Assembly: GCF_017833035.1 (NCBI RefSeq)
Contig: NZ_JAFIBM010000001.1
Span: 2,563,762-2,627,761, forward strand
Direction of reading: 5' to 3'
Length of the DNA stretch: 64,000 nucleotides
From: Frigoribacterium sp. PvP032
GTDB taxonomy: Bacteria > Actinomycetota > Actinomycetes > Actinomycetales > Microbacteriaceae
The position numbers were made by a program, and so were the translations under genes. Shown one piece after another: positions 1 to 64,000 of this stretch (its first letter is position 1; every line of letters begins with the position of its first letter). A model generated the notes under the pieces. The model was not told the DNA's origin. It did no database searches and was given only the letters and a program-made list of their open reading frames with translations.

Positions 1-828
1 CGACTTGGCCAGCTGCTCCTTCAGGTCGCCCTTGAGCTCGTCGATGGTGTCGAACTGGCTGGCGATCTGCGCGAAGTCGTCGTCGGCCTCGGGGAGCTCG
101 CGCTCCTTGACCGCGGTGACGGTCACGGCGATCTGGGCGGTCTCGCCCTCGCGGTCCCCGCCGAGCAGCTTCGACTCGAAGGTGGTGCTCTCGTCGGCGG
201 TCAGCGACTCGAGGGCCTCGTCGATGCCCTCGATGAGCTCGCCTGAGCCGAGCTCGTACGACACGCCCTGGGCGGTGTCGACGGTGTCGTCGCCGATGGT
301 GGCCGTCAGGTCGATCTGGACGAAGTCGCCGGTCGTGGCCGGGCGGTCGACGGTGACGAGGGTGCCGAAGCGCGTGCGCAGGTTCGACAGCTCCTCGTCG
401 ACCTCGTCGTCGCTGATCTCGACCGAGTCGACCGTGAGCTCGATGCCCTCGTAGTCGGGCAGGTCGAAGTCGGGACGCACGTCGACCTCGACGGCGATGG
501 TCAGGTCGCCGGAGAAGTCCTTCACGTCGGGCCAGGAGACGACATCGGCCTCGGGGCGACCCAGGACGCGGATCTCGGTCTCGGAGACGGCCTCGCGGTA
601 GAACTTGTCGAGGCTCTCGCTGACCGCGTGGTTCAGGACCTCTTCACGACCGACGCGCTGGTCGATGATGGGCGGCGGCACCTTGCCCTTGCGGAAGCCG
701 GGGATGTTGATCGACTCCGCGATGTGGCCGTAGGCGTGCGTGACGCTGGGCTTGAGCTCGTCAGGGCTGACGACGATGTTGAGCTTGACGCGCGTGGGGC
801 TGAGCTTCTCAACGGTGGTCTGGACCAA
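1..828 (-). CDS. tig: Trigger factor, C-terminal end cut off by the window
   Basis: Ribosome-bound chaperone and peptidyl-prolyl isomerase that meets nascent chains at the exit tunnel. The 276 residues visible hold the N-terminal ribosome-binding domain with the signature GFRKG at residues 44-48, followed by the FKBP-like isomerase domain (about 150-240). The C-terminal chaperone arms lie beyond base 1. The start is a TTG at 826-828, giving the usual [10 protein letters not shown] opening, with AGGAG about ten bases upstream. The gene heads a block that resembles the tig-to-ssb2 region of Mycobacterium tuberculosis. A tRNA-Pro lies upstream on the same strand. Identity is secure; only the length is unknown. 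Confidence 0.97.
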
Positions 829-890
829 TGTGGGGCTTCTCCTGTGTTGGTTGTGCTGAACTCACGTCCGAGACAGCAGGTAGACGATCG

Positions 891-963
891 TCGGGGCGAC
901 AGGACTCGAACCTGCGATCTTCCGCCCCCAAAACGGACGCGCTAGCCACTACGCTACGCCCCG
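891..963 (-). tRNA. tRNA-Pro (anticodon TGG)
   Basis: A complete cloverleaf on the minus strand. The acceptor stem is CGGGGCG/CGCCCCG with discriminator A, the anticodon stem is TCCGT/GCGGA around the loop TTTGGGG (anticodon TGG), and the T arm is GCAGG-TTCGAGT-CCTGT. CCA is not encoded. It lies 62 bases upstream of the trigger factor start and is transcribed in the same direction. Confidence 0.95.
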
Positions 964-1115
964 TATATCACCTGTCACGACGAGCTCCGTTGGTCCCGTT
1001 GAGGTCGGGTGGAGACAAGCCTCGTAGGAGTCTAGCCGACCTGACGGGCGCCCGTGCGGGGCCGGTCGGAGACATGCCCTATAGTTGGCAGCACCCATGT
1101 GGCGCAGGTCACTCC

Positions 1116-1186
1116 GGGGATGTAGCTCAATGGTAGAGCCTCAGTTTTCCAAACTGATGGCGCGGGTTCGATTCCCGTCATCCCCT
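1116..1186 (+). tRNA. tRNA-Gly (anticodon TCC)
   Basis: A 71-nt cloverleaf: acceptor GGGGATG/CATCCCC with discriminator T, D arm GCTC/GAGC, anticodon stem TCAGT/ACTGA around TTTCCAA (anticodon TCC), and T arm CGGGT-TCGATTC-CCGTC (last pair weak). CCA is not encoded. It is divergent from tRNA-Pro. The decamer GGGGATGCCT occurs twice downstream (about 1215 and 1255), with no obvious role. Confidence 0.95.
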
Positions 1187-1275
1187 CCGAATTCTCGTCT
1201 GCTGCCCCCGAAGAGGGGATGCCTGCAGCTGCGGCTTGGTCGTGAGCCGCCGCGGGGATGCCTCATGATCTGAGG

Positions 1276-2055
1276 ATGGATCGCGCGAAGATCGCCGGGG
1301 CCGCGCTCGCGGCGGCGGGCCTGGCCCTGCTCGCGACGGGGTGCAGCGCCCCCGCGACCACCGCCTCCTTCGGGTCTGCCCCGGCCTCTGCCCCGCAGGC
1401 CGCCGCGTCGGCCGTGCCCGGCGACCACGCGGCCGACGAGGACCGAGACGCCGTGCGCGTCGCGATCGTCGGCGACTCGCTGACCGCCGGCGGCGGGCGA
1501 CTGCTCAGCGACGGCCTCGACGCGAACACGTGGATGACGTACGCGCGCGGCGACGGCGTCGAGTGGGTCGGCGGGTACGCCAAGGGCGGCAGCACGATCC
1601 AGGAGCAGGCCGCGGTCGTGACCCCGGTCGCCGACGTCGACGTGCTCGTGCTGATGTCGGGCACGAACGACGTGCGCAAGGGGATCGGCTTCGCCGAGTC
1701 CGCGGCCTCGTACGACGCGGTCGTCGCCACGATCGCCCCTCGGCACGTCGTCGTCGCGGCCATCCCGCCCTACGACCGCTCCCCCGCGGCCGCCGCCGTG
1801 TACCAGCGCGCCCTCGAGCGGCACGTGCTCGAGAAGGGCTGGACCTGGACCGACCCGTGGGGCTTCGCCCGCGACGGCCTCGTCTTCGCGGCAGGCACGT
1901 CGCCCGACGGCATCCACCCCACGACGGCCGGCTACCAGCGACTGGGCGAGTCGCTCCGCGAGACGATCCTCGACGTGGGCGACCCGCGCGACGACCTGCT
2001 GCAGGCCGGACCCGCGGTCGACGACGCACCGGCAAGCACGTCCGCGACGAGCTAG
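1276..2055 (+). CDS. SGNH/GDSL-family hydrolase, predicted lipoprotein
   Basis: Predicted extracytoplasmic esterase or deacylase of the SGNH fold, 259 residues. The N terminus is a lipoprotein signal with lipobox LATGC (Cys23). The fold's blocks are present: GDSLT at 66-70 with the catalytic serine, GTND at 129-132, and DGIHP at 211-215 with the catalytic Asp and His. I start at the ATG at 1276 rather than 1258 because it places the charged n-region correctly before the hydrophobic core. A CATGAT hexamer sits 6 nt before that ATG, so the mRNA may be leaderless. The substrate (acyl sugar, peptidoglycan acetyl group or lipid) cannot be told from sequence. Confidence 0.85.
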   Translation: MDRAKIAGAALAAAGLALLATGCSAPATTASFGSAPASAPQAAASAVPGDHAADEDRDAVRVAIVGDSLTAGGGRLLSDGLDANTWMTYARGDGVEWVGGYAKGGSTIQEQAAVVTPVADVDVLVLMSGTNDVRKGIGFAESAASYDAVVATIAPRHVVVAAIPPYDRSPAAAAVYQRALERHVLEKGWTWTDPWGFARDGLVFAAGTSPDGIHPTTAGYQRLGESLRETILDVGDPRDDLLQAGPAVDDAPASTSATS

Positions 2056-2082
2056 GGAACCACTCGTCGCCGTCGCCGCGAG

Positions 2083-2748
2083 CTACCGCTGCAGGAACGC
2101 GAGCACGGCGAGCACCCGACGGTGGTCGCTGCCGCTGTCCTCGAGCAGCAGCTTCTGGAAGATCGAGGTGACGTTCTTCTCCACCGCGCCGGTGCCGATC
2201 ACGAGGGCCGCGGCGATGGCGGCGTTGGTGCGCCCCTCGGCCATCAGCCCGAGCACCTCGCGCTCCCGGGGCGTCAACGCGGCGAGCGGATCGCCCCGAC
2301 GCCCGAGCAGCTGCGAGACGACCTGGGGGTCGAGCACCGTGCCGCCGTCGGCCACCCGGCCGAGCGCGTCGCCGAACTCGTCCACGGAGGCGACCCTGTC
2401 CTTGAGCAGGTAGCCCACCCCTCCGCTGCCCGCCTCGAGCAGGTCGCGGGCGTAGGCCACCTCGACGTACTGGGAGAGCAGCAGGATCCCGAGGCCGGGA
2501 CGGCGGCGCCGGGCCTCGATCGCGGCACGGACCCCCTCGTCGGTGTGGGTCGGGGGCATGCGCACGTCGAGCACCGCGACGTCCGGCGCCTTCTCGTCGA
2601 GCTGGGCGAGCAGGGAGTCCGCGTCGCCGTAGGCCCCGACGACGTCGGCCCCGATCTCGTCGAGCAGCCGGACGAGCCCCTCGCGGAGCAGCACCGAGTC
2701 GTCCGCGACGACGACGCGCAGGGCGGGGGTCACAGGTCGCTCGGGCAC
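2083..2748 (-). CDS. LuxR/NarL-type DNA-binding response regulator
   Basis: Two-component response regulator, 221 residues. A receiver domain (residues about 10-130) has the acidic pair DD at 16-17, the phospho-acceptor Asp61 in VLDVRMPP and a conserved Lys in YLLKDR. The C-terminal LuxR-type helix-turn-helix begins at LTPREREVL. The start is a GTG only nine bases after the stop of the histidine kinase gene, so the two are cotranscribed and surely partners. Nothing in the sequence identifies the target regulon; NarL-type pairs in this family often respond to envelope stress, which is only an analogy. Confidence 0.92.
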   Translation of the reverse strand: MPERPVTPALRVVVADDSVLLREGLVRLLDEIGADVVGAYGDADSLLAQLDEKAPDVAVLDVRMPPTHTDEGVRAAIEARRRRPGLGILLLSQYVEVAYARDLLEAGSGGVGYLLKDRVASVDEFGDALGRVADGGTVLDPQVVSQLLGRRGDPLAALTPREREVLGLMAEGRTNAAIAAALVIGTGAVEKNVTSIFQKLLLEDSGSDHRRVLAVLAFLQR

Positions 2749-2757
2749 CCCGTCAGT

Positions 2758-4155
2758 CTAGGGAGCAGTCGGCTCGGCCTCGGCGGCCGAGTCGTCGACG
2801 AGCGGGATGCTCACCGTGACGATGGTCGGTCCGCCTGCCGGGCTGGAGATGTCGAGGAACCCGCCCAGGCCGACGAGGCGTTCCTGCACCCCGGCGAGGC
2901 CGTGCCCGTCGCGGAGGCCCGCGCCGCCGTGTCCGTCGTCGGTGACGACGAGCTCGAGCAGGGTGCCCCTGCCGTCGGGCGCCGTCCGCGTGCGCAGCGC
3001 GAGGTCGGCCGAGCTCGCGGACGAGTGCTTGCCGGTGTTGGTCACGAGCTCGGAGGCGATGAAGTAGGCGTTCCGCTCGATGTCCGCGGGCAGCACGACG
3101 TGGGCGGGGACCCGGTTCAGGAGCGCCGTCGGTATGACGGCCCGGTCGACGAGGGACTCGAGCGCCGCGACCAGCCCCCGGTCGAGCAGCAGAGGAGGCG
3201 CGAAGCCGCGGGACAGGGCGCGCAGCTCCTCGAGGGCCTCGCGCGACTGGGCCCGCGCCTCCTCGATCAGGGCCTTGCCCTTCTCCGGGTCGGAGTCGAC
3301 GGCCCTGGCCGCCGCGGCGAGGTCCATCTGCAGCCGGACGAGGCGCTGCTGCGGCCCGTCGTGGATGTCGCGCTCCAGGCGCCGGAGGGCCGTGCCCTCG
3401 GCGGACAGCGCCGCGGTGCGGGAGATCTCGCGGTCGGCGAGCTCGACGGCGAGCTCGTCGCTGCGGAAGCCGCCGAGCATGGCCGCCGCGATCGCGTGGT
3501 GCATGACGACGAAGCCGTGCACGACGAAGGGCATCAGCAGCACGACGCCGGCGAGCACGACGGCCCCCAGGAGGAGGAGCAGCAGCCCGGCGCCGCCCCC
3601 GAAGACCGTGTGCAGGCCGTTGCCGCCGGGCACGCTCCCGACGACGACGCCGCCGAAGACGAACAGCAGGGCGGGGCCTGCGACCAGCAGCACGATGACG
3701 GTCGTCGTGAGGGCGGCCGCGGCCGGGAACACGACGAGGCCGTAGAGCAGGTAGAGCCAGTAGTGCGGGTTCGCGAACGCCGACAGCGCGCGGACCGCCC
3801 GGTTGTCGGAGCGGCCCCAGGTCGTGTTCGGCGTCCAGTCGACGGGCCGCACCGGCCGGTCGATCGCCCAGCGCAGGCGGATCACCTCGAAGGTCCCGAA
3901 CCAGCGCGCCAGCCACAGGCTCGCGAAGACCACGAGGGCGAGGAAGACGAACCCGACGACCGAGTTGTCGGCCTGGCCGAGCGAGCGGAAGAACAAGGTG
4001 GAGAGGCCGCCGATCACGACGACCAGCACGGCCGAGAGCGCGACGTAGCCGAGCTCGCGGGGCAGCGCACGCCAGCGACGCCCGTAGCCGCCGGGCGGGG
4101 CCGGCGGCGAGAGGTAGGGGTTCGTGGGGGCGCTGATGGTGCTCTCCTGGGTCAT
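2758..4155 (-). CDS. Membrane sensor histidine kinase (HisKA_3 type)
   Basis: Sensor kinase for the adjacent response regulator, 465 residues. A Pro-rich cytoplasmic start (1-30) is followed by several hydrophobic segments (about 37-55, 66-85, 133-170, 185-220) forming the membrane sensor. A dimerisation/phospho-acceptor helix has the HisKA_3 motif ERDIHDGPQQ (His265), and an HATPase domain shows the N-box SELVTNTGKH and G-box DDGHGGAGL. The chosen ATG at 4155 has GAGG just upstream; an ATG at 4191 in the same frame adds twelve unlikely residues. The stimulus is unknown; the sensor has no recognisable ligand-binding domain outside the membrane. Confidence 0.92.
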   Translation of the reverse strand: MTQESTISAPTNPYLSPPAPPGGYGRRWRALPRELGYVALSAVLVVVIGGLSTLFFRSLGQADNSVVGFVFLALVVFASLWLARWFGTFEVIRLRWAIDRPVRPVDWTPNTTWGRSDNRAVRALSAFANPHYWLYLLYGLVVFPAAAALTTTVIVLLVAGPALLFVFGGVVVGSVPGGNGLHTVFGGGAGLLLLLLGAVVLAGVVLLMPFVVHGFVVMHHAIAAAMLGGFRSDELAVELADREISRTAALSAEGTALRRLERDIHDGPQQRLVRLQMDLAAAARAVDSDPEKGKALIEEARAQSREALEELRALSRGFAPPLLLDRGLVAALESLVDRAVIPTALLNRVPAHVVLPADIERNAYFIASELVTNTGKHSSASSADLALRTRTAPDGRGTLLELVVTDDGHGGAGLRDGHGLAGVQERLVGLGGFLDISSPAGGPTIVTVSIPLVDDSAAEAEPTAP

Positions 4156-4337
4156 GCCTCGAGCCTCGCGGAGGCGCGGGCCAGGACCCATGGTGCCAGC
4201 GCCCGAGAGACTGGTGGGGTTATCCCCCGCACGGGGAGGTGAGGCCAGGCTGCCCTCGGTGAGCCGAGCCTCAGCTTGCTTGCGGAATTTCCTCAGCCCT
4301 CTACCGTGGGGTAGATCGTCTAGGAAAGGACACCGCC

Positions 4338-4829
4338 ATGACCGACGCCACCACCATCACCGTCCCCCAGGGTTCCGTCGACCCCGACGTCGCCGCCGGC
4401 GTCGCCCAGTTCCTCAGCCCGATCGTGACCGACCTCACGGCGCTGTCGGTCAACGGCAAGCAGGCGCACTGGCACGTCCGCGGCATCGCGTTCGTCGCCG
4501 TGCACGAGCTGATCGACGTGGTCGTCGACCACGCCCGCGAGTGGGCCGACCTCGCCGCGGAGCGCGTCGTCGCCCTCGGCCTGCCGGTCGACGCCCGCAT
4601 CGAGACGGTCGCCGCCAAGACCAGCATCCCGACGACCTCGCCCGGCTTCAACCAGATCGACCGCACGATCGCCGAGCTGGTCGCCCAGATCGACGCCTCG
4701 CTCGTCGCCGTCCGCACGGCCATCGACGAGCTCGGCGAGCTCGACGCGTCCAGCCAGGACGTGGCCATCGAGATCTCCCGTGGTCTCGAGAAGGACCGCT
4801 GGTTCCTCGCCGCGCACGTCGCCGGCTGA
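4338..4829 (+). CDS. dps: Dps-family ferritin-like DNA-protection protein
   Basis: Stress ferritin that oxidises ferrous iron with peroxide and stores it in a 12-subunit shell, protecting DNA. At 163 residues it has the usual length. The intersubunit ferroxidase signature is visible: KQAHWHVRG near residues 42-50, then HELIDVVVDHAREWADLAAER with the conserved His, Asp and Glu ligands. The N-terminal tail is short and not Lys-rich, so direct DNA binding is doubtful. The ribosome-binding site is GGAAAGGA before the ATG. It is monocistronic, with a strong terminator downstream, and divergent from the two-component genes. Confidence 0.94.
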   Translation: MTDATTITVPQGSVDPDVAAGVAQFLSPIVTDLTALSVNGKQAHWHVRGIAFVAVHELIDVVVDHAREWADLAAERVVALGLPVDARIETVAAKTSIPTTSPGFNQIDRTIAELVAQIDASLVAVRTAIDELGELDASSQDVAIEISRGLEKDRWFLAAHVAG

Positions 4830-4852
4830 GCCCGCCCCTCCTGACGAACGGA

Positions 4853-4880
4853 GGCCGTCGCCCCTCGGGGCGGCGGCCTT
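4853..4880 (+). terminator. Rho-independent-type terminator after dps
   Basis: Twelve-base-pair GC-rich hairpin with arms GGCCGTCGCCCC (4853-4864) and GGGGCGGCGGCC (4867-4878), one G-U wobble, followed by only two T. The arrangement fits the end of dps. Confidence 0.75.
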
Positions 4881-4912
4881 CGTCGTGCGCGGTCCCGTCC
4901 TGACTCGGACAC

Positions 4913-4939
4913 GGGGCCGGGGCCGGGGCCGGGGCCGGG
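4913..4939. repeat. GGGGCC hexanucleotide tandem repeat between convergent genes
   Basis: Four and a half perfect copies of GGGGCC fill the short space between the converging ends of dps and the amidohydrolase gene. Five G-runs of three or more on one strand make a G-quadruplex possible. It lies outside both reading frames. Simple-sequence slippage is the likeliest origin. Confidence 0.85.
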
Positions 4940-4943
4940 CACC

Positions 4944-6524
4944 CTAGAGGGCGCGGTGCGTGAACCTGCCTCCGAGCAGGGTCGCCGAGACGACCATCGC
5001 GCGCAGCCCGTGGTCCGTCGCGGTGAGCGGGTCGGCCTCCGTCACGACCAGGTCGGCCGCGGAGCCGATCTCGACGCTCGTCCGGCCGCCGGTCGACGCG
5101 GCGAGAGCCGTCCGGGCTGCCAGTCGCTGCTCCGGGTGCCACGGGTCGCGGCCGTCCCTGGCACGCCAGACGGCTGCCGCCATCGCCACCCAGGGGTCGA
5201 GCGGCGCGACCGGGGCGTCCGAGCCCAGCTGGAGGCGCACCCCTGCCTCGGCGAGGCTCCCCCAGGCGTACGAGCGCCCGGTGCGGCCCGCCCACAGCCG
5301 GTCGGCGACGTCGCGGTCGTCCATGGCGTGCTCGGGCTGGACGCTCGCCACGACGCCGAGCCGGGCGAAGCGGGCGACGTCGTCGGGGTCGAGCAGCTGC
5401 GCGTGCTCGATCGAGCCGGCGCAGCCGACCTCCTCGAGGGCGTCGAGGGCCGACGCGTTCGCCGCGTCGCCGATCGCGTGCACCGCGGGCACCAGGCCCG
5501 CCGAGGAGGCGCGTCTCAGGTAGGCGACGAGCGCCTCCTTCCCGTAGGTCGCCACGCCCCGCGCCGCGGGGTCGCCCTCCATGCCGACGTAGGCGTCCCG
5601 GCACCACGCGGTGCGGGTGCCGAGCGAGCCGTCGGTGATGATCTTGGCCGGCCCCATCTCGACGAGGCCGTGCGTGCCGGGGATCACGTCGCCGGTGCGC
5701 AGGCCGCGGTCGACGACCTCGTCGAGGTCGGCCGGGTAGACGCCGGCCCGCACGCGGAGGCACGTCGTGCCCGCCGCCACCCTGCGGGCCCAGCGGTCGA
5801 CCGAGAGGGTCATCTCGAGGTCGACGATCCCCACGACGCCTCTCGCGGCGGCGGCCTCGGCGGCCTCGCCCACCCACTCGTCGAGCTGGTCCTCCGAGAC
5901 GGCGCTGACCGCGGTGCTCACGGCGAAGGCGTCCGCCTCGCGCAGCAGGCCCGTCGGGTGGCCGGCGTGACCGTGGGCCGCGAGGGCCCGGGAGTCGAGC
6001 CAGACGGAGTGCAGGTCCTTGCTGACGAGCACGACGGGGACGTCGCCGGAGACGGCGTCGAGCAGGGCCCTGGTGGGCTCGTCGGCCCAGAGCGCGTCCT
6101 GGAACCCGTAGCCGATCAGGGGCTGCCCGGGCGCCGGGGGCTGCGAGCGGAGACGCTCCCCCACGAGCGACGCCGCCTCGGCGGCCGACCCGGCCGCCGA
6201 CACGTCCAGGCGACGACGCACGAGCGCCCACTGGTCCATGTGCACGTGGGAGTCCCAGAGGCCCGGCCCGAGCCACCGGCCGTCGAGGTCGACGACCTCG
6301 GCGGCCCCGCCGACCTCGGCGCCGTCGACGACCGCGAGCCCCCGGCCGATCTCGGCGACGACGCCGTCGCGCAGGAGGACGTCGACGCGATCGGCGTCGA
6401 CGGAGCTGTGGACGCCGGTGAGGCGGGCGTTCCTCAGGAGCACGGGGGGCGCCTCCTCGGGCCCGCTGCCGGTGCCGGCGCCCTGTCCGGAGGAGGTCCC
6501 GGCACTCTGCTGGCTGCTGCTCAT
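4944..6524 (-). CDS. Amidohydrolase family protein (YtcJ-like)
   Basis: Metal-dependent hydrolase of the amidohydrolase_3 group, 526 residues. After a low-complexity Ser/Gly N terminus come the small beta-sandwich domain and the TIM barrel with the metal-binding HxH motif (His93, His95 in WDSHVHMD). Later come the conserved EHAQLL segment and a C-terminal GSDAPVAPLDPW motif with the catalytic Asp. The family includes N-substituted formamide deformylases and many enzymes of unknown substrate. The ATG overlaps the stop of the PaiB-like gene by four bases (ATGA), so the two are translationally coupled. Confidence 0.88.
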   Translation of the reverse strand: MSSSQQSAGTSSGQGAGTGSGPEEAPPVLLRNARLTGVHSSVDADRVDVLLRDGVVAEIGRGLAVVDGAEVGGAAEVVDLDGRWLGPGLWDSHVHMDQWALVRRRLDVSAAGSAAEAASLVGERLRSQPPAPGQPLIGYGFQDALWADEPTRALLDAVSGDVPVVLVSKDLHSVWLDSRALAAHGHAGHPTGLLREADAFAVSTAVSAVSEDQLDEWVGEAAEAAAARGVVGIVDLEMTLSVDRWARRVAAGTTCLRVRAGVYPADLDEVVDRGLRTGDVIPGTHGLVEMGPAKIITDGSLGTRTAWCRDAYVGMEGDPAARGVATYGKEALVAYLRRASSAGLVPAVHAIGDAANASALDALEEVGCAGSIEHAQLLDPDDVARFARLGVVASVQPEHAMDDRDVADRLWAGRTGRSYAWGSLAEAGVRLQLGSDAPVAPLDPWVAMAAAVWRARDGRDPWHPEQRLAARTALAASTGGRTSVEIGSAADLVVTEADPLTATDHGLRAMVVSATLLGGRFTHRAL

Positions 6525-7144
6525 CGGTCGCGGACCCGACGCATCTCGGCGGCCAGGGCCGGCTGCGCGTAGTGCTCGCCGTGCTCGAGCTCGTCCACGA
6601 TGCGGTCGACGACCTCGGGCGCCTTGTTCTGGCTCAGCTTGGCGCGCGCGTCGAACCGGGTGACCCGCAGCCGGATGCCGACGGTGCCCTTCGCCACACG
6701 GCGCGAGCCCTCCTCGTCGAGCGTGAGGGTCGACGGCTCGGGCATGACGCGCTCGAAGTGGTCGACGAGCTCGCCGAGCACGCGGAAGTTCTCGTCGTCC
6801 GACAGGATCTCCGGCGTGCCCCAGAGGTGCGCCGTGACGTGGTTCCAGGTCGGGATGATCTGCTCGGCGGGGTACCACCCCGGCGAGACGTAGCCGTGCG
6901 GGCCCTGGACGATCACCATCACCTCGGCGGTGCCCAGCTCGAGCGAGCGCTCGTCGGGCCGGCCCACGTGGCTGACCAGCACGATCGCGTCGGGGTCGGC
7001 ACGGTCGTCCTCGAGCACGACCGGGTAGTGCGACGCGACGATGCCCTCCGCGGTCGAGGCCACGATCGTGGCCCACGGGTTCTCGCGGATCAGCCGTCTG
7101 ACCTCGTCGACGTCGGACTGGACGAAGTGCGGAGTGTGGCGCAT
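6521..7144 (-). CDS. PaiB-family FMN-binding protein / negative transcriptional regulator
   Basis: 207-residue protein of the PaiB family, a split-barrel flavin-binding fold named after the Bacillus repressor of sporulation and degradative enzymes. Diagnostic segments are the N-terminal HTPHF, the central GYVSPGWYP and the following PTWNHVTAHLWG. It starts four bases after the nei stop and overlaps the amidohydrolase start, giving a three-gene operon nei-paiB-amidohydrolase. In this family a true regulatory role is proven in few cases; many members may be flavin or acetyl-polyamine related enzymes. Confidence 0.88.
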   Translation of the reverse strand: MRHTPHFVQSDVDEVRRLIRENPWATIVASTAEGIVASHYPVVLEDDRADPDAIVLVSHVGRPDERSLELGTAEVMVIVQGPHGYVSPGWYPAEQIIPTWNHVTAHLWGTPEILSDDENFRVLGELVDHFERVMPEPSTLTLDEEGSRRVAKGTVGIRLRVTRFDARAKLSQNKAPEVVDRIVDELEHGEHYAQPALAAEMRRVRDR

Positions 7145-7148
7145 GGGC

Positions 7149-8123
7149 TCAAGTCTGGTCGACCGGGCACCAGTAGAGCTTCCGACCCGCGGCCATCTCC
7201 ATCACGATGTTCGTGCCGCAGACCCGGCAGGGCAGGCCCTCGCGGTGGTAGACCCAGTGCCGGTCGGCCCGGCTGCGCAGTGCCTTGGCGTGCTGCGCCT
7301 TCGTGAGGCCGTCCATCGTCATCATCTGGCCGAGCTCGACGCCGCTGCGGAGCAGCTTGGTCCAGTCCTTGTAGATCGCCTTCAGCACGTCCTCCGGGAC
7401 CTGGTTGCCGGGGGTGTGCGGATCCAGCCGAGCACGGAAGAGCAGCTCGGCACGGTAGATGTTCCCGATGCCGCTCACGACGCTCTGGTCCATCAGCAGC
7501 AGGCCGATCGGGGTGCGCTTCTTGCGCACCGTCGTGACGAAGCGGTCGCTCCCCTTCCTCGGCGAGTCGACGAGGGGGTCCGGGCCGAGCTTGGCGATCG
7601 CCGTGTCGACCCCGGCCGCGTCGAGCACCTCGCACTTCGTGGGGCCGCGCAGGTCGCCGACGGCCGTGTCGGTGAGCAGGCGCACGCGCACCTGGCCGAC
7701 GGGCTCGGGCGGGAACGACTCGATGTCGTCCTCGGCCTTCTCCTGCTCGGCCATCCGCACGCGGCTGCGACGCGGTGCCCCGATGCTCGCCATCGAGTCC
7801 TCGCCGTCGTCGTCGGGGGCGTTCTCCGCCTTGCGGGTGCGGGCCCTGCGCGTCCGCGACTCGGCCATCGAGTGGCCCGTGGCGATGTCGCCCGCGAAGT
7901 CCCACGCCCCGTAGAGGCCGAGGTGCACGTGCAGCCAGAGGCCGTTGTCGAACTCGAGGAACATCTGCTTGCCGACGGCCTTGGCGTCGACCATCGTCGC
8001 GCCGTCGAGCTTCTCGGCGCCCGCGGCGAACCGCCCTTGGGGCGAGCTCACCTCGCACCGGCTCCCGACGAAGGTCTGCTCGAACTGGTTGGCGATGCGG
8101 TGGACGGAATGGCCCTCGGGCAC
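7149..8123 (-). CDS. nei: Fpg/Nei-family DNA glycosylase (endonuclease VIII-like) with insert and altered zinc finger
   Basis: Base-excision repair glycosylase/AP lyase, 324 residues, longer than the usual 260-290. The catalytic N terminus MPEGH (Pro2, Glu3) is intact, the H2TH segment is present around SGIGNIYRAELLF, and a C-terminal zinc finger begins CRVC (299, 302). The fourth zinc ligand is not Cys: the sequence reads C319-P-V-D322. Between about residues 85 and 140 there is a charged, Arg- and Asp/Glu-rich insert that breaks the N-terminal domain. The start is a GTG with GAGGTG upstream. It leads the nei-paiB-amidohydrolase operon and is separated from rpiB by a terminator. Confidence 0.93.
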   Translation of the reverse strand: MPEGHSVHRIANQFEQTFVGSRCEVSSPQGRFAAGAEKLDGATMVDAKAVGKQMFLEFDNGLWLHVHLGLYGAWDFAGDIATGHSMAESRTRRARTRKAENAPDDDGEDSMASIGAPRRSRVRMAEQEKAEDDIESFPPEPVGQVRVRLLTDTAVGDLRGPTKCEVLDAAGVDTAIAKLGPDPLVDSPRKGSDRFVTTVRKKRTPIGLLLMDQSVVSGIGNIYRAELLFRARLDPHTPGNQVPEDVLKAIYKDWTKLLRSGVELGQMMTMDGLTKAQHAKALRSRADRHWVYHREGLPCRVCGTNIVMEMAAGRKLYWCPVDQT

Positions 8124-8180
8124 GGCGGCACCTCACTGGCTGGGTGGATCGGCCGTGGCCGGTCCGACGGGGGACGACGG

Positions 8181-8208
8181 AGCGGCGGGGCCCGGAGGCC
8201 CCGCCGCT
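8181..8208 (-). terminator. Hairpin terminator after rpiB
   Basis: Perfect 12-bp inverted repeat, AGCGGCGGGGCC (8181-8192) and its complement (8197-8208) around a 4-nt loop, in the gap between rpiB and nei. There is no clear U-tract, as is common in high-GC actinobacteria. Confidence 0.75.
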
Positions 8209-8223
8209 CTCGACGTTACGTCG

Positions 8224-8709
8224 TCAGTCGACCGGGTGCCCGGCGATCGCCCCGGTGGTCTCGTACTCGCCGACCTGGGCGATGCGGCGGACGTGGCGCT
8301 CGTCGTGGCTGAAGGGCTCCGCGACGAACGCGTCGATGAAGGCCAGCGCCTCCGCCTCCGTGTGCTGCCGCGCGCCGATCGCGATCACGTTCGCGTCGTT
8401 GTGCTGACGCGCCAGCTTCGCGGTCGAGTCGTTCCAGACCAGGGCGGCGCGGACCCCCTCGACCTTGTTCGCGGCGATCTGCTCGCCGTTGCCTGAGCCG
8501 CCGAAGACGACGCCGAGGGCCTCGTGCCCGGCCTGCTGGTCACGGACGACGGCGCGGGCCGCCGCGATGCAGAACGACGGGTAGTCGTCGAGCGGCTCGT
8601 AGCTGGTCGGACCGTGGTCGGTGACGTCGTGGCCGGCGTCGGAGAGGTGACGGATGACGGTCTTGCTGAAGTCGAGACCGGCGTGATCGGTCGCCACGTG
8701 GATGCGCAT
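8224..8709 (-). CDS. rpiB: Ribose-5-phosphate isomerase B
   Basis: Interconverts ribose 5-phosphate and ribulose 5-phosphate in the non-oxidative pentose phosphate pathway. The 161 residues open with the family's MRIHVATDHAG and contain the GSGNGEQIAANK phosphate-binding loop, in which Ser replaces the active-site Cys of the E. coli type, as is known for mycobacterial RpiB. The C terminus is slightly extended. A TAGGAT box lies seven bases before the ATG, so the transcript is probably leaderless. The neighbours nei and the Rv2466c-like gene match the order in M. tuberculosis. Confidence 0.95.
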   Translation of the reverse strand: MRIHVATDHAGLDFSKTVIRHLSDAGHDVTDHGPTSYEPLDDYPSFCIAAARAVVRDQQAGHEALGVVFGGSGNGEQIAANKVEGVRAALVWNDSTAKLARQHNDANVIAIGARQHTEAEALAFIDAFVAEPFSHDERHVRRIAQVGEYETTGAIAGHPVD

Positions 8710-8716
8710 GGTGACG

Positions 8717-8722
8717 ATCCTA
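8717..8722 (-). promoter_or_regulatory. Predicted -10 element of rpiB
   Basis: TAGGAT on the minus strand with 7 nt between the box and the ATG. This fits the TANNNT-N6/8-start pattern of leaderless actinobacterial genes. There is no Shine-Dalgarno sequence. Confidence 0.6.
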
Positions 8723-8730
8723 GGACGGCC

Positions 8731-9357
8731 TCAGTCGAAGATCGGACCGACCGTGCGCGTGCGCTTGATCTCGAAGAAGCCCGGGTAGGAGGCGGCCGCG
8801 ACGACGCCGTCCCACAGGGTCAGCGCGACCTCGCCCTTCGGCGCCGGCGAGATGACCGGGCCGAAGAAGGCCGTGCCGTTCACCGCGATCACGGGGGTCC
8901 CGACGTCCTGCCCCACCCGTCCGATGCCGTCGAAGTGGCTCGCGCGCATCTGCTCGTCGTACTCGTCCGAGTCCGCGTGGGCGGCGAAGTCCGCGGGCAG
9001 GCCGACCTCGGCGAGCGCGCCGGGGATGACGACGTCGGCGTCGGTCTCGCCGCCCGGGTGGATGCGGGTGCCGAGGGCGTCGTAGAGCGGCTTCACGATC
9101 TGCTGGCCGTGCAGCTCCCCGGCGGCGGTGACGAGGCGGGTGTAGCGGAGCATCCGCGCGAAGGCCGCCCTGTACTCGTCGCTCACGTCGTTGTCCTCGT
9201 TCAGCACCGCCAGGCTCATGATGTGGAACGTCACGTCGAGGTCGCGATGACGGGCGACCTCGTCGACCCACCGGCTGGTCATCCAGGCCCAGGGGCAGGA
9301 GGGATCGAACCAGAAGTCGACGGAGGTGTGGGGCGCGGGGGCGACGGTGTCTGTCAT
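8731..9357 (-). CDS. Rv2466c-like DsbA-fold protein with a one-cysteine CPWA active site
   Basis: Thioredoxin-fold protein of the DsbA/HCCA-isomerase class, 208 residues, closely resembling the mycothiol-dependent nitroreductase Rv2466c of M. tuberculosis, including the FWFDP-CPW-W-SRW active-site context. The active site reads C21-P-W-A24, so the resolving cysteine of the CPWC motif is absent. The helical insertion (about 70-150) and the cis-Pro segment GTPVIAV are present. It ends 21 bases upstream of the rpiB start and its ATG is 108 bases from the divergent pepN start. Assignment to the family is firm; the reaction is inferred. Confidence 0.87.
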   Translation of the reverse strand: MTDTVAPAPHTSVDFWFDPSCPWAWMTSRWVDEVARHRDLDVTFHIMSLAVLNEDNDVSDEYRAAFARMLRYTRLVTAAGELHGQQIVKPLYDALGTRIHPGGETDADVVIPGALAEVGLPADFAAHADSDEYDEQMRASHFDGIGRVGQDVGTPVIAVNGTAFFGPVISPAPKGEVALTLWDGVVAAASYPGFFEIKRTRTVGPIFD

Positions 9358-9465
9358 GCCCCCAGTGAACACCTCCCCGCGAGCACCCCGGCGTCGGGGG
9401 CCCGGTCTAGGCTCGTCCGGGGACCACGAGTCCCGCAACGACACCTCAAGACGGATGGAGCAAGC

Positions 9466-12006
9466 GTGCCCGGAGAGAACCTGACCCGACTCGAGGCGCA
9501 GGAGCGCAAGAGCGTCGTCGACGTGCAGTCGTACGAGATCGAGCTCGACCTGACCCGCGGGGCCGAGGTCTTCGGCAGCTCGACGACGGTCCGCTTCACC
9601 GCGACGCCCGGTGCCTCGACGTTCATCGACGCGCTCACGCGCACGGTGCACTCGGCCACGCTGAACGGCACGGCGCTCGACGTCGCCGCGGTGAACGACG
9701 GCGTGCGCATCCAGCTCGACGACCTGGCCGCCGAGAACGTGCTCGAGGTCGTCGCCGACGCCGAGTACACGAACACCGGCGAGGGCCTGCACCGCTTCGT
9801 CGACCCGGTCGACGACGAGGTCTACCTCTACTCGCAGTTCGAGGTGCCCGACAGCCGCCGCGTCTTCGCGGTCTTCGAGCAGCCCGACCTCAAGGCGACG
9901 TTCCAGTTCACCGTGACCGCCCCCTCCCGCTGGCAGGTCGTCTCGAACCAGCCGACGCCCGAGCCCGCGGTCGACGGCGAGGTCGCCACCTGGGCGTTCT
10001 CGCCCACCCCGGTGCTCTCGAGCTACATCACGGCGATCGTCGCCGGCCCCTACGACGTCGTGCGCAGCGAGCTCACGAGCTCGGACGGCCGCACGATCCC
10101 CCTCGGCATCTTCACGCGTCGCTCGCTCACCGAGTTCCTCGACGCCGACTACGTCTTCGAGAAGACGCGTCAGGGCTTCGCGTACTACGAGGAGAAGTTC
10201 CGCTACCCGTACCCGTTCGACAAGTACGACCAGCTCTTCGTGCCCGAGTTCAACGCCGGCGCGATGGAGAACGCGGGCGCCGTCACCTTCGTCGAGACCT
10301 ACGTGTTCCGCAGCAAGGTGACCGACGCCATCAAGGAGCGCCGGGTCGTCACGATCCTGCACGAGCTCGCCCACATGTGGTTCGGCGACCTCGTCACCAT
10401 GAAGTGGTGGAACGACCTCTGGCTGAACGAGTCGTTCGCCGAGTGGGCGTCGACCATCTCGACGGCCGAGGCCACCGAGTGGACCGAGGCGTGGACGACG
10501 TTCCAGGCGATGGAGAAGAGCTGGGCCTACCGCCAGGACCAGCTCCCGTCGACGCACCCCGTCGTCGCGACGATCAACGACCTCGAGGACGTCCAGGTCA
10601 ACTTCGACGGCATCACCTACGCCAAGGGCGGCTCGGTGCTGAAGCAGCTCGTCGCCTGGGTCGGAATCGACGCCTTCTACGCCGGCGTCGCCGCGTACTT
10701 CCAGAAGCACCACCACTCCAACACCGAGCTCCGCGACCTCCTCGTCGAGCTCGAGGCCACCTCGGGGCGCGAGCTCACGAGCTGGAGCGAGAAGTGGCTC
10801 GAGACCGCCGGCGTCAACACGCTGCGTCCCGAGATCGAGACGGACGCCGACGGCGTCATCACCTCGTTCGCCCTCCTGCAGGAGGCGCCGGCCGACTACC
10901 CGACGATCCGTCCGCACCGCCTCGCGGTCGGCCTCTACGACTTCGACGGCGACGCCCTGGTGCGGACGCACCGGGTCGAGATCGACGTCGACGGCACCCG
11001 CACCGACGTGCCCGAGCTCGTCGGCCAGCGCCGCGGAGCCCTCGTGCTCACCAACGACGACGACCTCGCCTACGCGAAGATCCGCCTCGACGAGCAGTCG
11101 CTCGCCACCGCGATCGAGCACCTGTCGGCGATCTCCGACCCGCTGGCCCGTGCCCTGGTGTGGGGCTCGGTCTGGGACGCGACGCGCGACGCCGAGACCT
11201 CGCCCTCCGACTACGTGCGCCTCGTGCTGTCGAACATCGCGAGCGAGACCGAGTCGACCACGATCCGCACGACGCTCACGCAGCTGGTGCAGGCCGCGCG
11301 CAGCTACGTCGCGCCGTCTCGCCGGGCCGAGGTGCTCGCCGAGGTCGGCGACCGCCTCCTCGAGCTGGCGAAGGAGGCGGAGGCCGGGTCGGACGCACAG
11401 TTCCAGTTCGTGAAGTTCCTCGCCGCCGCAGTGTCGACCCCGGCGCACGCCGAGGCGCTCCGCGCCCTGCACGACGGCTCGCTGGCTCTCGACGGGCTCG
11501 AGGTCGACACCGACCTGCGCTGGGAGCTGCTCGAGGGCCTCGTGCTCGTCGGCGCCGCCGACGAGGCCGAGATCGACGCAGCACTCGAGGCGGACAACAC
11601 CGCCAACGGCGCGCAGGCAGCCGCTCGGGCCCGCGCCGCGATCCCCACGGCCGAGGGCAAGCTCGCCGCCTTCGCGTCGGTCGTCGACAGCGCCGAGCAG
11701 CCGAACGCCATCGTGCGCGCGACCGCCCAGGGCTTCCAGCACACGAACGACCCTGCCGTGCTGCGGCCCGTGGTCGAGCGCTACTTCTCGTCGCTCACGG
11801 GCATCTGGGAGTCACGCAGCTACCACATCGCCGACACGCTCGTCTCGGGGCTCTACCCGGCCGGGCTCGCCGACCAGCAGCTGGTCGAGACGACGCGCGC
11901 CTGGCTCGACGCGAACCCCGACGTGCCGGCGCTCCGGCGCATCGTGATCGAGAGCCTCTCCGGCGTCGAGCGCGCCCTCCGCGTGCAGGCGGTCGACGCG
12001 CGCTAG
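9466..12006 (+). CDS. pepN: Aminopeptidase N (M1 family)
   Basis: Zinc aminopeptidase that removes N-terminal residues in peptide turnover, 846 residues, normal for actinobacterial PepN. The substrate-binding GAMEN motif is at 265-269. The zinc site HELAH is at 299-303 and the third ligand is Glu322 in WLNESFAEW. The C-terminal half is the ERAP1-like helical domain. The GTG start has ATGGAG upstream; the longer reading frame before it is non-coding. A candidate -10 (TAGGCT) lies about 55 bases upstream. Its position next to the Rv2466c-like gene is as in M. tuberculosis (Rv2467). Confidence 0.97.
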   Translation: MPGENLTRLEAQERKSVVDVQSYEIELDLTRGAEVFGSSTTVRFTATPGASTFIDALTRTVHSATLNGTALDVAAVNDGVRIQLDDLAAENVLEVVADAEYTNTGEGLHRFVDPVDDEVYLYSQFEVPDSRRVFAVFEQPDLKATFQFTVTAPSRWQVVSNQPTPEPAVDGEVATWAFSPTPVLSSYITAIVAGPYDVVRSELTSSDGRTIPLGIFTRRSLTEFLDADYVFEKTRQGFAYYEEKFRYPYPFDKYDQLFVPEFNAGAMENAGAVTFVETYVFRSKVTDAIKERRVVTILHELAHMWFGDLVTMKWWNDLWLNESFAEWASTISTAEATEWTEAWTTFQAMEKSWAYRQDQLPSTHPVVATINDLEDVQVNFDGITYAKGGSVLKQLVAWVGIDAFYAGVAAYFQKHHHSNTELRDLLVELEATSGRELTSWSEKWLETAGVNTLRPEIETDADGVITSFALLQEAPADYPTIRPHRLAVGLYDFDGDALVRTHRVEIDVDGTRTDVPELVGQRRGALVLTNDDDLAYAKIRLDEQSLATAIEHLSAISDPLARALVWGSVWDATRDAETSPSDYVRLVLSNIASETESTTIRTTLTQLVQAARSYVAPSRRAEVLAEVGDRLLELAKEAEAGSDAQFQFVKFLAAAVSTPAHAEALRALHDGSLALDGLEVDTDLRWELLEGLVLVGAADEAEIDAALEADNTANGAQAAARARAAIPTAEGKLAAFASVVDSAEQPNAIVRATAQGFQHTNDPAVLRPVVERYFSSLTGIWESRSYHIADTLVSGLYPAGLADQQLVETTRAWLDANPDVPALRRIVIESLSGVERALRVQAVDAR

Positions 12007-12060
12007 CCACGGGGCGCGGGCGTCCCTCGGGACAGCGCGCGCCTCCTGCGTCACCGTCGG

Positions 12061-12090
12061 ACGGCGGGCCCTGTTCACAGGGTCCGCCGT
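12061..12090 (+). terminator. Hairpin terminator after pepN
   Basis: Arms ACGGCGGGCCCTG (12061-12073) and CAGGGTCCGCCGT (12078-12090), 13 bp with one G-U pair and a 4-nt loop, in the gap between pepN and mscS. Confidence 0.7.
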
Positions 12091-12146
12091 TCTCGCGTCC
12101 AGGCTGCTCTCGGTCGGCGTCGGCGGCTCGTGCGAAGCTTGACGGG

Positions 12147-13154
12147 ATGATCGACTTCCTCGCTGCGGCGCCCACCGACAATCCCCCCGTCGAGTTCGAC
12201 TGGGCGGCCTTCTGGACGATGTGGGGCGTGCCCATCCGCATCCTCGCGATCATCGTCGTCGCGGTGCTGCTGAGGGTCGCGCTGCACTTCATGATCCGCC
12301 GCGTCGTCGACCAGGTCGTCAGCGGCATCAAGCGCAAGCAGAACGTCGACGACACCCAGGCCCTGATCGCGTCGCCCCTGCAGGCGGTCCGCGTCGTGCA
12401 GCGCACGCGCACCCTCGGCAGCGTGCTCAACAACGTCGTCACGGTGCTGATCGCCGGCGTCGCGCTCGTCCTCGTGCTCGGCGAGCTGAGCTTCGACGTC
12501 GTCGCCATCGTCGGCGCGGCCAGCGTCGTGGGCGCCGGCCTCGCCTTCGGCGCGCAGAACATCGTGAAAGACCTGCTCAACGGCATCTTCATGGTCGCGG
12601 AAGACCAGCTGGGGGTCGGCGACGTCGTCGACGTCGGCCCGGCGACCGGCGTGGTCGAGGCCGTGGGCATCCGCGTCACCCAGATCCGCGACGTCAACGG
12701 CGTGCTCTGGTTCGTCCGCAACGGCGAGATCCTCCGGGTCGGCAACATGTCGCAGGGCTGGACCCGGGTCGTCATCGACCTCGCCGTGCCCTACGAGGCG
12801 GACGTCGACGCCGTCCAGGAGGCGATGCTCAAGGCCGCCACCGACATGGCGGCGCTGCCGAAGTGGGGGCGCAGCATGATCGACTCTCCCGAGATCTGGG
12901 GCCTGCAGTCGATCGCAGAAGAGCACGTCGTCATCCGCATCGTGTCGAAGGCCCGCTCGTCCGAGCGCGACAACGTCGACCGCGAGCTCCGGTCGCGCCT
13001 GAAGAAGGCGACGGACGAGCTCGGCATCACGCTGCCGTCCCTCAGCAGCGTCGTCCTCACCGGCTTCGACGGCGCCTCCTCGGTGCAGGGCGCACGCCCC
13101 CCGCAGACCGTGCCCACCCCGCACGTCCGACCCACGAAGGGCAAGCGCTCGTGA
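12147..13154 (+). CDS. Small-conductance mechanosensitive channel family protein (MscS-like)
   Basis: Membrane channel that opens under turgor stress, 335 residues. It has a first hydrophobic helix at about 27-52 and further membrane helices at about 100-118 and 122-140. The pore-lining helix has the typical Gly/Ala pattern (VGAASVVGAGLAFGAQNIVKD), followed by the beta domain starting at DQLGVGDVVDV and an alpha/beta C-terminal domain. The tail (about 315-335) is Pro- and Lys-rich. Its stop overlaps the globin GTG by four bases, so the two are cotranscribed. No obvious -10 box stands near the ATG. Confidence 0.92.
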   Translation: MIDFLAAAPTDNPPVEFDWAAFWTMWGVPIRILAIIVVAVLLRVALHFMIRRVVDQVVSGIKRKQNVDDTQALIASPLQAVRVVQRTRTLGSVLNNVVTVLIAGVALVLVLGELSFDVVAIVGAASVVGAGLAFGAQNIVKDLLNGIFMVAEDQLGVGDVVDVGPATGVVEAVGIRVTQIRDVNGVLWFVRNGEILRVGNMSQGWTRVVIDLAVPYEADVDAVQEAMLKAATDMAALPKWGRSMIDSPEIWGLQSIAEEHVVIRIVSKARSSERDNVDRELRSRLKKATDELGITLPSLSSVVLTGFDGASSVQGARPPQTVPTPHVRPTKGKRS

Positions 13155-13612
13155 CAGATCTCCCCGTCGGCCCGCCTCCTGCGGGCTCGTCGCAACCGAT
13201 CACGCTCCGGAGCGGCATGGGCCGCGACGACGCCCAGGGCAACTTCTGGCAGCAGATCGGCGGGCGAGCGACCTTCGAGCGACTCGTCCGTCGCTTCTAC
13301 GTGGGCGTCCAGACCGACGACGTGCTCTGGCCGATGTACCCGGAGGGCGACCTCGAGGGCGCGATCCAGCGTCTCGCCGGGTTCCTCGAGCAGTACTGGG
13401 GCGGCCCGACCACCTACAGCGACGAGCGTGGCCACCCGCGGCTGCGGATGCGGCACATGCCGTTCACGATCACGCCGGAGGCGCGGGACAGGTGGCTGCA
13501 CCACATGCGCACCGCAGTCGACGAGCTCGAGCTCTCGCCCCTCCACGACGCGACGCTGTGGGCCTACCTCGACCGGGCGGCCCACGCCATGGTCAACGCG
13601 CCCGGCGCTTGA
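13151..13612 (+). CDS. glbO: Truncated hemoglobin, group II (GlbO-like)
   Basis: Small heme protein of the 2/2 globin fold, 153 residues including about 25 unstructured N-terminal residues. Expected heme-pocket residues are visible: RRFY with Tyr at B10/CD1, the proximal His in LRMRHMPFTI, and Trp G8 in RDRWLHHM, which is typical of group II. Family members bind oxygen and have been tied to detoxification of reactive species. The GTG start overlaps the mscS stop (GTGA); an internal ATG (MGRDDAQ) is a possible later start. The 3' end overlaps the convergent 221-residue gene by 20 bases. Confidence 0.92.
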   Translation: MTDLPVGPPPAGSSQPITLRSGMGRDDAQGNFWQQIGGRATFERLVRRFYVGVQTDDVLWPMYPEGDLEGAIQRLAGFLEQYWGGPTTYSDERGHPRLRMRHMPFTITPEARDRWLHHMRTAVDELELSPLHDATLWAYLDRAAHAMVNAPGA

Positions 13613-14258
13613 CCAGGACGTGCCCGCGCCCGGTCGTCAGCCGGGTCCAAGCACCTGTCTCGTAGAGCGAGACGGCCTCGCCCTCGCCGAGGAAGCCGAG
13701 GCTGAGGGCTGCGAACGCAGCACCGGCCGGGACGGACTCGACGCCGTCGACCGGACGGGACCACACCTCGGACCGCACACGGTGCACGATCTGCTCGCCC
13801 GCGTTCTCGGGCAGGGCGGAGGCGATCTCGTCGATCCCTGCCGTCGCCGCGGCGTCCAGCGCCTGGGCGTCGGCGGCGCCCTGGGGCACCCAGCCCCCGC
13901 GGGGCGGCGAGATCGCGGCCCAGGTGACGGTCGCGACCTCGATCGGCAGGGTGACGGTCACCGGTGCCGTCGGGTCGACCACGTCGTTCTGCAGCCGGAC
14001 AAGCCGCTCCTTCAGGGATCGGACGGGCACCACCGCGTCGAACTCGGGGGCGTCGTCGAGCTGGAAGGTGCGGAGGCCCAGCACTGTCGGGCTCGAGTCG
14101 AGCAGGCCCAGCGGGTAGAAGACGGCCGCGTACACGGCGAGGACGCCGGAACCGGCGACCAGGCGCACGGAGCCGTCCTCGACACGTCCGGCACGGCCGA
14201 GGAAGGTCGCGAGGTCGCTGAGGGACAGGGAATCAGGGAGGGCGAATGTACGGCTCAT
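13593..14258 (-). CDS. Conserved hypothetical protein
   Basis: 221 residues, no recognised domain, no signal peptide and no convincing membrane helix. It has an alpha/beta look, with a hydrophobic segment at about 36-52 and regularly spaced charged residues. Codon use matches its neighbours, and the reading frame is the only credible one here. It converges on the globin gene with a 20-base overlap and is divergent from tesB; the two start codons are only 21 bases apart and their candidate -10 boxes overlap. I do not know a function. Confidence 0.8.
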   Translation of the reverse strand: MSRTFALPDSLSLSDLATFLGRAGRVEDGSVRLVAGSGVLAVYAAVFYPLGLLDSSPTVLGLRTFQLDDAPEFDAVVPVRSLKERLVRLQNDVVDPTAPVTVTLPIEVATVTWAAISPPRGGWVPQGAADAQALDAAATAGIDEIASALPENAGEQIVHRVRSEVWSRPVDGVESVPAGAAFAALSLGFLGEGEAVSLYETGAWTRLTTGRGHVLVKRRAR

Positions 14259-14266
14259 CGGCCCCC

Positions 14267-14273
14267 TAAACTA
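14267..14273. promoter_or_regulatory. Face-to-face overlapping -10 boxes of tesB and the 221-residue gene
   Basis: TAAACT (14267-14272) stands 7 nt before the tesB ATG on the plus strand. On the minus strand TAGTTT (14268-14273) stands 9 nt before the divergent ATG. The two polymerase sites would exclude each other, and both transcripts would have essentially no leader. Confidence 0.55.
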
Positions 14274-14279
14274 CATCGG

Positions 14280-15152
14280 ATGAGCGCCGATCCCCTGCAG
14301 AACCTGCTCGCCACCCTCGACCTCGCGCCGGCCGGCATCGTCGGCGGACAGGACGTCTTCACCGGCACGTCGCAGCCCGAGCCGCTCGGCCGGGTCTTCG
14401 GCGGCCAGGTCATGGCGCAGGCGCTCGTCGCCGCCCAGCGGACCATCGTGGGCGACCGCCCGGTCCACTCGCTGCACGGGTACTTCCTCCGCCCTGGCGA
14501 CCTCACGATCCCCATCACGTTCACGGTGGACCGCATCCACGACGGTCGTTCCTTCGCCACCCGCCGTACTCAGGCGTCGCAGGACGGCCTGCCGATCTTC
14601 TCCATGATCGCGTCGTTCCAGACCCCGGACGACGGCCTCGAGCACCAGGTCGCGATGCCCGAGGGGCTGCCCGAGCCGGAGGACGTGCCGAGCGACGCCG
14701 AGCTGCTCGGCGCCGTCGACCACCCGATCGCCCAGGCCTGGGCGGCCGACCGCGCCTTCGACATGCGCCACGTGCCGTCCCCGGTCTACTTCAGCGTCGA
14801 GGGCGCCAGGGTCGAGCACCAGGCCGTGTGGCTGCGGGCTACGGGCGCCCTGCCCGACGACCCCGACCTGCACCGCGCCTCCCTGCTGTACGCCAGCGAC
14901 TACACGCTGCTCGAGCCGATCTACCGCCGCCACGGCGTGCCGCTCGTGACGCCGGGGCTCAAGGTCGCGAGCCTCGACCACGCGATGTGGTGGCACCGTC
15001 CGGCACGCGTCGACGAGTGGCTGCTCTACGTGCAGGAGTCCCCGACCGCCGTCGGCGGGCGCGGGCTGTCGCTCGGCCGGATCTACGACCGCTCGGGCAC
15101 CCTCGTCGCGAGCGTCGCCCAGGAGGGGATGGTGCGGGTCCCCCGCTCCTGA
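14280..15152 (+). CDS. tesB: Acyl-CoA thioesterase II
   Basis: Hydrolyses acyl-CoA to free acid and CoA. The 290-residue double hotdog protein has typical TesB segments: FGGQVMAQAL and HSLHGYFLRPGD near the N terminus, then HDGRSFATRR. The C-terminal half holds ASDYTLL, with the catalytic Asp, and SLDHAMWWH. The closing VASVAQEGMVR holds the active-site Gln. There is no ribosome-binding site; a TAAACT box 7 nt before the ATG indicates a leaderless mRNA. The next gene downstream is convergent and also encodes a thioesterase, of a different family. Confidence 0.95.
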   Translation: MSADPLQNLLATLDLAPAGIVGGQDVFTGTSQPEPLGRVFGGQVMAQALVAAQRTIVGDRPVHSLHGYFLRPGDLTIPITFTVDRIHDGRSFATRRTQASQDGLPIFSMIASFQTPDDGLEHQVAMPEGLPEPEDVPSDAELLGAVDHPIAQAWAADRAFDMRHVPSPVYFSVEGARVEHQAVWLRATGALPDDPDLHRASLLYASDYTLLEPIYRRHGVPLVTPGLKVASLDHAMWWHRPARVDEWLLYVQESPTAVGGRGLSLGRIYDRSGTLVASVAQEGMVRVPRS

Positions 15153-15162
15153 ACCGGTCGGG

Positions 15163-15636
15163 CTAGCGACGTCGGAACGTCAGGGGCTCCTCGACGAACG
15201 GCGTCCAGGCGGCTCGCTCGTCGTCGGTGATCCGCCGTGGCGTGCCGGAGGCCGTGTCGACGAGGACGATCGAGGTCGACGCCCTCGTGTAGAGCACGGC
15301 CGGCTCGACCGCCGCGGGCGACCAGACCTCGTAGCAGACCTCGAGGCTGGCGCCCCCGAGACGGCCGATCCAGATCTGCACGTCGAGCGGCGCCCGCAGG
15401 TACGGCACGGGCACGAGGTACTCGAGCTCCTGACGGGCGATGAGCGTCATCGTCGCGGCGTCCGGCCGGCCGTCGAGCACGGCCGCGCCCGAGGTCTCGC
15501 CGACGGTGCCGTCCGAGACCCAGAACGCGTCGATGCGCGCCTCCTCGAGGAGGCGCAGCATCGACGCGTTGTTCACGTGCCGGTAGGCGTCCAGGTCGCT
15601 CCAGCGGACCCTCGTCGGCACGTGCAGGCGGGTCAT
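15163..15636 (-). CDS. Hotdog-fold thioesterase (4-hydroxybenzoyl-CoA thioesterase-like)
   Basis: 157 residues with the 4HBT signature RVRWSDLDAYRHVNNASMLRLLEEAR cut across residues 9-34, including the catalytic Asp in SDLD and the following HVNN. It probably hydrolyses a small or aromatic acyl-CoA; the substrate is not determined. Its ATG begins one base after the ettA stop, so the two genes form an operon. M. tuberculosis has a thioesterase-like gene (Rv2475c) close to its ettA homologue (Rv2477c), which suggests an old association. An inverted pair of the decamer CGCGCCTCCT lies inside the gene at 15536-15557. Confidence 0.9.
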   Translation of the reverse strand: MTRLHVPTRVRWSDLDAYRHVNNASMLRLLEEARIDAFWVSDGTVGETSGAAVLDGRPDAATMTLIARQELEYLVPVPYLRAPLDVQIWIGRLGGASLEVCYEVWSPAAVEPAVLYTRASTSIVLVDTASGTPRRITDDERAAWTPFVEEPLTFRRR

Positions 15637-15637
15637 C

Positions 15638-17323
<1,686 letters not shown>

Positions 17324-17330
17324 GCCCACG

Positions 17331-17336
17331 AGTCTA
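17331..17336 (-). promoter_or_regulatory. Predicted -10 element of ettA
   Basis: TAGACT on the minus strand, 7 nt before the ATG at 17323. The spacing fixes that ATG rather than the upstream one as the start of a leaderless message. Confidence 0.6.
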
Positions 17337-17350
17337 TCGGTGGGGCGCCG

Positions 17351-17812
17351 TCACCAGTCGATCGTGCGGGTGGTGCCGACGAGGCAGGAGCCGGTGCCGA
17401 GGACGGGCGCCACCTCGCTGGCGAACCCCGTCGCGCCCGTCTGCCCCACGAGGCAGTCGGTGCCCCAGAGCACCGAGAACTGCACGGTGTCGGCCGCACG
17501 CCCTATGGACGTCGAGTCGGGCGTCACCTGCATGGCGGCCTTGTCGAAGCCGGCTGCGGCGAGCGTGTCGACGATCGTCCTGCCGTCACCGGCGCCTCCG
17601 CCGTCGAGGTGCCGCGACACGGTCAGGTCGAAGAAGGCCTTGGCCTCGTCGGTCGTCGACTCGGCCGTGAGCGAGGGGTCGGGCGCTGGCGTCGCGCCGT
17701 CCGCGGTGGGCGTCGGGCTCGGGGCCACCTCGTCGGACGTGCAGCCGGCGAGGGCGACGGCGACGAGCACGACGACGCCCGCGCGCAGGGCGGCGAGTGG
17801 GAGACGGGTCAC
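17351..17812 (-). CDS. Predicted lipoprotein of unknown function (DUF6993-like)
   Basis: 153 residues. An N-terminal lipoprotein signal ends in the lipobox LAGC (Cys24). After it comes a Pro/Thr/Ala-rich linker (25-50) and a compact domain of about 100 residues with two late cysteines, in TDCLVG and GSCLVG, that may form a disulfide outside the cell. I believe this is the small family labelled DUF6993 in Microbacteriaceae, from memory of its AGFDKAAMQVTPD pattern. The GTG start has GGAAGG nearby, and a TAGGAT box lies further upstream, so this message has a leader. It sits between ssb and ettA on the same strand. Confidence 0.78.
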   Translation of the reverse strand: MTRLPLAALRAGVVVLVAVALAGCTSDEVAPSPTPTADGATPAPDPSLTAESTTDEAKAFFDLTVSRHLDGGGAGDGRTIVDTLAAAGFDKAAMQVTPDSTSIGRAADTVQFSVLWGTDCLVGQTGATGFASEVAPVLGTGSCLVGTTRTIDW

Positions 17813-17897
17813 TGGGGGCCTTCCTCGGCGGGCCCGGTCAGGGCCGAGACGATCCTACGACGCGGACCCGGACCTCACGCCGCCGCCCTCTGGCGGG

Positions 17898-18491
17898 TCA
17901 GAAAGGAGGCACGCCCACCCGGGCGACCGCGTCTGCGGGGTCGCCGTCGCCGGGCTCCTCCGCGGCGCCGGGCGACGCAGGGCCTCGCTCGTCGAGGGCG
18001 GGGCTGTCGTCAGCAGCCCAGCCGGTCGGGGCGGCGGGCGAGGAGGCGGGCGTCCCGACGCCGGGGGCGGTCGCGGCGTCGCCCGCCGCGCCTCCTGCGG
18101 CCGCGTCGGGACCGGCCGAAGGCGCGGCGGCGGTCGACGTCGACCGGACGAAGGCAGAGCGGCCCCAGCGCAGGTCGTGGCCGATCGCGTCCGCGTCGAC
18201 CTCGACGGTCGTGCCCGACTTGTCGCCGGCCTCCCACGCACGGACCCGCAGGCGACCGAGCACGACGACCCGCTCGCCCTTGTGGAGGCTCTGCCCCGCG
18301 TTGGCCCCGAGCGCTCGGAAGGCGGTGACGGTGTACCAGTTCGTGTCGCCGTCGACCCACTCGTCCTTGACGCGGTCGAAGCGCCGGTGGGTCGAGGCGA
18401 GCCGGAAGCTGGCGATGTCGAGGCCGGCCTCGGTGGTGACGACCCGAGGGTCCGTGGCGATGATCCCGGTGAGGGTGATGGTGTCTGTCAT
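17898..18491 (-). CDS. ssb: Single-stranded DNA-binding protein paralogue
   Basis: 197 residues: an N-terminal OB-fold (1-110) with SSB features (GIIATDPR, FRLAS, NWYTVTAFRALG, VVVLGRLRVR), then a long Ala/Gly/Pro-rich tail. The C-terminal tip reads VGVPPF; it keeps the terminal PF but lacks the acidic DDEIPF-type tip that recruits repair proteins. This and its place next to ettA match the second SSB (Rv2478c type) rather than the replication SSB, which normally lies with rpsF and rplI. Genes of this type are often tied to stress or competence; that is inference here. Confidence 0.9.
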   Translation of the reverse strand: MTDTITLTGIIATDPRVVTTEAGLDIASFRLASTHRRFDRVKDEWVDGDTNWYTVTAFRALGANAGQSLHKGERVVVLGRLRVRAWEAGDKSGTTVEVDADAIGHDLRWGRSAFVRSTSTAAAPSAGPDAAAGGAAGDAATAPGVGTPASSPAAPTGWAADDSPALDERGPASPGAAEEPGDGDPADAVARVGVPPF

Positions 18492-18604
18492 GCGGGGAGT
18501 CTCACGGGACCGAGCCGGTGCGCGGGCGTGCACCGCGCCTCCTTGTGGAGGGGGTGCCTCGCCCGTCGCGCCGGGGAGGGACGAGCATCGTCGCCCCTCG
18601 AGCC

Positions 18605-18856
18605 TCAGTGCTCGTGGAACTCCGGGTACTCGGCACCAGGGCCGAGGGCGGCGAAGAGCGCGCTCTTCGCCACGGCCAGGGTCGGGTACTCGCCGCTCTG
18701 CCCTGACCGACCGGCGAGCCGGACGGCGAAGCCGTCGCCCGTGCGCCCGATCGACCCCACCGTCCCGGCCGGGCCCACGGCGACCCAGGTCTGGCCGGAG
18801 GACTCCCCGGCGGCGTTCGTGCTGGTCGTGCTGCTCGTGCTGGTGTGGTCGCTCAT
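18605..18856 (-). CDS. Small hypothetical protein
   Basis: 83 residues. A Ser/Thr-rich N-terminal tail (1-20) precedes a small domain with several Gly-rich turns and a C terminus rich in acidic and His residues (EYPEFHEH). There is no known motif. Codon use matches neighbouring genes, and the reading frame is conserved-looking rather than random. A GAGGTG ribosome-binding site precedes the ATG. It lies between msrA and ssb on the same strand with gaps of 61 and 113 bases. The function is unknown. Confidence 0.65.
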   Translation of the reverse strand: MSDHTSTSSTTSTNAAGESSGQTWVAVGPAGTVGSIGRTGDGFAVRLAGRSGQSGEYPTLAVAKSALFAALGPGAEYPEFHEH

Positions 18857-18917
18857 CGTCGAGCACCTCTCTCTGTCGGTTCTCTCGTGGCGCCCCGGAC
18901 AGCTGCGCGGGGCACGT

Positions 18918-19445
18918 TCAGGTCGCGAGCACCCACCTCGCGAAGCTCTTGCGGACCTTCGTCACCTTGGGCAGGGCGACCGCGGTGCAGTACCCCTGGC
19001 CCGGGTTCTTCTCGAAGAAGTCCTGGTGCTCGGGCTCGGCCTCGTGCCACGGACCGAGCCGCTCGATCGTCGTGACGACGCCTCCGCCCCACGTCTCGGA
19101 GGCACGGTCGCGGGCCGCCTCGAACAGCTGGACCTGCTCGTCGTCGGCCGCGAACATCGCCGACCGGTACTGCGTGCCGACGTCGGCGCCCTGCCGGTCG
19201 AGCTGCCTCGGGTCGTGCAGCGTGAAGAACACGTCGAGCACGACGTCCGTCGGGAGGACCTCGGGATCGAACGTCACCGCGACGGCCTCGGCGTGCCCGG
19301 TCGTCCCCGTGCAGACGTCGTCGTACGACGGGTGCTCCGTTCGGCCGCCGGTGTAGCCGGACACGACCGCCGAGACCCCGTCGAGCGTGCGGAAGACCGC
19401 GTCGAGGCACCAGAAGCAGCCGCCGGCGAGCACGAACGTGGTCAT
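18918..19445 (-). CDS. msrA: Peptide-methionine (S)-S-oxide reductase
   Basis: Repairs methionine-S-sulfoxide in oxidised proteins. At 175 residues it has the family's length. The catalytic GCFWCLDAVF motif is at 9-18 with the nucleophilic cysteine, followed by GYTGG and YDDVCTGTTGHAEAV. A late cysteine in GQGYCTAV may serve as resolving residue. A TACCCT box 7 nt before the ATG implies a leaderless mRNA. It is divergent from an aldo/keto reductase gene whose own -10 box lies ten bases away; joint control of two oxidative-stress-type enzymes is possible. Confidence 0.95.
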   Translation of the reverse strand: MTTFVLAGGCFWCLDAVFRTLDGVSAVVSGYTGGRTEHPSYDDVCTGTTGHAEAVAVTFDPEVLPTDVVLDVFFTLHDPRQLDRQGADVGTQYRSAMFAADDEQVQLFEAARDRASETWGGGVVTTIERLGPWHEAEPEHQDFFEKNPGQGYCTAVALPKVTKVRKSFARWVLAT

Positions 19446-19452
19446 GTCGGCG

Positions 19453-19473
19453 AGGGTACTCCCGCCCTAGGCT
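19453..19473. promoter_or_regulatory. Back-to-back -10 boxes for msrA and the aldo/keto reductase
   Basis: TACCCT (19453-19458, minus strand) is 7 nt from the msrA ATG. TAGGCT (19468-19473, plus strand) is 6 nt from the reductase ATG at 19480. Only nine bases separate the boxes, so each -35 region lies across the other promoter. Confidence 0.55.
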
Positions 19474-19479
19474 GACGAC

Positions 19480-20499
19480 ATGAGATCACCCTTCACTCCC
19501 TACGTCGCCGACGACGAGCGGTACTCGAAGCTGGACTACGTCCGCACCGGGCGCAGCGGCCTCAAGCTGCCCCGCATCTCCCTCGGCCTCTGGAACAACT
19601 TCGGCACCGACCGCGCCCTCGAGACGCAGCGCGACATCGTGCTGCGCGCCTTCGACCGCGGCGTCACCCACTTCGACCTCGCGAACAACTACGGGCCGCC
19701 CTACGGCTCGGCGGAGGAGCAGTTCGGCCGCATCCACGCCGCGAACCTCGTGCCCTACCGCGACGAGCTCGTGATCTCCACCAAGGCCGGCTACGACATG
19801 CGCCCCGGGCCCTACGGCGACGGCGGCTCGCGCAAGTACCTGCTGAACTCGCTCGAGGCCAGCCTCGAGCGCACCGGACTCGACTACGTCGACGTCTTCT
19901 ACTCGCACCGCCCCGACCCCGAGACGCCGATCGAGGAGACGATGGGCGCGCTCGCCACGGCCGTGCATCAGGGCAAGGCGCTCTACGCGGGCATCTCGAA
20001 CTACGGCCCCGAGCAGACGCAGGCGGCGATCGACGCCCTCGCCGACGAGGGCGTGCCGCTGCTCATCCACCAGCCGCGCTACAACATGTTCGACCGGGCG
20101 CCCGAGAAGGGGCTCTTCGACACCCTGCTCGAGAACGGCGTCGGCTCCATCGTCTTCTCGCCGCTCGCCGGCGGCCTGCTGACGAACCGGTACCTGTCGG
20201 GCAAGGCCCCTGCCGGGTCGCGTGCCGCCGAGGGCCGCTGGTTCACCGAGGACGCCCTGGACGAGACCTACCTCGAGCGCGTCCGCGGGCTGAACGAGAT
20301 CGCGGAGGCGCGGGGCCAGTCCCTCGCACAGCTCGCCCTCACCTGGGTGCTGCGCCAGCCCGCCGTGACGAGCGCGCTCATCGGCGCGTCGTCGGTCGCG
20401 CAGCTCGACGACAGCCTCGACGCCCTGCACGGGTCGGCGCTGAGCGACGACGAGGTCGCGGCGATCGAGCCGTTCGCGGTGGACGGCACCGACCGCTGA
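19480..20499 (+). CDS. Aldo/keto reductase (YghZ/GAP reductase-like)
   Basis: NAD(P)H-dependent oxidoreductase of the AKR TIM-barrel fold, 339 residues. The catalytic tetrad is visible in context: Asp and Tyr in FDLANNYG, Lys in STKAGYDMRPGPYGDGGS, and His in YSHRPDPETP. The extended Tyr-to-Lys loops and the opening YSKLDYVRTGRSGLKLP resemble the subgroup that includes L-glyceraldehyde 3-phosphate reductase. A TAGGCT box 6 nt upstream makes a leaderless transcript likely. It is followed by a strong terminator. Confidence 0.92.
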   Translation: MRSPFTPYVADDERYSKLDYVRTGRSGLKLPRISLGLWNNFGTDRALETQRDIVLRAFDRGVTHFDLANNYGPPYGSAEEQFGRIHAANLVPYRDELVISTKAGYDMRPGPYGDGGSRKYLLNSLEASLERTGLDYVDVFYSHRPDPETPIEETMGALATAVHQGKALYAGISNYGPEQTQAAIDALADEGVPLLIHQPRYNMFDRAPEKGLFDTLLENGVGSIVFSPLAGGLLTNRYLSGKAPAGSRAAEGRWFTEDALDETYLERVRGLNEIAEARGQSLAQLALTWVLRQPAVTSALIGASSVAQLDDSLDALHGSALSDDEVAAIEPFAVDGTDR

Positions 20500-20532
20500 G
20501 ACGCGCCGGCCCCGCACGGGTCCTGCGACAGC

Positions 20533-20566
20533 ACGCAGCCCGCTCCCCTCGGGGAGCGGGCTGCGT
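20533..20566 (+). terminator. Strong hairpin terminator after the aldo/keto reductase
   Basis: Perfect 16-bp inverted repeat with a two-base spacer: ACGCAGCCCGCTCCCC and its complement. There is no T-run, but this is the most stable hairpin near the end of the gene. Confidence 0.8.
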
Positions 20567-20642
20567 CGTCGATGTCGGTGGTCGTCCGTAGCGTCGTGCT
20601 CGTCCTCGACAGCATCGGCCGGATGACCCTCAGGAGCACGAC

Positions 20643-20951
20643 GTGACCCTCACGAGCACCACGACCATCAGCCCCGTCGACACCCGCGCGCCCGCGCCTC
20701 GCCGCACCTCCGGAGTCGCGCCCGAGCCCCTCACCGAGACCCGCGGCGGTCTCCGCCTCGTGCAGGTCCGTGACGACCTCGCCAGGGTCACCCGGGCGGG
20801 CGGCGAGGTGCTCGGCTACGTGGAGCGGCTCGACGACCCGCTCGGCGACCGCTGGCGCGCCAAGCGCTTCGTCGCCCGTGAGCGCCGATTCGTCGAGATC
20901 GGCGAGTTCTGGAGCCGGTCGGACGCCACGGACTGCTTCCGCTTCGCCTGA
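20643..20951 (+). CDS. Small hypothetical protein
   Basis: 102 residues. The first 35 are Thr/Pro/Ala-rich and probably disordered. The rest forms a compact basic and aromatic domain with LVQVRDDLARVTR, GYVERLDDPLGDRWRAKR and a closing Trp-containing helix. There are no cysteines apart from one near the end and no membrane segment. The GTG start has AGGAG seven bases upstream. It stands alone between a terminator and the next leaderless gene. It resembles nothing I can name; function unknown. Confidence 0.7.
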   Translation: MTLTSTTTISPVDTRAPAPRRTSGVAPEPLTETRGGLRLVQVRDDLARVTRAGGEVLGYVERLDDPLGDRWRAKRFVARERRFVEIGEFWSRSDATDCFRFA

Positions 20952-21106
20952 GCACGCTGAGCGGCGCGCGGGCGGGGTCGTCGACTTGCCCCGGAACGTC
21001 GGCTGCAGTGGCCCCGAGCGACGTTCTCGGGCAACTCGATCCTCGGTCGCATGCGACACGCTCGGCTGCCCTCCCGTCCGTGCCCGCTCGACCTTCGACC
21101 TCAGCT

Positions 21107-21112
21107 GTAGAG
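21107..21112 (+). promoter_or_regulatory. Predicted -10 element of the 280-residue membrane protein gene
   Basis: TAGAGT with 8 nt to the ATG at 21121. There is no ribosome-binding site, so a leaderless message is likely. Confidence 0.5.
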
Positions 21113-21120
21113 TTCGCCGC

Positions 21121-21963
21121 ATGCAGTGGTGGAACAGCTTCGTGGAGTGGGCGTCGTCGGACGCCGGGTGGCGCATCGTCTCGGGGGCCGTGGTGCCCTT
21201 CGTGGCCATCGTCCTGGCGGGCGTGATCGCCGCCCTGATCGGCCGTGCGGCCATGCGACGCGTGGTCGCGATGCACGACGACGAGGCGAAGGCCACGGCG
21301 GTCGCCGGCATCGTCTCGGCCGCTCGCAAGGCGGCGATCTGGAGCTCGCTCGGGCCGGAGGAGCGCGCCTACGCCGACCACCTCGCCCAGGAGAGCGAGG
21401 TGCGACTGCGCCTCCTGCCCGTCTCCGGTGCCGGCACGGCGGCCAGCTGGGCCGAGCACGAGATCGCCGAGCTCAAGCGGAACTCCGCCAGCTTCAGCTA
21501 CGACTCGGGGCACGCCCTCGACGAGCTGCGCGACCGACTGATCGAGTGGCAGGCCAAGCCCGGGCGTGCGAAGAAGCTCTTCAGGGCAGACCTCGAGCGG
21601 TGGAGCTACGAGGAGGCGGACGTCGACAAGGGCCTCGACGCACGGCAGAAGGCCTGGGACGCCGAGCAGGCGGCCGCGGCGTCTCGCGGCGCACGACCCA
21701 CCACGTCGGCGCAGCCCGCACAGGTCGCACAGCCCGCGCAGACGGGTGCGCCGGCCTACGAGCAGTGGCGCGCGCCGGTCTCCCCTGCGGGCCGTCCTGC
21801 TGACGAGCCGACCCCGGCTCGCGAGACCGCTGCCGAGACCCGCACCACGATGGTCGCGACCCAGTCGCCGGACGACGACACGGACTCCGACCCGGACACG
21901 ACGTCGTACGGCCAGCAGGTCAGCGCCCAGGACGTCCGCCGTCGGACGACGCCTGACGCCTGA
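21121..21963 (+). CDS. Hypothetical single-pass membrane protein with disordered tail
   Basis: 280 residues. One strong transmembrane helix lies at about 17-42. A basic, mainly helical cytoplasmic region (43-185) with alternating charges follows, then a long Ala/Gln/Pro/Thr-rich tail (186-280) with acidic stretches such as DDDTDSDPD. The layout suggests a membrane-anchored coiled or helical domain with a flexible end, as seen in divisome or cell-envelope accessory proteins, but no named family fits. A TAGAGT box sits directly upstream and tRNA-Arg follows on the other strand. Confidence 0.72.
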   Translation: MQWWNSFVEWASSDAGWRIVSGAVVPFVAIVLAGVIAALIGRAAMRRVVAMHDDEAKATAVAGIVSAARKAAIWSSLGPEERAYADHLAQESEVRLRLLPVSGAGTAASWAEHEIAELKRNSASFSYDSGHALDELRDRLIEWQAKPGRAKKLFRADLERWSYEEADVDKGLDARQKAWDAEQAAAASRGARPTTSAQPAQVAQPAQTGAPAYEQWRAPVSPAGRPADEPTPARETAAETRTTMVATQSPDDDTDSDPDTTSYGQQVSAQDVRRRTTPDA

Positions 21964-21977
21964 CCTTCACGTCACGG

Positions 21978-22050
21978 TGCCCTCGGCAGGAATCGAACCT
22001 GCGACCAAGAGATTAGAAGGCTCCTGCTCTATCCGCTGAGCTACGAGGGC
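21978..22050 (-). tRNA. tRNA-Arg (anticodon TCT)
   Basis: 73-nt cloverleaf on the minus strand: acceptor GCCCTCG/CGAGGGC with discriminator A, anticodon loop CTTCTAA (anticodon TCT), T arm GCAGG-TTCGATT-CCTGC. The anticodon stem GGAGC/TCTCT has a C-U mismatch at the pair next to the loop (31-39) and a G-U at its outer end, which is unusual. CCA is not encoded. Confidence 0.92.
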
Positions 22051-22099
22051 GTGCCCCCACGATAGCGCGTGGGCTCGGTCCGCCCGGGCGGCGACGCCG

Positions 22100-22360
22100 T
22101 CAGACCGCGAGGGCCAGCGCGCTCAGCACCTGGTCGAGCCGCGGTGCGCCCGCCGCACGGAACACCTCGGTGCCGCCGTCCGTCAGGACGACCATGGTCG
22201 GCGTGCTCGTGATGCCTCGGGCCTCCGCCTGGTCGGGGCGCGCGGCGACGTCCGCCTCGTCGACCGCCAGGGCAGGGACGAGGGCCTGCGCCTCGGCCAC
22301 GACGGCGCGGGCCGCGTGGCAGGGGGCGCAGAACGCGCACGTGTACAGCTCGAGCTTCAT
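22100..22360 (-). CDS. Small thioredoxin-fold protein (CAPC motif)
   Basis: 86 residues of a thioredoxin/glutaredoxin fold. The redox motif is C11-A-P-C14 after the first beta strand (LELYTCAFC), and the cis-proline loop is STPTMVVL. The length fits a single-domain mini-thioredoxin. The partner and electron source (thioredoxin reductase or mycothiol) are not evident. It lies between the tRNA-Arg and a strong terminator belonging to the upstream gene, so it must have its own promoter; none is obvious. Confidence 0.82.
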   Translation of the reverse strand: MKLELYTCAFCAPCHAARAVVAEAQALVPALAVDEADVAARPDQAEARGITSTPTMVVLTDGGTEVFRAAGAPRLDQVLSALALAV

Positions 22361-22370
22361 GGCCAGGACA

Positions 22371-22410
22371 ACGAGGAGGCGCCGGGGAATGTTCCCCGGC
22401 GCCTCCTCGT
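22371..22410 (-). terminator. Very long perfect hairpin terminator
   Basis: Perfect 19-bp inverted repeat, ACGAGGAGGCGCCGGGGAA (22371-22389) and its complement (22392-22410), around a two-base spacer. It ends the 94-residue gene. The stem carries AGGAGGCGC, a near copy of the decamer that is over-represented across this window. Confidence 0.82.
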
Positions 22411-22445
22411 GTCGCGTCGTCTCCCTGCGGAGCCGACGGCCTGCC

Positions 22446-22730
22446 TCAGTTGTCGAGGTCGTCGTTGCGGTCCTCAGGGTCGTCGACGGGGTCGCTGTCC
22501 TTCACGTCGAGCGAGTAGTGCACCTGCAGCTGCTCGCCGACCATCTTCGCCTCGCCTGCGGTGTAGACGAAGCCCGTCTCGAGGCCGTCGATCAGGACGT
22601 AGTCGACGATCTCCTCGTCGTAGGAGCCGTTGGTGCTGATGCGCGTGTCGGTCCGGCCGTCGCTCGGTCCGCCCTCGAAGAAGACGACGTACTCGGATCC
22701 CTCGGCCACGGTGGGCTTGCTGTCTGTCAT
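22446..22730 (-). CDS. Small acidic hypothetical protein
   Basis: 94 residues, strongly acidic (about one quarter Asp/Glu), with a short beta-rich core (SEYVVFFEGGPSDGRTDTRIS, read across residues 12-32) and a C-terminal acidic tail DDPEDRNDDLDN. There are no cysteines or membrane segments. TAGAAC lies 6 nt before the ATG, close to the leaderless pattern. It is well bounded by the long terminator downstream and the marR promoter upstream. The function is not known. Confidence 0.72.
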   Translation of the reverse strand: MTDSKPTVAEGSEYVVFFEGGPSDGRTDTRISTNGSYDEEIVDYVLIDGLETGFVYTAGEAKMVGEQLQVHYSLDVKDSDPVDDPEDRNDDLDN

Positions 22731-22825
22731 GGAGCCGTTCTACCAGGGGGCACCGATCCCGCGCCCAGCTTGGGCGCGCCTCCCCCGGGATCCGCCCACC
22801 GACGGGGTCGCGCGAACCATTCATA

Positions 22826-22855
22826 TTGCCAAGCTATATAGATTGGCTATACACT
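22826..22855 (+). promoter_or_regulatory. Promoter and probable MarR autoregulatory operator
   Basis: This is the most AT-rich spot in the neighbourhood. The -35 is TTGCCA (22826-22831) and the -10 is TACACT (22850-22855), spaced 18 nt, with 6 nt from the -10 to the ATG, so the message is leaderless. An inverted repeat TTGCCAA (22826-22832) / TTGGCTA (22843-22849), with 6 of 7 arm positions matching, overlays the promoter around a GCTATATAGA core. This is the size and position expected for a MarR dimer site. Confidence 0.7.
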
Positions 22856-22861
22856 TGCGGG

Positions 22862-23299
22862 ATGACTTCACAGCCGACCGACATCCTGGAGAACCTCCTG
22901 ACGTCGACCCATCGCCTGACGCGGATCGCCGCGCAGGAGACCGGCCGCACGACCTCGCCCGCCGTCTGGCGCACGCTCTCGATCCTCACGACCGACGGCT
23001 CGATGCGCGTCGGCGACCTCGCCAGGACGAGCCGCGTCAGCCAGCCGACGATGACCAAGCTCATCCACGGCCTGGCCGACGACGAGCTCGTCCGCCGCAT
23101 CGCCGACGTCGACGACTCCCGCGCCTGGCTCATCGCCATCACCCCCAAGGGCACGGAGGCGCTGGCCGAGTGGAAGGGCCAGCTCGCGACCGCGCTCGGC
23201 CACCTCTTCGACGACCTCGACGACGACGAGTGGCGCGTGCTCGACCACGCCGCCCAGCTGCTCAGCACCCGCGTCGCGTCCGAGGCGGTGTCCGCGTGA
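22862..23299 (+). CDS. MarR-family transcriptional regulator
   Basis: 145-residue winged-helix repressor. The DNA-recognition helix follows VGDLARTSRVSQPTMTKLIHGL (split across residues 57-78), and the wing carries the family motif RIADVDDSRAWLIAITPKG. Dimerisation helices lie at both ends. The start at 22862 is fixed by a leaderless promoter; an ATG 36 bases upstream would fall inside the operator. The gene overlaps the following MFS transporter by four bases, a usual repressor-efflux pump arrangement in which the exported compound relieves repression. The ligand is unknown. Confidence 0.93.
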   Translation: MTSQPTDILENLLTSTHRLTRIAAQETGRTTSPAVWRTLSILTTDGSMRVGDLARTSRVSQPTMTKLIHGLADDELVRRIADVDDSRAWLIAITPKGTEALAEWKGQLATALGHLFDDLDDDEWRVLDHAAQLLSTRVASEAVSA

Positions 23300-24567
23300 G
23301 CGCCGCGAGCCACGACACGGCCGCAGGCACCGGCACCGGCACCGGCACCGCGAAGCCGAGCATCCTCAAGCAGCCCACCGCCGTCTGGGCCATCGCGTTC
23401 GCGTGCGTCGTCGCCTTCATGGGCATCGGCCTCGTCGACCCGATCCTGCCGGCCATCGCCGAGTCGCTGAAGGCGACCCCGACACAGACCGAGCTGCTCT
23501 TCACCAGCTACCTCGCCGTCACCGGCATCGCGATGTTCTTCACGAGCTGGGTCTCGAGCCGCCTGGGCGCCAAGAAGACCCTGATGATCGGGCTCGCCCT
23601 GATCGTCGTCTTCGCCGTGCTCGCCGCCACGAGCGGCGACGTGTGGGAGGTCATCGGCTTCCGTGCCGGCTGGGGCCTCGGCAACGCGCTCTTCATCTCG
23701 ACCGCCCTCGCGACGATCGTGGGCGCCGCCTCCGGGGGCACCGCCTCCGCCATCATCCTGTACGAGGCGGCGCTCGGCCTCGGCATCGCGATCGGGCCGC
23801 TCATCGGCGGCCTGCTGGGCTCCGTGAGCTGGCGCGGGCCGTTCTTCGGCGTCACCGTGCTGATGGCGATCGCGTTCATCGCCATCGCCGTCTTCCTGAA
23901 GGGCGGAGCGATCGAGAGGCCGACGCCCACGAAGCTGTCCGCACCGTTCCGCGCCCTGGCCGTCCCCGCCCTCGGCACCCTCGCGGCGACCGCGTTCTTC
24001 TACAACATCGGCTTCTTCGTGCTGCTGGCGTACACGCCGTACCCGCTCGGCTTCGGCGCCATGGGCATCGGCCTGACCTTCTTCGGCTGGGGCGTCGGCC
24101 TCGCGATCACCTCGGTCTGGGTCGCCCCGCTGCTCACCGCCCGGATGAAGCGGACGACGGTGCTGCGCATCGCCCTCCCCCTGCTCACGCTCGACCTGCT
24201 GGCGGCGGCGCTCTTCGTCGGGACGCCCGCGGCCCTGGTCGCCTGCGTCGTCGTCGGCGGCCTCGTCCTCGGCGTGCTCAACACCGTGCTCACCGAGAGC
24301 GTCATGGAGGCGACCGACCTGCCCCGGTCGGTGGCGTCGAGCGCGTACTCGGCCGTGCGGTTCATCGGCGGCGCCATCGCCCCGCCGGTGGCCACGCTGC
24401 TCGCCGACACCATCGCGCCGAGCGCCGCGTACGTCTTCGCCGCGGCGAGCGTCGCGGTCGGACTCGTGATCATCATCGCCGGGCGACGCGCCCTCCGCCG
24501 CGTCGACGACGGGCCCGAGTCCGCGCGCGTCGAGGCCGAGGCGATCTCGGCCGGCGAGGTCTCGTAG
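23296..24567 (+). CDS. MFS drug-efflux-type transporter
   Basis: Major facilitator superfamily permease, 423 residues with twelve predicted membrane helices. The N-terminal domain carries VDPILPAIAESL and, between helices 2 and 3, the motif-A region SRLGAKKTLM. A motif-C-like Gly-rich stretch, GLGIAIGPLIGGLLG, in helix 5 is typical of drug/proton antiporters. The GTG start overlaps the marR stop (GTGA). The first 18 residues include a Gly-Thr repeat made by a tandem hexanucleotide. Regulation by the upstream MarR protein is very likely. The substrate is not known. Confidence 0.92.
   Translation: MSAASHDTAAGTGTGTGTAKPSILKQPTAVWAIAFACVVAFMGIGLVDPILPAIAESLKATPTQTELLFTSYLAVTGIAMFFTSWVSSRLGAKKTLMIGLALIVVFAVLAATSGDVWEVIGFRAGWGLGNALFISTALATIVGAASGGTASAIILYEAALGLGIAIGPLIGGLLGSVSWRGPFFGVTVLMAIAFIAIAVFLKGGAIERPTPTKLSAPFRALAVPALGTLAATAFFYNIGFFVLLAYTPYPLGFGAMGIGLTFFGWGVGLAITSVWVAPLLTARMKRTTVLRIALPLLTLDLLAAALFVGTPAALVACVVVGGLVLGVLNTVLTESVMEATDLPRSVASSAYSAVRFIGGAIAPPVATLLADTIAPSAAYVFAAASVAVGLVIIIAGRRALRRVDDGPESARVEAEAISAGEVS
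23326..23349 (+). repeat. GGCACC tandem repeat in the MFS N terminus
   Basis: Four perfect copies of GGCACC encode a Gly-Thr repeat in the disordered N-terminal tail. Copy changes would stay in frame (two codons per unit). Confidence 0.85.
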
Positions 24568-24586
24568 CCGCTGCTCGCCCGCCCTG

Positions 24587-24633
24587 CCCGGCCCGCGCCT
24601 CCTCGATCACCAGACGAGGAGGTGCGGGCCGGG
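24587..24633 (+). terminator. Long hairpin terminator after the MFS gene
   Basis: Nineteen-base-pair stem with one G-U pair: CCCGGCCCGCGCCTCCTCG (24587-24605) and CGAGGAGGTGCGGGCCGGG (24615-24633), with a 9-nt loop. One arm contains an exact copy of the over-represented decamer CGCGCCTCCT. Confidence 0.82.
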
Positions 24634-24652
24634 TCGTGTCGGAGGCCCGGAC

Positions 24653-24658
24653 TAGAGT
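24653..24658 (+). promoter_or_regulatory. Predicted -10 element of orn
   Basis: TAGAGT with 6 nt to the ATG at 24665 and no ribosome-binding site: leaderless pattern. Confidence 0.55.
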
Positions 24659-24664
24659 GGCGGC

Positions 24665-25285
24665 ATGGCTACGACGAACGACCGACTGGTGTGGATCGAC
24701 TGCGAGATGACGGGTCTCGACATCGCCGTCGACGAGCTGGTCGAGGTGGCCGTCGTCGTCACCGACTTCGACCTCGTGCCCGTGCACCCCGGATTCACCA
24801 TCGTCATCAAGCCCGACCAGTCCGCCCTCGACAACATGGGCGACTTCGTCACCGAGATGCACACGACCTCCGGGCTCATCGACGAGATCCCGAACGGCGC
24901 GAGCCTCGCCGAGGCCGAGTACGAGGTGCTCGAGTACATCCTCAAGTACGTCCCCACCGAGCAGCACGCCCCCCTCGCCGGCAACACGATCGGCACCGAC
25001 CGCGCGTTCCTCGCCAAGTACATGCCCCGCGTCGACGGCCACCTGCACTACCGCAGCGTCGACGTCTCCTCCATCAAGGAGCTCGCCCGCCGCTGGTTCC
25101 CCCGTGTCTACTTCAACGCGCCCCAGAAGCACGGCGGCCACCGCGCCCTCGCCGACATCCTCGAGTCGATCCGCGAGCTCGAGTACTACCGCCGGGCCGG
25201 CTTCGTCGCCGACCCCGGCCCGACCACCGAAGACGTCCAGGCGATCTCGAAGGCCGTCGTGGACGAATGGGCGCCCCGGCTGTAG
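24665..25285 (+). CDS. orn: Oligoribonuclease
   Basis: 3'-to-5' exonuclease of the DEDDh group that finishes RNA decay and degrades pGpG, 206 residues. The exonuclease motifs are in order: Exo I WIDCEMTGLD (Asp and Glu ligands), Exo II GNTIGTDRAFL, and Exo III HRALADILESI with the catalytic His and last Asp. The C terminus is about 25 residues longer than the E. coli protein, as is usual in actinobacteria. It has its own leaderless promoter and is followed by tRNA-His on the same strand. Confidence 0.96.
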   Translation: MATTNDRLVWIDCEMTGLDIAVDELVEVAVVVTDFDLVPVHPGFTIVIKPDQSALDNMGDFVTEMHTTSGLIDEIPNGASLAEAEYEVLEYILKYVPTEQHAPLAGNTIGTDRAFLAKYMPRVDGHLHYRSVDVSSIKELARRWFPRVYFNAPQKHGGHRALADILESIRELEYYRRAGFVADPGPTTEDVQAISKAVVDEWAPRL

Positions 25286-25324
25286 TAGAGTCTTCTCGTT
25301 GCGATCGCTCCGGCAGTCGCGCAT

Positions 25325-25401
25325 GGTGGGTATAGCTCAGCTGGTAGAGCGCCTGGTTGTGGTCTAGGAGGCCGCGGGTTCAAGCCCCGTTACTCACCCC
25401 A
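25325..25401 (+). tRNA. tRNA-His (anticodon GTG)
   Basis: Includes the extra 5' G (G-1, base 25325) opposite discriminator C, the hallmark of tRNA-His, and an encoded CCA (25399-25401). The acceptor is GTGGGTA/TACTCAC with one G-U, the anticodon stem is CCTGG/CTAGG around TTGTGGT, and the T arm is GCGGG-TTCAAGC-CCCGT. Among the four tRNAs here it is the only one with genomic CCA. Confidence 0.96.
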
Positions 25402-25405
25402 ATGG

Positions 25406-25435
25406 AAAAGTCCTGCCCTACTCGGCAGGGCTTTT
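25406..25435 (+). terminator. Intrinsic terminator after tRNA-His
   Basis: AAAAGTCCTGCC (25406-25417) pairs with GGCAGGGCTTTT (25424-25435) around a 6-nt loop. It ends in a T-run on the plus strand and an A-run at the start, so it could work in both directions. It is the most classical Rho-independent terminator of the window. Confidence 0.88.
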
Positions 25436-25610
25436 CGGGGTTTTCGGCGCCTTCTTGTCTGCGACGCTTCGCGTCGAAGACGTCGGGGGTGGCCGGGCAG
25501 GTGCATCGGTGGCCGGGCGGAGGGCAACGTCGCTTCGCTTGTTGCGCCTTCGGCCGAGAAGCTACTCGGGAGCGACGAGACGGCGCGATGTTCCGCGGGG
25601 GTTCGTCGCT

Positions 25611-25641
25611 TTCGCGGGGGTACTTATTCGCGGGGGTACTT
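25611..25641. repeat. Short direct repeat TTCGCGGGGGTACTT
   Basis: Two exact 15-nt copies (25611-25625 and 25627-25641), and a diverged third starting at about 25591. They lie in the 345-base gene-free stretch between the tRNA-His terminator and the metallopeptidase gene. No reading frame with normal codon use was found in that stretch; it is built of repeats and small palindromes such as GACGC-TTC-GCGTC near 25463. Confidence 0.75.
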
Positions 25642-25680
25642 GGTGGCCGCAGGCGCGGCACCGGGACGCAGTGATCTGGC

Positions 25681-25748
25681 GAGGGCGGGTCGATTGCGGC
25701 GAGGGCGGGTCGGTCACTACCCGCCGTCGGCGCAGGCGACCCGCCGTC
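25681..25748. repeat. Four-armed repeat, copy 1 (20-nt period)
   Basis: GAGGGCGGGTCG occurs at 25681 and 25701. Two inverted relatives, TACCCGCCGTC and GACCCGCCGTC, occur with their motifs at 25717-25728 and 25737-25748. Spacing within each half is exactly 20 nt. The same architecture recurs at 37641-37708. It lies just upstream of the metallopeptidase gene. The type is unknown; it resembles a paired REP-like unit. Confidence 0.8.
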
Positions 25749-25780
25749 GGCGTCCAGGGGGTCTGTGGGACGCTGGGCTC

Positions 25781-26185
25781 GTGGACGACGAGAGAGCTGA
25801 GAGCGCTGAGGCGGCGGCGGCAGCGGGCATCGACCCGGCGACGCTGAGCCTCGCGCGGTTCGACGAGCTCGTCGTGGCCGAGCTTGACGAGCTGCCCGAC
25901 GACATGGTCGACGGCCTCGACAACGTCGTCTTCGTCACCGACGACCGCCCCGAGGACGGCTCCCTCGACCTGCTGGGCCTCTACGACGGGGTCGCCCTGA
26001 CCGAGCGCGGCACCTACGGCTTCGGCGAGCTGCCCGACCGGATCATCCTCTACCGCGAGCCGCACCTCGCCGTCGTCGACACCGAGGACGAGCTCCGCGA
26101 CGAGATCCACGTCACGCTCGTCCACGAGATCGCCCACTTCTACGGCATCGACGACGCCCAGCTGCACGAGCTCGGCTGGGCCTAG
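25781..26185 (+). CDS. Zincin-like metallopeptidase family protein
   Basis: 134 residues of the minimal metallopeptidase (zincin, DUF1025-like) family. The active-site helix HEIAHFYGIDD contains the HExxH zinc motif near residue 117. Upstream, the short beta sheet has LYDGVALTERGTYGFGELPDRIILYR. Members lack a signal peptide and their substrates are not known. The GTG at 25781 gives a sensible length; residues before it in the same frame are repeat-derived and non-coding in character. Its TAG stop interlocks with the stop of the convergent kinase gene in a shared CTAG. Confidence 0.85.
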   Translation: MDDERAESAEAAAAAGIDPATLSLARFDELVVAELDELPDDMVDGLDNVVFVTDDRPEDGSLDLLGLYDGVALTERGTYGFGELPDRIILYREPHLAVVDTEDELRDEIHVTLVHEIAHFYGIDDAQLHELGWA

Positions 26186-26799
26186 CCCGCCGAGCCGTCG
26201 GCGCGTTCCCCGATCGAGTCGCCGAGCCTGACGTCCACGACGACGTCGGCCAGGCCGCGTGGGTCCTCGGCCGCGAGGTGGCGCTCCTCCTGCTCGGCCC
26301 AGACGTCCCACCACGGCTCGTAGGTCGCCCCGTCCCGGCGCAGCGCGCGGGCTCGCCGGGTCGAGTCGTCGAGCTCCAGCCAGACACGCAGCGTCGCGAG
26401 GGCCGAGGAGGCGCGGGTCAGCGCCCCGGCGCCCTCGACGACCACCGAGACGGCCGGGTCGAGCGTCCGCCGCTCCCCCGGCACGCCATGCTCCCAGTCC
26501 CACGTGGTCCACCCCGGGTCCGCCGCCGCGAGGACGAACGACTCGACGATCCGCGATGCGGCCTCGAGCCCGTGCCAGCCCGGGTAGACGTCGTCGAGGT
26601 GGACGAGCTGCACCGGCCCGAGGCGGTCGACCGGCCAGGCAGCGACCAGGCGGCGAGCCAGCGTGGTCTTGCCCGAGCCGGAGCGGCCGTCGATCAGCAC
26701 GATGACGCGCGACCGGTCGACCCGCGCCTCCTGCGCCCGGCACAGCAGGTCGACGACGACGTCAGGAGACCGTCGACCAGGTGACCGTCCGTCACGCAA
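26182..26799 (-). CDS. P-loop NTPase, uridine/pantothenate-kinase-like
   Basis: 205 residues with a Walker A loop GRSGSGKTTLARRL (about residues 38-51), an acidic site in VHLDDVYPGW that matches the substrate/metal-binding DD of uridine kinase-like enzymes, and a late Arg-rich lid (DSTRRARALRRDG). It probably phosphorylates a small molecule. The TTG start overlaps the end of the ykoC-like gene by eight bases, placing it last in the thiamine-precursor transporter operon, so a substrate linked to that import (for example a vitamin precursor) is an attractive guess. The exact start is uncertain. Confidence 0.78.
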   Translation of the reverse strand: MRDGRSPGRRSPDVVVDLLCRAQEARVDRSRVIVLIDGRSGSGKTTLARRLVAAWPVDRLGPVQLVHLDDVYPGWHGLEAASRIVESFVLAAADPGWTTWDWEHGVPGERRTLDPAVSVVVEGAGALTRASSALATLRVWLELDDSTRRARALRRDGATYEPWWDVWAEQEERHLAAEDPRGLADVVVDVRLGDSIGERADGSAG

Positions 26800-27586
26800 G
26801 GACGAACTCCCAGGTCCCCGCGAGCACCGCGCTCGTGACCGCAGCCGCGGCGATCAGCACGCCGATGGCGAGGAGCACGGCGTCGCGGAGCCCCACGGTC
26901 GACGGCCGGGCCCAGGTGCGCGAGGTGTCCGAGCCGAAGCCCTTCGCCTCCATGGCCGTCGCGAGCTTGCTGCCCCGGCGCACCGAGAGCACCAGCAGCG
27001 CGAAGGCCTGCCCCGCGAGTCGACGAGCGACGGCGACCGGCCCGCGCGCGTCCGCGACGCCCCGGGCACGACGGGCGAGTGCCAGCTGACGCCAGTCGTC
27101 CGCGAACAGCCCGGCGAGCCGGAGGCCCGCGAGTCCGCCGAGCACGAACCGGGCCGGCAGCCGGAGCACCTGCGCGAGGCCGTCGGCGAGGTCGGTGGGG
27201 TCTGTGGTGGCGAGCAGGACGATGCCGGGGATGCCGACCGCGAGGATGCGCAGGCCGATCGCGAAGGCGAGTGAGACGGACCCCTCCGTCACGCTGATCC
27301 ACCAGAACTGCAGCAGCACGGCGCCGTCGTCCCGGCCGTAGAGGGTCGTGACGACGATCGACATCGGCGCGGCGACCCACAGGGGCGCGGTGCGGCGCAG
27401 CAGCTGTCGTGCCGACAGTCCCGCCCAGGGCAGCAGCAACAGCTCGAGCCCGAGCGCCACCCCCGCAGACACCCAGTCGATCGAGAGCAGCAGCACCACC
27501 GAGACGACGAGCGCGGCGAGCAGCTTCGCGACGGGGTTGATCCGCCCGACGACGCGGTCGGTCTCGATCGCCTCGAGCAGGCTCAT
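26792..27586 (-). CDS. ykoC: ECF transporter transmembrane (T) component, YkoC-like
   Basis: 264-residue EcfT-type membrane protein that couples the ATPases to the substrate-binding S component. It has hydrophobic helices throughout. The two cytoplasmic coupling motifs of the family are visible as LARRARGV (about 170) and AMEAKGFGS (about 220), each with the Ala-Arg/Lys-Gly core. The ATG overlaps the ATPase stop by four bases (ATGA). Downstream of a TPP riboswitch and YkoE, it is best read as part of a hydroxymethylpyrimidine/thiamine-precursor importer. Confidence 0.9.
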   Translation of the reverse strand: MSLLEAIETDRVVGRINPVAKLLAALVVSVVLLLSIDWVSAGVALGLELLLLPWAGLSARQLLRRTAPLWVAAPMSIVVTTLYGRDDGAVLLQFWWISVTEGSVSLAFAIGLRILAVGIPGIVLLATTDPTDLADGLAQVLRLPARFVLGGLAGLRLAGLFADDWRQLALARRARGVADARGPVAVARRLAGQAFALLVLSVRRGSKLATAMEAKGFGSDTSRTWARPSTVGLRDAVLLAIGVLIAAAAVTSAVLAGTWEFVLA

Positions 27587-29061
27587 CGTGCAGCCTCGGC
27601 GACGACAGGTCGTTCGAGCACGAGGACGTCGTCGGCCAGGGCCTCGACGAACTCGGCGTCGTGCGTCACGGCCACGATGCTGCGTCCCTCGTCGACGAGC
27701 CCCGCCAGGAGGGCGACGAGCTCCCGCCAGGTGCGCGCGTCCTGCCCGAAGGTCGGCTCGTCGAGCACGAGGAGGCGCGGCCGGGAGGCGAGGACGGTCG
27801 CGACCGACAGGCGCCGCTTCTCCCCTCCCGACAGCGTGAACGGGTTGGCACCGGCGAGGTGGTCGAGCCGGAGGCGCGCCAGGAGCTCGTCGACGCGCTC
27901 GGCGACCTGCGCGGCCGGCTCGCCGAGCGCCTCCGGCCCGACCGCCAGCTCGCGCCGCACGGTCGGGGTGAGGAACTGGTGCTCCGGGTCCTGGAACACC
28001 GTGCCGACGCGGGTCAGCAGCTCGCGCGAACGCCAGCGGACGGGCACGCTGCCGGCTCCGGCAGCGAGCTCGGGCGTGGCGTGCAGCTCGCCCGCGACGG
28101 GGGCGAGCAGACCGGCGAGGGTCAGGGCGAGCGTCGACTTGCCCGCGCCGTTCGCGCCCGTGACGGCCAGCGTGCGGGAGTCGTGGACGGTCAAGTCGAC
28201 GCCAGAGGCGACGGCACGGCCCCGCGGGCCGCGGTGGCCGACGGCCAGCCCGGCTGCCTCGAGCAGCGGCCCCCGCGAGGAGGCGCGGTGTCGGACGGGC
28301 GGCTCGGGCACGACCCCGGGGACCCACACCCCCGCCTCCGTGAGCCGACCTCGCTGCCGGTCGAGCACCTCCTCGGGAGCCCCGTCCGCGAGCACGCCGC
28401 CGTCCGCGGCGAGCACGACGACGCGGTCGACGACGGGCAGCCAGACGGAGACGCGGTGCTCGACCACGACGAGCGTCGCCCCGGTCCGCTCGGCGACCCG
28501 GGCGACGGCGTCGCGCACCTCGACGACGCCGCCGGGGTCGAGGTTCGCCGTCGGCTCGTCGAGCAGCACGAGCCCCGGGCGCATGGCCAGGGCGCCGGCG
28601 AGCGCGAGGCGCTGCTTCTGCCCGCCGCTGAGCTGGGCGGTCGGCCACGAGCGCGGCAGGTCGAGCCCGACCGCGTCGAGGGCGTCGTCGACACGGCGCC
28701 AGGTCTCGCCGCGCGGCACTCCGATGTTCTCGCAGCCGAAGGCCACGTCGTCGCCGACGCGGGCGAGCACGACCTGCGAGTCGGGATCCTGCAGCACCAG
28801 GCCGACGCGGCCGCGCTGCTCGGCCGGCGGCCGCCCGTCGACGAGCAGCTCGCCGCGGGCGTCGCCCTCGTCGTCGCCGCCGAGCACGCCGGCGAGCCCG
28901 GCGAGCAGCGTCGACTTGCCGGCCCCCGAGGCACCGAGCAGCAGCACGCGCTCGCCCGGCTCGACGACGAGGTCGAGCTCGGACACGGCCGGGCGGAGAC
29001 GGCCGGCGTGCCGCCACCCCCAGCCGCGGGCGTCGACCCTGGCGCCGGAGGCGGTGGTCAC
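27583..29061 (-). CDS. ykoD: Duplicated ECF ABC ATPase, YkoD-like
   Basis: 492 residues with two complete ATP-binding cassettes in one chain, as in YkoD/EcfA fusions. The first Walker A is GASGAGKSTL with signature LSGGQKQRLAL; the second is GANGAGKSTL with signature LSGGEKRRLSV. Each has a Walker B ending in LLDEPT or LVLDEPT. It powers the ECF importer with the membrane proteins on either side. The start is a GTG 19 bases after the S-component stop with no clear ribosome-binding site, so it relies on coupling. Two copies of the decamer AGGAGGCGCG lie in the gene. Confidence 0.9.
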   Translation of the reverse strand: MTTASGARVDARGWGWRHAGRLRPAVSELDLVVEPGERVLLLGASGAGKSTLLAGLAGVLGGDDEGDARGELLVDGRPPAEQRGRVGLVLQDPDSQVVLARVGDDVAFGCENIGVPRGETWRRVDDALDAVGLDLPRSWPTAQLSGGQKQRLALAGALAMRPGLVLLDEPTANLDPGGVVEVRDAVARVAERTGATLVVVEHRVSVWLPVVDRVVVLAADGGVLADGAPEEVLDRQRGRLTEAGVWVPGVVPEPPVRHRASSRGPLLEAAGLAVGHRGPRGRAVASGVDLTVHDSRTLAVTGANGAGKSTLALTLAGLLAPVAGELHATPELAAGAGSVPVRWRSRELLTRVGTVFQDPEHQFLTPTVRRELAVGPEALGEPAAQVAERVDELLARLRLDHLAGANPFTLSGGEKRRLSVATVLASRPRLLVLDEPTFGQDARTWRELVALLAGLVDEGRSIVAVTHDAEFVEALADDVLVLERPVVAEAAR

Positions 29062-29080
29062 GTCGTCGACGGCGTGCCGC

Positions 29081-29764
29081 TCAGACTCGCGCCTCGGCCG
29101 ACCGGCCGGAGGCGAATCGGCTGAGGGCGCCGGTGCGGGCGAGCCCGCGAGCGGCGAGCCAGGAGAGGGAGCCCGCGAGGACGACTCCGGAGGTGACGGC
29201 GCTGATGCCGTAGACGAGCTTGTACTCGAGGGTCGTCGCGGCGATCGACGAGAGCGACGTGTCGAGCAGGGCGACGGCGAGGCCGGCACCCGCACCGGCG
29301 AGCATCGAGACGTGGAGGCGCCAGGACGAGTAGAGGAACGCGGCGAAGACGAGCTCCGCACCGAGACCCTCGACGACGCCCCAGATGAGCGTGGAGAAGC
29401 CCCACTGCGTGCCGATCAGCATCGACACGACGGCCGCCATCACCTCGGTGTAGACCGCGGCGCCCGGCTTGCGGATGATCAGCCCGCCGAGCACGCCGGC
29501 GAAGAGCCAGCCTCCCGACAGCAGGCCCGAGAGGCCGGGCGTGAAGGCCAGCAGGTTGCTGAGCGGCTCCCACGCGAGGCCCCAGGCCCAGAAGACGACG
29601 CCGCAGGCGACGCCGATCACGCTGGCGACGACGATGTCGACGACGCGCCAGCGACGCGACGGCCTCGGCGATCTCTGCGACCTCTGCGACCTCTGCGACC
29701 CCGAGGCTGTGGGGCGATCCTGGCGATCGGGCTGAGCCTCGTTCGCGGACACGGAAACAGACAT
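29081..29764 (-). CDS. ykoE: ECF transporter substrate-binding (S) component, YkoE-like
   Basis: 227 residues. After a disordered N terminus (1-45) with a tandem QRS-type repeat, six hydrophobic helices follow, with the family pattern VVDIVVASVIGVACGVVFW (split) and GFSTLIWGVVEGLGAE. YkoE proteins bind a thiamine precursor, thought to be hydroxymethylpyrimidine. The leader contains a TPP riboswitch, which fixes the physiological link to thiamine. The ATG at 29764 is preceded by GGAGGAGAG directly after the riboswitch; the longer frame upstream reads through the riboswitch and is not coding. Confidence 0.92.
   Translation of the reverse strand: MSVSVSANEAQPDRQDRPTASGSQRSQRSQRSPRPSRRWRVVDIVVASVIGVACGVVFWAWGLAWEPLSNLLAFTPGLSGLLSGGWLFAGVLGGLIIRKPGAAVYTEVMAAVVSMLIGTQWGFSTLIWGVVEGLGAELVFAAFLYSSWRLHVSMLAGAGAGLAVALLDTSLSSIAATTLEYKLVYGISAVTSGVVLAGSLSWLAARGLARTGALSRFASGRSAEARV
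29673..29699. repeat. CTCTGCGAC tandem repeat in ykoE
   Basis: Three perfect 9-nt units encode a repeated Ser-Gln-Arg in the disordered N terminus of YkoE. In-frame slippage is possible. Confidence 0.85.
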
Positions 29765-29769
29765 GTTCT

Positions 29770-29862
29770 CTCCTCCCTGCGCTGGCATGATCCAGATCAG
29801 GTTCGACGGTCGAAGCGTGGATCGCTTCCTCTCAGCCCGGATCACCGGACTCCCGTGTGTGT
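29770..29862 (-). promoter_or_regulatory. TPP (THI-box) riboswitch
   Basis: On the minus strand the conserved THI elements occur in order: CGGGAGTCCGG, then GGGCTGAGAGGAAG (the CUGAGA core), then CGAACCTGATCTGGATCATG and CCAGCGCAGGGAGG. All invariant bases that contact thiamine pyrophosphate are present. The ribosome-binding site GGAGG immediately follows the last stem strand, so TPP binding probably hides it and blocks translation of ykoE. This controls the whole ykoEDC-kinase operon. Confidence 0.95.
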
Positions 29863-29917
29863 GCCGCCGAGCATAGCGCCGCTGCGGCCCGGCCGCGTGG
29901 ACGGGCGTTCGTCACAG

Positions 29918-30016
29918 ATCAGGAAGAGAGCGCTCGCGCCTCCTGAGCTGTGCACGGTTCAGGACGATCGGCACCTCCGTTGCGGGGATCAGGCGCGATC
30001 TTCCTGAATGAGGAGG
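29918..30016. repeat. 99-nt structured intergenic repeat, copy A
   Basis: Aligns without gaps to 63526-63624; I count about 70 identical bases of 99, in solid conserved blocks. It contains five TCAGGA/TCCTGA half-sites in alternating orientation and a central GTGCAC palindrome, and ends TTCCTGAATGAGGAGG. In copy A an exact decamer CGCGCCTCCT (29935-29944) sits inside. It lies just 3' of the minus-strand epimerase gene. Confidence 0.85.
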
Positions 30017-30020
30017 CAGG

Positions 30021-30980
30021 TCAGGCGAGGGTGAGCTGGCCGTCCGCGCGCAGCCACTCGAGGCCCTCGACGATCGCCTCGACCGACGTCCACCGCGGCG
30101 CGTAGCCGAGCAGACGGCGCGCCTTGTCGATGCTCATCGAGTGGCTGCGCGACAGGTGCTCCCATGACGCGTCCGCCGACTCGGGGCTGCGCTGGGCTCG
30201 GAAGTCCTCGAACGACGCGACCGTGAGGTGCGCCTCCTGCCCGAAGGTCCTCGCGACCTGCTCGGCGAGGCCGCGCAGGGTCACCGCGCGCTCGCTGACG
30301 ACGTGGAACGACTCCCCCACGGCCTGTGCCGGACGCTCGACGGCCCGCTGGAATGCCTGCGCGACGTCGTCGGCGTGCACGTGGTGGACGGTCTCGAGCC
30401 CGAGCCCCGGCATGACGACCTCGCGGCCCGCGGCGAGCGCCTCCCACACGTCGAGGTCGAGGTTGCCGACGGCGTTGATCATCGGCCAGCCGGGCCCGGT
30501 GATGTGCCCGGGGTGCAGCACGGCGCTCTGCACGCCGCCGGGCCGTCGCGACTCGGCGAGCAGCAGGCGCTCGATCTCGGCCTTCTGCGTGCCGTACTCG
30601 CCGAACGGCGTGCGCCGCGCCTCCTCTGTGACCGGCACCTCGGCCGACGGGCCGTGCACCCAGATGGTGCCGCAGTGCAGCAGCACGGTGCCGCTGCCCC
30701 GCAGCGCCTCGACGAGCGACAGGGCGGAGGCGGGCGTGAAGCAGATCAGGTCGACGACGACGTCGGCGTGCAGGTCGGCGATCGCCCGCCCGAACGAGCC
30801 GTCGGCGTCGCCGGCGTCGCGGTCGAGCTGCACCCGCTCGACGCCCGACCAGGCGGCGTGCTCGCGGTAGGGCGCCGAGGTGCCGCGCGACACGGCGACG
30901 ACGTCGTGCCCGGCGAGCACGAGCCGGGGCACGAGGTAGCCGCCGACGTGGCCGGTGGCGCCGATCACGACGACCCTCAC
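30021..30980 (-). CDS. NAD(P)-dependent epimerase/dehydratase (extended SDR-like)
   Basis: 319 residues with an N-terminal Rossmann motif VVVIGATGHVGGYL and further nucleotide-sugar-epimerase-like features: VVVDLICFTP, and GEYGTQKAEIE where YxxxK gives the catalytic Tyr and Lys. The C-terminal part contains GLETVHHVHADDVAQAF, typical of the family. The substrate is not evident; many relatives act on sugar nucleotides or lignin-like ketones. The start is a GTG, as no ATG precedes the Rossmann fold. It is divergent from glgX; the 99-nt repeat follows its stop. Confidence 0.86.
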   Translation of the reverse strand: MRVVVIGATGHVGGYLVPRLVLAGHDVVAVSRGTSAPYREHAAWSGVERVQLDRDAGDADGSFGRAIADLHADVVVDLICFTPASALSLVEALRGSGTVLLHCGTIWVHGPSAEVPVTEEARRTPFGEYGTQKAEIERLLLAESRRPGGVQSAVLHPGHITGPGWPMINAVGNLDLDVWEALAAGREVVMPGLGLETVHHVHADDVAQAFQRAVERPAQAVGESFHVVSERAVTLRGLAEQVARTFGQEAHLTVASFEDFRAQRSPESADASWEHLSRSHSMSIDKARRLLGYAPRWTSVEAIVEGLEWLRADGQLTLA

Positions 30981-31130
30981 GACGAGGCCTCGACGAGGAG
31001 GCGCGGGCGGGGGTCGAGGACAGCTGCCGTCGTCGGCAGCGCTGCGGTCGTCATGCCCCGACGCTAGGCGCGGCGGCCCCGGTGCGCCCGCTGCCCGTAG
31101 GCTGACGTGGTCCACGACCCGGAGGTCCGA

Positions 31131-33329
31131 TTGCACACCTGGCCAGGCAACCCCTACCCGCTCGGCGCCACCTACGACGGCAGCGGCACCAACTTCGCGA
31201 TCTTCAGCGAGGCGGCCAGCAAGGTCGAGCTGTGCCTCTTCGACGCCGACGGCGCCGAGACGCGCGTGCCCCTCACCGAGGTCGACGCCTACGTCTGGCA
31301 CGCCTACCTGCCGACGGTGCAGCCCGGGCAGAAGTACGGCTACCGCGTGCACGGCGACTACGACCCCGCGACGGGCTCGCGGGCCAACCCCGCCAAGCTG
31401 CTGCTCGACCCCTACGCCAAGGCCACCTGCGGCGAGATCGACTGGGACGAGTCGCTCTTCGCGTACCACTTCGGCGACCCCGACTCGCGGAACGACGACG
31501 ACAGCGGCCCGCACATGATGCTCGGCGTCGTCATCAACCCGTTCTTCGACTGGCAGGGCGACCGCCCCCCGAAGTACAGCTACGACGAGACCGTCATCTA
31601 CGAGGCGCACGTCAAGGGGCTCACCGAGACCCATCCCGACATCCCCGAGGACGAGCGCGGCACCTACGCCGGCGTCGCCCACCCGGCGATCATCGAGCAC
31701 CTCAAGAAGCTCGGCATCACGACCCTCGAGCTGATGCCCGTGCACCAGTTCGTGCAGGACAACACGCTGCTCGAGAAGGGCCTCAGCAACTACTGGGGCT
31801 ACAACACCATCGGCTTCTTCGCGCCGCACGCGGCCTACTCGGCCACCGGCGACATCGGCCAGCAGGTGCAGGAGTTCAAGACGATGGTGCGGGTGCTGCA
31901 CGCGGCCGGCATCGAGGTCATCATCGACGTCGTCTACAACCACACGGCCGAGGGCAACCACCTCGGGCCGACGCTGTCGTTCAAGGGCATCGACAACGCC
32001 GCCTACTACCGGCTGATGGACGGCGACGCCAAGCACTACATGGACTACACGGGCACCGGCAACAGCCTGAACGTCCGTCACCCGCACTCGCTGCAGCTGA
32101 TCATGGACAGCCTGCGGTACTGGGTGACCGAGATGCACGTCGACGGGTTCCGGTTCGACCTCGCCGCCTCCCTCGCCCGCGAGTTCTACGAGGTCGACCG
32201 GCTGTCGACCTTCTTCGAGCTCGTGCAGCAGGACCCGATCGTGTCGCAGGTCAAGCTGATCGCCGAGCCGTGGGACGTCGGCCCCGGCGGCTACCAGGTC
32301 GGCAACTTCCCGCCCCAGTGGACGGAGTGGAACGGCAAGTACCGCGACACCGTCCGCGACTTCTGGCGCGGCGAGCCCTCCACGCTCGGCGAGTTCGCGA
32401 GCCGCATCACCGGCTCGGCCGACCTCTACGAGCGCGACGGCCGCCGACCCGTCGCGAGCATCAACTTCGTCACCGCGCACGACGGCTTCACGATGCGCGA
32501 CCTCGTCAGCTACAACGACAAGGTCAACGACGCGAACGGCGAGGGCGGCGCCGACGGCGAGAGCCACAACCGGTCGTGGAACAGCGGCGTCGAGGGCGAG
32601 ACCGACGACCCGCAGGTGCGGGCCCTCCGCGAGCAGCGCCAGCGCAGCTTCCTGGCCACGCTGCTGCTCAGCCAGGGCGTCCCGATGCTGCTGCACGGCG
32701 ACGAGCTCGGACGCACCCAGCGCGGCAACAACAACACGTACGCGCAGGACAACGAGATCAGCTGGATCGACTGGGAGGCGGCTGACCGCGAGCTCGTCGA
32801 GTTCGTCGCCGAGGTGATCAAGCTGCGGCACGACCACCCCACGTTCCGTCGTCAGCGCTACTTCAACGGCCGCCCCGTCACCCGGGGCGAGGGCGAGCCC
32901 CTGCCCGACATCGTCTGGCTGACGCCCGAGGGCGACGCCATGCAGGAGGGCGAGTGGAACGAGTCGTACGCCAAGGCGATCGGCATGTTCCTGAACGGCG
33001 ACGGCATCAGGGGCCGCGACCAGCGCGGCGGCCGCATCACCGACGTGAACTTCGTCCTGTACTTCAACGCGAGCGCCGAGACGGTCACCTTCGTCCTGCC
33101 GCCCGACGAGTACGCCGAGGGCTGGGAGGTGGTCGTCGACAGCACCGTCGCCGCGCCTCCGCCCCCTGCCCAGTCGGCCCCGCGCACGCCGACCGCGACG
33201 CGCGCCGCGACCACCACCCAGCCCCCCAGCACGCCGCAGGTCCCTGCCGCGCTGCTCGCCGGCGACCGGCTCCCCGTGGCGGGCCGTTCCCTCGTCGTCC
33301 TCCGAGCCACGGCCGAGGAGCACGCGTGA
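31131..33329 (+). CDS. glgX: Glycogen debranching enzyme
   Basis: GH13 isoamylase-type enzyme that cleaves alpha-1,6 branches of glycogen, 732 residues. The N-terminal CBM48 starts [15 protein letters not shown]. The barrel shows the GH13 regions [24 protein letters not shown] (nucleophile Asp), [14 protein letters not shown] (acid Glu) and VTAHDGFTM. The C-terminal domain has a Pro/Thr-rich insertion of about 40 residues. I start at TTG 31131, which has GGAGG five bases upstream; the GTG at 31107 is only three bases from a TAGGCT -10 box and cannot be a normal start. It overlaps treY by four bases. Confidence 0.96.
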
Positions 33330-35713
33330 CCCGACACGACCACCCCCGATCCACCTACCGGCTGCAGATCAGGGCGGGCTTCGACCTGTTCGCAGCGGCC
33401 GACCAGGTGCAGTACCTGCGCGACCTCGGCGCCGACTGGGTCTACCTGTCGCCCGTGCTCGAGGCCGAGCCCGGCAGCGACCACGGCTACGACGTCGTCG
33501 ACCACAGCCGGGTCGACCCGGCTCGCGGCGGCGCGGCCGGCCTCGACGCCTTGTCCGAGAAGGCCCACGGCGCCGACCTGGGCGTGCTCGTCGACATCGT
33601 GCCGAACCACGTGGGCGTCGCGACCCCGAAGGCCAGCACCTGGTGGTGGGACCTGCTGACGCACGGTCGGGACAGCAAGTACGCCGACGCCTTCGACATC
33701 GACTGGGCGGCTGGCGGCGGCAAGGTGCTGCTGCCCGTGCTGGGCGAGCCCGCGGGCCCCGACGGCCGGATCGAGGGCCTCGAGGTCGTCGACGGCGAGC
33801 TGCACTACTACGACAACGTGTACCCGATCGCGCCCGGGACGCTCGGCGACGCCGCTGATGACGCCGCCGCCGTGCACGCTCGCCAGAACTACGAGCTCGT
33901 GCACTGGAAGCGTGCCGACACCGACCTGAACTACCGCCGCTTCTTCGCGGTGAACACCCTCGCCGGCATCCGCGTCGAAGAAGGCTGGGTGTTCGACGAG
34001 TCGCACGCCGAGATCGGCCGCTGGTTCCGCGAGGGCCTCGTCGACGGGCTCCGCGTCGACCACCCGGACGGCCTGGCCGACCCTGGCGGCTACCTCGACC
34101 GGCTCGCCGCGCTGACCGGCGGCGCCCACGTGCTCGTCGAGAAGATCCTCGAGGGCGACGAGCGTCTCCCTGAGGACTGGGCGACCGACGGCACCACCGG
34201 CTACGACGCCCTCGCCGACCTCGACCGCGTCTTCGTCGACCCGCGCGGCGCCGCCGCGCTCGACGGCCTCGACTCGCGCCTCCGCGCCGACGACGACAGC
34301 GCACACTCCCCCGCGGACGGCGACGCCCGCGCCTCGGACGAGGCGGTCGACTGGCAGCGCATGATCCTCGGCACGAAGCGCGGCATCGCCGACGGCATCC
34401 TCGGCAGCGAGATCCGTCGCCTGGCCCGCCTGGTCTCGGACGACGGCCGCGCCGACGAGCAGGTCGTCGACGCGCTCGCCGAGCTCGCGGCGGCGTTCCC
34501 CGTCTACCGGAGCTACCTCCCGCAGGGTGCGGACCAGCTCGCGCGCGCGGCCGAGGTCGCGACCGAGAGCCGTCCCGACCTCGCGGAAGTGATCGCCCGC
34601 GTCGTCGCCGTCCTCGCCGACGAGGCCCACCCGGCCTCCGTCCGCTTCCAGCAGACGAGCGGCATGGTCATGGCGAAGGGCGTCGAGGACACGGCGTTCT
34701 ACCGCTACAGCCGCCTCGCGACCCTCACCGAGGTCGGGGCCGACCCCGCCGAGTTCTCTCTGACGCCCGCCGAGTTCCACGCTCGCCAGCAGGCCCGCCT
34801 CGCCGAGCGTCCGTTCGGCATGACGACCCTGTCGACGCACGACACGAAGCGCAGCGCCGACGTGCGCTCGCGCATCACCGTGCTCTCCGAGATCGGCGAC
34901 GAGTGGACCGCGACGCTCGAGCGCCTCCGCGACCTCGCCCCGATCGGCGACGGCCCGTTCGAGAACATCCTCTGGCAGAGCGTCGTCGGCGCCTGGCCCG
35001 CCTCGCGTCAGCGCCTGCACGACTACGCCGAGAAGGCGAGCCGCGAGGCGAGCACCTCGACCACGTGGACGGACCGCACCGCCGAGGCCGAGGCCTTCGA
35101 GGAGCGCATGCACGCGGCGATCGACGCCGTCTTCGACCACGAGGAGGTGCGGCACGAGATCGAGAGGATCGTCGACGTCGTCCGCGCCCCCGGTCGCAGC
35201 AACTCGCTCGGCCTGGCGCTGCTGCAGCTGACCGGCCCGGGCAGCCCCGACGTGTACCAGGGCGGCGAGCTGTGGGACCACTCGCTCGTCGACCCGGACA
35301 ACCGACGCGAGGTCGACTTCGCGCTGCGCCGCCGCCTCCTCGACCAGGTCGCGGCCGGCGAGACGCCGCCGGTCGACGAGACCGGTGCGGCGAAGCTTCT
35401 CGTCACGCACCGGGCCCTGACGCTGCGTCGCGACCGGCCGGAGCTGTTCACGCGCTACGGCGCCCTGCCGGTGTTCGGCGACCAGGTCGACTCGGCCGTG
35501 GCCGCCGACCGGGGCGGTGCGCTGACGATCGCGACGCGCCTGCCCGTCGCCCTCGAGCAGGCGGGGGGCTGGGGCGACACCGTCGTCCTCGTCCAGGGCC
35601 GCCGCTGGCGCGACGTGCTCACCGGGCGCGTGCACGAGGGCGGGCGCCTGCGCCTCGCCGACGTGCTCGACACGTACCCCGTCGCGCTGCTCGTCCCTGC
35701 TGAAGAGCAGTAA
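33326..35713 (+). CDS. treY: Malto-oligosyltrehalose synthase
   Basis: Rearranges the reducing-end alpha-1,4 bond of malto-oligosaccharides into a trehalose-type alpha,alpha-1,1 bond; 795 residues. GH13 landmarks include [11 protein letters not shown], the region II motif [13 protein letters not shown] with the nucleophile, the acid/base in [11 protein letters not shown], and [14 protein letters not shown] near region IV. The GTG start overlaps the glgX stop (GTGA), so linear glucan freed by GlgX feeds directly into TreY. The length is within the family's range (700-800). Confidence 0.96.
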
Positions 35714-35849
35714 GGACGCCGCAGGGCACGAACAGCCGCCGTCCGCACGACTACCGTCGACCCCCTGCGGGTCGGCGGTTCGTCGTCCCGCCCGCAGTCA
35801 CCCGACCACCTGCACCTTTCCCCCACCACCACACCTCCCGAGGAGACCG

Positions 35850-37607
35850 ATGAGCGTCTACGACGTCTGGGCACCCACCGCGACCACCGTGCAGCTGCAC
35901 CTCGACGGCGACGTGCTGCCGCTCGAGCACGAGGCCTCCACCGGGTGGTGGCGCGCGGCCGCCGACCTCGACCGCTCCCCCGGCCACCGCTACGGGTTCC
36001 TCGTCGACGACGGCGAGACGCCGCTGCCCGACCCGCGGTCGCGGCGGCAGCCGGACGGGGTGCACGGCCTGAGCGAGACCTGGGACGGCGACTCCTTCGA
36101 CTGGACCGACGCCTCCTGGACGGGTCGTCAGCTCGCCGGCGCGGTGATCTACGAGCTGCACGTCGGCACCTTCACGCCGGACGGCACGCTCGACTCGGCG
36201 ATCGAGAAGCTGCCGCACCTGGTCGAGCTGGGCGTCGACCTCGTCGAGCTGCTGCCGGTCAACGGCGTGAACGGCCGCTGGAACTGGGGCTACGACGGGG
36301 TCGACTGGTTCACGGTCACCGACAACTACGGCGGCCCCGACGCCTACCAGCGCTTCGTCGACGCCGCGCACGCCGCCGGCCTCGGCGTCGTGCAGGACGT
36401 CGTCTACAACCACCTCGGCCCCTCGGGCAACTACCTGCCCGTGTTCGGCCCGTACCTGTCGAGCAAGCACGCGAACACGTGGGGCGACAACGTCAACCTC
36501 GACGACGAGGGCTCGCACGAGGTGCGCGAGTTCATCCTCGACAACGCGCTGATGTGGTTCGAGCGGTTCCACGTCGACGCCCTGCGGCTCGACGCCGTGC
36601 ACGCGCTCGTCGACGACAGCCCCGTGCACCTGCTGCAGGAGTTGGGCGAGCGCACCGCCGCCCTCAGCGCCCACCTGAGCCGCCCGCTGACGCTGATCGC
36701 CGAGAGCGACCTCAACGACGCACGGCTCGTCACGCCGCGTGACGGCGGCGGCTTCGGTCCCGACCACCGGCAGGGCTACGGGCTCGACGGGCAGTGGAGC
36801 GACGACTTCCACCACGCGCTGCACGTCGCCCTGACCGGCGAGACGAACAGCTGGTACGCCGACTTCGCGTCGCTCGACTCGCTCGCGAAGGTCGTCACGA
36901 AGGGGTTCTTCCACGACGGCACCTGGTCGTCGTTCCGCGAGGCCGACCACGGCCACCCGGTCGACGTGGAGCACATGCCCGGCTGGCGTCTCGTCGTCGC
37001 GAACCAGAACCACGACCAGATCGGCAACCGGGCCGTGGGCGACCGCCTCGCGGCCACCCTCGACGACGGGCAGCTGCAGATCGCGGCCACACTGACCCTG
37101 ACCTCGCCGTACACGCCGATGCTGTTCATGGGCGAGGAGTGGGGCGCGTCGACCCCGTGGCAGTTCTTCACGTCGCACCCGGAGAAGGAGCTCGGCGAGG
37201 CGACCGCGAAGGGCCGCATCGCCGAGTTCGCGAAGTCGGGCTGGGACGAGTCGGTCGTGCCCGACCCGCAGGACCCGCAGACGTTCGAGGACTCGAAGCT
37301 GGACTGGTCGGAGCTCGGGCGCGGGCGCCACGCCCTGCTGCTCGATGCCTACCAGCAGCTCACGGCGCTGCGCCGGGCCGAGCCCGAGCTGACCGACCCG
37401 CGCCTCGGGCTCACCTCAGTCGAGCACGACGCCGAGGCCGGCTGGTTCGTGATGACCAGGGGCACGATCCGGGTGGCCGTCAACTTCGGGACGCAGGAGG
37501 CGCGGCCTGGCGTGCGCGCCTCCTCCGTCCTGTTCGCCAGTGACGACTCGATCGCGGCCGGCGCCGAGCTGGTGCTGCCGCCGCACTCTGTCGCGGTGGT
37601 CCGCTGA
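35850..37607 (+). CDS. treZ: Malto-oligosyltrehalose trehalohydrolase
   Basis: Releases trehalose from the product of TreY; 585 residues. It has an N-terminal beta domain ([19 protein letters not shown]), then the GH13 barrel with [27 protein letters not shown] (nucleophile) and LIAESDLND (acid). Region IV is [13 protein letters not shown]. The ATG has GAGGAGACC upstream. A 136-base gap separates it from treY and includes a TACCGT box near 35752, so it may have its own promoter as well as read-through. It completes the TreYZ route for making the compatible solute trehalose. Confidence 0.96.
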
Positions 37608-37640
37608 CCGCTCCGCACGAGCCGCACGGGCCTCACGGCC

Positions 37641-37708
37641 GAGGGCGGGTCGCCTGCTCCGAGGGCGGGTCGTTCGCGACCCGCCCTCGAGCACGGCGAC
37701 CCGCCCTC
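37641..37708. repeat. Four-armed repeat, copy 2 (20-nt period)
   Basis: GAGGGCGGGTCG at 37641 and 37661, then its exact complement CGACCCGCCCTC at 37677 and 37697. Each pair is spaced exactly 20 nt, the same plan as at 25681-25748. It fills the space between the convergent ends of treZ and the mannose-phosphopolyprenol synthase gene and may double as a bidirectional terminator. Confidence 0.85.
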
Positions 37709-37777
37709 GACGTTGTTGACGACGTCCGCACGGCCGGGGCTGACCACCCCTGCCGTGCGGACGGTGCCGCCTCCCTG

Positions 37778-38584
37778 CTAGCGCGCCTGCGCGTGGCGCA
37801 CGACGGGCCCGACCCGGTGCGACGTCGCGCGGACGCTCGGCAGGCGACGGTGTCGCACGACCAGCTCGACGAGGGCACGCCCTCGTCGGCGGAGACCCCA
37901 GAGGGTCACCTTGGTCAGCGACTCCCTGACGATCGAGCCGCTCATCTTCGAGGCGCCGTGGACGCGCTCGGTGAACGTGATCGGAGTCTCGACGACCCGG
38001 AGGCCCGCCTGGAGGGCGCGCCAGAGCAGGTCGACCTGGAAGCAGTAGCCACGCGACTCGACGGCGTCGAGGTCGATGCGGCGGAGGGCCGAGGCCCGGA
38101 ACGCGCGGAACCCGCCCGTCGTGTCGGCCACGCGGATCCCGAGGGCCCCGCGGGTGTACCAGCTGCCGCCGCGGCTGAGCAGCTCGCGCCGCAGCGGCCA
38201 GTTCTCGACCTCGCCGCCCGGCACCCAGCGCGAGCCGAGCACGAGGTCGTCGTCCGAGAGCAGGCCGAGCATGCGGGGCAGGTCCTCGGGGTGGTGCGAG
38301 CCGTCGGCGTCCATCTCGACGATCGCGTCGTAGCCCCGCTCGAGGCCCCAGGCGAAGCCTGCGAGGTAGGCGGCGCCGAGGCCCGCCTTCTCGGTGCGGT
38401 GCATCACGTGCACGCGGGGCTCGCGGGCGGCCCAGTTGTCGGCCAGGGCGCCGGTGCCGTCGGGCGAGCCGTCGTCGACGACGAGCACGTCGACGGCGGC
38501 GCCGGACGCGAGGGTCCTGCTGACGATCATGTCGAGGTTCTCCCTCTCGTCGTAGGTGGGGATGATCACGAGCGCGTCGTTCAC
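37778..38584 (-). CDS. Polyprenol monophosphomannose synthase (GT2, DPM1-like)
   Basis: Transfers mannose from GDP-mannose to a polyprenol phosphate, giving the lipid donor used by GT-C enzymes outside the membrane. The 268 residues have the DPM1 hallmarks IIPTYDERENL, VLVVDDGSPDGTG, VEMDADGSHHPEDL and GSRWVPGGEVENWP. There is no C-terminal membrane domain, unlike the fused mycobacterial Ppm1. The start is a GTG or ATG with the leader ACCCGACCGGAAAGGA, almost the same as that of the DUF4397 gene. It is last in the surface-glycan locus and could supply its GT39 enzyme with donor. Confidence 0.93.
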   Translation of the reverse strand: MNDALVIIPTYDERENLDMIVSRTLASGAAVDVLVVDDGSPDGTGALADNWAAREPRVHVMHRTEKAGLGAAYLAGFAWGLERGYDAIVEMDADGSHHPEDLPRMLGLLSDDDLVLGSRWVPGGEVENWPLRRELLSRGGSWYTRGALGIRVADTTGGFRAFRASALRRIDLDAVESRGYCFQVDLLWRALQAGLRVVETPITFTERVHGASKMSGSIVRESLTKVTLWGLRRRGRALVELVVRHRRLPSVRATSHRVGPVVRHAQAR

Positions 38585-38708
38585 GGGGTGGTCCTTTCCG
38601 GTCGGGTCGGAGAGAAGGGCGGTGCGGGTCGGGTGAGGGAGGTGCGGTGCCGGCCGGTGCGTCGGGTGCGTCGGCCGCAGGGGCGTGCGGTGGAGTCGGT
38701 CCGGGGCG

Positions 38709-39425
38709 TCAGCTCGTCGGCACGAGGTCGGCGAACACGATGAGGTTGTCGACGTAGTGCCCGGTCGAGCGGTCGAACGTGCCGTCGCAGGTGATCAGCC
38801 GCAGGCTCGGCGTCGGCGTCGAGCCGTAGACGTCGCTGGTCGGGAACGTCGCCTTGGGCGTCCGCTCGCTGCCCGTGACGCGGAAGGTCTCGACCGTGCC
38901 GGTGGACAGGGTCACCTGGATCTCGTCGCCGACCGCCAGCTTCGCCAGGTCGACGAAGACGGCAGGTCCGCTGCCCGAGTCCACGTGGCCGGCGATGACG
39001 GCCGGTCCGACGGCGCCGGGCACGGTGCCGTCGCGGTACCAGCCCGCCGAGTCCCACGCCTGGGGCGGGTCGAGCTCGCCGGCGGCTCCGAGGCCGAGGT
39101 CCTCGAGTCCCGAGTCGACCCCGATGGCCGGGATCTGCACGCGCTCGGGCGTCGCCCCCGCAGGAGGCGCGGTGTACGACTGCGCCGCCGGGTCCTGGAA
39201 CGAGCCAGCGGCTCCGCTGCCGGGGTCGGCACCCGTCGAGGCGGACGACGTCGGCTCGGCGGTGGCCGCCGTCGAGGCCGGACCCTGCGCGTCCGCGCCG
39301 GCCCCGCCTCCTCCCGGCTGCGCCGCCACGGCGGCGACGGTCGCGCCCCCGGCGAGCAGCAGCACGGCCGCGCCGAGCGCGATCGCGGCACGACGGTGCG
39401 ACGAGACGAACTGCGAGACGCTCAT
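38709..39425 (-). CDS. Class F sortase
   Basis: Membrane-anchored transpeptidase of the sortase fold, 238 residues. It has an N-terminal membrane helix (12-35), a Ser/Thr/Ala-rich spacer (40-90) and the catalytic domain. His147 is in IAGHVDS, Cys213 in LITCDG, and Arg219 follows. Class F enzymes of actinobacteria lack defined substrates in most species. No protein in this locus ends in a plain LPxTG signal. The ATG overlaps the GH8 stop by four bases, so the sortase and glycanase are made together. It could attach a surface protein or act on another nucleophile. Confidence 0.92.
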   Translation of the reverse strand: MSVSQFVSSHRRAAIALGAAVLLLAGGATVAAVAAQPGGGGAGADAQGPASTAATAEPTSSASTGADPGSGAAGSFQDPAAQSYTAPPAGATPERVQIPAIGVDSGLEDLGLGAAGELDPPQAWDSAGWYRDGTVPGAVGPAVIAGHVDSGSGPAVFVDLAKLAVGDEIQVTLSTGTVETFRVTGSERTPKATFPTSDVYGSTPTPSLRLITCDGTFDRSTGHYVDNLIVFADLVPTS

Positions 39426-40600
39426 CGGGACACCGCCAGGGGCGAGCAGGCTCCGAGGGCCGAGCCCTCGCCGTCGAGCTGCAGGGCGGCCAGCGCAGCC
39501 CAGGCCGCGCCGTAGTAGGTCGGCGTCGACTGCGCGAGCGCGTCGGCTCGGCCGAGGTCCTCCGCGGCGGCGTCGGGCTCGCCGGCGCTGGCGAGCGCGG
39601 CGGCACGGGCGGCGTAGGCGAGCGGGCTCTGGTCCTGGCCGACCTGCTGGCCGCCCAGGTCGAGCTGCATCGGCAGGTCGGGGTAGCGCTGCAGCACGGG
39701 TGCGAGCCGGGCGGCGAGCGCGACGTCGACCGGGTCGCACGACTCCGCGTAGCGGAGCGCGAGGCGGCCGGCGTCGTAGCTGTACTGCACGGTGCCCGAC
39801 GAGCCGTCGGCGCTCGGCAGCGGGACGACGGTGCCGTCCTGCTGCACCTGCGCCCAGTCGCTCGGCAGCGCCGTGGCGGTCAGCACGTTCGTGGTGACGG
39901 CGCGCGAGCCCTGCTCGAGCTCGGCCCAGCGGGGGTCTCCGCTGGCCTCGCCGAGCTGAGCGAACGCGGCCGGCGCCGCGTAGGAGGGGTTGTACGACCA
40001 CGGGCCGGAGCCGGCGGCCCAGGGGCCGGGGAGCAGGATGCGCCCCACGTCGGTGCTGGCGGTCATCTCGTCGAGCACGTCCGACCCGAGCTGGACGCCC
40101 TCGGCGGTCCAGGTGGGGCGGTCGAACGACTTCCCGGCGACCACGAGGGCCCTGGCGGCGTCGACGTCGGCGTCGCTGGCGGGCATGTCGTCGACGACGG
40201 CGCCGTCGGCCCAGCGCCAGGCGAGCAGTCCGTCCGGCCTGACCAGCTCCTCCTTCGTCCAGTCCCAGATGGCGGCGAAGCGGTCCTCGTCGCCGACGGC
40301 CGCCGCGACGAGCATGCCGTAGGCCTGTCCCTCGCTGACGGTGTCGTCGCCCTGGTCGCGTCGCACGACACGGCCGTCGTCGTCCACCCACTCGTCGAGG
40401 AAGTCCTGGCCGATCTGCGTGGCGGTGCGGGCGTCGGGAGTGCTGTCGCCGGTGCCGGGGTCGCTGCTCTCGGCAGGCCCCCCTGCGGTGCGGTCGGGGG
40501 CGCCGCCGGGTGCTCCGACGACGAGGAGGGCGATGCCGGCGGTCACGGCCACTGCCGCGACGACCACTGCGGCGAGCAGTGCCTTCGTCTTCTTCGTCAT
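39422..40600 (-). CDS. Secreted or membrane-anchored GH8 family glycosidase
   Basis: 392 residues. An N-terminal hydrophobic helix (8-30) without a clear cleavage site is followed by a GH8 (alpha/alpha)6-barrel. The catalytic acid region SEGQAYGMLVAA has Glu90, and ASDADVDAARAL has the Asp pair 143/145. GH8 includes the endo-beta-1,4-glucanases (BcsZ) that belong to bacterial cellulose operons, chitosanases and xylanases. Next to a cellulose-synthase-like GT2 it most likely trims the polymer made by that enzyme. It has a good ribosome-binding site (AGAGGAA) and overlaps the sortase gene. Confidence 0.88.
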   Translation of the reverse strand: MTKKTKALLAAVVVAAVAVTAGIALLVVGAPGGAPDRTAGGPAESSDPGTGDSTPDARTATQIGQDFLDEWVDDDGRVVRRDQGDDTVSEGQAYGMLVAAAVGDEDRFAAIWDWTKEELVRPDGLLAWRWADGAVVDDMPASDADVDAARALVVAGKSFDRPTWTAEGVQLGSDVLDEMTASTDVGRILLPGPWAAGSGPWSYNPSYAAPAAFAQLGEASGDPRWAELEQGSRAVTTNVLTATALPSDWAQVQQDGTVVPLPSADGSSGTVQYSYDAGRLALRYAESCDPVDVALAARLAPVLQRYPDLPMQLDLGGQQVGQDQSPLAYAARAAALASAGEPDAAAEDLGRADALAQSTPTYYGAAWAALAALQLDGEGSALGACSPLAVSR

Positions 40601-40699
40601 GTCGTTCCTCTGAGGGTCTCGGTGTGCGTCACGGGGTGCTGCGGGCAGGTCCGGAGGAGGAGCGGCGACGATCGTCGCTCACCGCGCCTCCCCGGCGCC

Positions 40700-41584
40700 T
40701 CAGGCTCCGAACCAGCTGCGGACGGTCGCCCAGAATCCAGCAGGCTCGTCCTTGACGGGGTGCTCGGCGAGGTAGCCGCCGCCCGTCTGGACGCCGCCCA
40801 CGGGGGCCTGAGCCGTCGCCGCGCTGTCCACGACCGGCACGACGGTGAGGCCGCCGGTCGAGTTGTCGAGCACGAACAGGGTGTTGATGCTGCCGGCCGC
40901 GAGGTCGACGTCGCTCTTGCCGGTGACCTTCTGACCCGTCAGGGCCAGGCTCCAGGGGCCGGCCGCGACCTCGGCGTAGCCGCTGGCGCTGCCGAAGCTG
41001 GCCTTGTCGGCGATCGTCGTGCCGGTCGTGGTCGACACCGAGACGTCCTTGCTCACCGTCGCGGCCTGGAACAGGCGCACCTTGGCCTGGCCGTCGGTGG
41101 GCGGCGTGAGGTCGTCCTTGACGACGCGGGTCTCGAGGTCGTCGTTCGGGCCGTAGGCGAGGGCCGTGATCGGCTGGCCGCTGTCGACGGTGACGTTCGT
41201 CGTGATGACCGGCTTCGTGTCGGCGGGCGCGTCGGCGGCGGTCATCGAGACCACGTAGGTGCCGGGCGTCAGCGCCTGGTAGGGGCTGACCTGGCCGAAG
41301 GTGACGTCGTCGAGGTCCATGACGACCTGGCCCCCGGCGAGGGAGGTGAGGGTCACGTCGACCGACTTGGTGTCGGGCGAGAGGTGGCCGACCCGGACCC
41401 AGCCGTCGCCCTCGGCGGCGTGCGCGGGCGAGGCGCCGACGAGCGAGCCGGCGAGGGCGACGCCGGTCGCCGCGGTCAGCGCGAGGACGGTCACGAGACG
41501 GCGCCTCGGGGCGGTGGTCGAGGAGGCGACGGCCGCGTCGGCGGTGCGTGCGGTGCTGCTGGTGCTGCTGTGGAGTGGTGCCAT
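40700..41584 (-). CDS. Secreted DUF4397-domain protein
   Basis: 294 residues. A long signal peptide (to about 56, cleavage after SPAHA) leads to DUF4397 beta-sandwich repeats: GWVRVGHLSPDTKSVDV begins the first, and VRLFQAATVSKDVSVST the second. DUF4397 proteins are secreted, often stand beside class F sortases in actinobacteria, and are of unknown role. The C terminus GFWATVRSWFGA is a short amphipathic or membrane-like end rather than an LPxTG signal. I use the ATG at 41584, preceded by AAAGGA; the longer frame has no support. It is part of the GT2/GT39/GH8/sortase locus. Confidence 0.9.
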   Translation of the reverse strand: MAPLHSSTSSTARTADAAVASSTTAPRRRLVTVLALTAATGVALAGSLVGASPAHAAEGDGWVRVGHLSPDTKSVDVTLTSLAGGQVVMDLDDVTFGQVSPYQALTPGTYVVSMTAADAPADTKPVITTNVTVDSGQPITALAYGPNDDLETRVVKDDLTPPTDGQAKVRLFQAATVSKDVSVSTTTGTTIADKASFGSASGYAEVAAGPWSLALTGQKVTGKSDVDLAAGSINTLFVLDNSTGGLTVVPVVDSAATAQAPVGGVQTGGGYLAEHPVKDEPAGFWATVRSWFGA

Positions 41585-41682
41585 GAGGATGGTTCCTTTC
41601 CGGTCGGGTGCCGCGTCCCTGGGGGCGCGACGGCGGTGAGGAGCGGTGCCGGGGGCCGTGCGCACGACCCCCGGCGAGGTGG

Positions 41683-43686
41683 TCAGTCGGACAGGACGCC
41701 CGACGGGGCGACGGCGGAGAACGTGATGCGGAGTCCGTCGCCCTGCGGCTCGATCGAGGCAGGCTCGTAGGTGTCGCCGAGTCCCCGGAGGAGGGCGTCG
41801 AGCTGCGCGACGGTCTCGCCGCCCTGCGGCGTGACGTCGAACTGGCGGAACACGGACTCCTGCTCGCCCGGCAGGGCTGCCGGGTCGGCGACCGAGATCG
41901 GGGCCACCGCCGCGAGCTGGCCGAGCACGATCAGGGCGCGGGGGTCGAGACGACCGTCACGTAGGGCCTGGTCGAACGTGGCCGACACCTGCAGGGACGG
42001 GTTCTCGGCGAGCTCGGCACCGGCGGCGGACCGCGCGGAGGCGGAGGCGGCGGCGGAGCGCTGCGCCTCGGCGGCGCCGTCGCTGTCGATGCGGCGGACG
42101 TTCACCTGCTGGTCCCCGTCGCCGAAGGACGCGACGACCGTCGAGCTCTCGAGGGCTGAACGGACGTCGGGCGACCCTGCGCCCGAGGTCCGGACCGACT
42201 CGGTCTCGAACAGGTAGTCCGAGTCGCGCCAGCCGTTCGGCGACTGCGCCTGGACGGCGCCGTCGGTGTCGATCTTGTAGAACCAGATCACGTTGTCCCT
42301 GGCGAAGCCGGCACGGACCAGGTCGACCCACACCGCGTCGTCGACGAGGAGGCGGCTGTCCTTGGGGACGTTGGTCTCGACCCAGGTCTCGGCGTTGCGC
42401 ATCGGCGCGTCGAGGTCGGAGTCGAGGAACCCGCGCAGCTGCACGGCCCACAGGGGCACCAGGGCGACCACGGCGGCGACGGTGAGCGCGATCCAGGTGA
42501 CGGAGCCGGTGCGGACGGCTGCCGTCGACACGGCACCGGACCGGCGTGCGCGGACCGACTTCACGGCGGCGTCGGTGACGGCGGCGATCAGGAGCGCCGC
42601 GAACGGCAGCAGCATGATCACGTAGGGCACCGGCAGGTAGCCGCCGGGACGGAACATGAACGCGATCAGGAAGACCATCATCACGGCGATCGGGCGGACC
42701 CGCTTCATGAAGAGGCCGACGACGGAGGCCAGGGTGCCGACCACGATCAGCACCTGGTCGAGCTGCCACCACTGCGAGACCGTCGCGAAGAAGAGGCTGC
42801 CGGTGTCGAACACCGAGCCGCTCGCCTCGCGGGTCGCGAGCTGGAACTGGATGCCCTCGAGCAGGCTGACGCGGCCGGCGCCCGGCAGCAGCTCGCCCTT
42901 GACCGCGGCGAGCGCGACGTAGCCGAGGCCGACGAGCACGAGCAGGCTGCCCGCGATCGAGAGCGTGTAGCGGCGGGTCGACTTGTCGGCGCCGCGCCAC
43001 ATCATCCAGGCCAGGAACGGCAGGGCCAGCAGGTACGTCTCCTTCGAGAGCACCGCGATGCCGAACGAGACGGAGGCGGCGGCGAAGCCGGCGAGCTGGT
43101 AGCGCTTGCTGAGGGCGAAGACGAACGCGGCCAGGAGCCACGGCGTCGCGACGTTGTCGAGGTAGACCGTCCGGTGGAACTGGAGGGCCAGCGGCGACAC
43201 GGCGAACACGAGGCCGGCGACGGCCGCGGCGGGGCGGCTGAGGCCGAGCTTGCGGGCGAGCAGCCAGAGCAGGGCGACGGCGACGACGGTGAAGGCGAGC
43301 ATCGCCTCACGGCCGGCCAGCACCGCGACGTCGTAGCGGTCGAAGGCGCCGGTCAGGGCCGTGTAGGCCGAGATCTGCAGCCAGCCCACCGGTGGGTGGT
43401 CGTACCAGTAGGTGTAGTGGGCGAGCTCCCCGAGGTTCTGCACGGCCCAGGCCTGGGCCGTGTAGGTGCCCTCGTCGTCGATGCGCTGCGGCGAGCCGGC
43501 CATGTTGAAGGCCTGCACGACGGCGGCGATCGCCATCAGGGGCAGCAGCCAGACGAGGCTGGCGCCGTGGCGGCGGAGCCACCCGGGCCTGCGCTCGGGT
43601 GCCTGCTGCGGAGTCGTCGCAGGACGACGGGGCGCCGAGGCGATGCGGTCGTCGACCGTCGTCGGACGGTTCAGCGTGCTGGTCAT
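41683..43686 (-). CDS. GT39-family membrane glycosyltransferase (PMT/ArnT-like)
   Basis: 667-residue GT-C enzyme with about twelve membrane helices. The first extracytoplasmic loop carries the catalytic acidic residues in RIDDEGTYTAQAW and is followed by YDHPPVGWLQ, the pattern of PMT_2/ArnT proteins that use polyprenol-linked sugars. A large C-terminal periplasmic domain (about 420-667) follows. The substrate could be a protein or a polysaccharide. The ATG overlaps the GT2 stop by four bases, coupling the two. The donor may come from the polyprenol-phosphomannose synthase encoded in the same locus. Confidence 0.9.
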   Translation of the reverse strand: MTSTLNRPTTVDDRIASAPRRPATTPQQAPERRPGWLRRHGASLVWLLPLMAIAAVVQAFNMAGSPQRIDDEGTYTAQAWAVQNLGELAHYTYWYDHPPVGWLQISAYTALTGAFDRYDVAVLAGREAMLAFTVVAVALLWLLARKLGLSRPAAAVAGLVFAVSPLALQFHRTVYLDNVATPWLLAAFVFALSKRYQLAGFAAASVSFGIAVLSKETYLLALPFLAWMMWRGADKSTRRYTLSIAGSLLVLVGLGYVALAAVKGELLPGAGRVSLLEGIQFQLATREASGSVFDTGSLFFATVSQWWQLDQVLIVVGTLASVVGLFMKRVRPIAVMMVFLIAFMFRPGGYLPVPYVIMLLPFAALLIAAVTDAAVKSVRARRSGAVSTAAVRTGSVTWIALTVAAVVALVPLWAVQLRGFLDSDLDAPMRNAETWVETNVPKDSRLLVDDAVWVDLVRAGFARDNVIWFYKIDTDGAVQAQSPNGWRDSDYLFETESVRTSGAGSPDVRSALESSTVVASFGDGDQQVNVRRIDSDGAAEAQRSAAASASARSAAGAELAENPSLQVSATFDQALRDGRLDPRALIVLGQLAAVAPISVADPAALPGEQESVFRQFDVTPQGGETVAQLDALLRGLGDTYEPASIEPQGDGLRITFSAVAPSGVLSD

Positions 43687-45176
43687 CGGTCACCTCCGGT
43701 CATGGCGAGGGCGGGCTCCTGCTGGGAGGCGCGGGGCGCCTCCTGCGAGGCGGGGGTCTCGGCGGGGCGGTGGGCCCCGGTGTGCTCCGTCTTCTCCCAG
43801 GCGTTCATGCCCCGGATCTGACGGAAGACGGCTCGCACGGCGGCGAGGGCGAGGAAGATCTGGTACGGGATGAGGCCCCAGATCAGGCGGAAGTAGTCGC
43901 GCGCCCTGACCTTCTGGCCGTAGGTGCGACCGAACTCCCGGAGTCCGGTGAACTCGACGGCCAGCAGCACCAGGGTCGGCGCCAGCGGGATGAACGAGAC
44001 GAGCGCGATGGCCGTGGGGACCTTGATCGTGAAGATCAGGATGACGGAGATCGGGATCAGGAGGCCGGTGGCCGCCTGGATGAAGGGCATGGTCAGCAGG
44101 TAGCGGGCCATCAGGCGCTGACGCAGACGCGGCAGCTTCTTCCACTCGCCCTTGCCGTAGACCTGCATGAAGCCCTGGTTCCAGCGGGTGCGCTGCTTGA
44201 GCAGCGAGACGAACGTGCCGGGGGTCTCTTCGCGGGTGACGACCTCGGGGCTGTAGGCGACGACGACCTTCGCGCCGGCGCTCGACAGGCGGACGCCCAG
44301 CTCGCAGTCCTCGGCGAGGCACTCGGCGTCCCAGCCCTCCGACCAGTCCAGCCAGTCCTTGCGGACGAAGACGGTGTTGCCGCCGAGCGGGATGAACTTC
44401 TCCTTGGCGTGGAAGTGCAGGCGCGAGCGGAACCAGAAGTAGTACTCGAGCACGTTGCGGAGGCTCCACCAGCTGGACTGGAAGTTCATCAGCTGCACGC
44501 CGCCCTGGACGACGTCGGCGTCGGTCTCGCTGAAGCGCGAGTCGACCAGCGTCAGGAGGCGGGGGTGCACCTCGTCCTCGGCGTCGAACACGCCGACGAT
44601 CTCGCCGCGCGAGGTCTGCAGGGCGAGGTTGAGCGCCTTGGGCTTGTTCTTGGGGACGCTCGAGTCGACCACCACGCGGATCAGGTCGGGGTGGCGAGCC
44701 GCGGCCTCACGGGCGACGCGCTCGGTGCCCGGGTCGTCGTGGCCGACGATCGCGATGATCTCGAAGTCGGGGTGGTCCTGCAGCGCGAGGCGGTCGAGGG
44801 TCTGGCCCATGACCTCCTCCTCGTGCCGTCCGGGGACGAGCAGGGTGAACGAGTGGCGCGCGTCGAGCGGGTCGGAGCTGAACTGGCTGCCCTCGAGGTT
44901 GTCCTTCGAGCGCCAGGCGTGGAGCATCCACCACAGCGTCGAGACGGCGACGGCGGTCAGCAGCAGCGACACGAGGACGAGGGACGAGTAGCCGATCCAC
45001 TCGAAGGGGCTCCAGTCGGGCAGCGAGAAGCCCGAGAGAGCCTCTCCCGCACCGGAGCCGGTGCCGCGGTTGGGCACGAACTGGTCAGGGCTCGTGGGTG
45101 CCTGCGGCGTCAGCAGGGGCTGGGGCTCGCCGGCGGCGAGCAGGGAGTGCACGGGGTGCGTCGGGTCAGTCGACAC
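43683..45176 (-). CDS. Cellulose-synthase-like membrane glycosyltransferase (GT2)
   Basis: 497 residues. It has one N-terminal membrane helix (63-86) and a cytosolic GT-A domain with FDAED (197-201) as metal/UDP site, LAEDCELG (287-294) as catalytic base and QRTRW (328-332) as the acceptor-channel motif. At least four C-terminal membrane helices follow. This is the architecture of processive synthases for cellulose, hyaluronan or poly-GlcNAc, but there is no PilZ domain. The GTG start has AGGAGAACG upstream. It probably makes and exports the polymer on which GH8 and GT39 act. The sugar is not determined. Confidence 0.92.
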   Translation of the reverse strand: MSTDPTHPVHSLLAAGEPQPLLTPQAPTSPDQFVPNRGTGSGAGEALSGFSLPDWSPFEWIGYSSLVLVSLLLTAVAVSTLWWMLHAWRSKDNLEGSQFSSDPLDARHSFTLLVPGRHEEEVMGQTLDRLALQDHPDFEIIAIVGHDDPGTERVAREAAARHPDLIRVVVDSSVPKNKPKALNLALQTSRGEIVGVFDAEDEVHPRLLTLVDSRFSETDADVVQGGVQLMNFQSSWWSLRNVLEYYFWFRSRLHFHAKEKFIPLGGNTVFVRKDWLDWSEGWDAECLAEDCELGVRLSSAGAKVVVAYSPEVVTREETPGTFVSLLKQRTRWNQGFMQVYGKGEWKKLPRLRQRLMARYLLTMPFIQAATGLLIPISVILIFTIKVPTAIALVSFIPLAPTLVLLAVEFTGLREFGRTYGQKVRARDYFRLIWGLIPYQIFLALAAVRAVFRQIRGMNAWEKTEHTGAHRPAETPASQEAPRASQQEPALAMTGGDR

Positions 45177-45263
45177 GGTCGTTCTCCTGTCGGGTGAGGG
45201 TGGGCGATGGTGTCCGGATCACGACGGTCGGGTGCCGCGAGCGGGGTGGTGCGGGTGGTGCGG

Positions 45264-45812
45264 TCAGCGGGCGTCGGCCGTGGCCGGCGCGAAGACGAAC
45301 CAGCGGTAGGCCACGTAGCGGAACGCCGTGCCGAGCACGAGCCCCACGCCGTTCGCCGCGATGTTGTCGGCGAGCTGGCTGGTGTGGCCGAGCACGTAGT
45401 GCGACACGAAGAGGCACAGGGAGGCGATGGCCAGCCCCCCGACGTTCACGAGGGCGAAGACGACGGCCTCCTTGAGCACGGCCCGGCCTCGGTCGGCACG
45501 GAACGTGAGGTACCGGTTGCCGAGCCACGCGACGGCGGTCGCGATGATCACCGAGATCACCTTCGCGCCGATCGGCTTGTCGTCGAGCAGGGTCACGCGC
45601 AGCAGGTTGTACACGCCGACGTCGACGACGAAGGCGATGCCGCCGACGAGGCCGAAGGTCGCGAGCTCGCGGAGACGGCTGGCCACGCGCACCGAGACGG
45701 CGGCGCGGGCGGGCACGGAGGACGTCGCCGAGGAGGCGGCGGCAGGGTCGACGCCGGGAGCGTCGGCCGGTCGGGTGGTCACCCTCTCGTCGAGGGCAGT
45801 GGCGTCGGGCAT
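45264..45812 (-). CDS. GtrA-family membrane protein
   Basis: 182 residues: a disordered Ala/Pro/Thr-rich N terminus (1-45), then four membrane helices of the GtrA family (GLVGGIAFVVDVGVYNLL, ISVIIATAVAWLGNRYLTF, and two more). GtrA proteins are thought to flip or present polyprenol-linked sugars for GT-C enzymes. First gene on its strand here, 87 bases before the GT2 gene. It fits the glycan locus as lipid-carrier helper for the GT39 enzyme and the polyprenol-phosphomannose synthase. Confidence 0.9.
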   Translation of the reverse strand: MPDATALDERVTTRPADAPGVDPAAASSATSSVPARAAVSVRVASRLRELATFGLVGGIAFVVDVGVYNLLRVTLLDDKPIGAKVISVIIATAVAWLGNRYLTFRADRGRAVLKEAVVFALVNVGGLAIASLCLFVSHYVLGHTSQLADNIAANGVGLVLGTAFRYVAYRWFVFAPATADAR

Positions 45813-45944
45813 GACACCGGTTCGGGGGCCCCCCGGAAGGGGGTTTGCCTGGGGTACGACGTTGTGTGCTGGTTGCCAGGTTGACGTCACGTGCTGTTCA
45901 CACGGCCGTCCCGGCTGTCGCTCGCCTCGCGCCCGGGACGCGCG

Positions 45945-45950
45945 TAGCGT
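45945..45950 (+). promoter_or_regulatory. Predicted -10 element of the second aldo/keto reductase
   Basis: TAGCGT with 6 nt to the ATG at 45957, with no ribosome-binding site: leaderless pattern. It is divergent from gtrA across 144 bases. Confidence 0.5.
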
Positions 45951-45956
45951 GGGCCC

Positions 45957-46961
45957 ATGGAATTCAGATACCTCGGACACAGCGGTCTCAAGATCTCTGA
46001 GATCACCTACGGCAACTGGCTGACGCACGCCTCCCAGGTCGAGAACGACGTCGCGACGCAGTGCGTCCGCGCCGCCCTCGACGCGGGCATCTCGACCTTC
46101 GACACCGCGGACGCCTACGCGAACACGGGCGCCGAGACGGTGCTCGGCGCGGCGCTCGCCGGCGAGCGCCGTGAGTCGCTCGAGATCTTCACGAAGGTCT
46201 ACTGGCCGACGGGCCCGGCGGGCCACAACGACACCGGCCTCAGCCGCAAGCACGTCCTCGAGTCGATCGACGGCTCCCTGAAGCGGCTCGGCACCGACTA
46301 CGTCGACCTCTACCAGGCGCACCGCTACGACAGCGAGACCCCGCTCGAGGAGACGATGCAGGCCTTCGCCGACGTCGTCCGCCAGGGCAAGGCGCTGTAC
46401 ATCGGCGTGAGCGAGTGGAACGCCGAGCAGATCCGTGCCGGCCACGCCCTCGCCGAGAAGCTCGGCGTGCAGCTGATCTCCAACCAGCCGCAGTACTCGA
46501 TGCTCTGGCGGGTCATCGAGCAGGAGGTCGTCCCGGCGAGCAAGCAGCACGGCCTGAGCCAGATCGTCTGGTCGCCCGTCGCCCAGGGCGTGCTGACCGG
46601 CAAGTACAAGCCCGGCGCCGAGTTGCCCGCAGGCAGCCGCGCGACGGACGAGAAGGGCGGCGCGAACACCATCAAGCGCTTCCTGACCGACGAGGTCCTC
46701 ACCGGCGTCGCCGCACTCGAGCCGATCGCCGCCGACCTGGGGCTCTCGATGGCCCAGCTCGCCATCGCCTGGGTGCTGCAGAACGACAACGTCGCCTCGG
46801 CGATCATCGGGGCCTCGCGCCCCGAGCAGGTCGCCGACAACGTCAAGGCGGCAGGCGTCACCCTGCCCGCCGAGGTCATGACGGCGATCGACGAGGCGCT
46901 CGGCGACCTCGCCGAGCGCGACCCCGCCAAGACGGTCTCGCCGGCCGAGCGACCCGCCTGA
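45957..46961 (+). CDS. Aldo/keto reductase (potassium-channel beta-subunit-like)
   Basis: 334-residue NADPH-dependent oxidoreductase. It opens MEFRYLGHSGLKIS, close to the Kv-beta/YajO subgroup. The tetrad is visible: Asp and Tyr in FDTADAYANTGAE, Lys in FTKVYWPTG, His in YQAHRYD. The C-terminal cofactor-binding IIGASRPEQVADNVKA is typical. It is a different subgroup from the reductase at 19480. The substrate is unknown. It is followed by a hairpin terminator before yceI. Confidence 0.92.
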   Translation: MEFRYLGHSGLKISEITYGNWLTHASQVENDVATQCVRAALDAGISTFDTADAYANTGAETVLGAALAGERRESLEIFTKVYWPTGPAGHNDTGLSRKHVLESIDGSLKRLGTDYVDLYQAHRYDSETPLEETMQAFADVVRQGKALYIGVSEWNAEQIRAGHALAEKLGVQLISNQPQYSMLWRVIEQEVVPASKQHGLSQIVWSPVAQGVLTGKYKPGAELPAGSRATDEKGGANTIKRFLTDEVLTGVAALEPIAADLGLSMAQLAIAWVLQNDNVASAIIGASRPEQVADNVKAAGVTLPAEVMTAIDEALGDLAERDPAKTVSPAERPA

Positions 46962-46990
46962 CCTGCTCGGCCGACCTCCCGTGACGACGC

Positions 46991-47016
46991 TCCCGATCTC
47001 TTGCCAGGGATCGGGA
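46991..47016 (+). terminator. Hairpin terminator after the aldo/keto reductase
   Basis: Perfect 8-bp inverted repeat TCCCGATC (46991-46998) / GATCGGGA (47009-47016) with a 10-nt loop, between the reductase stop and the yceI promoter. Confidence 0.6.
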
Positions 47017-47042
47017 ATGTCGCGCGGGAGGATGCGCTTGCA

Positions 47043-47076
47043 TATACTCGTACCGACCTTCGGTGACACGTCACCG
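47043..47076 (+). promoter_or_regulatory. yceI promoter with adjacent operator-like palindrome
   Basis: TATACT (47043-47048) is the best -10 in the window; no canonical -35 is seen. Starting 13 bases after it is a perfect 7-bp inverted repeat CGGTGAC-AC-GTCACCG (47061-47076), which would lie at about +5 to +20 of the transcript. A repressor bound there would block initiation. Confidence 0.6.
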
Positions 47077-47084
47077 ATCTAGAT

Positions 47085-47120
47085 CTCATCGAACAGCTCA
47101 TCGAACAGCCCACAGAACAG
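47085..47120 (+). repeat. 12-nt tandem repeat in the yceI leader
   Basis: Two exact copies of CTCATCGAACAG (47085-47108) and a third with 9 of 12 matches (47109-47120), directly before the ribosome-binding site CAGGAG. The unit may set leader length or bind a regulator. Confidence 0.8.
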
Positions 47121-47132
47121 CAGGAGAACACC

Positions 47133-47684
47133 ATGGCCATCACCGCAGAGAAGATCCCCGCCGGCACCTGGACCCTCGACCCCACGCACAGCGAGGTCTC
47201 GTTCAGCGTCCGCCACCTCGCCATCAGCAAGGTCAAGGGCTCGTTCGAGTCGTTCGACGCCTCGCTCGTCACGGACGAGGAGCACACCGCCAGCAAGGTC
47301 ACCGCGTCCATCGACGTGGCCTCGGTCAACACGAACCAGAAGGACCGCGACGGCCACCTCCAGACCGGCGACTTCTTCCTCGCCGAGGAGCACCCGAAGA
47401 TGACCTTCGTCTCGACCAGCATCGAGGAGAAGGGCGACGACGCGTTCCTCGTGCACGGCGACCTCACCCTCCGCGGCGTCACCAAGCCCGTCACCCTGAA
47501 GAGCGAGCTCGGCGGCCTCGTCGTCGACGGCTACGGCCAGACCAAGCTCGGCTTCTCGGCGACCACGAAGATCGACCGCACCGAGTTCGGCGTCACCTGG
47601 AACGCCGCCCTCGAGGCCGGCGGCTTCACCCTCGGCAACGACGTCACCGTCACGCTCGAGATCCAGTTCGTCCTCGCGCCGTAG
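47133..47684 (+). CDS. YceI-family isoprenoid-binding-type protein
   Basis: 183 residues of the YceI lipocalin-like fold, whose members bind long isoprenoids such as polyprenols or quinones in a barrel. Typical segments are GTWTLDPTHSEVSFSVRHL, KVKGSFESFDASL, TGDFFLAEEHPKMTF and the closing GNDVTVTLEIQFVL. There is no signal peptide, so it is cytoplasmic, as is common in actinobacteria. It has a strong promoter, a long leader, a good ribosome-binding site and a terminator, suggesting high and regulated expression. Confidence 0.94.
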   Translation: MAITAEKIPAGTWTLDPTHSEVSFSVRHLAISKVKGSFESFDASLVTDEEHTASKVTASIDVASVNTNQKDRDGHLQTGDFFLAEEHPKMTFVSTSIEEKGDDAFLVHGDLTLRGVTKPVTLKSELGGLVVDGYGQTKLGFSATTKIDRTEFGVTWNAALEAGGFTLGNDVTVTLEIQFVLAP

Positions 47685-47729
47685 TCCACGCCGCACGCAC
47701 GACGCGCCCCCGGGCGCGACCGTGACCGG

Positions 47730-47763
47730 AGGGCCCGCACCTGCACTCGCAGGGGCGGGCCCT
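47730..47763. terminator. Bidirectional hairpin terminator between yceI and the yidC-like gene
   Basis: AGGGCCCGCACCTGC (47730-47744) pairs with GCAGGGGCGGGCCCT (47749-47763), 15 bp with one mismatch and a 4-nt loop. It lies between convergent genes and can serve both. Confidence 0.78.
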
Positions 47764-47799
47764 TCGTCGTGCCCGGCGCCTCCTCGCGTCCGCTCCTCC

Positions 47800-48546
47800 C
47801 TACGCCAGGACCCGGCGGAGCAGCGCCCTCTCCCCCAGCGTCCAGGCCGCGCTCGTCACCATGTAGAGAGCGGCGGCGAGCGGGACGAACGCCGCGACGA
47901 CGACGGTGACGAAGGGCAGCACGCGGGCCGCCGTCGCGAGGCCGGGCAGCGCCTCCTGCCCGGACGTCGCGGCCGCCGGGCCGGCCGCCCGCAGGTCGGC
48001 CCGGCGTCTCAGCTCGACGACGACCGCGAGCACGACCAGCAGCACCACGAAGGGCCAGACGGCGCCCGCCGCGAGGCCGCCGACGACGGCACCGGCCGAG
48101 CCCACGAGGGAGGCGCCGAGGGCCGCCCCCGCCAAGGCGTGCCCGAGCAGCGCGTTGGCGTGCCCGGCGATCACGGGGTGCGAGAACAGCGACCAGACGG
48201 CGGTCAGCACCGGGGCCTGGGCGAGTGTCGGCAGGCAGCCCGCCAGCGGCGACACCTTCTCCGACGTGTAGAGCGCCGCGGTCGCGCGCTGCAGCGCCTG
48301 GGGGTCGCGGATGCGCCGGCGCAGGTCGGCGAGGGCGGGGGCGAGTCGGCGGCGGCCGATCTCGGCGCGCACCTGCGACACCCCCACGGGCACGAGCAGC
48401 ACCCGCACCAGCAGGGTCAGGAGCACGACGGCGAGCGCGGACGACGAGGCGCCGGCGAGGGGCTCGACGAGGTCGCTCAGCGCGACGACGACGGTGTGCA
48501 GGCCGTCGAGGACTACGGCGACGGGCGGGAAGGCGGACAGGTCCAT
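47800..48546 (-). CDS. YidC/Oxa1-type membrane insertase paralogue
   Basis: 248 residues. Five hydrophobic helices and the Oxa1 core are visible: LTLLVRVLLVPVGVSQVRAE, then LYTSEKVSPLAGCLPTLAQAPVLTAVWSLF, followed by helices with Gly-rich loops. It is shorter than the main YidC (which normally lies with rnpA and jag) and lacks a basic tail, so it is probably a second, accessory insertase. It is next to a DUF6412-like gene on the same strand. The start is the ATG at 48546 with GAGGAA upstream; a GTG at 48561 is an alternative. Confidence 0.87.
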   Translation of the reverse strand: MDLSAFPPVAVVLDGLHTVVVALSDLVEPLAGASSSALAVVLLTLLVRVLLVPVGVSQVRAEIGRRRLAPALADLRRRIRDPQALQRATAALYTSEKVSPLAGCLPTLAQAPVLTAVWSLFSHPVIAGHANALLGHALAGAALGASLVGSAGAVVGGLAAGAVWPFVVLLVVLAVVVELRRRADLRAAGPAAATSGQEALPGLATAARVLPFVTVVVAAFVPLAAALYMVTSAAWTLGERALLRRVLA

Positions 48547-48609
48547 GGTGGTGTTCCTCACGGCAGAAGGGGGATGGTCTCTTCTGGCCGTCGGGCACCG
48601 CGGAAGCGG

Positions 48610-48921
48610 TCAGACGGCCGGGAGGAGCCGTCCCGGTGCCCGTGCGCGCACGTGTCCGTCGGCGTCGGGGTCGCGGGCGAAGACGAGGAGGCGCACGTCG
48701 GCGCCCTCGGTCAGCACCGTCCCCGGCACGGCCGCGCCCAGCCCCGCGAGCGCCAGCACCGCGCGGGCGACGACCACGATCGCCAGCACCGCGGCGGCGC
48801 CGACGAGGCCGACGACGACGGCCGCGGGCAGCGACCCGCCGTGGCCGACGGCGAGGCCGGTCACGAGCGCGAGCTCGAGCGGCGCGAGGACGCGCACCAG
48901 CAGCTCGAGCAGGGAGGTCAT
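48610..48921 (-). CDS. Small membrane protein (DUF6412-like)
   Basis: 103 residues with two hydrophobic segments (about 8-28 and 33-63) and a short cytoplasmic tail rich in Arg and Pro (DADGHVRARAPGRLLPAV). I recall small proteins of this type, labelled DUF6412, lying next to YidC-like genes in actinobacteria; it is 63 bases upstream of such a gene here. The ATG has GGGAGG upstream. A function with the insertase is a guess from context. Confidence 0.75.
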   Translation of the reverse strand: MTSLLELLVRVLAPLELALVTGLAVGHGGSLPAAVVVGLVGAAAVLAIVVVARAVLALAGLGAAVPGTVLTEGADVRLLVFARDPDADGHVRARAPGRLLPAV

Positions 48922-49057
48922 GCACCCGACACTAGAGGACACGCCGGGGCGCCCGGTAGGTACGCTGACGGCGGACCTCGCATGCCGCGGCCTTCCCTGG
49001 GAAGGCTCGCGCGCCTCCTGCGTTGTCACCGTCACACCTGCTCCGAGGAGGACCCGC

Positions 49058-49615
49058 ATGGCTCACGACTGGATCACCCTGCAGCACCGGGCGCACGCCG
49101 AGTTCGCGCGCCGCGTCGAGGCGGTCACCGACTGGGACGCCCCGACGCCCGACACCGAGTGGGCCGTGCGCGATCTCGTCCGCCACGTGACCCGCGAGCA
49201 GCAGTGGGTGCCCGTGCTGCTCGAGGGCGGCGACCCCAGCGAGGCGCAGGCGTCGGTCGAGCCCCTCGGCGACGACCTCGTCGACGCCTGGCACCGGTCG
49301 TCGCGCGCCGCGGCCGAGGCGTGGCGCGAGGCGGACCCGGACGCGTCGGTCCGGCTCAGCTCGGACGTCGTGCCCGTGCACGAGTACCTCGCCGAGCAGG
49401 TCGCCGACGTCACCATCCACGCGTGGGACCTCGCCCGGGCGATCGGCTCCGACGAGGAGCTGGACGACGACCTCGTCGCCGCCGTCTGGTCGGTCTTCGA
49501 GCCGCAGCGCGACGCCCTGGAGGCCTCGGGCCTGTTCGCCTCGCCCGTGCCCGTCGACGACGACGCCCCGATGCTCGTGCGCCTGCTCGCGCTGACGGGC
49601 CGCGACGCGCGCTGA
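49058..49615 (+). CDS. DinB-like / TIGR03086-type metal-binding protein
   Basis: 185-residue four-helix-bundle protein of the DinB / mycothiol-dependent maleylpyruvate isomerase N-terminal type. Characteristic features are W-x-x-P-TPDTEWAVRDLVRHVTREQQW with one metal-binding His, and VADVTIHAWDLARAIG with the second His. Members use mycothiol or related thiols, and most have unknown reactions. The ATG has CGAGGAGG upstream. It is divergent from the DUF6412-like gene and precedes an acyl-CoA ligase. A decamer copy (49010-49019) lies just upstream. Confidence 0.88.
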   Translation: MAHDWITLQHRAHAEFARRVEAVTDWDAPTPDTEWAVRDLVRHVTREQQWVPVLLEGGDPSEAQASVEPLGDDLVDAWHRSSRAAAEAWREADPDASVRLSSDVVPVHEYLAEQVADVTIHAWDLARAIGSDEELDDDLVAAVWSVFEPQRDALEASGLFASPVPVDDDAPMLVRLLALTGRDAR

Positions 49616-49702
49616 CGCAGGCCGCCCCCTCCCGCCGACGCAGAGCATGCGGAGCGGGCGCCCTCGCAGGTCGCCCGGACCTCGGGATGGTTCGATGTCG
49701 GC

Positions 49703-51406
49703 ATGACCGCCGACGCCGAGTCCGACGCCCGCCCCTGGCTGCACAGCTACGCCCCGGGCGTCCCCGCCGACATCGAGCCCGTGACGGGCACGCTCGTCGA
49801 CCTCATCGACGACGCGGTGGCCGCCCACCGCGGGCGGGTCGCCCTCGAGTTCTTCGGGCGCGAGACCAAGTACCGCGATCTCGGCGACGAGATCGACCGG
49901 GCCGCCGAGGGCCTCCGCAAGCTCGGCGTGACGGCAGGCGACCGCGTGGCGATCCTCCTGCCGAACAGCCCGCAGCACGTCGTCGCCTTCTACGCCGCGC
50001 TCCGCCTCGGCGCGGTCGTCGTCGAGCACAACCCGCTCTACACCGACCGCGAGCTCCGCCACCTCTTCGAGGACCACGGAGCGAAGGTCGCGATCGCCTG
50101 GGACAAGCTCGTCGGGCGCCTCCGCGACCTGCCAGGCGACCTGCGCTTCGACACGGTCGTCTCGGTCGACGTGACGCGCGGCATGCCCCTCGGTACCCGG
50201 CTCGCCCTCAAGCTGCCGATCCCCGCCGCGCGGAAGTCGCGCGACGCGCTCACCGCACGCGCGGTCGGCGACGTCACCTGGCCTGACCTCGTCTCGGGTC
50301 GTCCGTTGAAGAAGCGCCACCCTCGTCCCGCCCTCGACGACGTCGCGCTGCTGCAGTACACCAGCGGCACCACCGGCTCCCCGAAGGGCGCCGTGCTGAC
50401 CCACCGGTCGCTCCGCAGCAACGCCGAGCAGGGCCGCGCCTGGGTGCAGGGGATCGTCGAGGGAGAGGAGACGGTCTACGGCGTGCTGCCGTTCTTCCAC
50501 GCCTACGGCCTGACGCTCTGCCTCACGTTCGCGATGCGGATCGGCGCGCGTCTCGTGCTGTTCCCCAAGTTCGACGTCGACCTCGTGCTCAAGGCCGCGG
50601 CGAAGCACCCGCCGACCTTCCTGCCCGCCGTGCCGCCGATCTACCAGCGCCTCGCCGAGGCCGCCGAGCAGCGCGGCGTCGACCTGCGCAGCGCGCGGTT
50701 CGCCATCTCCGGCGCGATGAACCTGCCCCTCTCGACCGTCACGGCCTGGGAGCGGGTCACGGGCGGCATGCTCGTCGAGGGCTTCGGCCTCACCGAGACG
50801 TCGCCGGTCGCGCTCGGCAACCCGATGGGGCCGACCCGCCGCCCCGGCACCGTGGGCGTGCCCTTCCCCTCGACCGAGGCGCGCGTCGTCGACCGTGACG
50901 ACCCCGATCCCGAGCGCCCCGTCACGCCGGGCGCCGCGGGCGAGCTGATCCTCCGGGGGCCGCAGGTGTTCCGCGGCTACTGGAACCGTCCCGACGAGAC
51001 GGCGGAGGCGTTCCTGCCGGGCGGCTGGTTCCGCACGGGCGACATCGTCAGCATGAGCGCCGACGGCTACGTCACGATCGTCGACCGCATCAAGGAGCTG
51101 ATCGTGACCGGCGGCTTCAACGTCGCCCCGTCCGAGGTCGAGGAGGCGGTGCGCGGCGTCGCCGGCGTCGCCGAGGCCGCGGTCGTCGGCCTGCCCCGTG
51201 AGGGCGGCGGCGAGGACGTCGTCGCCGCGATCGTCGTCGAGCCCGGCAGCACGGTCGACCCCGAGGAGGTGCGCGACCACTGCCGCGAACAGCTCGCGGC
51301 CTACAAGGTGCCCCGTCGCGTCGTCGTGGTCGACGAGCTGCCCCGGTCGCTGATCGGCAAGGTCCTCCGCCGCGAGGTCCGCGACGCCCTCATCGCCGCC
51401 CGCTGA
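49703..51406 (+). CDS. fadD: Long-chain acyl-CoA ligase (FadD-like), paralogue 1
   Basis: Adenylate-forming enzyme that activates fatty acids with ATP and CoA, 567 residues. Core motifs are YTSGTTGSPKGAVLTH (P-loop), GFGLTETSP, GWFRTGDIV with the conserved Asp, DRIKELIVTGGFNVAPSEVE, and the catalytic Lys in RSLIGKVLRRE at the end. It is a close paralogue of the ligase at 54085, with which it shares nearly every block including WLHSYAPGVPADIEPVTG-like openings. No ribosome-binding site stands before the ATG. The fatty-acid chain length preferred is not evident. Confidence 0.93.
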   Translation: MTADAESDARPWLHSYAPGVPADIEPVTGTLVDLIDDAVAAHRGRVALEFFGRETKYRDLGDEIDRAAEGLRKLGVTAGDRVAILLPNSPQHVVAFYAALRLGAVVVEHNPLYTDRELRHLFEDHGAKVAIAWDKLVGRLRDLPGDLRFDTVVSVDVTRGMPLGTRLALKLPIPAARKSRDALTARAVGDVTWPDLVSGRPLKKRHPRPALDDVALLQYTSGTTGSPKGAVLTHRSLRSNAEQGRAWVQGIVEGEETVYGVLPFFHAYGLTLCLTFAMRIGARLVLFPKFDVDLVLKAAAKHPPTFLPAVPPIYQRLAEAAEQRGVDLRSARFAISGAMNLPLSTVTAWERVTGGMLVEGFGLTETSPVALGNPMGPTRRPGTVGVPFPSTEARVVDRDDPDPERPVTPGAAGELILRGPQVFRGYWNRPDETAEAFLPGGWFRTGDIVSMSADGYVTIVDRIKELIVTGGFNVAPSEVEEAVRGVAGVAEAAVVGLPREGGGEDVVAAIVVEPGSTVDPEEVRDHCREQLAAYKVPRRVVVVDELPRSLIGKVLRREVRDALIAAR

Positions 51407-51426
51407 CGTCGGGCCTCCTCCTCGGT

Positions 51427-52032
51427 CTACAGCACCGCCCAGCGGCCGAGCGGCCAGAAGACGACCGTCGCGCGGCCGACGACGTGGTCGAGCGGCACGA
51501 AGCCCTCGTAGGGGCCGGTCACGTGCGACCGCGAGTCCGCTGAGCGCTCGCGGTCGTCGCCCATCACCCAGAGCGCGCCGTCGGGCACGGTGACGTCGAA
51601 CGGCGCCAGCGACGCCGGGTCGCCCTCCGGCACGTCCAGGTACGGCTCGTCGAGCGGCTCGCCGTTCACGAGCAGGCGCCCCGCGGAGTCACAGCACGAG
51701 ACGGTGTCGCCGGGGAGGCCGATGACGCGCTTGACGAGGTCGTCGCCCTCGGCCGGGCCCAGCCAGCCGCCCGGGTCCTCGAAGACGACGACGTCGCCGC
51801 GGTGCAGGTCCATGACGTCGGGCACGAGCTCGTTCACGAGGATGCGGTCGCCGATCAGCAGGGTCTGCTCCATCGACGCCGACGGGATGAAGAACGACCG
51901 CACGAGGAAAGTCCGCACGCCCCACGACACCAGCAGCGCGACGAGCACGATCACGACGAGGTCGCGCAGCCAGCGCAGCCCGCCCGCCCGCCGGGTCGCA
52001 GGAGGCGCGGCGGCGTCAGCAGGATCGGTCAC
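51427..52032 (-). CDS. lepB: Signal peptidase I
   Basis: Membrane protease that cleaves Sec and Tat signal peptides, 201 residues. A single N-terminal membrane helix (22-40) is followed by box B with catalytic Ser53 in FIPSASMEQTL, box D with the general-base Lys101 in KRVIGLPGD, and box E GDDRERSADSRSH. One transmembrane segment is the Gram-positive type. The start is a GTG. It is convergent with the acyl-CoA ligase gene 20 bases away. Another lepB copy probably exists near rplS, as in most relatives. Confidence 0.95.
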   Translation of the reverse strand: MTDPADAAAPPATRRAGGLRWLRDLVVIVLVALLVSWGVRTFLVRSFFIPSASMEQTLLIGDRILVNELVPDVMDLHRGDVVVFEDPGGWLGPAEGDDLVKRVIGLPGDTVSCCDSAGRLLVNGEPLDEPYLDVPEGDPASLAPFDVTVPDGALWVMGDDRERSADSRSHVTGPYEGFVPLDHVVGRATVVFWPLGRWAVL

Positions 52033-52057
52033 GCCCCCATCCTCCCCCGTGGCGGAT

Positions 52058-52975
52058 CTACGCCGCGGCCTTCCGCAGGCGCTCGAGCCGCGCGAGCGAG
52101 TGCTCCTCGGCCACGGGCTTGTCGCCGAGGACGCGGCCGATCGCCCCGAGCATCAGCCCGGCGGGCCGCGTGGTCGGCAGGTCGACGGGCCCGACGTGCG
52201 GCGAGCGAAGCCCGAGCAGCTCGCGGAACCGAGGCTGCAGCGTCCCCACGGCACCGTTGAACAGCACCGGGTAGCCGACGCGCAGCACCGGGAACAGGGG
52301 CGGCCGCTTGATGAAGCCCACCACCTCCTCCGTCCTGGCGGTGCGCTCGAGGATCCCGCGCCGGTCGAAGTCCATCAGCTGCTCCTGCATCTCGGCGACG
52401 GATCGAGGCGGGTCGACGACGCCCATCAGCTCGCCGGCGGTCGCCCACTCGCGCACGTACGCGTCGGGACCACCAGGCACCTCGCCCTCGCCCCACGCCA
52501 GGTACGCGGCGAGGAAGGAGTCGGCGAAGGCCATGTGCACCCAGCTCAGCAGCTCGGGGTCGTTCGCCGCGTAGTCGTGCGAGACGCCGTTCCGGTCGTC
52601 GTAGCTGCCCACGACCTTCGTGTGCAGGCGGCTGACCCACCGGGAGGCGTGGGTCGCCGCCTCCTGGCTGCCGTAGGTCACGGTGTAGATCCAGCGGATG
52701 GTGCCGGCGAGGCGCCCGAGCGGGTCCTCGCGGAACCGGGAGTGGTCGTGCACGCCGGCGAGCGCCCCGGGGTGCAGCGCCTGGACGAGCAGGGCCCTGA
52801 CCCCGGCGAGGATCGCCGTGTTCGAGCCGTGCACCGCCCAGACGGCAGAGCCCGGCGGGAAGAACCCGGCGTCGTCGCCCTTCTCGAGGTCGGTGACCCA
52901 CTGGGGCGTGCCCGTGTACTGGCCGTTGAAGGTGTACTGCAGGCGGGCGCGGAGCGGCTCGGTCAGGGCGGGCAT
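52058..52975 (-). CDS. MpaB-family oxygenase (DUF2236)
   Basis: 305 residues of the MpaB / latex-clearing-protein-like heme oxygenase family. The usual segments are GSNTAILAGVRALLVQALHPGALAGVHDHSRF (with the HP and DHS motifs), GRLAGTIRWIYTVTYG, and a late VHMAFADSFLAAY, with histidines that may ligate heme. The substrate is unknown. The ATG directly abuts GGAGG, too close for a normal ribosome-binding site; a CATGAT hexamer 6 nt upstream, the same as before the SGNH gene, suggests a leaderless start. It is upstream of lepB on the same strand. Confidence 0.88.
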   Translation of the reverse strand: MPALTEPLRARLQYTFNGQYTGTPQWVTDLEKGDDAGFFPPGSAVWAVHGSNTAILAGVRALLVQALHPGALAGVHDHSRFREDPLGRLAGTIRWIYTVTYGSQEAATHASRWVSRLHTKVVGSYDDRNGVSHDYAANDPELLSWVHMAFADSFLAAYLAWGEGEVPGGPDAYVREWATAGELMGVVDPPRSVAEMQEQLMDFDRRGILERTARTEEVVGFIKRPPLFPVLRVGYPVLFNGAVGTLQPRFRELLGLRSPHVGPVDLPTTRPAGLMLGAIGRVLGDKPVAEEHSLARLERLRKAAA

Positions 52976-53067
52976 CCTCCGATCATGCGCCGCGGGGGCT
53001 GGGCGCCTGCTCCCGGCGACCGTCGACGTCTCGACGTCGAGTCAGTCCGGCCGATGCTGCCCACACG

Positions 53068-53112
53068 CACCGCGCCTCCTCGTCCTGGTGTCGAGACGAG
53101 GAGGCGCGGGTG
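53068..53112 (-). terminator. Hairpin terminator made of two inverted decamers
   Basis: Perfect 14-bp stem CGCGCCTCCTCGTC (53071-53084) / GACGAGGAGGCGCG (53095-53108), extended by CAC/GTG with one bulge and with a 10-nt loop. Both arms are exact copies of the over-represented decamer. It ends the SDR gene. Confidence 0.82.
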
Positions 53113-53129
53113 GACGAGGCAGGGAGGCG

Positions 53130-53948
53130 TCAGTTGCCGTGCGCCTCCTCGGCGACGGGCTGCCACTCCTCCCAGAGCGCGAGGCGCGACTCGTAGTCCT
53201 TCTTCGCGATGCCGAGCGGCGCCTTGCCGAAGAAGACGCGGAGGGGCGGCTCGTCGGCGTCGACGACCTTGAGGATCGCCGTGCGGGTGGCCGTGGGGTC
53301 GCCGGGGTCGGCGGCCGACGGGCGCTTGGACGCCGCTTCGCGCACCTCGGCGTAGGCCTCGTTCTCGTCGCTGCGCGAGGCGGACGGGCCAGACCAGTCG
53401 GTCGAGAAGCCGCCGGGCTCGACGAGCGTGACCTTGATCCCGAAGCCGGCGACCTCCTGGGACAGCGACTGGCTGATGCCCTCGAGGGCCCACTTCGAGG
53501 CGTGGTAGATGCCGACCGTCGGGAACGCGCTGATGCCGCCGATGCTCGAGACCTGCACGATGTGGCCTGAGCCCTGCTCGCGCATGATCGGCAGTGCCGC
53601 CTGCGTGACCCAGAGGGCGCCGAAGAGGTTCGTCTCGAGCTGGCCGCGCGCCTCCTCCTCGGTGATCTCCTCGACCATGCCGAAGTGGCCGTAGCCGGCG
53701 TTGTTGACGACGACGTCGAGACGGCCGAAGTGCTCGGCGGCCTGCTGCACGGCGGCCACGTCGGCGGCACGGTCGGTGACGTCGAGCTGGAGGGGCAGGA
53801 ACGTGTCGGGATACTGCTCGACGAGCGCGTCGACCGCCTCCAGCTTCCTGGCCGTGCCGGCGACGCTGTCGCCGCGCTCGAGGGCCGCCTCGGCCCACTC
53901 TCGGCCGAAGCCCTTCGACGCGCCGGTGATGAACCAGACCTTGCTCAC
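53130..53948 (-). CDS. Short-chain dehydrogenase/reductase
   Basis: 272-residue classical SDR. The cofactor loop is TGASKGFGREW (9-19), with NNAGYG after the fourth strand, the catalytic Ser in SSIGG and Tyr/Lys in YHASKWALEG. The basic and acidic residues after the first strand do not settle NADH versus NADPH. The GTG start has GAGAGGAA upstream. It is divergent from the second acyl-CoA ligase, with 136 bases between. Substrate unknown; relatives act on a wide range of alcohols and ketones. Confidence 0.92.
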   Translation of the reverse strand: MSKVWFITGASKGFGREWAEAALERGDSVAGTARKLEAVDALVEQYPDTFLPLQLDVTDRAADVAAVQQAAEHFGRLDVVVNNAGYGHFGMVEEITEEEARGQLETNLFGALWVTQAALPIMREQGSGHIVQVSSIGGISAFPTVGIYHASKWALEGISQSLSQEVAGFGIKVTLVEPGGFSTDWSGPSASRSDENEAYAEVREAASKRPSAADPGDPTATRTAILKVVDADEPPLRVFFGKAPLGIAKKDYESRLALWEEWQPVAEEAHGN

Positions 53949-54071
53949 GGTGTTCCTCTCGTCGTGTGGTGTCGCGCTCTCGCGCGGTCGCGCTGTCGGG
54001 AGCGCGGGTCCACTGAACGCCTGGCCTCCCCGACGCGCGCACAGCCAGCTCGGAGGGTGCGCATCTCGGCC

Positions 54072-54077
54072 TAGAGT
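54072..54077 (+). promoter_or_regulatory. Predicted -10 element of the second acyl-CoA ligase
   Basis: TAGAGT with 7 nt to the GTG at 54085: leaderless pattern, and support for that GTG as the start. Confidence 0.55.
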
Positions 54078-54084
54078 GGTCGGT

Positions 54085-55767
54085 GTGACCATCGACACCG
54101 CTCGTCCCTGGCTGGCCTCCTACGCTCCCGGCGTCCCGCACGACATCGAGCCCGTCACGGGCTCCCTCCTCGACATCGTCGAGGGGACGGCTGCCGAGTA
54201 CCCGAAGGCCGTGGCGCTCGAGTTCTTCGGCGCGACCACCACGTACGCCGAGCTCGTCGACCAGGTGACGCGTGCCGCCGAGGGCCTGCGCAAGCTCGGC
54301 GTCCGGCACGGCGACACCGTCGCCCTGGTGCTGCCGAACAGCCCCCAGCACGTCGTGGCGTTCTACGCGGTGCTGCGCCTCGGGGCGATCGTCGTCGAGC
54401 ACAACCCGCTCTACACGCCGCGCGAGCTGCGCCACCAGTTCGAGGACCACGGCGCGAAGATCGCCATCGCGTGGGACAAGGTCGTCGGGACCCTGCAAGA
54501 TTTTCCGTCCGACGTGGCCCTCGACTCGATCGTGTCGATCGACGTCACGCGCGGCATGCCCCTCGCCACGCGCACCGCCCTCCGCCTGCCGATCAAGAAG
54601 GCCCGTGAGTCCCGCGACCGGCTCACCACGACCGTCCGCGGCACCGTCCCGTGGGAGAAGATCGTCGGGTCGTCCCGCATCAAGGCGAAGCACCCCCGGC
54701 CGGACACGTCCGACCTCGCGGTCATCCAGTACACGAGCGGCACCACCGGCACGCCGAAGGGCGCCCAGCTGACGCACGCGAACCTGCTCTCGAACGCGGC
54801 ACAGTCCCGCGCCTGGGTGCCCACGATCACGCGCGGCGACTGCACGGTCTACGCCGTGCTGCCGATGTTCCACGCCTACGGCCTCACGCTCTGCCTCACC
54901 TTCGCGATGAGCATGGGCGCGCGTCTCGTCCTGTTCCCGGCCTTCGATCCGGCCCTCGTCCTCAAGGTGATGAAGAAGCGGCCGCCGACCTTCCTGCCGG
55001 CGGTCCCGCCCATCTACACGCGCCTCCGCAAGGCCGCCGACGACGCCGGGGTCTCGCTGAAGGGCGTCGAGGTCGCGATCTCGGGGGCCATGCCCCTGTC
55101 GGCCGAGGTCGTCGAGCCCTGGGAGGAGCAGTCGGGCGGCTGGCTCGTCGAGGGCTACGGCCTCTCGGAGTGCTCGCCCGTGCTGATGGCCAACCCCGTC
55201 GGCCCGACCCGTCGCGCCGGCACCGTGGGCCTGCCGCTGTCGAGCACCGAGGTGCGCGTCGTCGACCCCGAGGACCCGACCGTCGACGTGCCTGCCGGCG
55301 AGAGCGGCGAGCTGATCGTGCGCGGCCCCCAGGTGTTCAGCGGCTACTGGCGCAAGCCCCAGGAGTCGAGCGAGGTCTTCGTCGACGGCGACTGGTTCCG
55401 CACCGGCGACATCGTCACGATCGACCCTGACGGCTTCGTCCGCGTCGTCGACCGCATCAAGGAGCTGATCATCACCGGCGGCTTCAACGTCAGCCCGTCC
55501 GAGGTCGAGGAGGTGCTGCTCCGTCACGAGGGAGTCGCCGAGGCCGCGGCGGTCGGCCTGCCGTCCCCCGGCGGCGAGCAGGTCGCGGCCGCGATCGTGC
55601 TGCACCCGGGTGCCGAGGTCGACGTGCAGGCGCTCCGCGCCTTCGCGCGGCAGCACCTCACGCCCTACAAGGTGCCGCGTCGCATCGTCGTCGTCGACGA
55701 GCTGCCGAAGTCGCTGATCGGCAAGGTGCTGCGCCGCAAGGTGCGGGACGAGCTCGCCGACCGCTGA
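54085..55767 (+). CDS. fadD: Long-chain acyl-CoA ligase (FadD-like), paralogue 2
   Basis: 560-residue acyl-CoA ligase with the same motif order as the gene at 49703: YTSGTTGTPKGAQLTH, GYGLSECSPV, WFRTGDIVTI, DRIKELIITGGFNVSPSEVE and a C-terminal Lys in KSLIGKVLRRK. The start is a GTG placed by a TAGAGT box 7 nt upstream; the reading frame extends further but without codon bias. Differences from paralogue 1 concentrate in the substrate-pocket region (about 200-330) and the second half, suggesting distinct acids. A serine hydrolase gene follows. Confidence 0.93.
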   Translation: MTIDTARPWLASYAPGVPHDIEPVTGSLLDIVEGTAAEYPKAVALEFFGATTTYAELVDQVTRAAEGLRKLGVRHGDTVALVLPNSPQHVVAFYAVLRLGAIVVEHNPLYTPRELRHQFEDHGAKIAIAWDKVVGTLQDFPSDVALDSIVSIDVTRGMPLATRTALRLPIKKARESRDRLTTTVRGTVPWEKIVGSSRIKAKHPRPDTSDLAVIQYTSGTTGTPKGAQLTHANLLSNAAQSRAWVPTITRGDCTVYAVLPMFHAYGLTLCLTFAMSMGARLVLFPAFDPALVLKVMKKRPPTFLPAVPPIYTRLRKAADDAGVSLKGVEVAISGAMPLSAEVVEPWEEQSGGWLVEGYGLSECSPVLMANPVGPTRRAGTVGLPLSSTEVRVVDPEDPTVDVPAGESGELIVRGPQVFSGYWRKPQESSEVFVDGDWFRTGDIVTIDPDGFVRVVDRIKELIITGGFNVSPSEVEEVLLRHEGVAEAAAVGLPSPGGEQVAAAIVLHPGAEVDVQALRAFARQHLTPYKVPRRIVVVDELPKSLIGKVLRRKVRDELADR

Positions 55768-55812
55768 GCCGGCTCGACCCGACGTCGCCGCCGTGGCGTC
55801 GCCGACCGGCGC

Positions 55813-55818
55813 TAGCCT
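55813..55818 (+). promoter_or_regulatory. Predicted -10 element of the serine hydrolase gene
   Basis: TAGCCT with 7 nt to the ATG at 55826, which supports that ATG over the one at 55793. Confidence 0.5.
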
Positions 55819-55825
55819 CGACGGC

Positions 55826-57229
55826 ATGACCATCGACGCTCTGCCCACCAGCACGCCCTCCGCCGAGGGGATCGACGCCGCCGGCGTCGAGGCCTTCCTC
55901 GACGGGCTCGAGTCCACGCCCGGCGTCGAGCCGCACAGCATCGTGCTCGTGCGCCACGGCTCGGTCGTGACGCAGGGCTGGTGGGCACCGTACTCGGCCG
56001 ACCGGGTCCACCTGCTCTACTCGCTCAGCAAGAGCTTCACCTCCACCGCGGTCGCCCTCGCCGTCGACGAGGGCCTGCTGGGCCTCGACGACACGGTGCT
56101 CAGCCACTTCCCCGAGCTGGACGCCGACGTGACCGACCCGCGCAGCCGGTCGATGCGCGTCCGGGACGTGCTCGCCATGTCGAGCGGCCACCACGCAGAG
56201 GCCCTCGGCCGCGCGCTCGAGGCCGACCCGGCCGACCTCGTCCGCGGGTTCCTCCTCACGCCGCCGGAGGCCGAGCCCGGCTCGGTGTTCGCCTACAACC
56301 AGCCCTGCACGTACGCGGTCGCCGCGATCGTGCAGCGCGCCTCCGGCCTGTCGCTCACCGAGTACCTGCGCCCCCGGCTGTTCGAGCCGCTCGGCATCGG
56401 GCACGCGAGCTGGCAGCGCGACGGCAGCGGCCGCGAGATCGGCTTCAGCGGCCTGCACGCTCAGACCGAGGCCGTGGCGCTGCTCGGCCAGCTGTGGCTG
56501 CAGCGCGGCATGTGGCAGGGCCGGCAGCTGCTGCCCGTCTCCTACGTGGACGAGGCGACCCGCGTGCAGGTCGCGAACCCCGACGAGGCGAACGCCGACT
56601 GGAGCCAGGGCTACGGCTTCCAGTTCTGGATGGCCCGGCACGGCTGGCGCGGCGACGGAGCCTACGGCCAGTTCTGCGTCGTGCTGCCCGAGCACGACGT
56701 CGTGCTCGCCCTCACCGGCCAGACGGTCGACATGCAGGCCGTCCTCGACCTCGCCTGGCAGCACCTCCTTCCCGCCTTCGACAGCCCGGGCGACGCGGCG
56801 GCCGACGACGCGCTGGCCCGCCGGACGGCCGCACTGGGGCTGGCACCGCTCGAGGACGAGGCGAACGGGTCTGCGGAACTCCGCGCCGCCTCCTTCGCGC
56901 CGACGTCGTCGAGCGAGCAGCCGTCGCTGACGTCGGTCGAGGTCGCAGGCGACGGGGCGTCGTGGCGCCTGCTGCTGCACGAGGGCGACGACGTGCTCGA
57001 CGCCGAGGTGGCCCTCGGCACGTGGACCGTCACCGACGCCCTGGCGGTCACCGCTGCCCGGCGCGGCTCGGCGCTGCACGTCGACGTGGTGTTCGTCGAG
57101 ACGCCGCACCGTCTGCACCTCGTGCTCGAGGGCGGCGCCGCCGACGTCCGGTGGGAGACGACGCCGCTGCACGCGCCGGCGCTGAGCCAGCTGAGGGCCC
57201 CGCGCGACGGCGAGACGGCCCCGCTCTAG
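55826..57229 (+). CDS. Serine hydrolase of the beta-lactamase/esterase (class C) superfamily
   Basis: 467 residues. The SxxK motif is Ser66-Leu-Ser-Lys69 within YSLSKSFTST. The second motif lies in FAYNQPCTYAVAAI (YxN-type: Y-N), and a C-terminal HGWRGDGAYGQ holds the third (HxG-like) element. There is no signal peptide, so it is cytoplasmic. A C-terminal domain (about 340-467) is probably a separate beta domain. It is likely an esterase, peptidase or lactonase, not a drug-resistance enzyme. M. tuberculosis LipP-type enzymes are relatives. The stop interlocks with that of the convergent SRPBCC gene (CTAG). Confidence 0.88.
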   Translation: MTIDALPTSTPSAEGIDAAGVEAFLDGLESTPGVEPHSIVLVRHGSVVTQGWWAPYSADRVHLLYSLSKSFTSTAVALAVDEGLLGLDDTVLSHFPELDADVTDPRSRSMRVRDVLAMSSGHHAEALGRALEADPADLVRGFLLTPPEAEPGSVFAYNQPCTYAVAAIVQRASGLSLTEYLRPRLFEPLGIGHASWQRDGSGREIGFSGLHAQTEAVALLGQLWLQRGMWQGRQLLPVSYVDEATRVQVANPDEANADWSQGYGFQFWMARHGWRGDGAYGQFCVVLPEHDVVLALTGQTVDMQAVLDLAWQHLLPAFDSPGDAAADDALARRTAALGLAPLEDEANGSAELRAASFAPTSSSEQPSLTSVEVAGDGASWRLLLHEGDDVLDAEVALGTWTVTDALAVTAARRGSALHVDVVFVETPHRLHLVLEGGAADVRWETTPLHAPALSQLRAPRDGETAPL

Positions 57230-57681
57230 CTAGGCGAGACGCGGTCGCGCAGGCGGCCCTCGGCCAGCCACGCCAGGCGCCGCAGGGTCTCCCGGTTGCG
57301 GATGCCGAGGGCCGGGTCGAGGACGGCGTCGGGGACGAGCGCGCCCGGCCCGGTGACCGCCTCCTCCTCCATCACGACGAGGCAGCCGCCGGTACGTTCG
57401 AGGACGGTCAGCGTCACCTGCGCCTCGCCGAGCGGCCAGCCCCTCGCCCGGAGGACCGCCCGGTGCGGCGGGTGCCACACCAGCACGCTCGTGGTGTCGT
57501 CGACGACGAGCGGCCAGACGCCGAACGAGTGGTGGATCCGCGCCCCGACGGCCGGCCACGTGAGCTCGACGTCGCGGATGCGCGAGGCGCCCACCACCCA
57601 GCTCGGGTAGAGCCAGCCGTCGCTCAGCACATCGAAGACGTCGCGCGGCGACGCCTCGAAGAACCTCTGATCGCGGCTCAC
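57226..57681 (-). CDS. SRPBCC (START-like) family protein
   Basis: 151-residue helix-grip protein of the polyketide cyclase/SRPBCC family. It opens with FFEASPRDVFDVLSDGWLYPSWVVGA, the usual first strand and helices, then alternating strands around a hydrophobic cavity and a long C-terminal helix. It probably binds a hydrophobic ligand. The GTG start overlaps the stop of the FAD oxidoreductase (GTGA), so it is the last gene of a three-gene operon that handles a lipid- or isoprenoid-like compound. Confidence 0.87.
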   Translation of the reverse strand: MSRDQRFFEASPRDVFDVLSDGWLYPSWVVGASRIRDVELTWPAVGARIHHSFGVWPLVVDDTTSVLVWHPPHRAVLRARGWPLGEAQVTLTVLERTGGCLVVMEEEAVTGPGALVPDAVLDPALGIRNRETLRRLAWLAEGRLRDRVSPS

Positions 57682-59144
57682 TGGGTCGCCCCTCCGTCGG
57701 GCCCCAGCCGGGGCAGGTGGTCGATCCCGAACTCGTGGCGCAGCGCGCTCAGCGCTGCGTAGGCGCCTCCCATGCCGTGCACCGACGGGCCGGGGGGCAC
57801 GGACGAGGAGGCGAGGTACGTCCCGGGGACCGGCGTGCGCCACGGGTCGGTCGAGACCACCGGACGGGCGATCAGCTGGCGCATCGTGGGCGCGCCGGAG
57901 GCGATGTCTCCCCCGACGTAGTTCGGGTCGTGCTCCTCGAGGTCGGACGCCGTGTGGGCGCGCGAGGCGAGCACGAGGTCGCGGAAGCCGGGAGCGAACC
58001 GCTCGATCTGCTGCGTGACGGCCTCGGTCATGTCGACGGTGCTGCCGTTCGGCACGTGGGCGTAGGTCCAGAGGGCGTGCTGCCCGGCGGGCGCCCGGGT
58101 GTCGTCGACCACGCCGGCCTGCACCGCGAGCACGAACGGCTCTGCGGGGTGCACGCCGCGGGCGACGTCGCGCTCTGCGCGGGCGACGGCGGCGCGGTCG
58201 CCGCCGAGGTGCACGGTCGGCGTGCGGCGGAGCTCCTCCGCCTGCCAGGGCACGGGACCGCTGAGGGCGAAGTCCACCTTGGAGGCGCCTCCCCCGTACC
58301 GGAACCGCTCGAGCCGGCGTCGGTACCCGGCCGGCATCTCGTCACCCGCGATCGCGATCAGCTGCTTCGGCGTCACGTCGAGCAGGCGCACGGACGCGTC
58401 GAGCTGGCGGAGGCTCGTGACCTCCACGCCGGTCTCGATCACCCCCCCGTGTGCTGTCAGGTCGTCGGCGAGCGCGTCGGCGATCGCCTGGCTGCCGCCG
58501 CGGGGCACGGCCCAGCCGACGCCGTGGCCGTGCACCGCGAGGGCGAGGCCGGCAGCGGACGCGCTGAGGCTCGGCATCGGGCGGATCGCGTGGGCCATCA
58601 CGCCTGCCAGCAGTGCCCGCGCCTCCTCGGTGCGGAGCCCGGCGTCCCACCACGGGCCGGCCTGGTGCAGGATGCGCAGGCCGAACTCGAGGGTCGTCCC
58701 GAGATGGCGCGGCACCTGGAGGATCGGCGAGAGGGTGAACTGCGACAGCTCGGGCTCGAGGTCGACCAGGCGGGAGAACATCCGGTGCCAGGTGGGCCCG
58801 TCGACGCCGAGGCCGTCGACGGTGCGGTCGAGGTCGCGGTACGCGACGCCCGCCGTGCCGCCGTCGAGCGGGTGGCCGTACGAGACCTCCGGCACGATCA
58901 TCTCGACCCGCTGCTGCAGCCCCCAGCGACGGAAGAACCCGGAGGCCATCGCCATGGGGTGCACGGCAGAGCAGATGTCGTGACGGAACCCCGGCAGGGT
59001 CAGCTCGGCGGTGCGGGTGCCGCCGCCGATGGTGTCGGCCCGCTCGAGCAGCTGCACGCGCAGCCCTGCCCTGGCGAGGACGACCGCCGCGGAGAGGCCG
59101 TTCGGCCCCGCCCCGACGACGACCGCGTCGAACGCCGCCGTCAC
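57678..59144 (-). CDS. FAD-dependent oxidoreductase, phytoene-desaturase-like
   Basis: 488 residues with an N-terminal dinucleotide-binding motif GAGPNGLSAAVVLARAG and the family's next segment LLERADTIGGGTRT. The C-terminal FAD motif is YLASSSVPPGPSVHGMGGAYAAL. It belongs to the NAD(P)/FAD-dependent oxidoreductases related to phytoene dehydrogenase and the mammalian PYROXD2 type, not to a carotenoid cluster. The GTG overlaps the stop of the SDR gene. No carotenoid synthesis gene is near, so a desaturase or oxidase on another lipid is as likely. Confidence 0.9.
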   Translation of the reverse strand: MTAAFDAVVVGAGPNGLSAAVVLARAGLRVQLLERADTIGGGTRTAELTLPGFRHDICSAVHPMAMASGFFRRWGLQQRVEMIVPEVSYGHPLDGGTAGVAYRDLDRTVDGLGVDGPTWHRMFSRLVDLEPELSQFTLSPILQVPRHLGTTLEFGLRILHQAGPWWDAGLRTEEARALLAGVMAHAIRPMPSLSASAAGLALAVHGHGVGWAVPRGGSQAIADALADDLTAHGGVIETGVEVTSLRQLDASVRLLDVTPKQLIAIAGDEMPAGYRRRLERFRYGGGASKVDFALSGPVPWQAEELRRTPTVHLGGDRAAVARAERDVARGVHPAEPFVLAVQAGVVDDTRAPAGQHALWTYAHVPNGSTVDMTEAVTQQIERFAPGFRDLVLASRAHTASDLEEHDPNYVGGDIASGAPTMRQLIARPVVSTDPWRTPVPGTYLASSSVPPGPSVHGMGGAYAALSALRHEFGIDHLPRLGPDGGATQ

Positions 59145-60169
59145 GGGCGGCGCCTGCTGCCGGCGACGGCCCGCACCAGGGCTGCGCCCGCGCCGACGGC
59201 GCCGGCCGCGGCGAGCGCGTAGCTGACGCCGCGGTTGCGGGTGTACCAGACCTGGGGGCTCGTCGAACGGGCCTGGTCGTCGAAGATGCCGTGCGCGCCG
59301 TGGTCTCCGGCGACGGGGCTGTACAGGTTGTCCGGCCACATCGGCTCCGACTTCTCGGGCGCCTGCTGGCCGCTGTAGCCGGTCTTCGCGAGGTAGACGT
59401 CGAGCCAGTTCGCCACGAACCGGTTGCCGAGCACCGTCATGACGGTCGGCTCCCCGATCCACGAGCGTCGACGCGGCTTGTCCGCGACGTCGGCGATGGC
59501 GCGCGCGCCGACCTCGGGCTGGAAGATCGGCGGCACGGGCTTCGGGTGCTCGGGCAGGCGCGACCGGACCCAGTTGAACTGGATGGTGTTCAGGGCCGGC
59601 ATGTCGACGGTCGAGATGACGACGCTGCTGCCGTTGTGGATCAGCTCGGTGGTGACCGACTCGGTGAAGCCCTGCACGGCGTGCTTCGAGGCGCAGTATG
59701 CGGCCTGCAGCGGGATGCCGCGGTGCGCGAGCGCAGAGCCGACCTGGATCACGTGCCCCTTGTCCCGCGGTGTCATCCGCGACAACGCCGCACGTGTGCC
59801 GTTGACGAAGCCGAAGTAGTTGACCTGGGTGGCGCGCTCGAAGTCGTCGGGGTCGGTCTCGAGGAACTCCCCGAAGACGCCCACCATGGCGCAGTTCACC
59901 CAGAGGCCGATGTCGCCGAGCTCAGCCTCGACGCGCGTCGCCGCGGACTCGACCTGCTCACGGTCGGCGACGTCGGTCGAGAGGCCCAGGGCCCGTCGAC
60001 CGGCGGCACGGACGTCGGCGACGGCGCCGTCGAGCCCTTCCTGACCACGCGCGAGCACGGCCACGTCCCAGCCCCGGTCGGCGAGCTCGCGCACCACGGC
60101 CCGGCCGAGACCCGCACTGCCCCCCGTCACGACGGCGATGCGAGAGATGGTGGGGTCGAGCTTGCTCAT
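59141..60169 (-). CDS. Short-chain dehydrogenase/reductase with long C-terminal extension
   Basis: 342 residues: an SDR core (1-250) with TGGSAGLGRAVV, WVNCAMVG in place of NNAG, the Ser in QVGSALAH and catalytic YCASKHAV, then an extension of about 90 residues ending in a hydrophobic helix (VSYALAAAGAVGAGAAL) and a basic tail. The last helix probably anchors it to the membrane, where a lipid substrate is likely. First gene of the SDR-FAD oxidoreductase-SRPBCC operon, joined by four-base overlaps throughout. Confidence 0.9.
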   Translation of the reverse strand: MSKLDPTISRIAVVTGGSAGLGRAVVRELADRGWDVAVLARGQEGLDGAVADVRAAGRRALGLSTDVADREQVESAATRVEAELGDIGLWVNCAMVGVFGEFLETDPDDFERATQVNYFGFVNGTRAALSRMTPRDKGHVIQVGSALAHRGIPLQAAYCASKHAVQGFTESVTTELIHNGSSVVISTVDMPALNTIQFNWVRSRLPEHPKPVPPIFQPEVGARAIADVADKPRRRSWIGEPTVMTVLGNRFVANWLDVYLAKTGYSGQQAPEKSEPMWPDNLYSPVAGDHGAHGIFDDQARSTSPQVWYTRNRGVSYALAAAGAVGAGAALVRAVAGSRRRP

Positions 60170-60244
60170 GGGTCTCCTCAGACGGTCTGCGACGGGGTCG
60201 TCGGGGTGCGGGTGGTCGACGGTAGTCCTGGTCGGGACTCCTGC

Positions 60245-61003
60245 TCAGATGTCGAAGTCGCCGAAGTCGCCGCCACCGCCGAAGTCTCCTCCGCCGAACC
60301 CGCCTCCGAAGTCTCCTCCGCCGAAGTCGCCTGCCGCGCCCGGGTCGCCGCCGGTGGCGTCGCCGCCTGCCAGCTGCGGATCGGAACCTGCGTCGGCGCC
60401 GGCGTCCGCACCTCCGTCGGTGCCCCCGTCGCCGTCCGGACCGGCGTCGCCCGCGTCGCCGCCGTCAGCCGTCGCGTCGCCGCCGTCGGGCAGGAACGAG
60501 CTCACGAGAGCCGAGCCGATGACGTAGCCGGCGACCGTGCCGAGCAGCGAGCCGCCGATGATCGACCCCATGCCGAGGCCTGCGCCAGGTCGGCCCTGTG
60601 CCTGGCCGCCAGCGCCCTGCGCGCCCGGCTGGCCGCCTCCCAGGGTCTGCTCGAGGGTGCCGGGGCGACGCAGCTCGGAGCGCGTGGCCGCCTGCGCCAG
60701 CGAGCCCGCGTCGTCGCCGCGGGGCTGCTCGCCCTGGGGCGACTGCCGGCTGAGCTCGTCGAAGACCGTGCGGCGCTGCTCGGGCGTCAGCGTCGCGAAC
60801 GCCTCGGCGTGCACCTGCTCGATCGTCTCCGGCGGCGCGGTGCGGAGCAGGTAGCGGTAGCGCTCGACGGCGATCTCGTCGTCGGTCCGCTGACCGGCCT
60901 GCTGCGGGGCACGTCGCTGATCAGCCTGCGGCGCCGTCTGCTGCTGCTGCGGGACGCCGCCCTGCGGGTCGTCGCGTCCGAGGAGCTTGTCGAGGAATCC
61001 CAT
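60245..61003 (-). CDS. Hypothetical protein with Gly/Asp-rich C terminus
   Basis: 252 residues. The N terminus MGFLDKLLGRDD is followed by a Gln-rich stretch, a helical domain (about 40-110) with EQVHAEAFATLTPEQRRTVFDEL, a possible membrane helix at about 146-170, and then an Asp/Gly-rich region ending in repeats of GGGDFGG. Some databases call relatives cation-transporting ATPase, but no ATPase motif is present. The C-terminal repeats come from short DNA repeats. The function is unknown. It precedes dedA with 118 bases between. Confidence 0.78.
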   Translation of the reverse strand: MGFLDKLLGRDDPQGGVPQQQQTAPQADQRRAPQQAGQRTDDEIAVERYRYLLRTAPPETIEQVHAEAFATLTPEQRRTVFDELSRQSPQGEQPRGDDAGSLAQAATRSELRRPGTLEQTLGGGQPGAQGAGGQAQGRPGAGLGMGSIIGGSLLGTVAGYVIGSALVSSFLPDGGDATADGGDAGDAGPDGDGGTDGGADAGADAGSDPQLAGGDATGGDPGAAGDFGGGDFGGGFGGGDFGGGGDFGDFDI

Positions 61004-61121
61004 GGTGTGCCGTTCCTTCCGGTCGCCCGGGTGCCTCCCGGGCCTCCGACAGTACGGACGACCCGCTCGGCGCGCCTGGACGGGTCGTGGGGATCCGCTC
61101 CGAGCGCGCCTCGGTGCGGGG

Positions 61122-61829
61122 TCAGCCCTGGGGCCGCCCGGCCCTGCGGCGTCGGCGGACCGCCCGGACGACGAGCCAGACGACGACGCCGGCGATCGCC
61201 GCGTAGACGGCGTAGTCGAGGTACTTCGCGTAGCGGTCGATCAGCTCGTACTGGGTGCCGAGGGCGACGCCCAGCCCGATCAGGAGCGTGTTCCACAGGC
61301 CGCTGCCGATGATCGTGAACAGCGAGAAGGTGACCAGCGGCATCCGGTCGGCACCCGCGGGCAGCGAGATCAAGCTGCGCACACCGGGGATGAACCGTCC
61401 GAAGAACACCGCCGACCGCCCGTGACGGTGGAACCAGCCGGCGGCGGCGTCGAAGTCCTCGCGGTCGACGAGCGGCAGCTTCGAGAGCCAGCGGATGCTG
61501 CGCTCGAGGCCGAGCACGGCTCCCAGCCAGTAGAGGACCAGGGCGCCGACGTACGCACCGAGCGTGGCCGTGGCCACGAGGAGGACGACGTTCATGTCGC
61601 CGCTGCCCGCGAGCGCGCCGGCCAGCGGCAGGATCAGCTCGCTCGGGATCGGCGGGAAGACGGTCTCGACGAACGTGAGCAGGCCGACGCCCCACTCGCC
61701 GGCGGCGTCGATGACGCGTGAGGCGATGCCGACGATCCCGTCGCTCTCGGTCAGCGAGCCGGGCGCACCGGAGGCGGTCGAGGCAGCGGGAGCAGCGAGG
61801 AGGAGCGGGCTGGCGGCGATGGAGGTCAT
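61122..61829 (-). CDS. DedA-family membrane protein
   Basis: 235 residues with five or six membrane helices. DedA/VTT hallmarks are LTFVETVFPPIPSELILPLAG (E and PP motif), GAYVGALVLYWLGAVLG, and FFGRFIPGVRSLISLPAGADRM with the conserved Arg of the re-entrant region. The family includes lipid scramblases that recycle undecaprenyl phosphate. I start at the ATG at 61829 (MTSIAASPLL); the longer frame before it contains no good start. The C terminus is very basic. Confidence 0.92.
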   Translation of the reverse strand: MTSIAASPLLLAAPAASTASGAPGSLTESDGIVGIASRVIDAAGEWGVGLLTFVETVFPPIPSELILPLAGALAGSGDMNVVLLVATATLGAYVGALVLYWLGAVLGLERSIRWLSKLPLVDREDFDAAAGWFHRHGRSAVFFGRFIPGVRSLISLPAGADRMPLVTFSLFTIIGSGLWNTLLIGLGVALGTQYELIDRYAKYLDYAVYAAIAGVVVWLVVRAVRRRRRAGRPQG

Positions 61830-62065
61830 GGGTCCCTGGGTCGGTTCGTGGCCCGTGAGGGCTCGGATCGGCTCGTCGAGCATGGCAGGGACGGCTGGGG
61901 ACAGCCCCGGACTCTGCACATCGTGCACGACCGCCCCGCACCTGCACGCGGGGACACGACCGGACGAGGAGTGTCCGTGTCGGGGGTGCACTGTAGGTTG
62001 GCTCAGACCGCTCCGCTCGTCCGAGTCTCGGTGCGGCACGGACGACAGGAACGAACGGGTACACC

Positions 62066-62389
62066 ATGGGATCGTTGATCTACGGCACGTCGAGCATCGA
62101 GATCGAGTTCGACGACAGGACGCTCGAGCACCTCCAGATCGTGATCGCCACCAAGCTGCGACGACGCGAGTCGTTCTTCTTCTCGTGGCGCGACACGCTC
62201 AAGGTCGGCGACGGCCGCAGCAGCATCTGGCTCGACGCCGGCATCCCGCTGTACTTCAAGTACTCGGGCGGCCGTGTGCCGACGATCAGCCGCGAGTGGC
62301 TGGCGGAGCTGACCGCCTCCTCCAACAGCTCGTCCGGGCTGGTGCTCACCGACGAGCCGAGCCTCGACAACTCGGCCAAGCGCAAGTAG
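62066..62389 (+). CDS. Small actinobacterial protein (DUF7882-like)
   Basis: 107 residues, opening MGSLIYGTSSIEIEFDDRTLEHLQIVIATKL, with SFFFSWRD and GDGRSSIWLDAGIPLYFKYSGG further on. Microbacteriaceae have several copies of such small proteins, often mislabelled ATP-dependent DNA ligase; there is no ligase motif here. I believe they are now called DUF7882. The C terminus is disordered. A leader of about 70 bases follows a TAGGTT box near 61993, with GGAACGA as weak ribosome-binding site. The 236-base gap before the gene holds only small palindromes (TGCACATCGTGCA). Confidence 0.8.
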   Translation: MGSLIYGTSSIEIEFDDRTLEHLQIVIATKLRRRESFFFSWRDTLKVGDGRSSIWLDAGIPLYFKYSGGRVPTISREWLAELTASSNSSSGLVLTDEPSLDNSAKRK

Positions 62390-62422
62390 CGGCCGCCGGC
62401 CGCTGGGCCGCTGGCTGGTCCC

Positions 62423-62803
62423 TCAGCGACGCGAGCCGCGTGCGCGACGGCCACGAAGCCTCGCGAGCGCTCGCCAGCCCAGCAAGAAGGTCCCGAGCAC
62501 CACGACCGTGACGATCACGAAGCTCACCGCGGTGCCCTGACCGCTGATCACCCTCAGCACCATGCCGACGACCACCGTGGCAGGCCACACGAGCAGGCCG
62601 GAAGTCAGGGCGGGCAGCGACCGCCCTCGCACCAGCACCAGCGCCCACCCCACGACGAGACCGGCGGCGAAGGGCCACAGCGTGGTCAGCACCCCGACGA
62701 GCGCGGAACCCTCGTCGTGGCTGCGGCGCCCGATCAGGACGAACGCGACCACGAGGACGAGATCGGCGACGAAGGCCCACCACGGCGACCTGCGCGAGGT
62801 CAT
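62423..62803 (-). CDS. DUF3054 membrane protein
   Basis: 126 residues, four membrane helices, with the DUF3054 pattern: DLVLVVAFVLIGRRSHDEG, TLWPFAAGLVVGW, GLLVWPATVVVGMVLRVISGQGTAVSFVIVT. The C terminus is short and strongly basic. DUF3054 proteins are widespread in actinobacteria and unstudied. The start overlaps the stop of the 216-residue gene by four bases, so they are cotranscribed. Confidence 0.9.
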   Translation of the reverse strand: MTSRRSPWWAFVADLVLVVAFVLIGRRSHDEGSALVGVLTTLWPFAAGLVVGWALVLVRGRSLPALTSGLLVWPATVVVGMVLRVISGQGTAVSFVIVTVVVLGTFLLGWRALARLRGRRARGSRR

Positions 62804-63450
62804 CGGGGCTGCTCCAGGGTGCGCGACAGCTCCGCGAGGAGGTCGTCGACCTGGGGCTCGACGAGACGCGCCAGCGCCTCGGCGATCCGCTCGCGATGGC
62901 CGGCGACGGCGAAGCAGAGCGCCGTGCCGACCGCTTGCGCGTGCTCGTCGGCGAGGGCCAGCTCGCGACGGAGGGCCTGCTTGGCCTGCTCGGTGAACTC
63001 CGGCTCGGCCGCCGCCTCCTCGTCGGTCCCGCCCGCAGGAGGCGCGTCCTCGGCTGCGAGGCCCGCCAGCGTGAACAGGAACGGCTGGGTCGGGTCGGGC
63101 TCGGGGTCGACGTCCAGGCCGTCGAACTCCGGCGCCAGGTCGGCCTCAGGTCGGTACCCGTCGGGCTCGCCCGCGGCGGCGCGTCGCAGCTCGCGGTCGA
63201 CGAGGGGCAGGTTGCGGGTCGTGTAGGTGTCGACCTCGGCGTCGACGATGTGCCGGAGGCGGTTGAGCAGCGCGTGCTGGACGGCGTGCGGCACGTCGTG
63301 GTCGAGCCCCGCGGCGATCGCGACCGGGGAGCCGAAGCAGGTGCGGCAGACCCGGGTGCGGCCGCGGGCGGTGCCGATCCGCCAGCGCGGCAGCCAGCGC
63401 AGCCAGGCGTCGACCGCCCCGCGCACCTGCCCCTCGATCGAATCGGCCAT
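62800..63450 (-). CDS. Conserved hypothetical protein
   Basis: 216 residues, no named domain. The N terminus has two cysteines in RVCRTCFG (CxxC). Mainly helical segments follow, then an acidic, Pro/Ala-rich loop (about 120-145) and a C-terminal helical part (EQAKQALRRELALADEHAQAVG). No signal or membrane helix is visible. The ATG has a TAGATT box 6 nt upstream, so the transcript is leaderless, and the gene is coupled to DUF3054. Function unknown. Confidence 0.78.
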   Translation of the reverse strand: MADSIEGQVRGAVDAWLRWLPRWRIGTARGRTRVCRTCFGSPVAIAAGLDHDVPHAVQHALLNRLRHIVDAEVDTYTTRNLPLVDRELRRAAAGEPDGYRPEADLAPEFDGLDVDPEPDPTQPFLFTLAGLAAEDAPPAGGTDEEAAAEPEFTEQAKQALRRELALADEHAQAVGTALCFAVAGHRERIAEALARLVEPQVDDLLAELSRTLEQPR

Positions 63451-63456
63451 GCGACG

Positions 63457-63462
63457 AATCTA
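63457..63462 (-). promoter_or_regulatory. Predicted -10 element of the 216-residue gene
   Basis: TAGATT on the minus strand with 6 nt to the ATG at 63450: leaderless pattern. Confidence 0.6.
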
Positions 63463-63525
63463 GGGCGCGGAGCCGTCCGGGGGCCGCTGCCGTCGGGCGA
63501 TTCCCGCAGCTCCGCCGTCGCAGGG

Positions 63526-63624
63526 ATCAGGAACGAGCCCGGACGCAGTCCTGATCCGTGCACGGCTCAGGACGATCGTGCCCCTCCTCGCGGGGATCAG
63601 GACAGGTGTTCCTGAATGAGGAGG
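63526..63624. repeat. 99-nt structured intergenic repeat, copy B
   Basis: Gap-free relative of 29918-30016. The central part forms TCCTGA-t-CCGTG / CACGG-c-TCAGGA, an almost continuous inverted repeat. The outer ends ATCAGGAA and TTCCTGAAT can pair with each other. Like copy A it lies just 3' of a minus-strand gene, here the DUF3097 gene. Confidence 0.85.
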
Positions 63625-63641
63625 AGCGTAACAGCAGGGCG

Positions 63642-64000
63642 TCAGTCGACCGTGACGAAGTCGATCAGCTGCTCGACGCGGCCGAGCAGGGCCGGCTCGA
63701 GGTCGCCGAACGTCCGCACACGGCCGAGGATGCGCTGCCACGCGGCGGCGATGTCGGCCTGGTCGTCGTGCGGCCAGCCGAGGTGCTCGCAGATGCCGTG
63801 CTTCCACTCGACCGAGCGGGGAACGGTCGGCCACGCCTCGAGCCCGAGGCGGCCCGGCTTGACGGCCTGCCAGACGTCGACGAACGGGTGCCCCACGACG
63901 AGCACGTGCGCGCCGGACGGCCCCCGGGCGATCGACTCCGCGATGCGGCTCTCCTTCGACCCGGTCACGAGGTGGTCGACGAGCACGCCCACCCGGCGCG
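63642..64000 (-). CDS. DUF3097 family protein, N-terminal end cut off by the window
   Basis: The last 119 codons or so are visible. The segment VGVLVDHLVTGSKESRIAE, then LVVGHPFVDVWQAVKPGRLGLEAWP and VEWKHGICEHLGWP, is the conserved C-terminal (TOPRIM-like) part of DUF3097, an actinobacterial protein of about 270-280 residues with unknown role. The gene starts beyond base 64000. Identity is good; function unknown. Confidence 0.9.
   Translation of the reverse strand, partial: RRVGVLVDHLVTGSKESRIAESIARGPSGAHVLVVGHPFVDVWQAVKPGRLGLEAWPTVPRSVEWKHGICEHLGWPHDDQADIAAAWQRILGRVRTFGDLEPALLGRVEQLIDFVTVD

Follow-up and report, generated by a model that had tools for sequence, protein, structure and literature searches.

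Background

The window, a stretch of 64,000 nucleotides from the genome of Frigoribacterium sp. PvP032, raises the question of why one decamer, AGGAGGCGCG, recurs in it so often and what might read it. A preliminary description had offered an uptake, Chi-like, segregation or methylation signal and proposed looking at strand bias, inverted pairs, related genera and com or pilus genes. Signals that mark kin DNA for uptake are known from two Gram-negative families, and the DUS system uses a type IV pilus (T4P) with the minor pilin ComP. Campylobacter jejuni reportedly recognises kin DNA, through methylation, at the first step of uptake, and the idea that it shares with the proposal made here is kin recognition at uptake. 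Two other kinds of repeat bear comparison, namely HIP1 of cyanobacteria, a very abundant short palindromic word found throughout chromosomes, which the Frigoribacterium word resembles in abundance and shortness but not in being palindromic, and the REP/BIME elements with RAYT transposases, which are short repeats with some inverted pairs past gene ends.

Abundance and position of the word

The preliminary count of 25 exact copies in the window, both strands taken together, was correct (11 plus, 14 minus; Table 1), as were 23 of the 25 start coordinates, while the copies placed at 5514 and 63036 lie at 5504-5513 and 63037-63046. Dinucleotide shuffles of the window (n=100) held 1.23 copies on average and 4 at most. 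Genome-wide, 952 copies (458 plus, 494 minus) stand against 38 for the reversed control (23 plus, 15 minus), and this non-palindromic short word is far more frequent than chance by the reversed control and by codon and Markov models, which bears out the over-representation first noticed in the window. As had also been described, CG (11) or GC (8) directly precedes 19 of the 25 window copies. The motif consists of the core GGAGGCGCG with V (rarely T) ahead and most often G behind; the core is sharp, GGAGG.G being nearly invariant among copies, and the sequences around the copies resemble one another weakly.

Table 1 Exact copies of AGGAGGCGCG and associated hairpins in the window, with genes as called by script and conservation given as exact matches among Frigoribacterium species
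Feature	Coordinates	Strand	Position	Reading or structure	Conservation
AGGAGGCGCG	3193..3202	+	antisense in 2758-4155(-)		
AGGAGGCGCG	3254..3263	-	sense in 2758-4155(-)	EEAR; inverted pair with 3193	
AGGAGGCGCG	5504..5513	+	antisense in 4944-6443(-)	RASS	
AGGAGGCGCG	12038..12047	-	intergenic, 31 bases past stop of 9466-12006(+)		
AGGAGGCGCG	15536..15545	-	sense in 15163-15636(-)		
AGGAGGCGCG	18087..18096	-	sense in 17898-18491(-)	AGGA	
AGGAGGCGCG	18534..18543	-	intergenic		
Hairpin	22371..22410		35 bases past stop of 22446-22730(-)	perfect 18-bp stem, 4-base loop; made of AGGAGGCGCC, one base different from the motif	
Hairpin	24587..24633		19 bases past stop of 23296-24567(+)	19-bp stem, one mismatch; one exact copy and one near-copy	
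AGGAGGCGCG	24594..24603	-	intergenic	arm of hairpin 24587..24633	
AGGAGGCGCG	26406..26415	+	antisense in 26182-26700(-)		
AGGAGGCGCG	26723..26732	-	intergenic		
AGGAGGCGCG	27770..27779	+	antisense in 27583-29061(-)		
AGGAGGCGCG	28278..28287	+	antisense in 27583-29061(-)		
AGGAGGCGCG	29935..29944	-	intergenic		
AGGAGGCGCG	30616..30625	-	sense in 30021-30980(-)		
AGGAGGCGCG	30996..31005	+	intergenic, divergent genes on either side		
AGGAGGCGCG	37495..37504	+	sense in 35850-37607(+)	inverted pair with 37515	
AGGAGGCGCG	37515..37524	-	antisense in 35850-37607(+)	inverted pair with 37495	
AGGAGGCGCG	39162..39171	+	antisense in 38709-39425(-)		
AGGAGGCGCG	49010..49019	-	intergenic, divergent genes on either side		2/8 species aligned
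AGGAGGCGCG	52000..52009	+	intergenic		7/8 species, flanks diverge
Hairpin	53070..53109		about 20 bases past stop of 53130-53948(-)	two facing AGGAGGCGCG; perfect 15-bp stem (53070-53084 with 53095-53109), 10-base loop	
AGGAGGCGCG	53071..53080	-		left arm of hairpin 53070..53109	8/8 species
AGGAGGCGCG	53099..53108	+		right arm of hairpin 53070..53109	8/8 species
AGGAGGCGCG	53647..53656	-	sense in 53130-53948(-)		2/8 species
AGGAGGCGCG	58618..58627	-	sense in 57678-59144(-)		2/8 species
AGGAGGCGCG	63037..63046	+	antisense in 62800-63450(-)		3/8 species

The preliminary description had also seen inverted pairs in terminators. All three of its structures are real, including the facing pair at 53071/53099, the near-copy hairpin at 22371-22410 and the arm within 24587-24633, where an exact copy lies in the stem and a near-copy is present as well, and they start about 19-35 bases past stop codons. 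Because no T-tract was seen after these three hairpins in the sequences inspected, they are putative terminators by position and structure. The pair at 53071/53099 is kept in all eight species although its loop and flanks diverge.

Distribution in genes and across the genus

The 464 kb sampled hold 151 copies, and the earlier statement that they lie in genes and between them stands (93 genic, 56 intergenic, 2 at edges). The 93 copies in 434 called genes (48 sense, 45 antisense) compare with an expectation of 16-21 in all under two codon models, using synonymous and codon-pair shuffles, which account for about a fifth of them, and the 56 intergenic copies with a Markov expectation of 0.8-3.2. 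Density is four times higher between genes (0.96 per kb vs 0.23 per kb). Genic copies use all six orientation and frame registers, and their commonest readings are EEAR (18) and RASS (13).

All 16 Frigoribacterium genomes examined are enriched for the 10-mer, counted in 10 genomes with 513-1422 copies each, or for its 9-mer core, counted in 9 genomes, 3 being common to both. Conservation of copies between species is moderate; near comEC, 35 of 68 copy-by-genome comparisons, which are not independent of one another, find the own genome's copy exactly matched in the relative, and flanking 10-mers predict about 23.

Alternative explanations

The leading EEAR and RASS readings could mean that the word is a by-product, whether of mutation bias, of GC-rich codon usage or of Glu-Ala-Arg and Arg-Ala-Ser runs. 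The preliminary description had allowed for this, supposing that a shuffled or Markov model might predict a similar count or that the word might be missing between genes, and found instead were the genic excess over the codon shuffles, the use of six registers and the highest density in intergenic DNA. Together with the near-absence of the word from loci of about 20 kb and similar GC in other genera (0-1 copies in L030, L077 and L091), the shuffles and the intergenic density refute such a by-product, to which we give next to no credence. A recombination or segregation signal (Chi, KOPS/FRS, AIMS) would agree with an abundant, G-rich word, but polarity is missing. For none of 36 assumed origins was there a strand bias (74-96 of 170 sampled copies leading), and in G403 52-69 of 121 copies were leading over four assumed origins. 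This lack argues against Chi, with its leading-strand orientation bias, and, again over assumed origins, against KOPS/FRS, with its strong polarity towards dif, so that a signal of this kind is very improbable. Equally improbable is a methyltransferase target, which would suit a sharp and short word; its genus-wide spread would require a genus-wide enzyme, and to our knowledge an excess of ten-fold or more is not usual for methylation targets.

The word could also be a dispersed palindromic element or a conserved hairpin or terminator arm (REP-like), of which the single copies would be remnants, as suggested by the intergenic palindromes of about 44 bp, built on GGAGGCGCG with constant outer arms, in Curtobacterium-like genomes, by inverted pairs in Frigoribacterium and by 23-24-base same-strand arrays. 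The 151 copies include 13 neighbour pairs within 120 bases (7 inverted, 6 same-strand), where 5.8 are expected at random, and 3 of the 7 inverted pairs are wholly intergenic. The copies are mostly single and genic, in all frames, however, and their flanks are weakly alike. Few intergenic hairpins contain GGAGGCG (14 of 146 in the own sample; G403, 6 of 88; G260, 5 of 55), which speaks against an intrinsic terminator stem, and a Y1/RAYT transposase, by which REP/RAYT systems are recognised, was found in none of the 16 genus genomes. The likeness to REP/BIME lies in shortness and in some inverted pairs past gene ends, and we consider a REP-like origin quite unlikely. A site of a chromosomal DNA-binding protein that needs non-polar genome-wide sites (nucleoid organiser, condensin loader or silencer) would match a word that is non-polar, acts at the level of double-stranded DNA, is genic and intergenic, has a sharp core with a degenerate rim and is found also in genomes without PilM. 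It would match, too, the sparse copies in one lower-GC gene block (2 in 40 kb vs about 11 expected), a block chosen for being the widest interval in the list of plus-strand copies. Such a protein predicts neither hairpin pairs past gene ends nor a change of word from genus to genus, and it would make the modest link of the family word with T4P genes a coincidence; we regard it as unlikely.

A putative uptake signal

With modest confidence, we think it probable that the Frigoribacterium word is a DNA-uptake-sequence-like signal by which DNA from the genus is preferentially taken up during natural transformation. It looks like kin-DNA uptake signals because it has about 1000 copies, on both strands, in genes and between them, and because relatives have similar words. 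Of the signals first proposed, uptake fits most of the evidence, including the symmetry, the occurrence both in genes and between them, the occasional hairpin pairs at gene ends, the genus specificity, the similar words and the presence of pilus, ComEA and ComEC, while the Chi-like and segregation candidates are disfavoured by the lack of polarity. The search for com and pilus genes was successful, as the own genome encodes a T4P operon, ComEA and ComEC. ComEC is present in 16 of 16 Frigoribacterium genomes and PilM in 13, being absent from three that carry the motif (G298, G330, G398).

On this reading Frigoribacterium would be capable of transformation and would recognise the word as DNA is taken up, the candidate reader being a T4P surface pilin or ComEA, which would bind the word in free DNA. 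Pilus retraction would hand the DNA over to ComEA, ComEC would import one strand, and RecA would recombine it. DNA carrying the word would enter and recombine more often, so that copies would build up and persist on either strand, with the least constraint outside genes and, within them, wherever the encoded protein can accommodate the word. Genera would differ in their words, and the words would remain similar, as dialects. If uptake were refuted, a genus word of about 1000 copies and the similar words in the family would still be unexplained by the other chromosomal signals tested.

Comparison with known systems

The DUS of Neisseriaceae number about 900 to 5900 in a genome and differ in dialect among related taxa, one such dialect being wadDUS, with a one-base insertion (Frye et al. 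2013, PMC3630211), and are described also as genic and as inverted hairpin pairs (PMC2346458). The Frigoribacterium word is likewise short, with about 1000 copies, dialects in relatives, genic copies and hairpin pairs; it differs in its actinobacterial host, in being an unrelated GC-rich word, and in that the pilus gene pilM is missing in some carriers. The USS of Pasteurellaceae (treated in PMC12616744) are described as genic and intergenic, without general genomic orientation bias and apparently random along the genome, with more than one word in one family, and genic uptake sequences as orientation-biased (PMC2346458). Our word is also genic and intergenic, lacks a genomic orientation bias and belongs to a family with several words. 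Unlike USS, it shows a genic orientation of 48:45 and clustered copies, even spacing having been looked for and not found among the first 100 plus-strand copies (gap CV 1.21 vs 0.82-1.18 random); random spread is typical of USS rather than defining, and the words are unrelated.

Similar words and uptake genes in the family

Related genera were found to carry similar abundant words of their own. Of 85 genera, each represented by a single genome, 45 show CGGATGCCG enriched at least 5x, with a maximum of 2929 copies vs 109 for the control; its copies lie between genes and, within them, on either strand. In G087, GCAGGA[GT]CC has 1780 copies vs 292, and it is enriched in 7 of 7 tested genomes of that genus; G087 was sampled as a pilus-bearing genome without CGGATGCCG, the sole one sampled for another word among 9 such genomes listed outside Frigoribacterium. 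The CGGATGCCG excess is larger with T4P (median 7.2 vs 3.1, p=0.0013; 85 genera, kinship above genus uncorrected), and 14 of 40 genera without T4P carry the word at least 5x, some at 28-31x. Among genomes of at least 2.5 Mb the genus-level association is weak (p=0.11, kinship above genus uncorrected), and it reaches p=0.043 with other dialects added, a choice that favours the uptake-signal reading. ComEC is nearly universal (58 of 60) and therefore does not discriminate. The top words of pilus-bearing G071 and G076, taken from 100 kb of each, barely exceeded in strength those of G034 and G017, which lack a pilus. The word-rich genera without T4P, the weak association in larger genomes and this last comparison weigh against an uptake signal, as do the PilM-less carriers in Frigoribacterium, the clustering of copies, the low number of wholly intergenic inverted pairs, the moderate conservation between species and the behaviour of the core in G257.

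In G257, the core sits in intergenic palindromes, and its genic count of 8 does not exceed the expectation of 10.8, so that a hairpin role is suggested for that genome.

We see close to an even chance that the Microbacteriaceae, a Gram-positive family of Actinobacteria, use sequence-specific uptake with related dialects, roughly half of the genera having CGGATGCCG, one genus GCAGGA[GT]CC, Frigoribacterium [ACG]GGAGGCGCGG and Curtobacterium-like genomes the GGAGGCGCG palindromes, and the words of different genera may be homologous. If true, uptake signals would have arisen independently for a third time, and for the first time in monoderms, a dialect system in Actinobacteria indicating that the trait evolved again in such bacteria. 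Word-to-pilin matching over many genera would then open another way to the reader protein, and genetic tools for little-studied genera could follow.

Copy number relative to chance and codon usage

A recount of the 10-mer AGGAGGCGCG (hereafter the motif) gave exactly 25 copies in the window, 11 on the plus and 14 on the minus strand, against a dinucleotide-shuffle mean of 1.23. The total given in the preliminary description is thus correct, as are its coordinates apart from two, which were wrong by 10 and by 1. The genome as a whole (3.33 Mb, one contig) holds 458 + 494 copies versus 38 for the reversed letters. Its assignment to Frigoribacterium is in line with one window gene, whose seven closest relatives all carry that genus name (82-97% identity), followed by Frondihabitans at 70-73%. 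For comparison with gene content we used a sample of 464 kb, consisting of the window and 20 spaced 20-kb stretches, in which genes were called with a purpose-written codon-usage script, so that gene boundaries are approximate. The sample includes 151 copies, with 93 residing within 434 called genes, 56 between genes and 2 spanning gene edges (0.23 per kb genic versus 0.96 per kb intergenic). Synonymous shuffling inside genes predicts 9.3 sense and 6.9 antisense copies and codon-pair resampling 11.8 and 9.3, as opposed to the 48 and 45 observed; the total of intergenic copies expected from Markov models (orders 2-4) is 0.8-3.2. The genic copies use all six orientation and frame classes, most frequently reading EEAR, RASS, AGGA and PRLL. 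The preliminary description had considered that a Markov or codon-shuffled model might give a similar count, or that peptide codon runs might generate a motif absent from intergenic DNA; the observed numbers far exceed both models, and the motif is denser between genes than within them. On the shuffle and Markov tests we reject base composition, codon usage and runs of particular peptides as its source.

Form and distribution of the word

According to substitution counts, GGAGG.G (positions 2-6 and 8) is nearly invariant in AGGAGGCGCG, base 1 is primarily A, then C or G and rarely T, and the final bases are tolerant. Since the block GGAGGCGC is almost fixed in genome G403 and base 1 is A, C or G in the relative G260, AGGAGGCGCG is the local form of a core 9-mer, GGAGGCGCG, most often followed by G. 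This core occurs 1457 times in the studied genome (192 for the pattern read backwards, the control), 1733 in G260 (255), 2180 in genome G357 (112) and 2305 in genome G399 (102).

Among 398 Microbacteriaceae genomes, the 10-mer occurs 513-1422 times in each of the 10 genus members; the maximum in the other 388 is 216 (G055, control 75), most being near the control and a few showing a slight excess (e.g. G008, 52 versus 14). Six further genus genomes, where the 9-mer was the sole pattern counted, are enriched for it, so that all 16 Frigoribacterium genomes are enriched by one or the other measure. The variant VGGAGGCGCGG has 815-1540 copies in 8/8 genus genomes drawn and reaches 329 in G055 (control 123); in genus g32, it is enriched two- to seven-fold in 7 of 9 genomes and not in the other 2. 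The possibility that G055 acquired the motif recently was set aside, given an excess of roughly two- to three-fold and mixed top words. Searches of open-licence PMC papers listed no report of uptake sequences in Frigoribacterium or Microbacteriaceae.

Genus g32 is probably Curtobacterium, because GACGGGAGGC, a longer word of genome G257, was found in 14/14 named Curtobacterium loci examined; elsewhere it had 2 copies in a Labedella locus (L049) and 1 in a Rathayibacter locus (L077). This assignment, and the tentative one of g5 to Frondihabitans, was made from shared words. In the Curtobacterium-like genomes G257 and G031, many core copies reside within intergenic palindromes such as CGGACGGGAGGCGCG...CGCGCCTCCCGTCCG. 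No core excess was found in G257 genes (8 seen, 10.8 expected), and G031 genes show about a two-fold excess (12 versus 5.6). These palindromes are numerous and about 44 bp long, with constant outer arms CGGACGGGAGGCGCG and inner arms that are variable but self-complementary (see table).

Similar words in other genera

A different word, CGGATGCCG, is in excess in three sampled pilus-bearing genomes, both on either gene strand (2.3- to 4.9-fold, codon-pair models) and between genes (5, 5 and 1 copies versus 0.3-0.4 expected). Named Agromyces and Microbacterium loci have 1.9- to 3.5-fold excess in genes, these loci being homologous regions and therefore not independent. Over 110 family genomes, counts range from no excess (Frigoribacterium, 150 versus 121) to 2929 versus 109, and 45/85 genera have at least five times the reversed control; the word is over-represented in many genera, by up to about 30-fold. 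Neither the two Frigoribacterium genomes drawn nor several reduced genomes among the 110 showed an excess.

G087 was sampled as one pilus-bearing genome without CGGATGCCG. There GCAGGA[GT]CC is conspicuous (loci L225-L228; genome-wide 1780 versus 292), being enriched 1.8- to 6.1-fold in 7/7 genomes tested of the same genus, with no enrichment in 6 other genomes tested. The genus is perhaps Frondihabitans, because the named locus L028 has 8 copies in 22 kb; locus L029 has none. The words have GGA[GT] in common, followed by GC or CC, and the words of different genera may be homologous.

In the sampled pilus-less genomes G034, G014 and G017, no word matched the strength seen in Frigoribacterium, G080 or G084. 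The top words of G034 and G017 are comparable in strength to those of the pilus-bearing G076 and G071, and G017 has 187 copies of CGGATGCCG (control 21). Per 100 kb, CGGATCCGC is in excess in G034 (L205-L209; 56 versus 20 expected) and CAGGGACCG in G071 (L190-L194; 14 versus 1.1).

Candidate uptake machinery

The preliminary description proposed looking for com and pilus genes; a type IV pilus operon, ComEA and ComEC are all present in the studied genome. The operon (3.25-3.26 Mb) encodes two ATPases matching T2SSE, assigned to PilB and PilT by position, and Pfam-supported PilC, a pilin, PilD, PilM and PilO. The Pfam scan gave no match for the PilN-position gene or a 596-aa gene, and only a weak CarboxypepD_reg match for a 462-aa gene. 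Three further operon genes are pilin-like by eye only, since Pfam matches were absent or weak and a 198-aa gene was outside the scan. ComEA (HHH_3, SLBB) adjoins ComEC at 1.797-1.801 Mb. ComEC, found in 16/16 genus genomes and 58/60 overall, was discarded as a discriminating marker given its near-universal occurrence. PilM was detected in 57/110 family genomes (one below cut-off), and PilC in the same set minus that one (56).

With one genome for each of 85 genera, the CGGATGCCG excess is greater with a pilus (median 7.2 versus 3.1, p=0.0013). Restricted to genomes of at least 2.5 Mb, the association has p=0.11, or p=0.043 when other dialects are counted, a choice favouring the uptake reading. 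By genome (110), the excess is 7.0 with and 2.9 without a pilus (p=0.00017; p=0.022 at 2.5 Mb or more).

Conservation among Frigoribacterium

Seven named Frigoribacterium loci were aligned with 20 kb of the window. All 8 species retain both copies of the facing pair at 53071/53099, whose loop and flanks hardly align, and 7/8 retain the copy at 52000, again with flanks that are hardly alignable. Among genic copies, the one at 53647 is exact in 2/8 species, that at 58618 in 2/8 and that at 63037 in 3/8. Over 80 kb around comEC (60 kb for G260), 11/16, 4/11, 7/15, 11/16 and 2/10 copies are exact in five relatives, where adjacent 10-mers are exact at 0.45, 0.13, 0.33, 0.51 and 0.16. The conservation excess around comEC is moderate, and the comparisons have copies in common.

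Arrangement and possible functions

Neighbouring copies at most 120 bases apart form 13 pairs among the 151, versus 5.8 expected at random. Of these pairs, 7 are inverted, 3 of which lie entirely in intergenic DNA; the other 6 are same-strand, 5 of them spaced 23-24 bases. Even spacing was looked for and not found, copies being somewhat clustered. Small intergenic same-strand arrays with this 23-24-base spacing (about two helix turns) are listed in the table. A lower-GC gene block (GC 0.66-0.69), picked as the largest gap among listed plus-strand copies, has 2 exact copies in 40 kb; its genes resemble transport and sugar metabolism by eye.

Locations of motif arrays, the motif-poor block and palindromes
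Feature	Genome	Position
Same-strand motif array		L004:6406-6505
Same-strand motif array		L001:11895-11927
Same-strand motif array		L003:10072-10105
Same-strand motif array		L016:11883-11916
Motif-poor lower-GC block (L229)	G000 (studied genome)	C1:552001-572000
Motif-poor lower-GC block (L230)	G000 (studied genome)	C1:579001-599000
44-bp palindrome (approx.)	G257	L142:10265-10308
44-bp palindrome (approx.)	G257	L144:11869-11912
44-bp palindrome (approx.)	G257	L144:16282-16325
Other such palindromes	G257	in L141-L149

On balance, we lean slightly towards the motif being a DNA-uptake-signal-like word. In every sequence feature tested save the spread along the genome, it behaves as uptake signals do. 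Against uptake count the absence of PilM from 3/16 Frigoribacterium genomes (G298, G330, G398) and the at least five-fold CGGATGCCG excess in 14/40 pilus-less genera; either a pilus lost recently or another reader protein could account for such carriers. The main rival is that the motif is the site of a general chromosomal binding protein.

None of Chi, KOPS, RAYT elements, terminator stems and codon bias fits the pattern. The Chi-like or segregation signal suggested in the preliminary description is disfavoured by the strand-bias check: over 36 assumed origins, 74-96 of 170 sampled copies are leading, and over four assumed origins in G403, 52-69 of 121, so that neither genome shows the replication polarity of a Chi or KOPS signal. 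A general terminator stem is contradicted by the motif's presence in only about a tenth of intergenic hairpins, and RAYT-driven REP elements by the absence of the transposase from all 16 genus genomes. A Shine-Dalgarno role was rejected from the genic orientations (48 sense, 45 antisense) and from tandem gaps (15 same, 17 opposite orientation). A single copy adjoins a called start codon (L008:838-847, AGGAGGCGCGATG) and could double as a ribosome-binding site.
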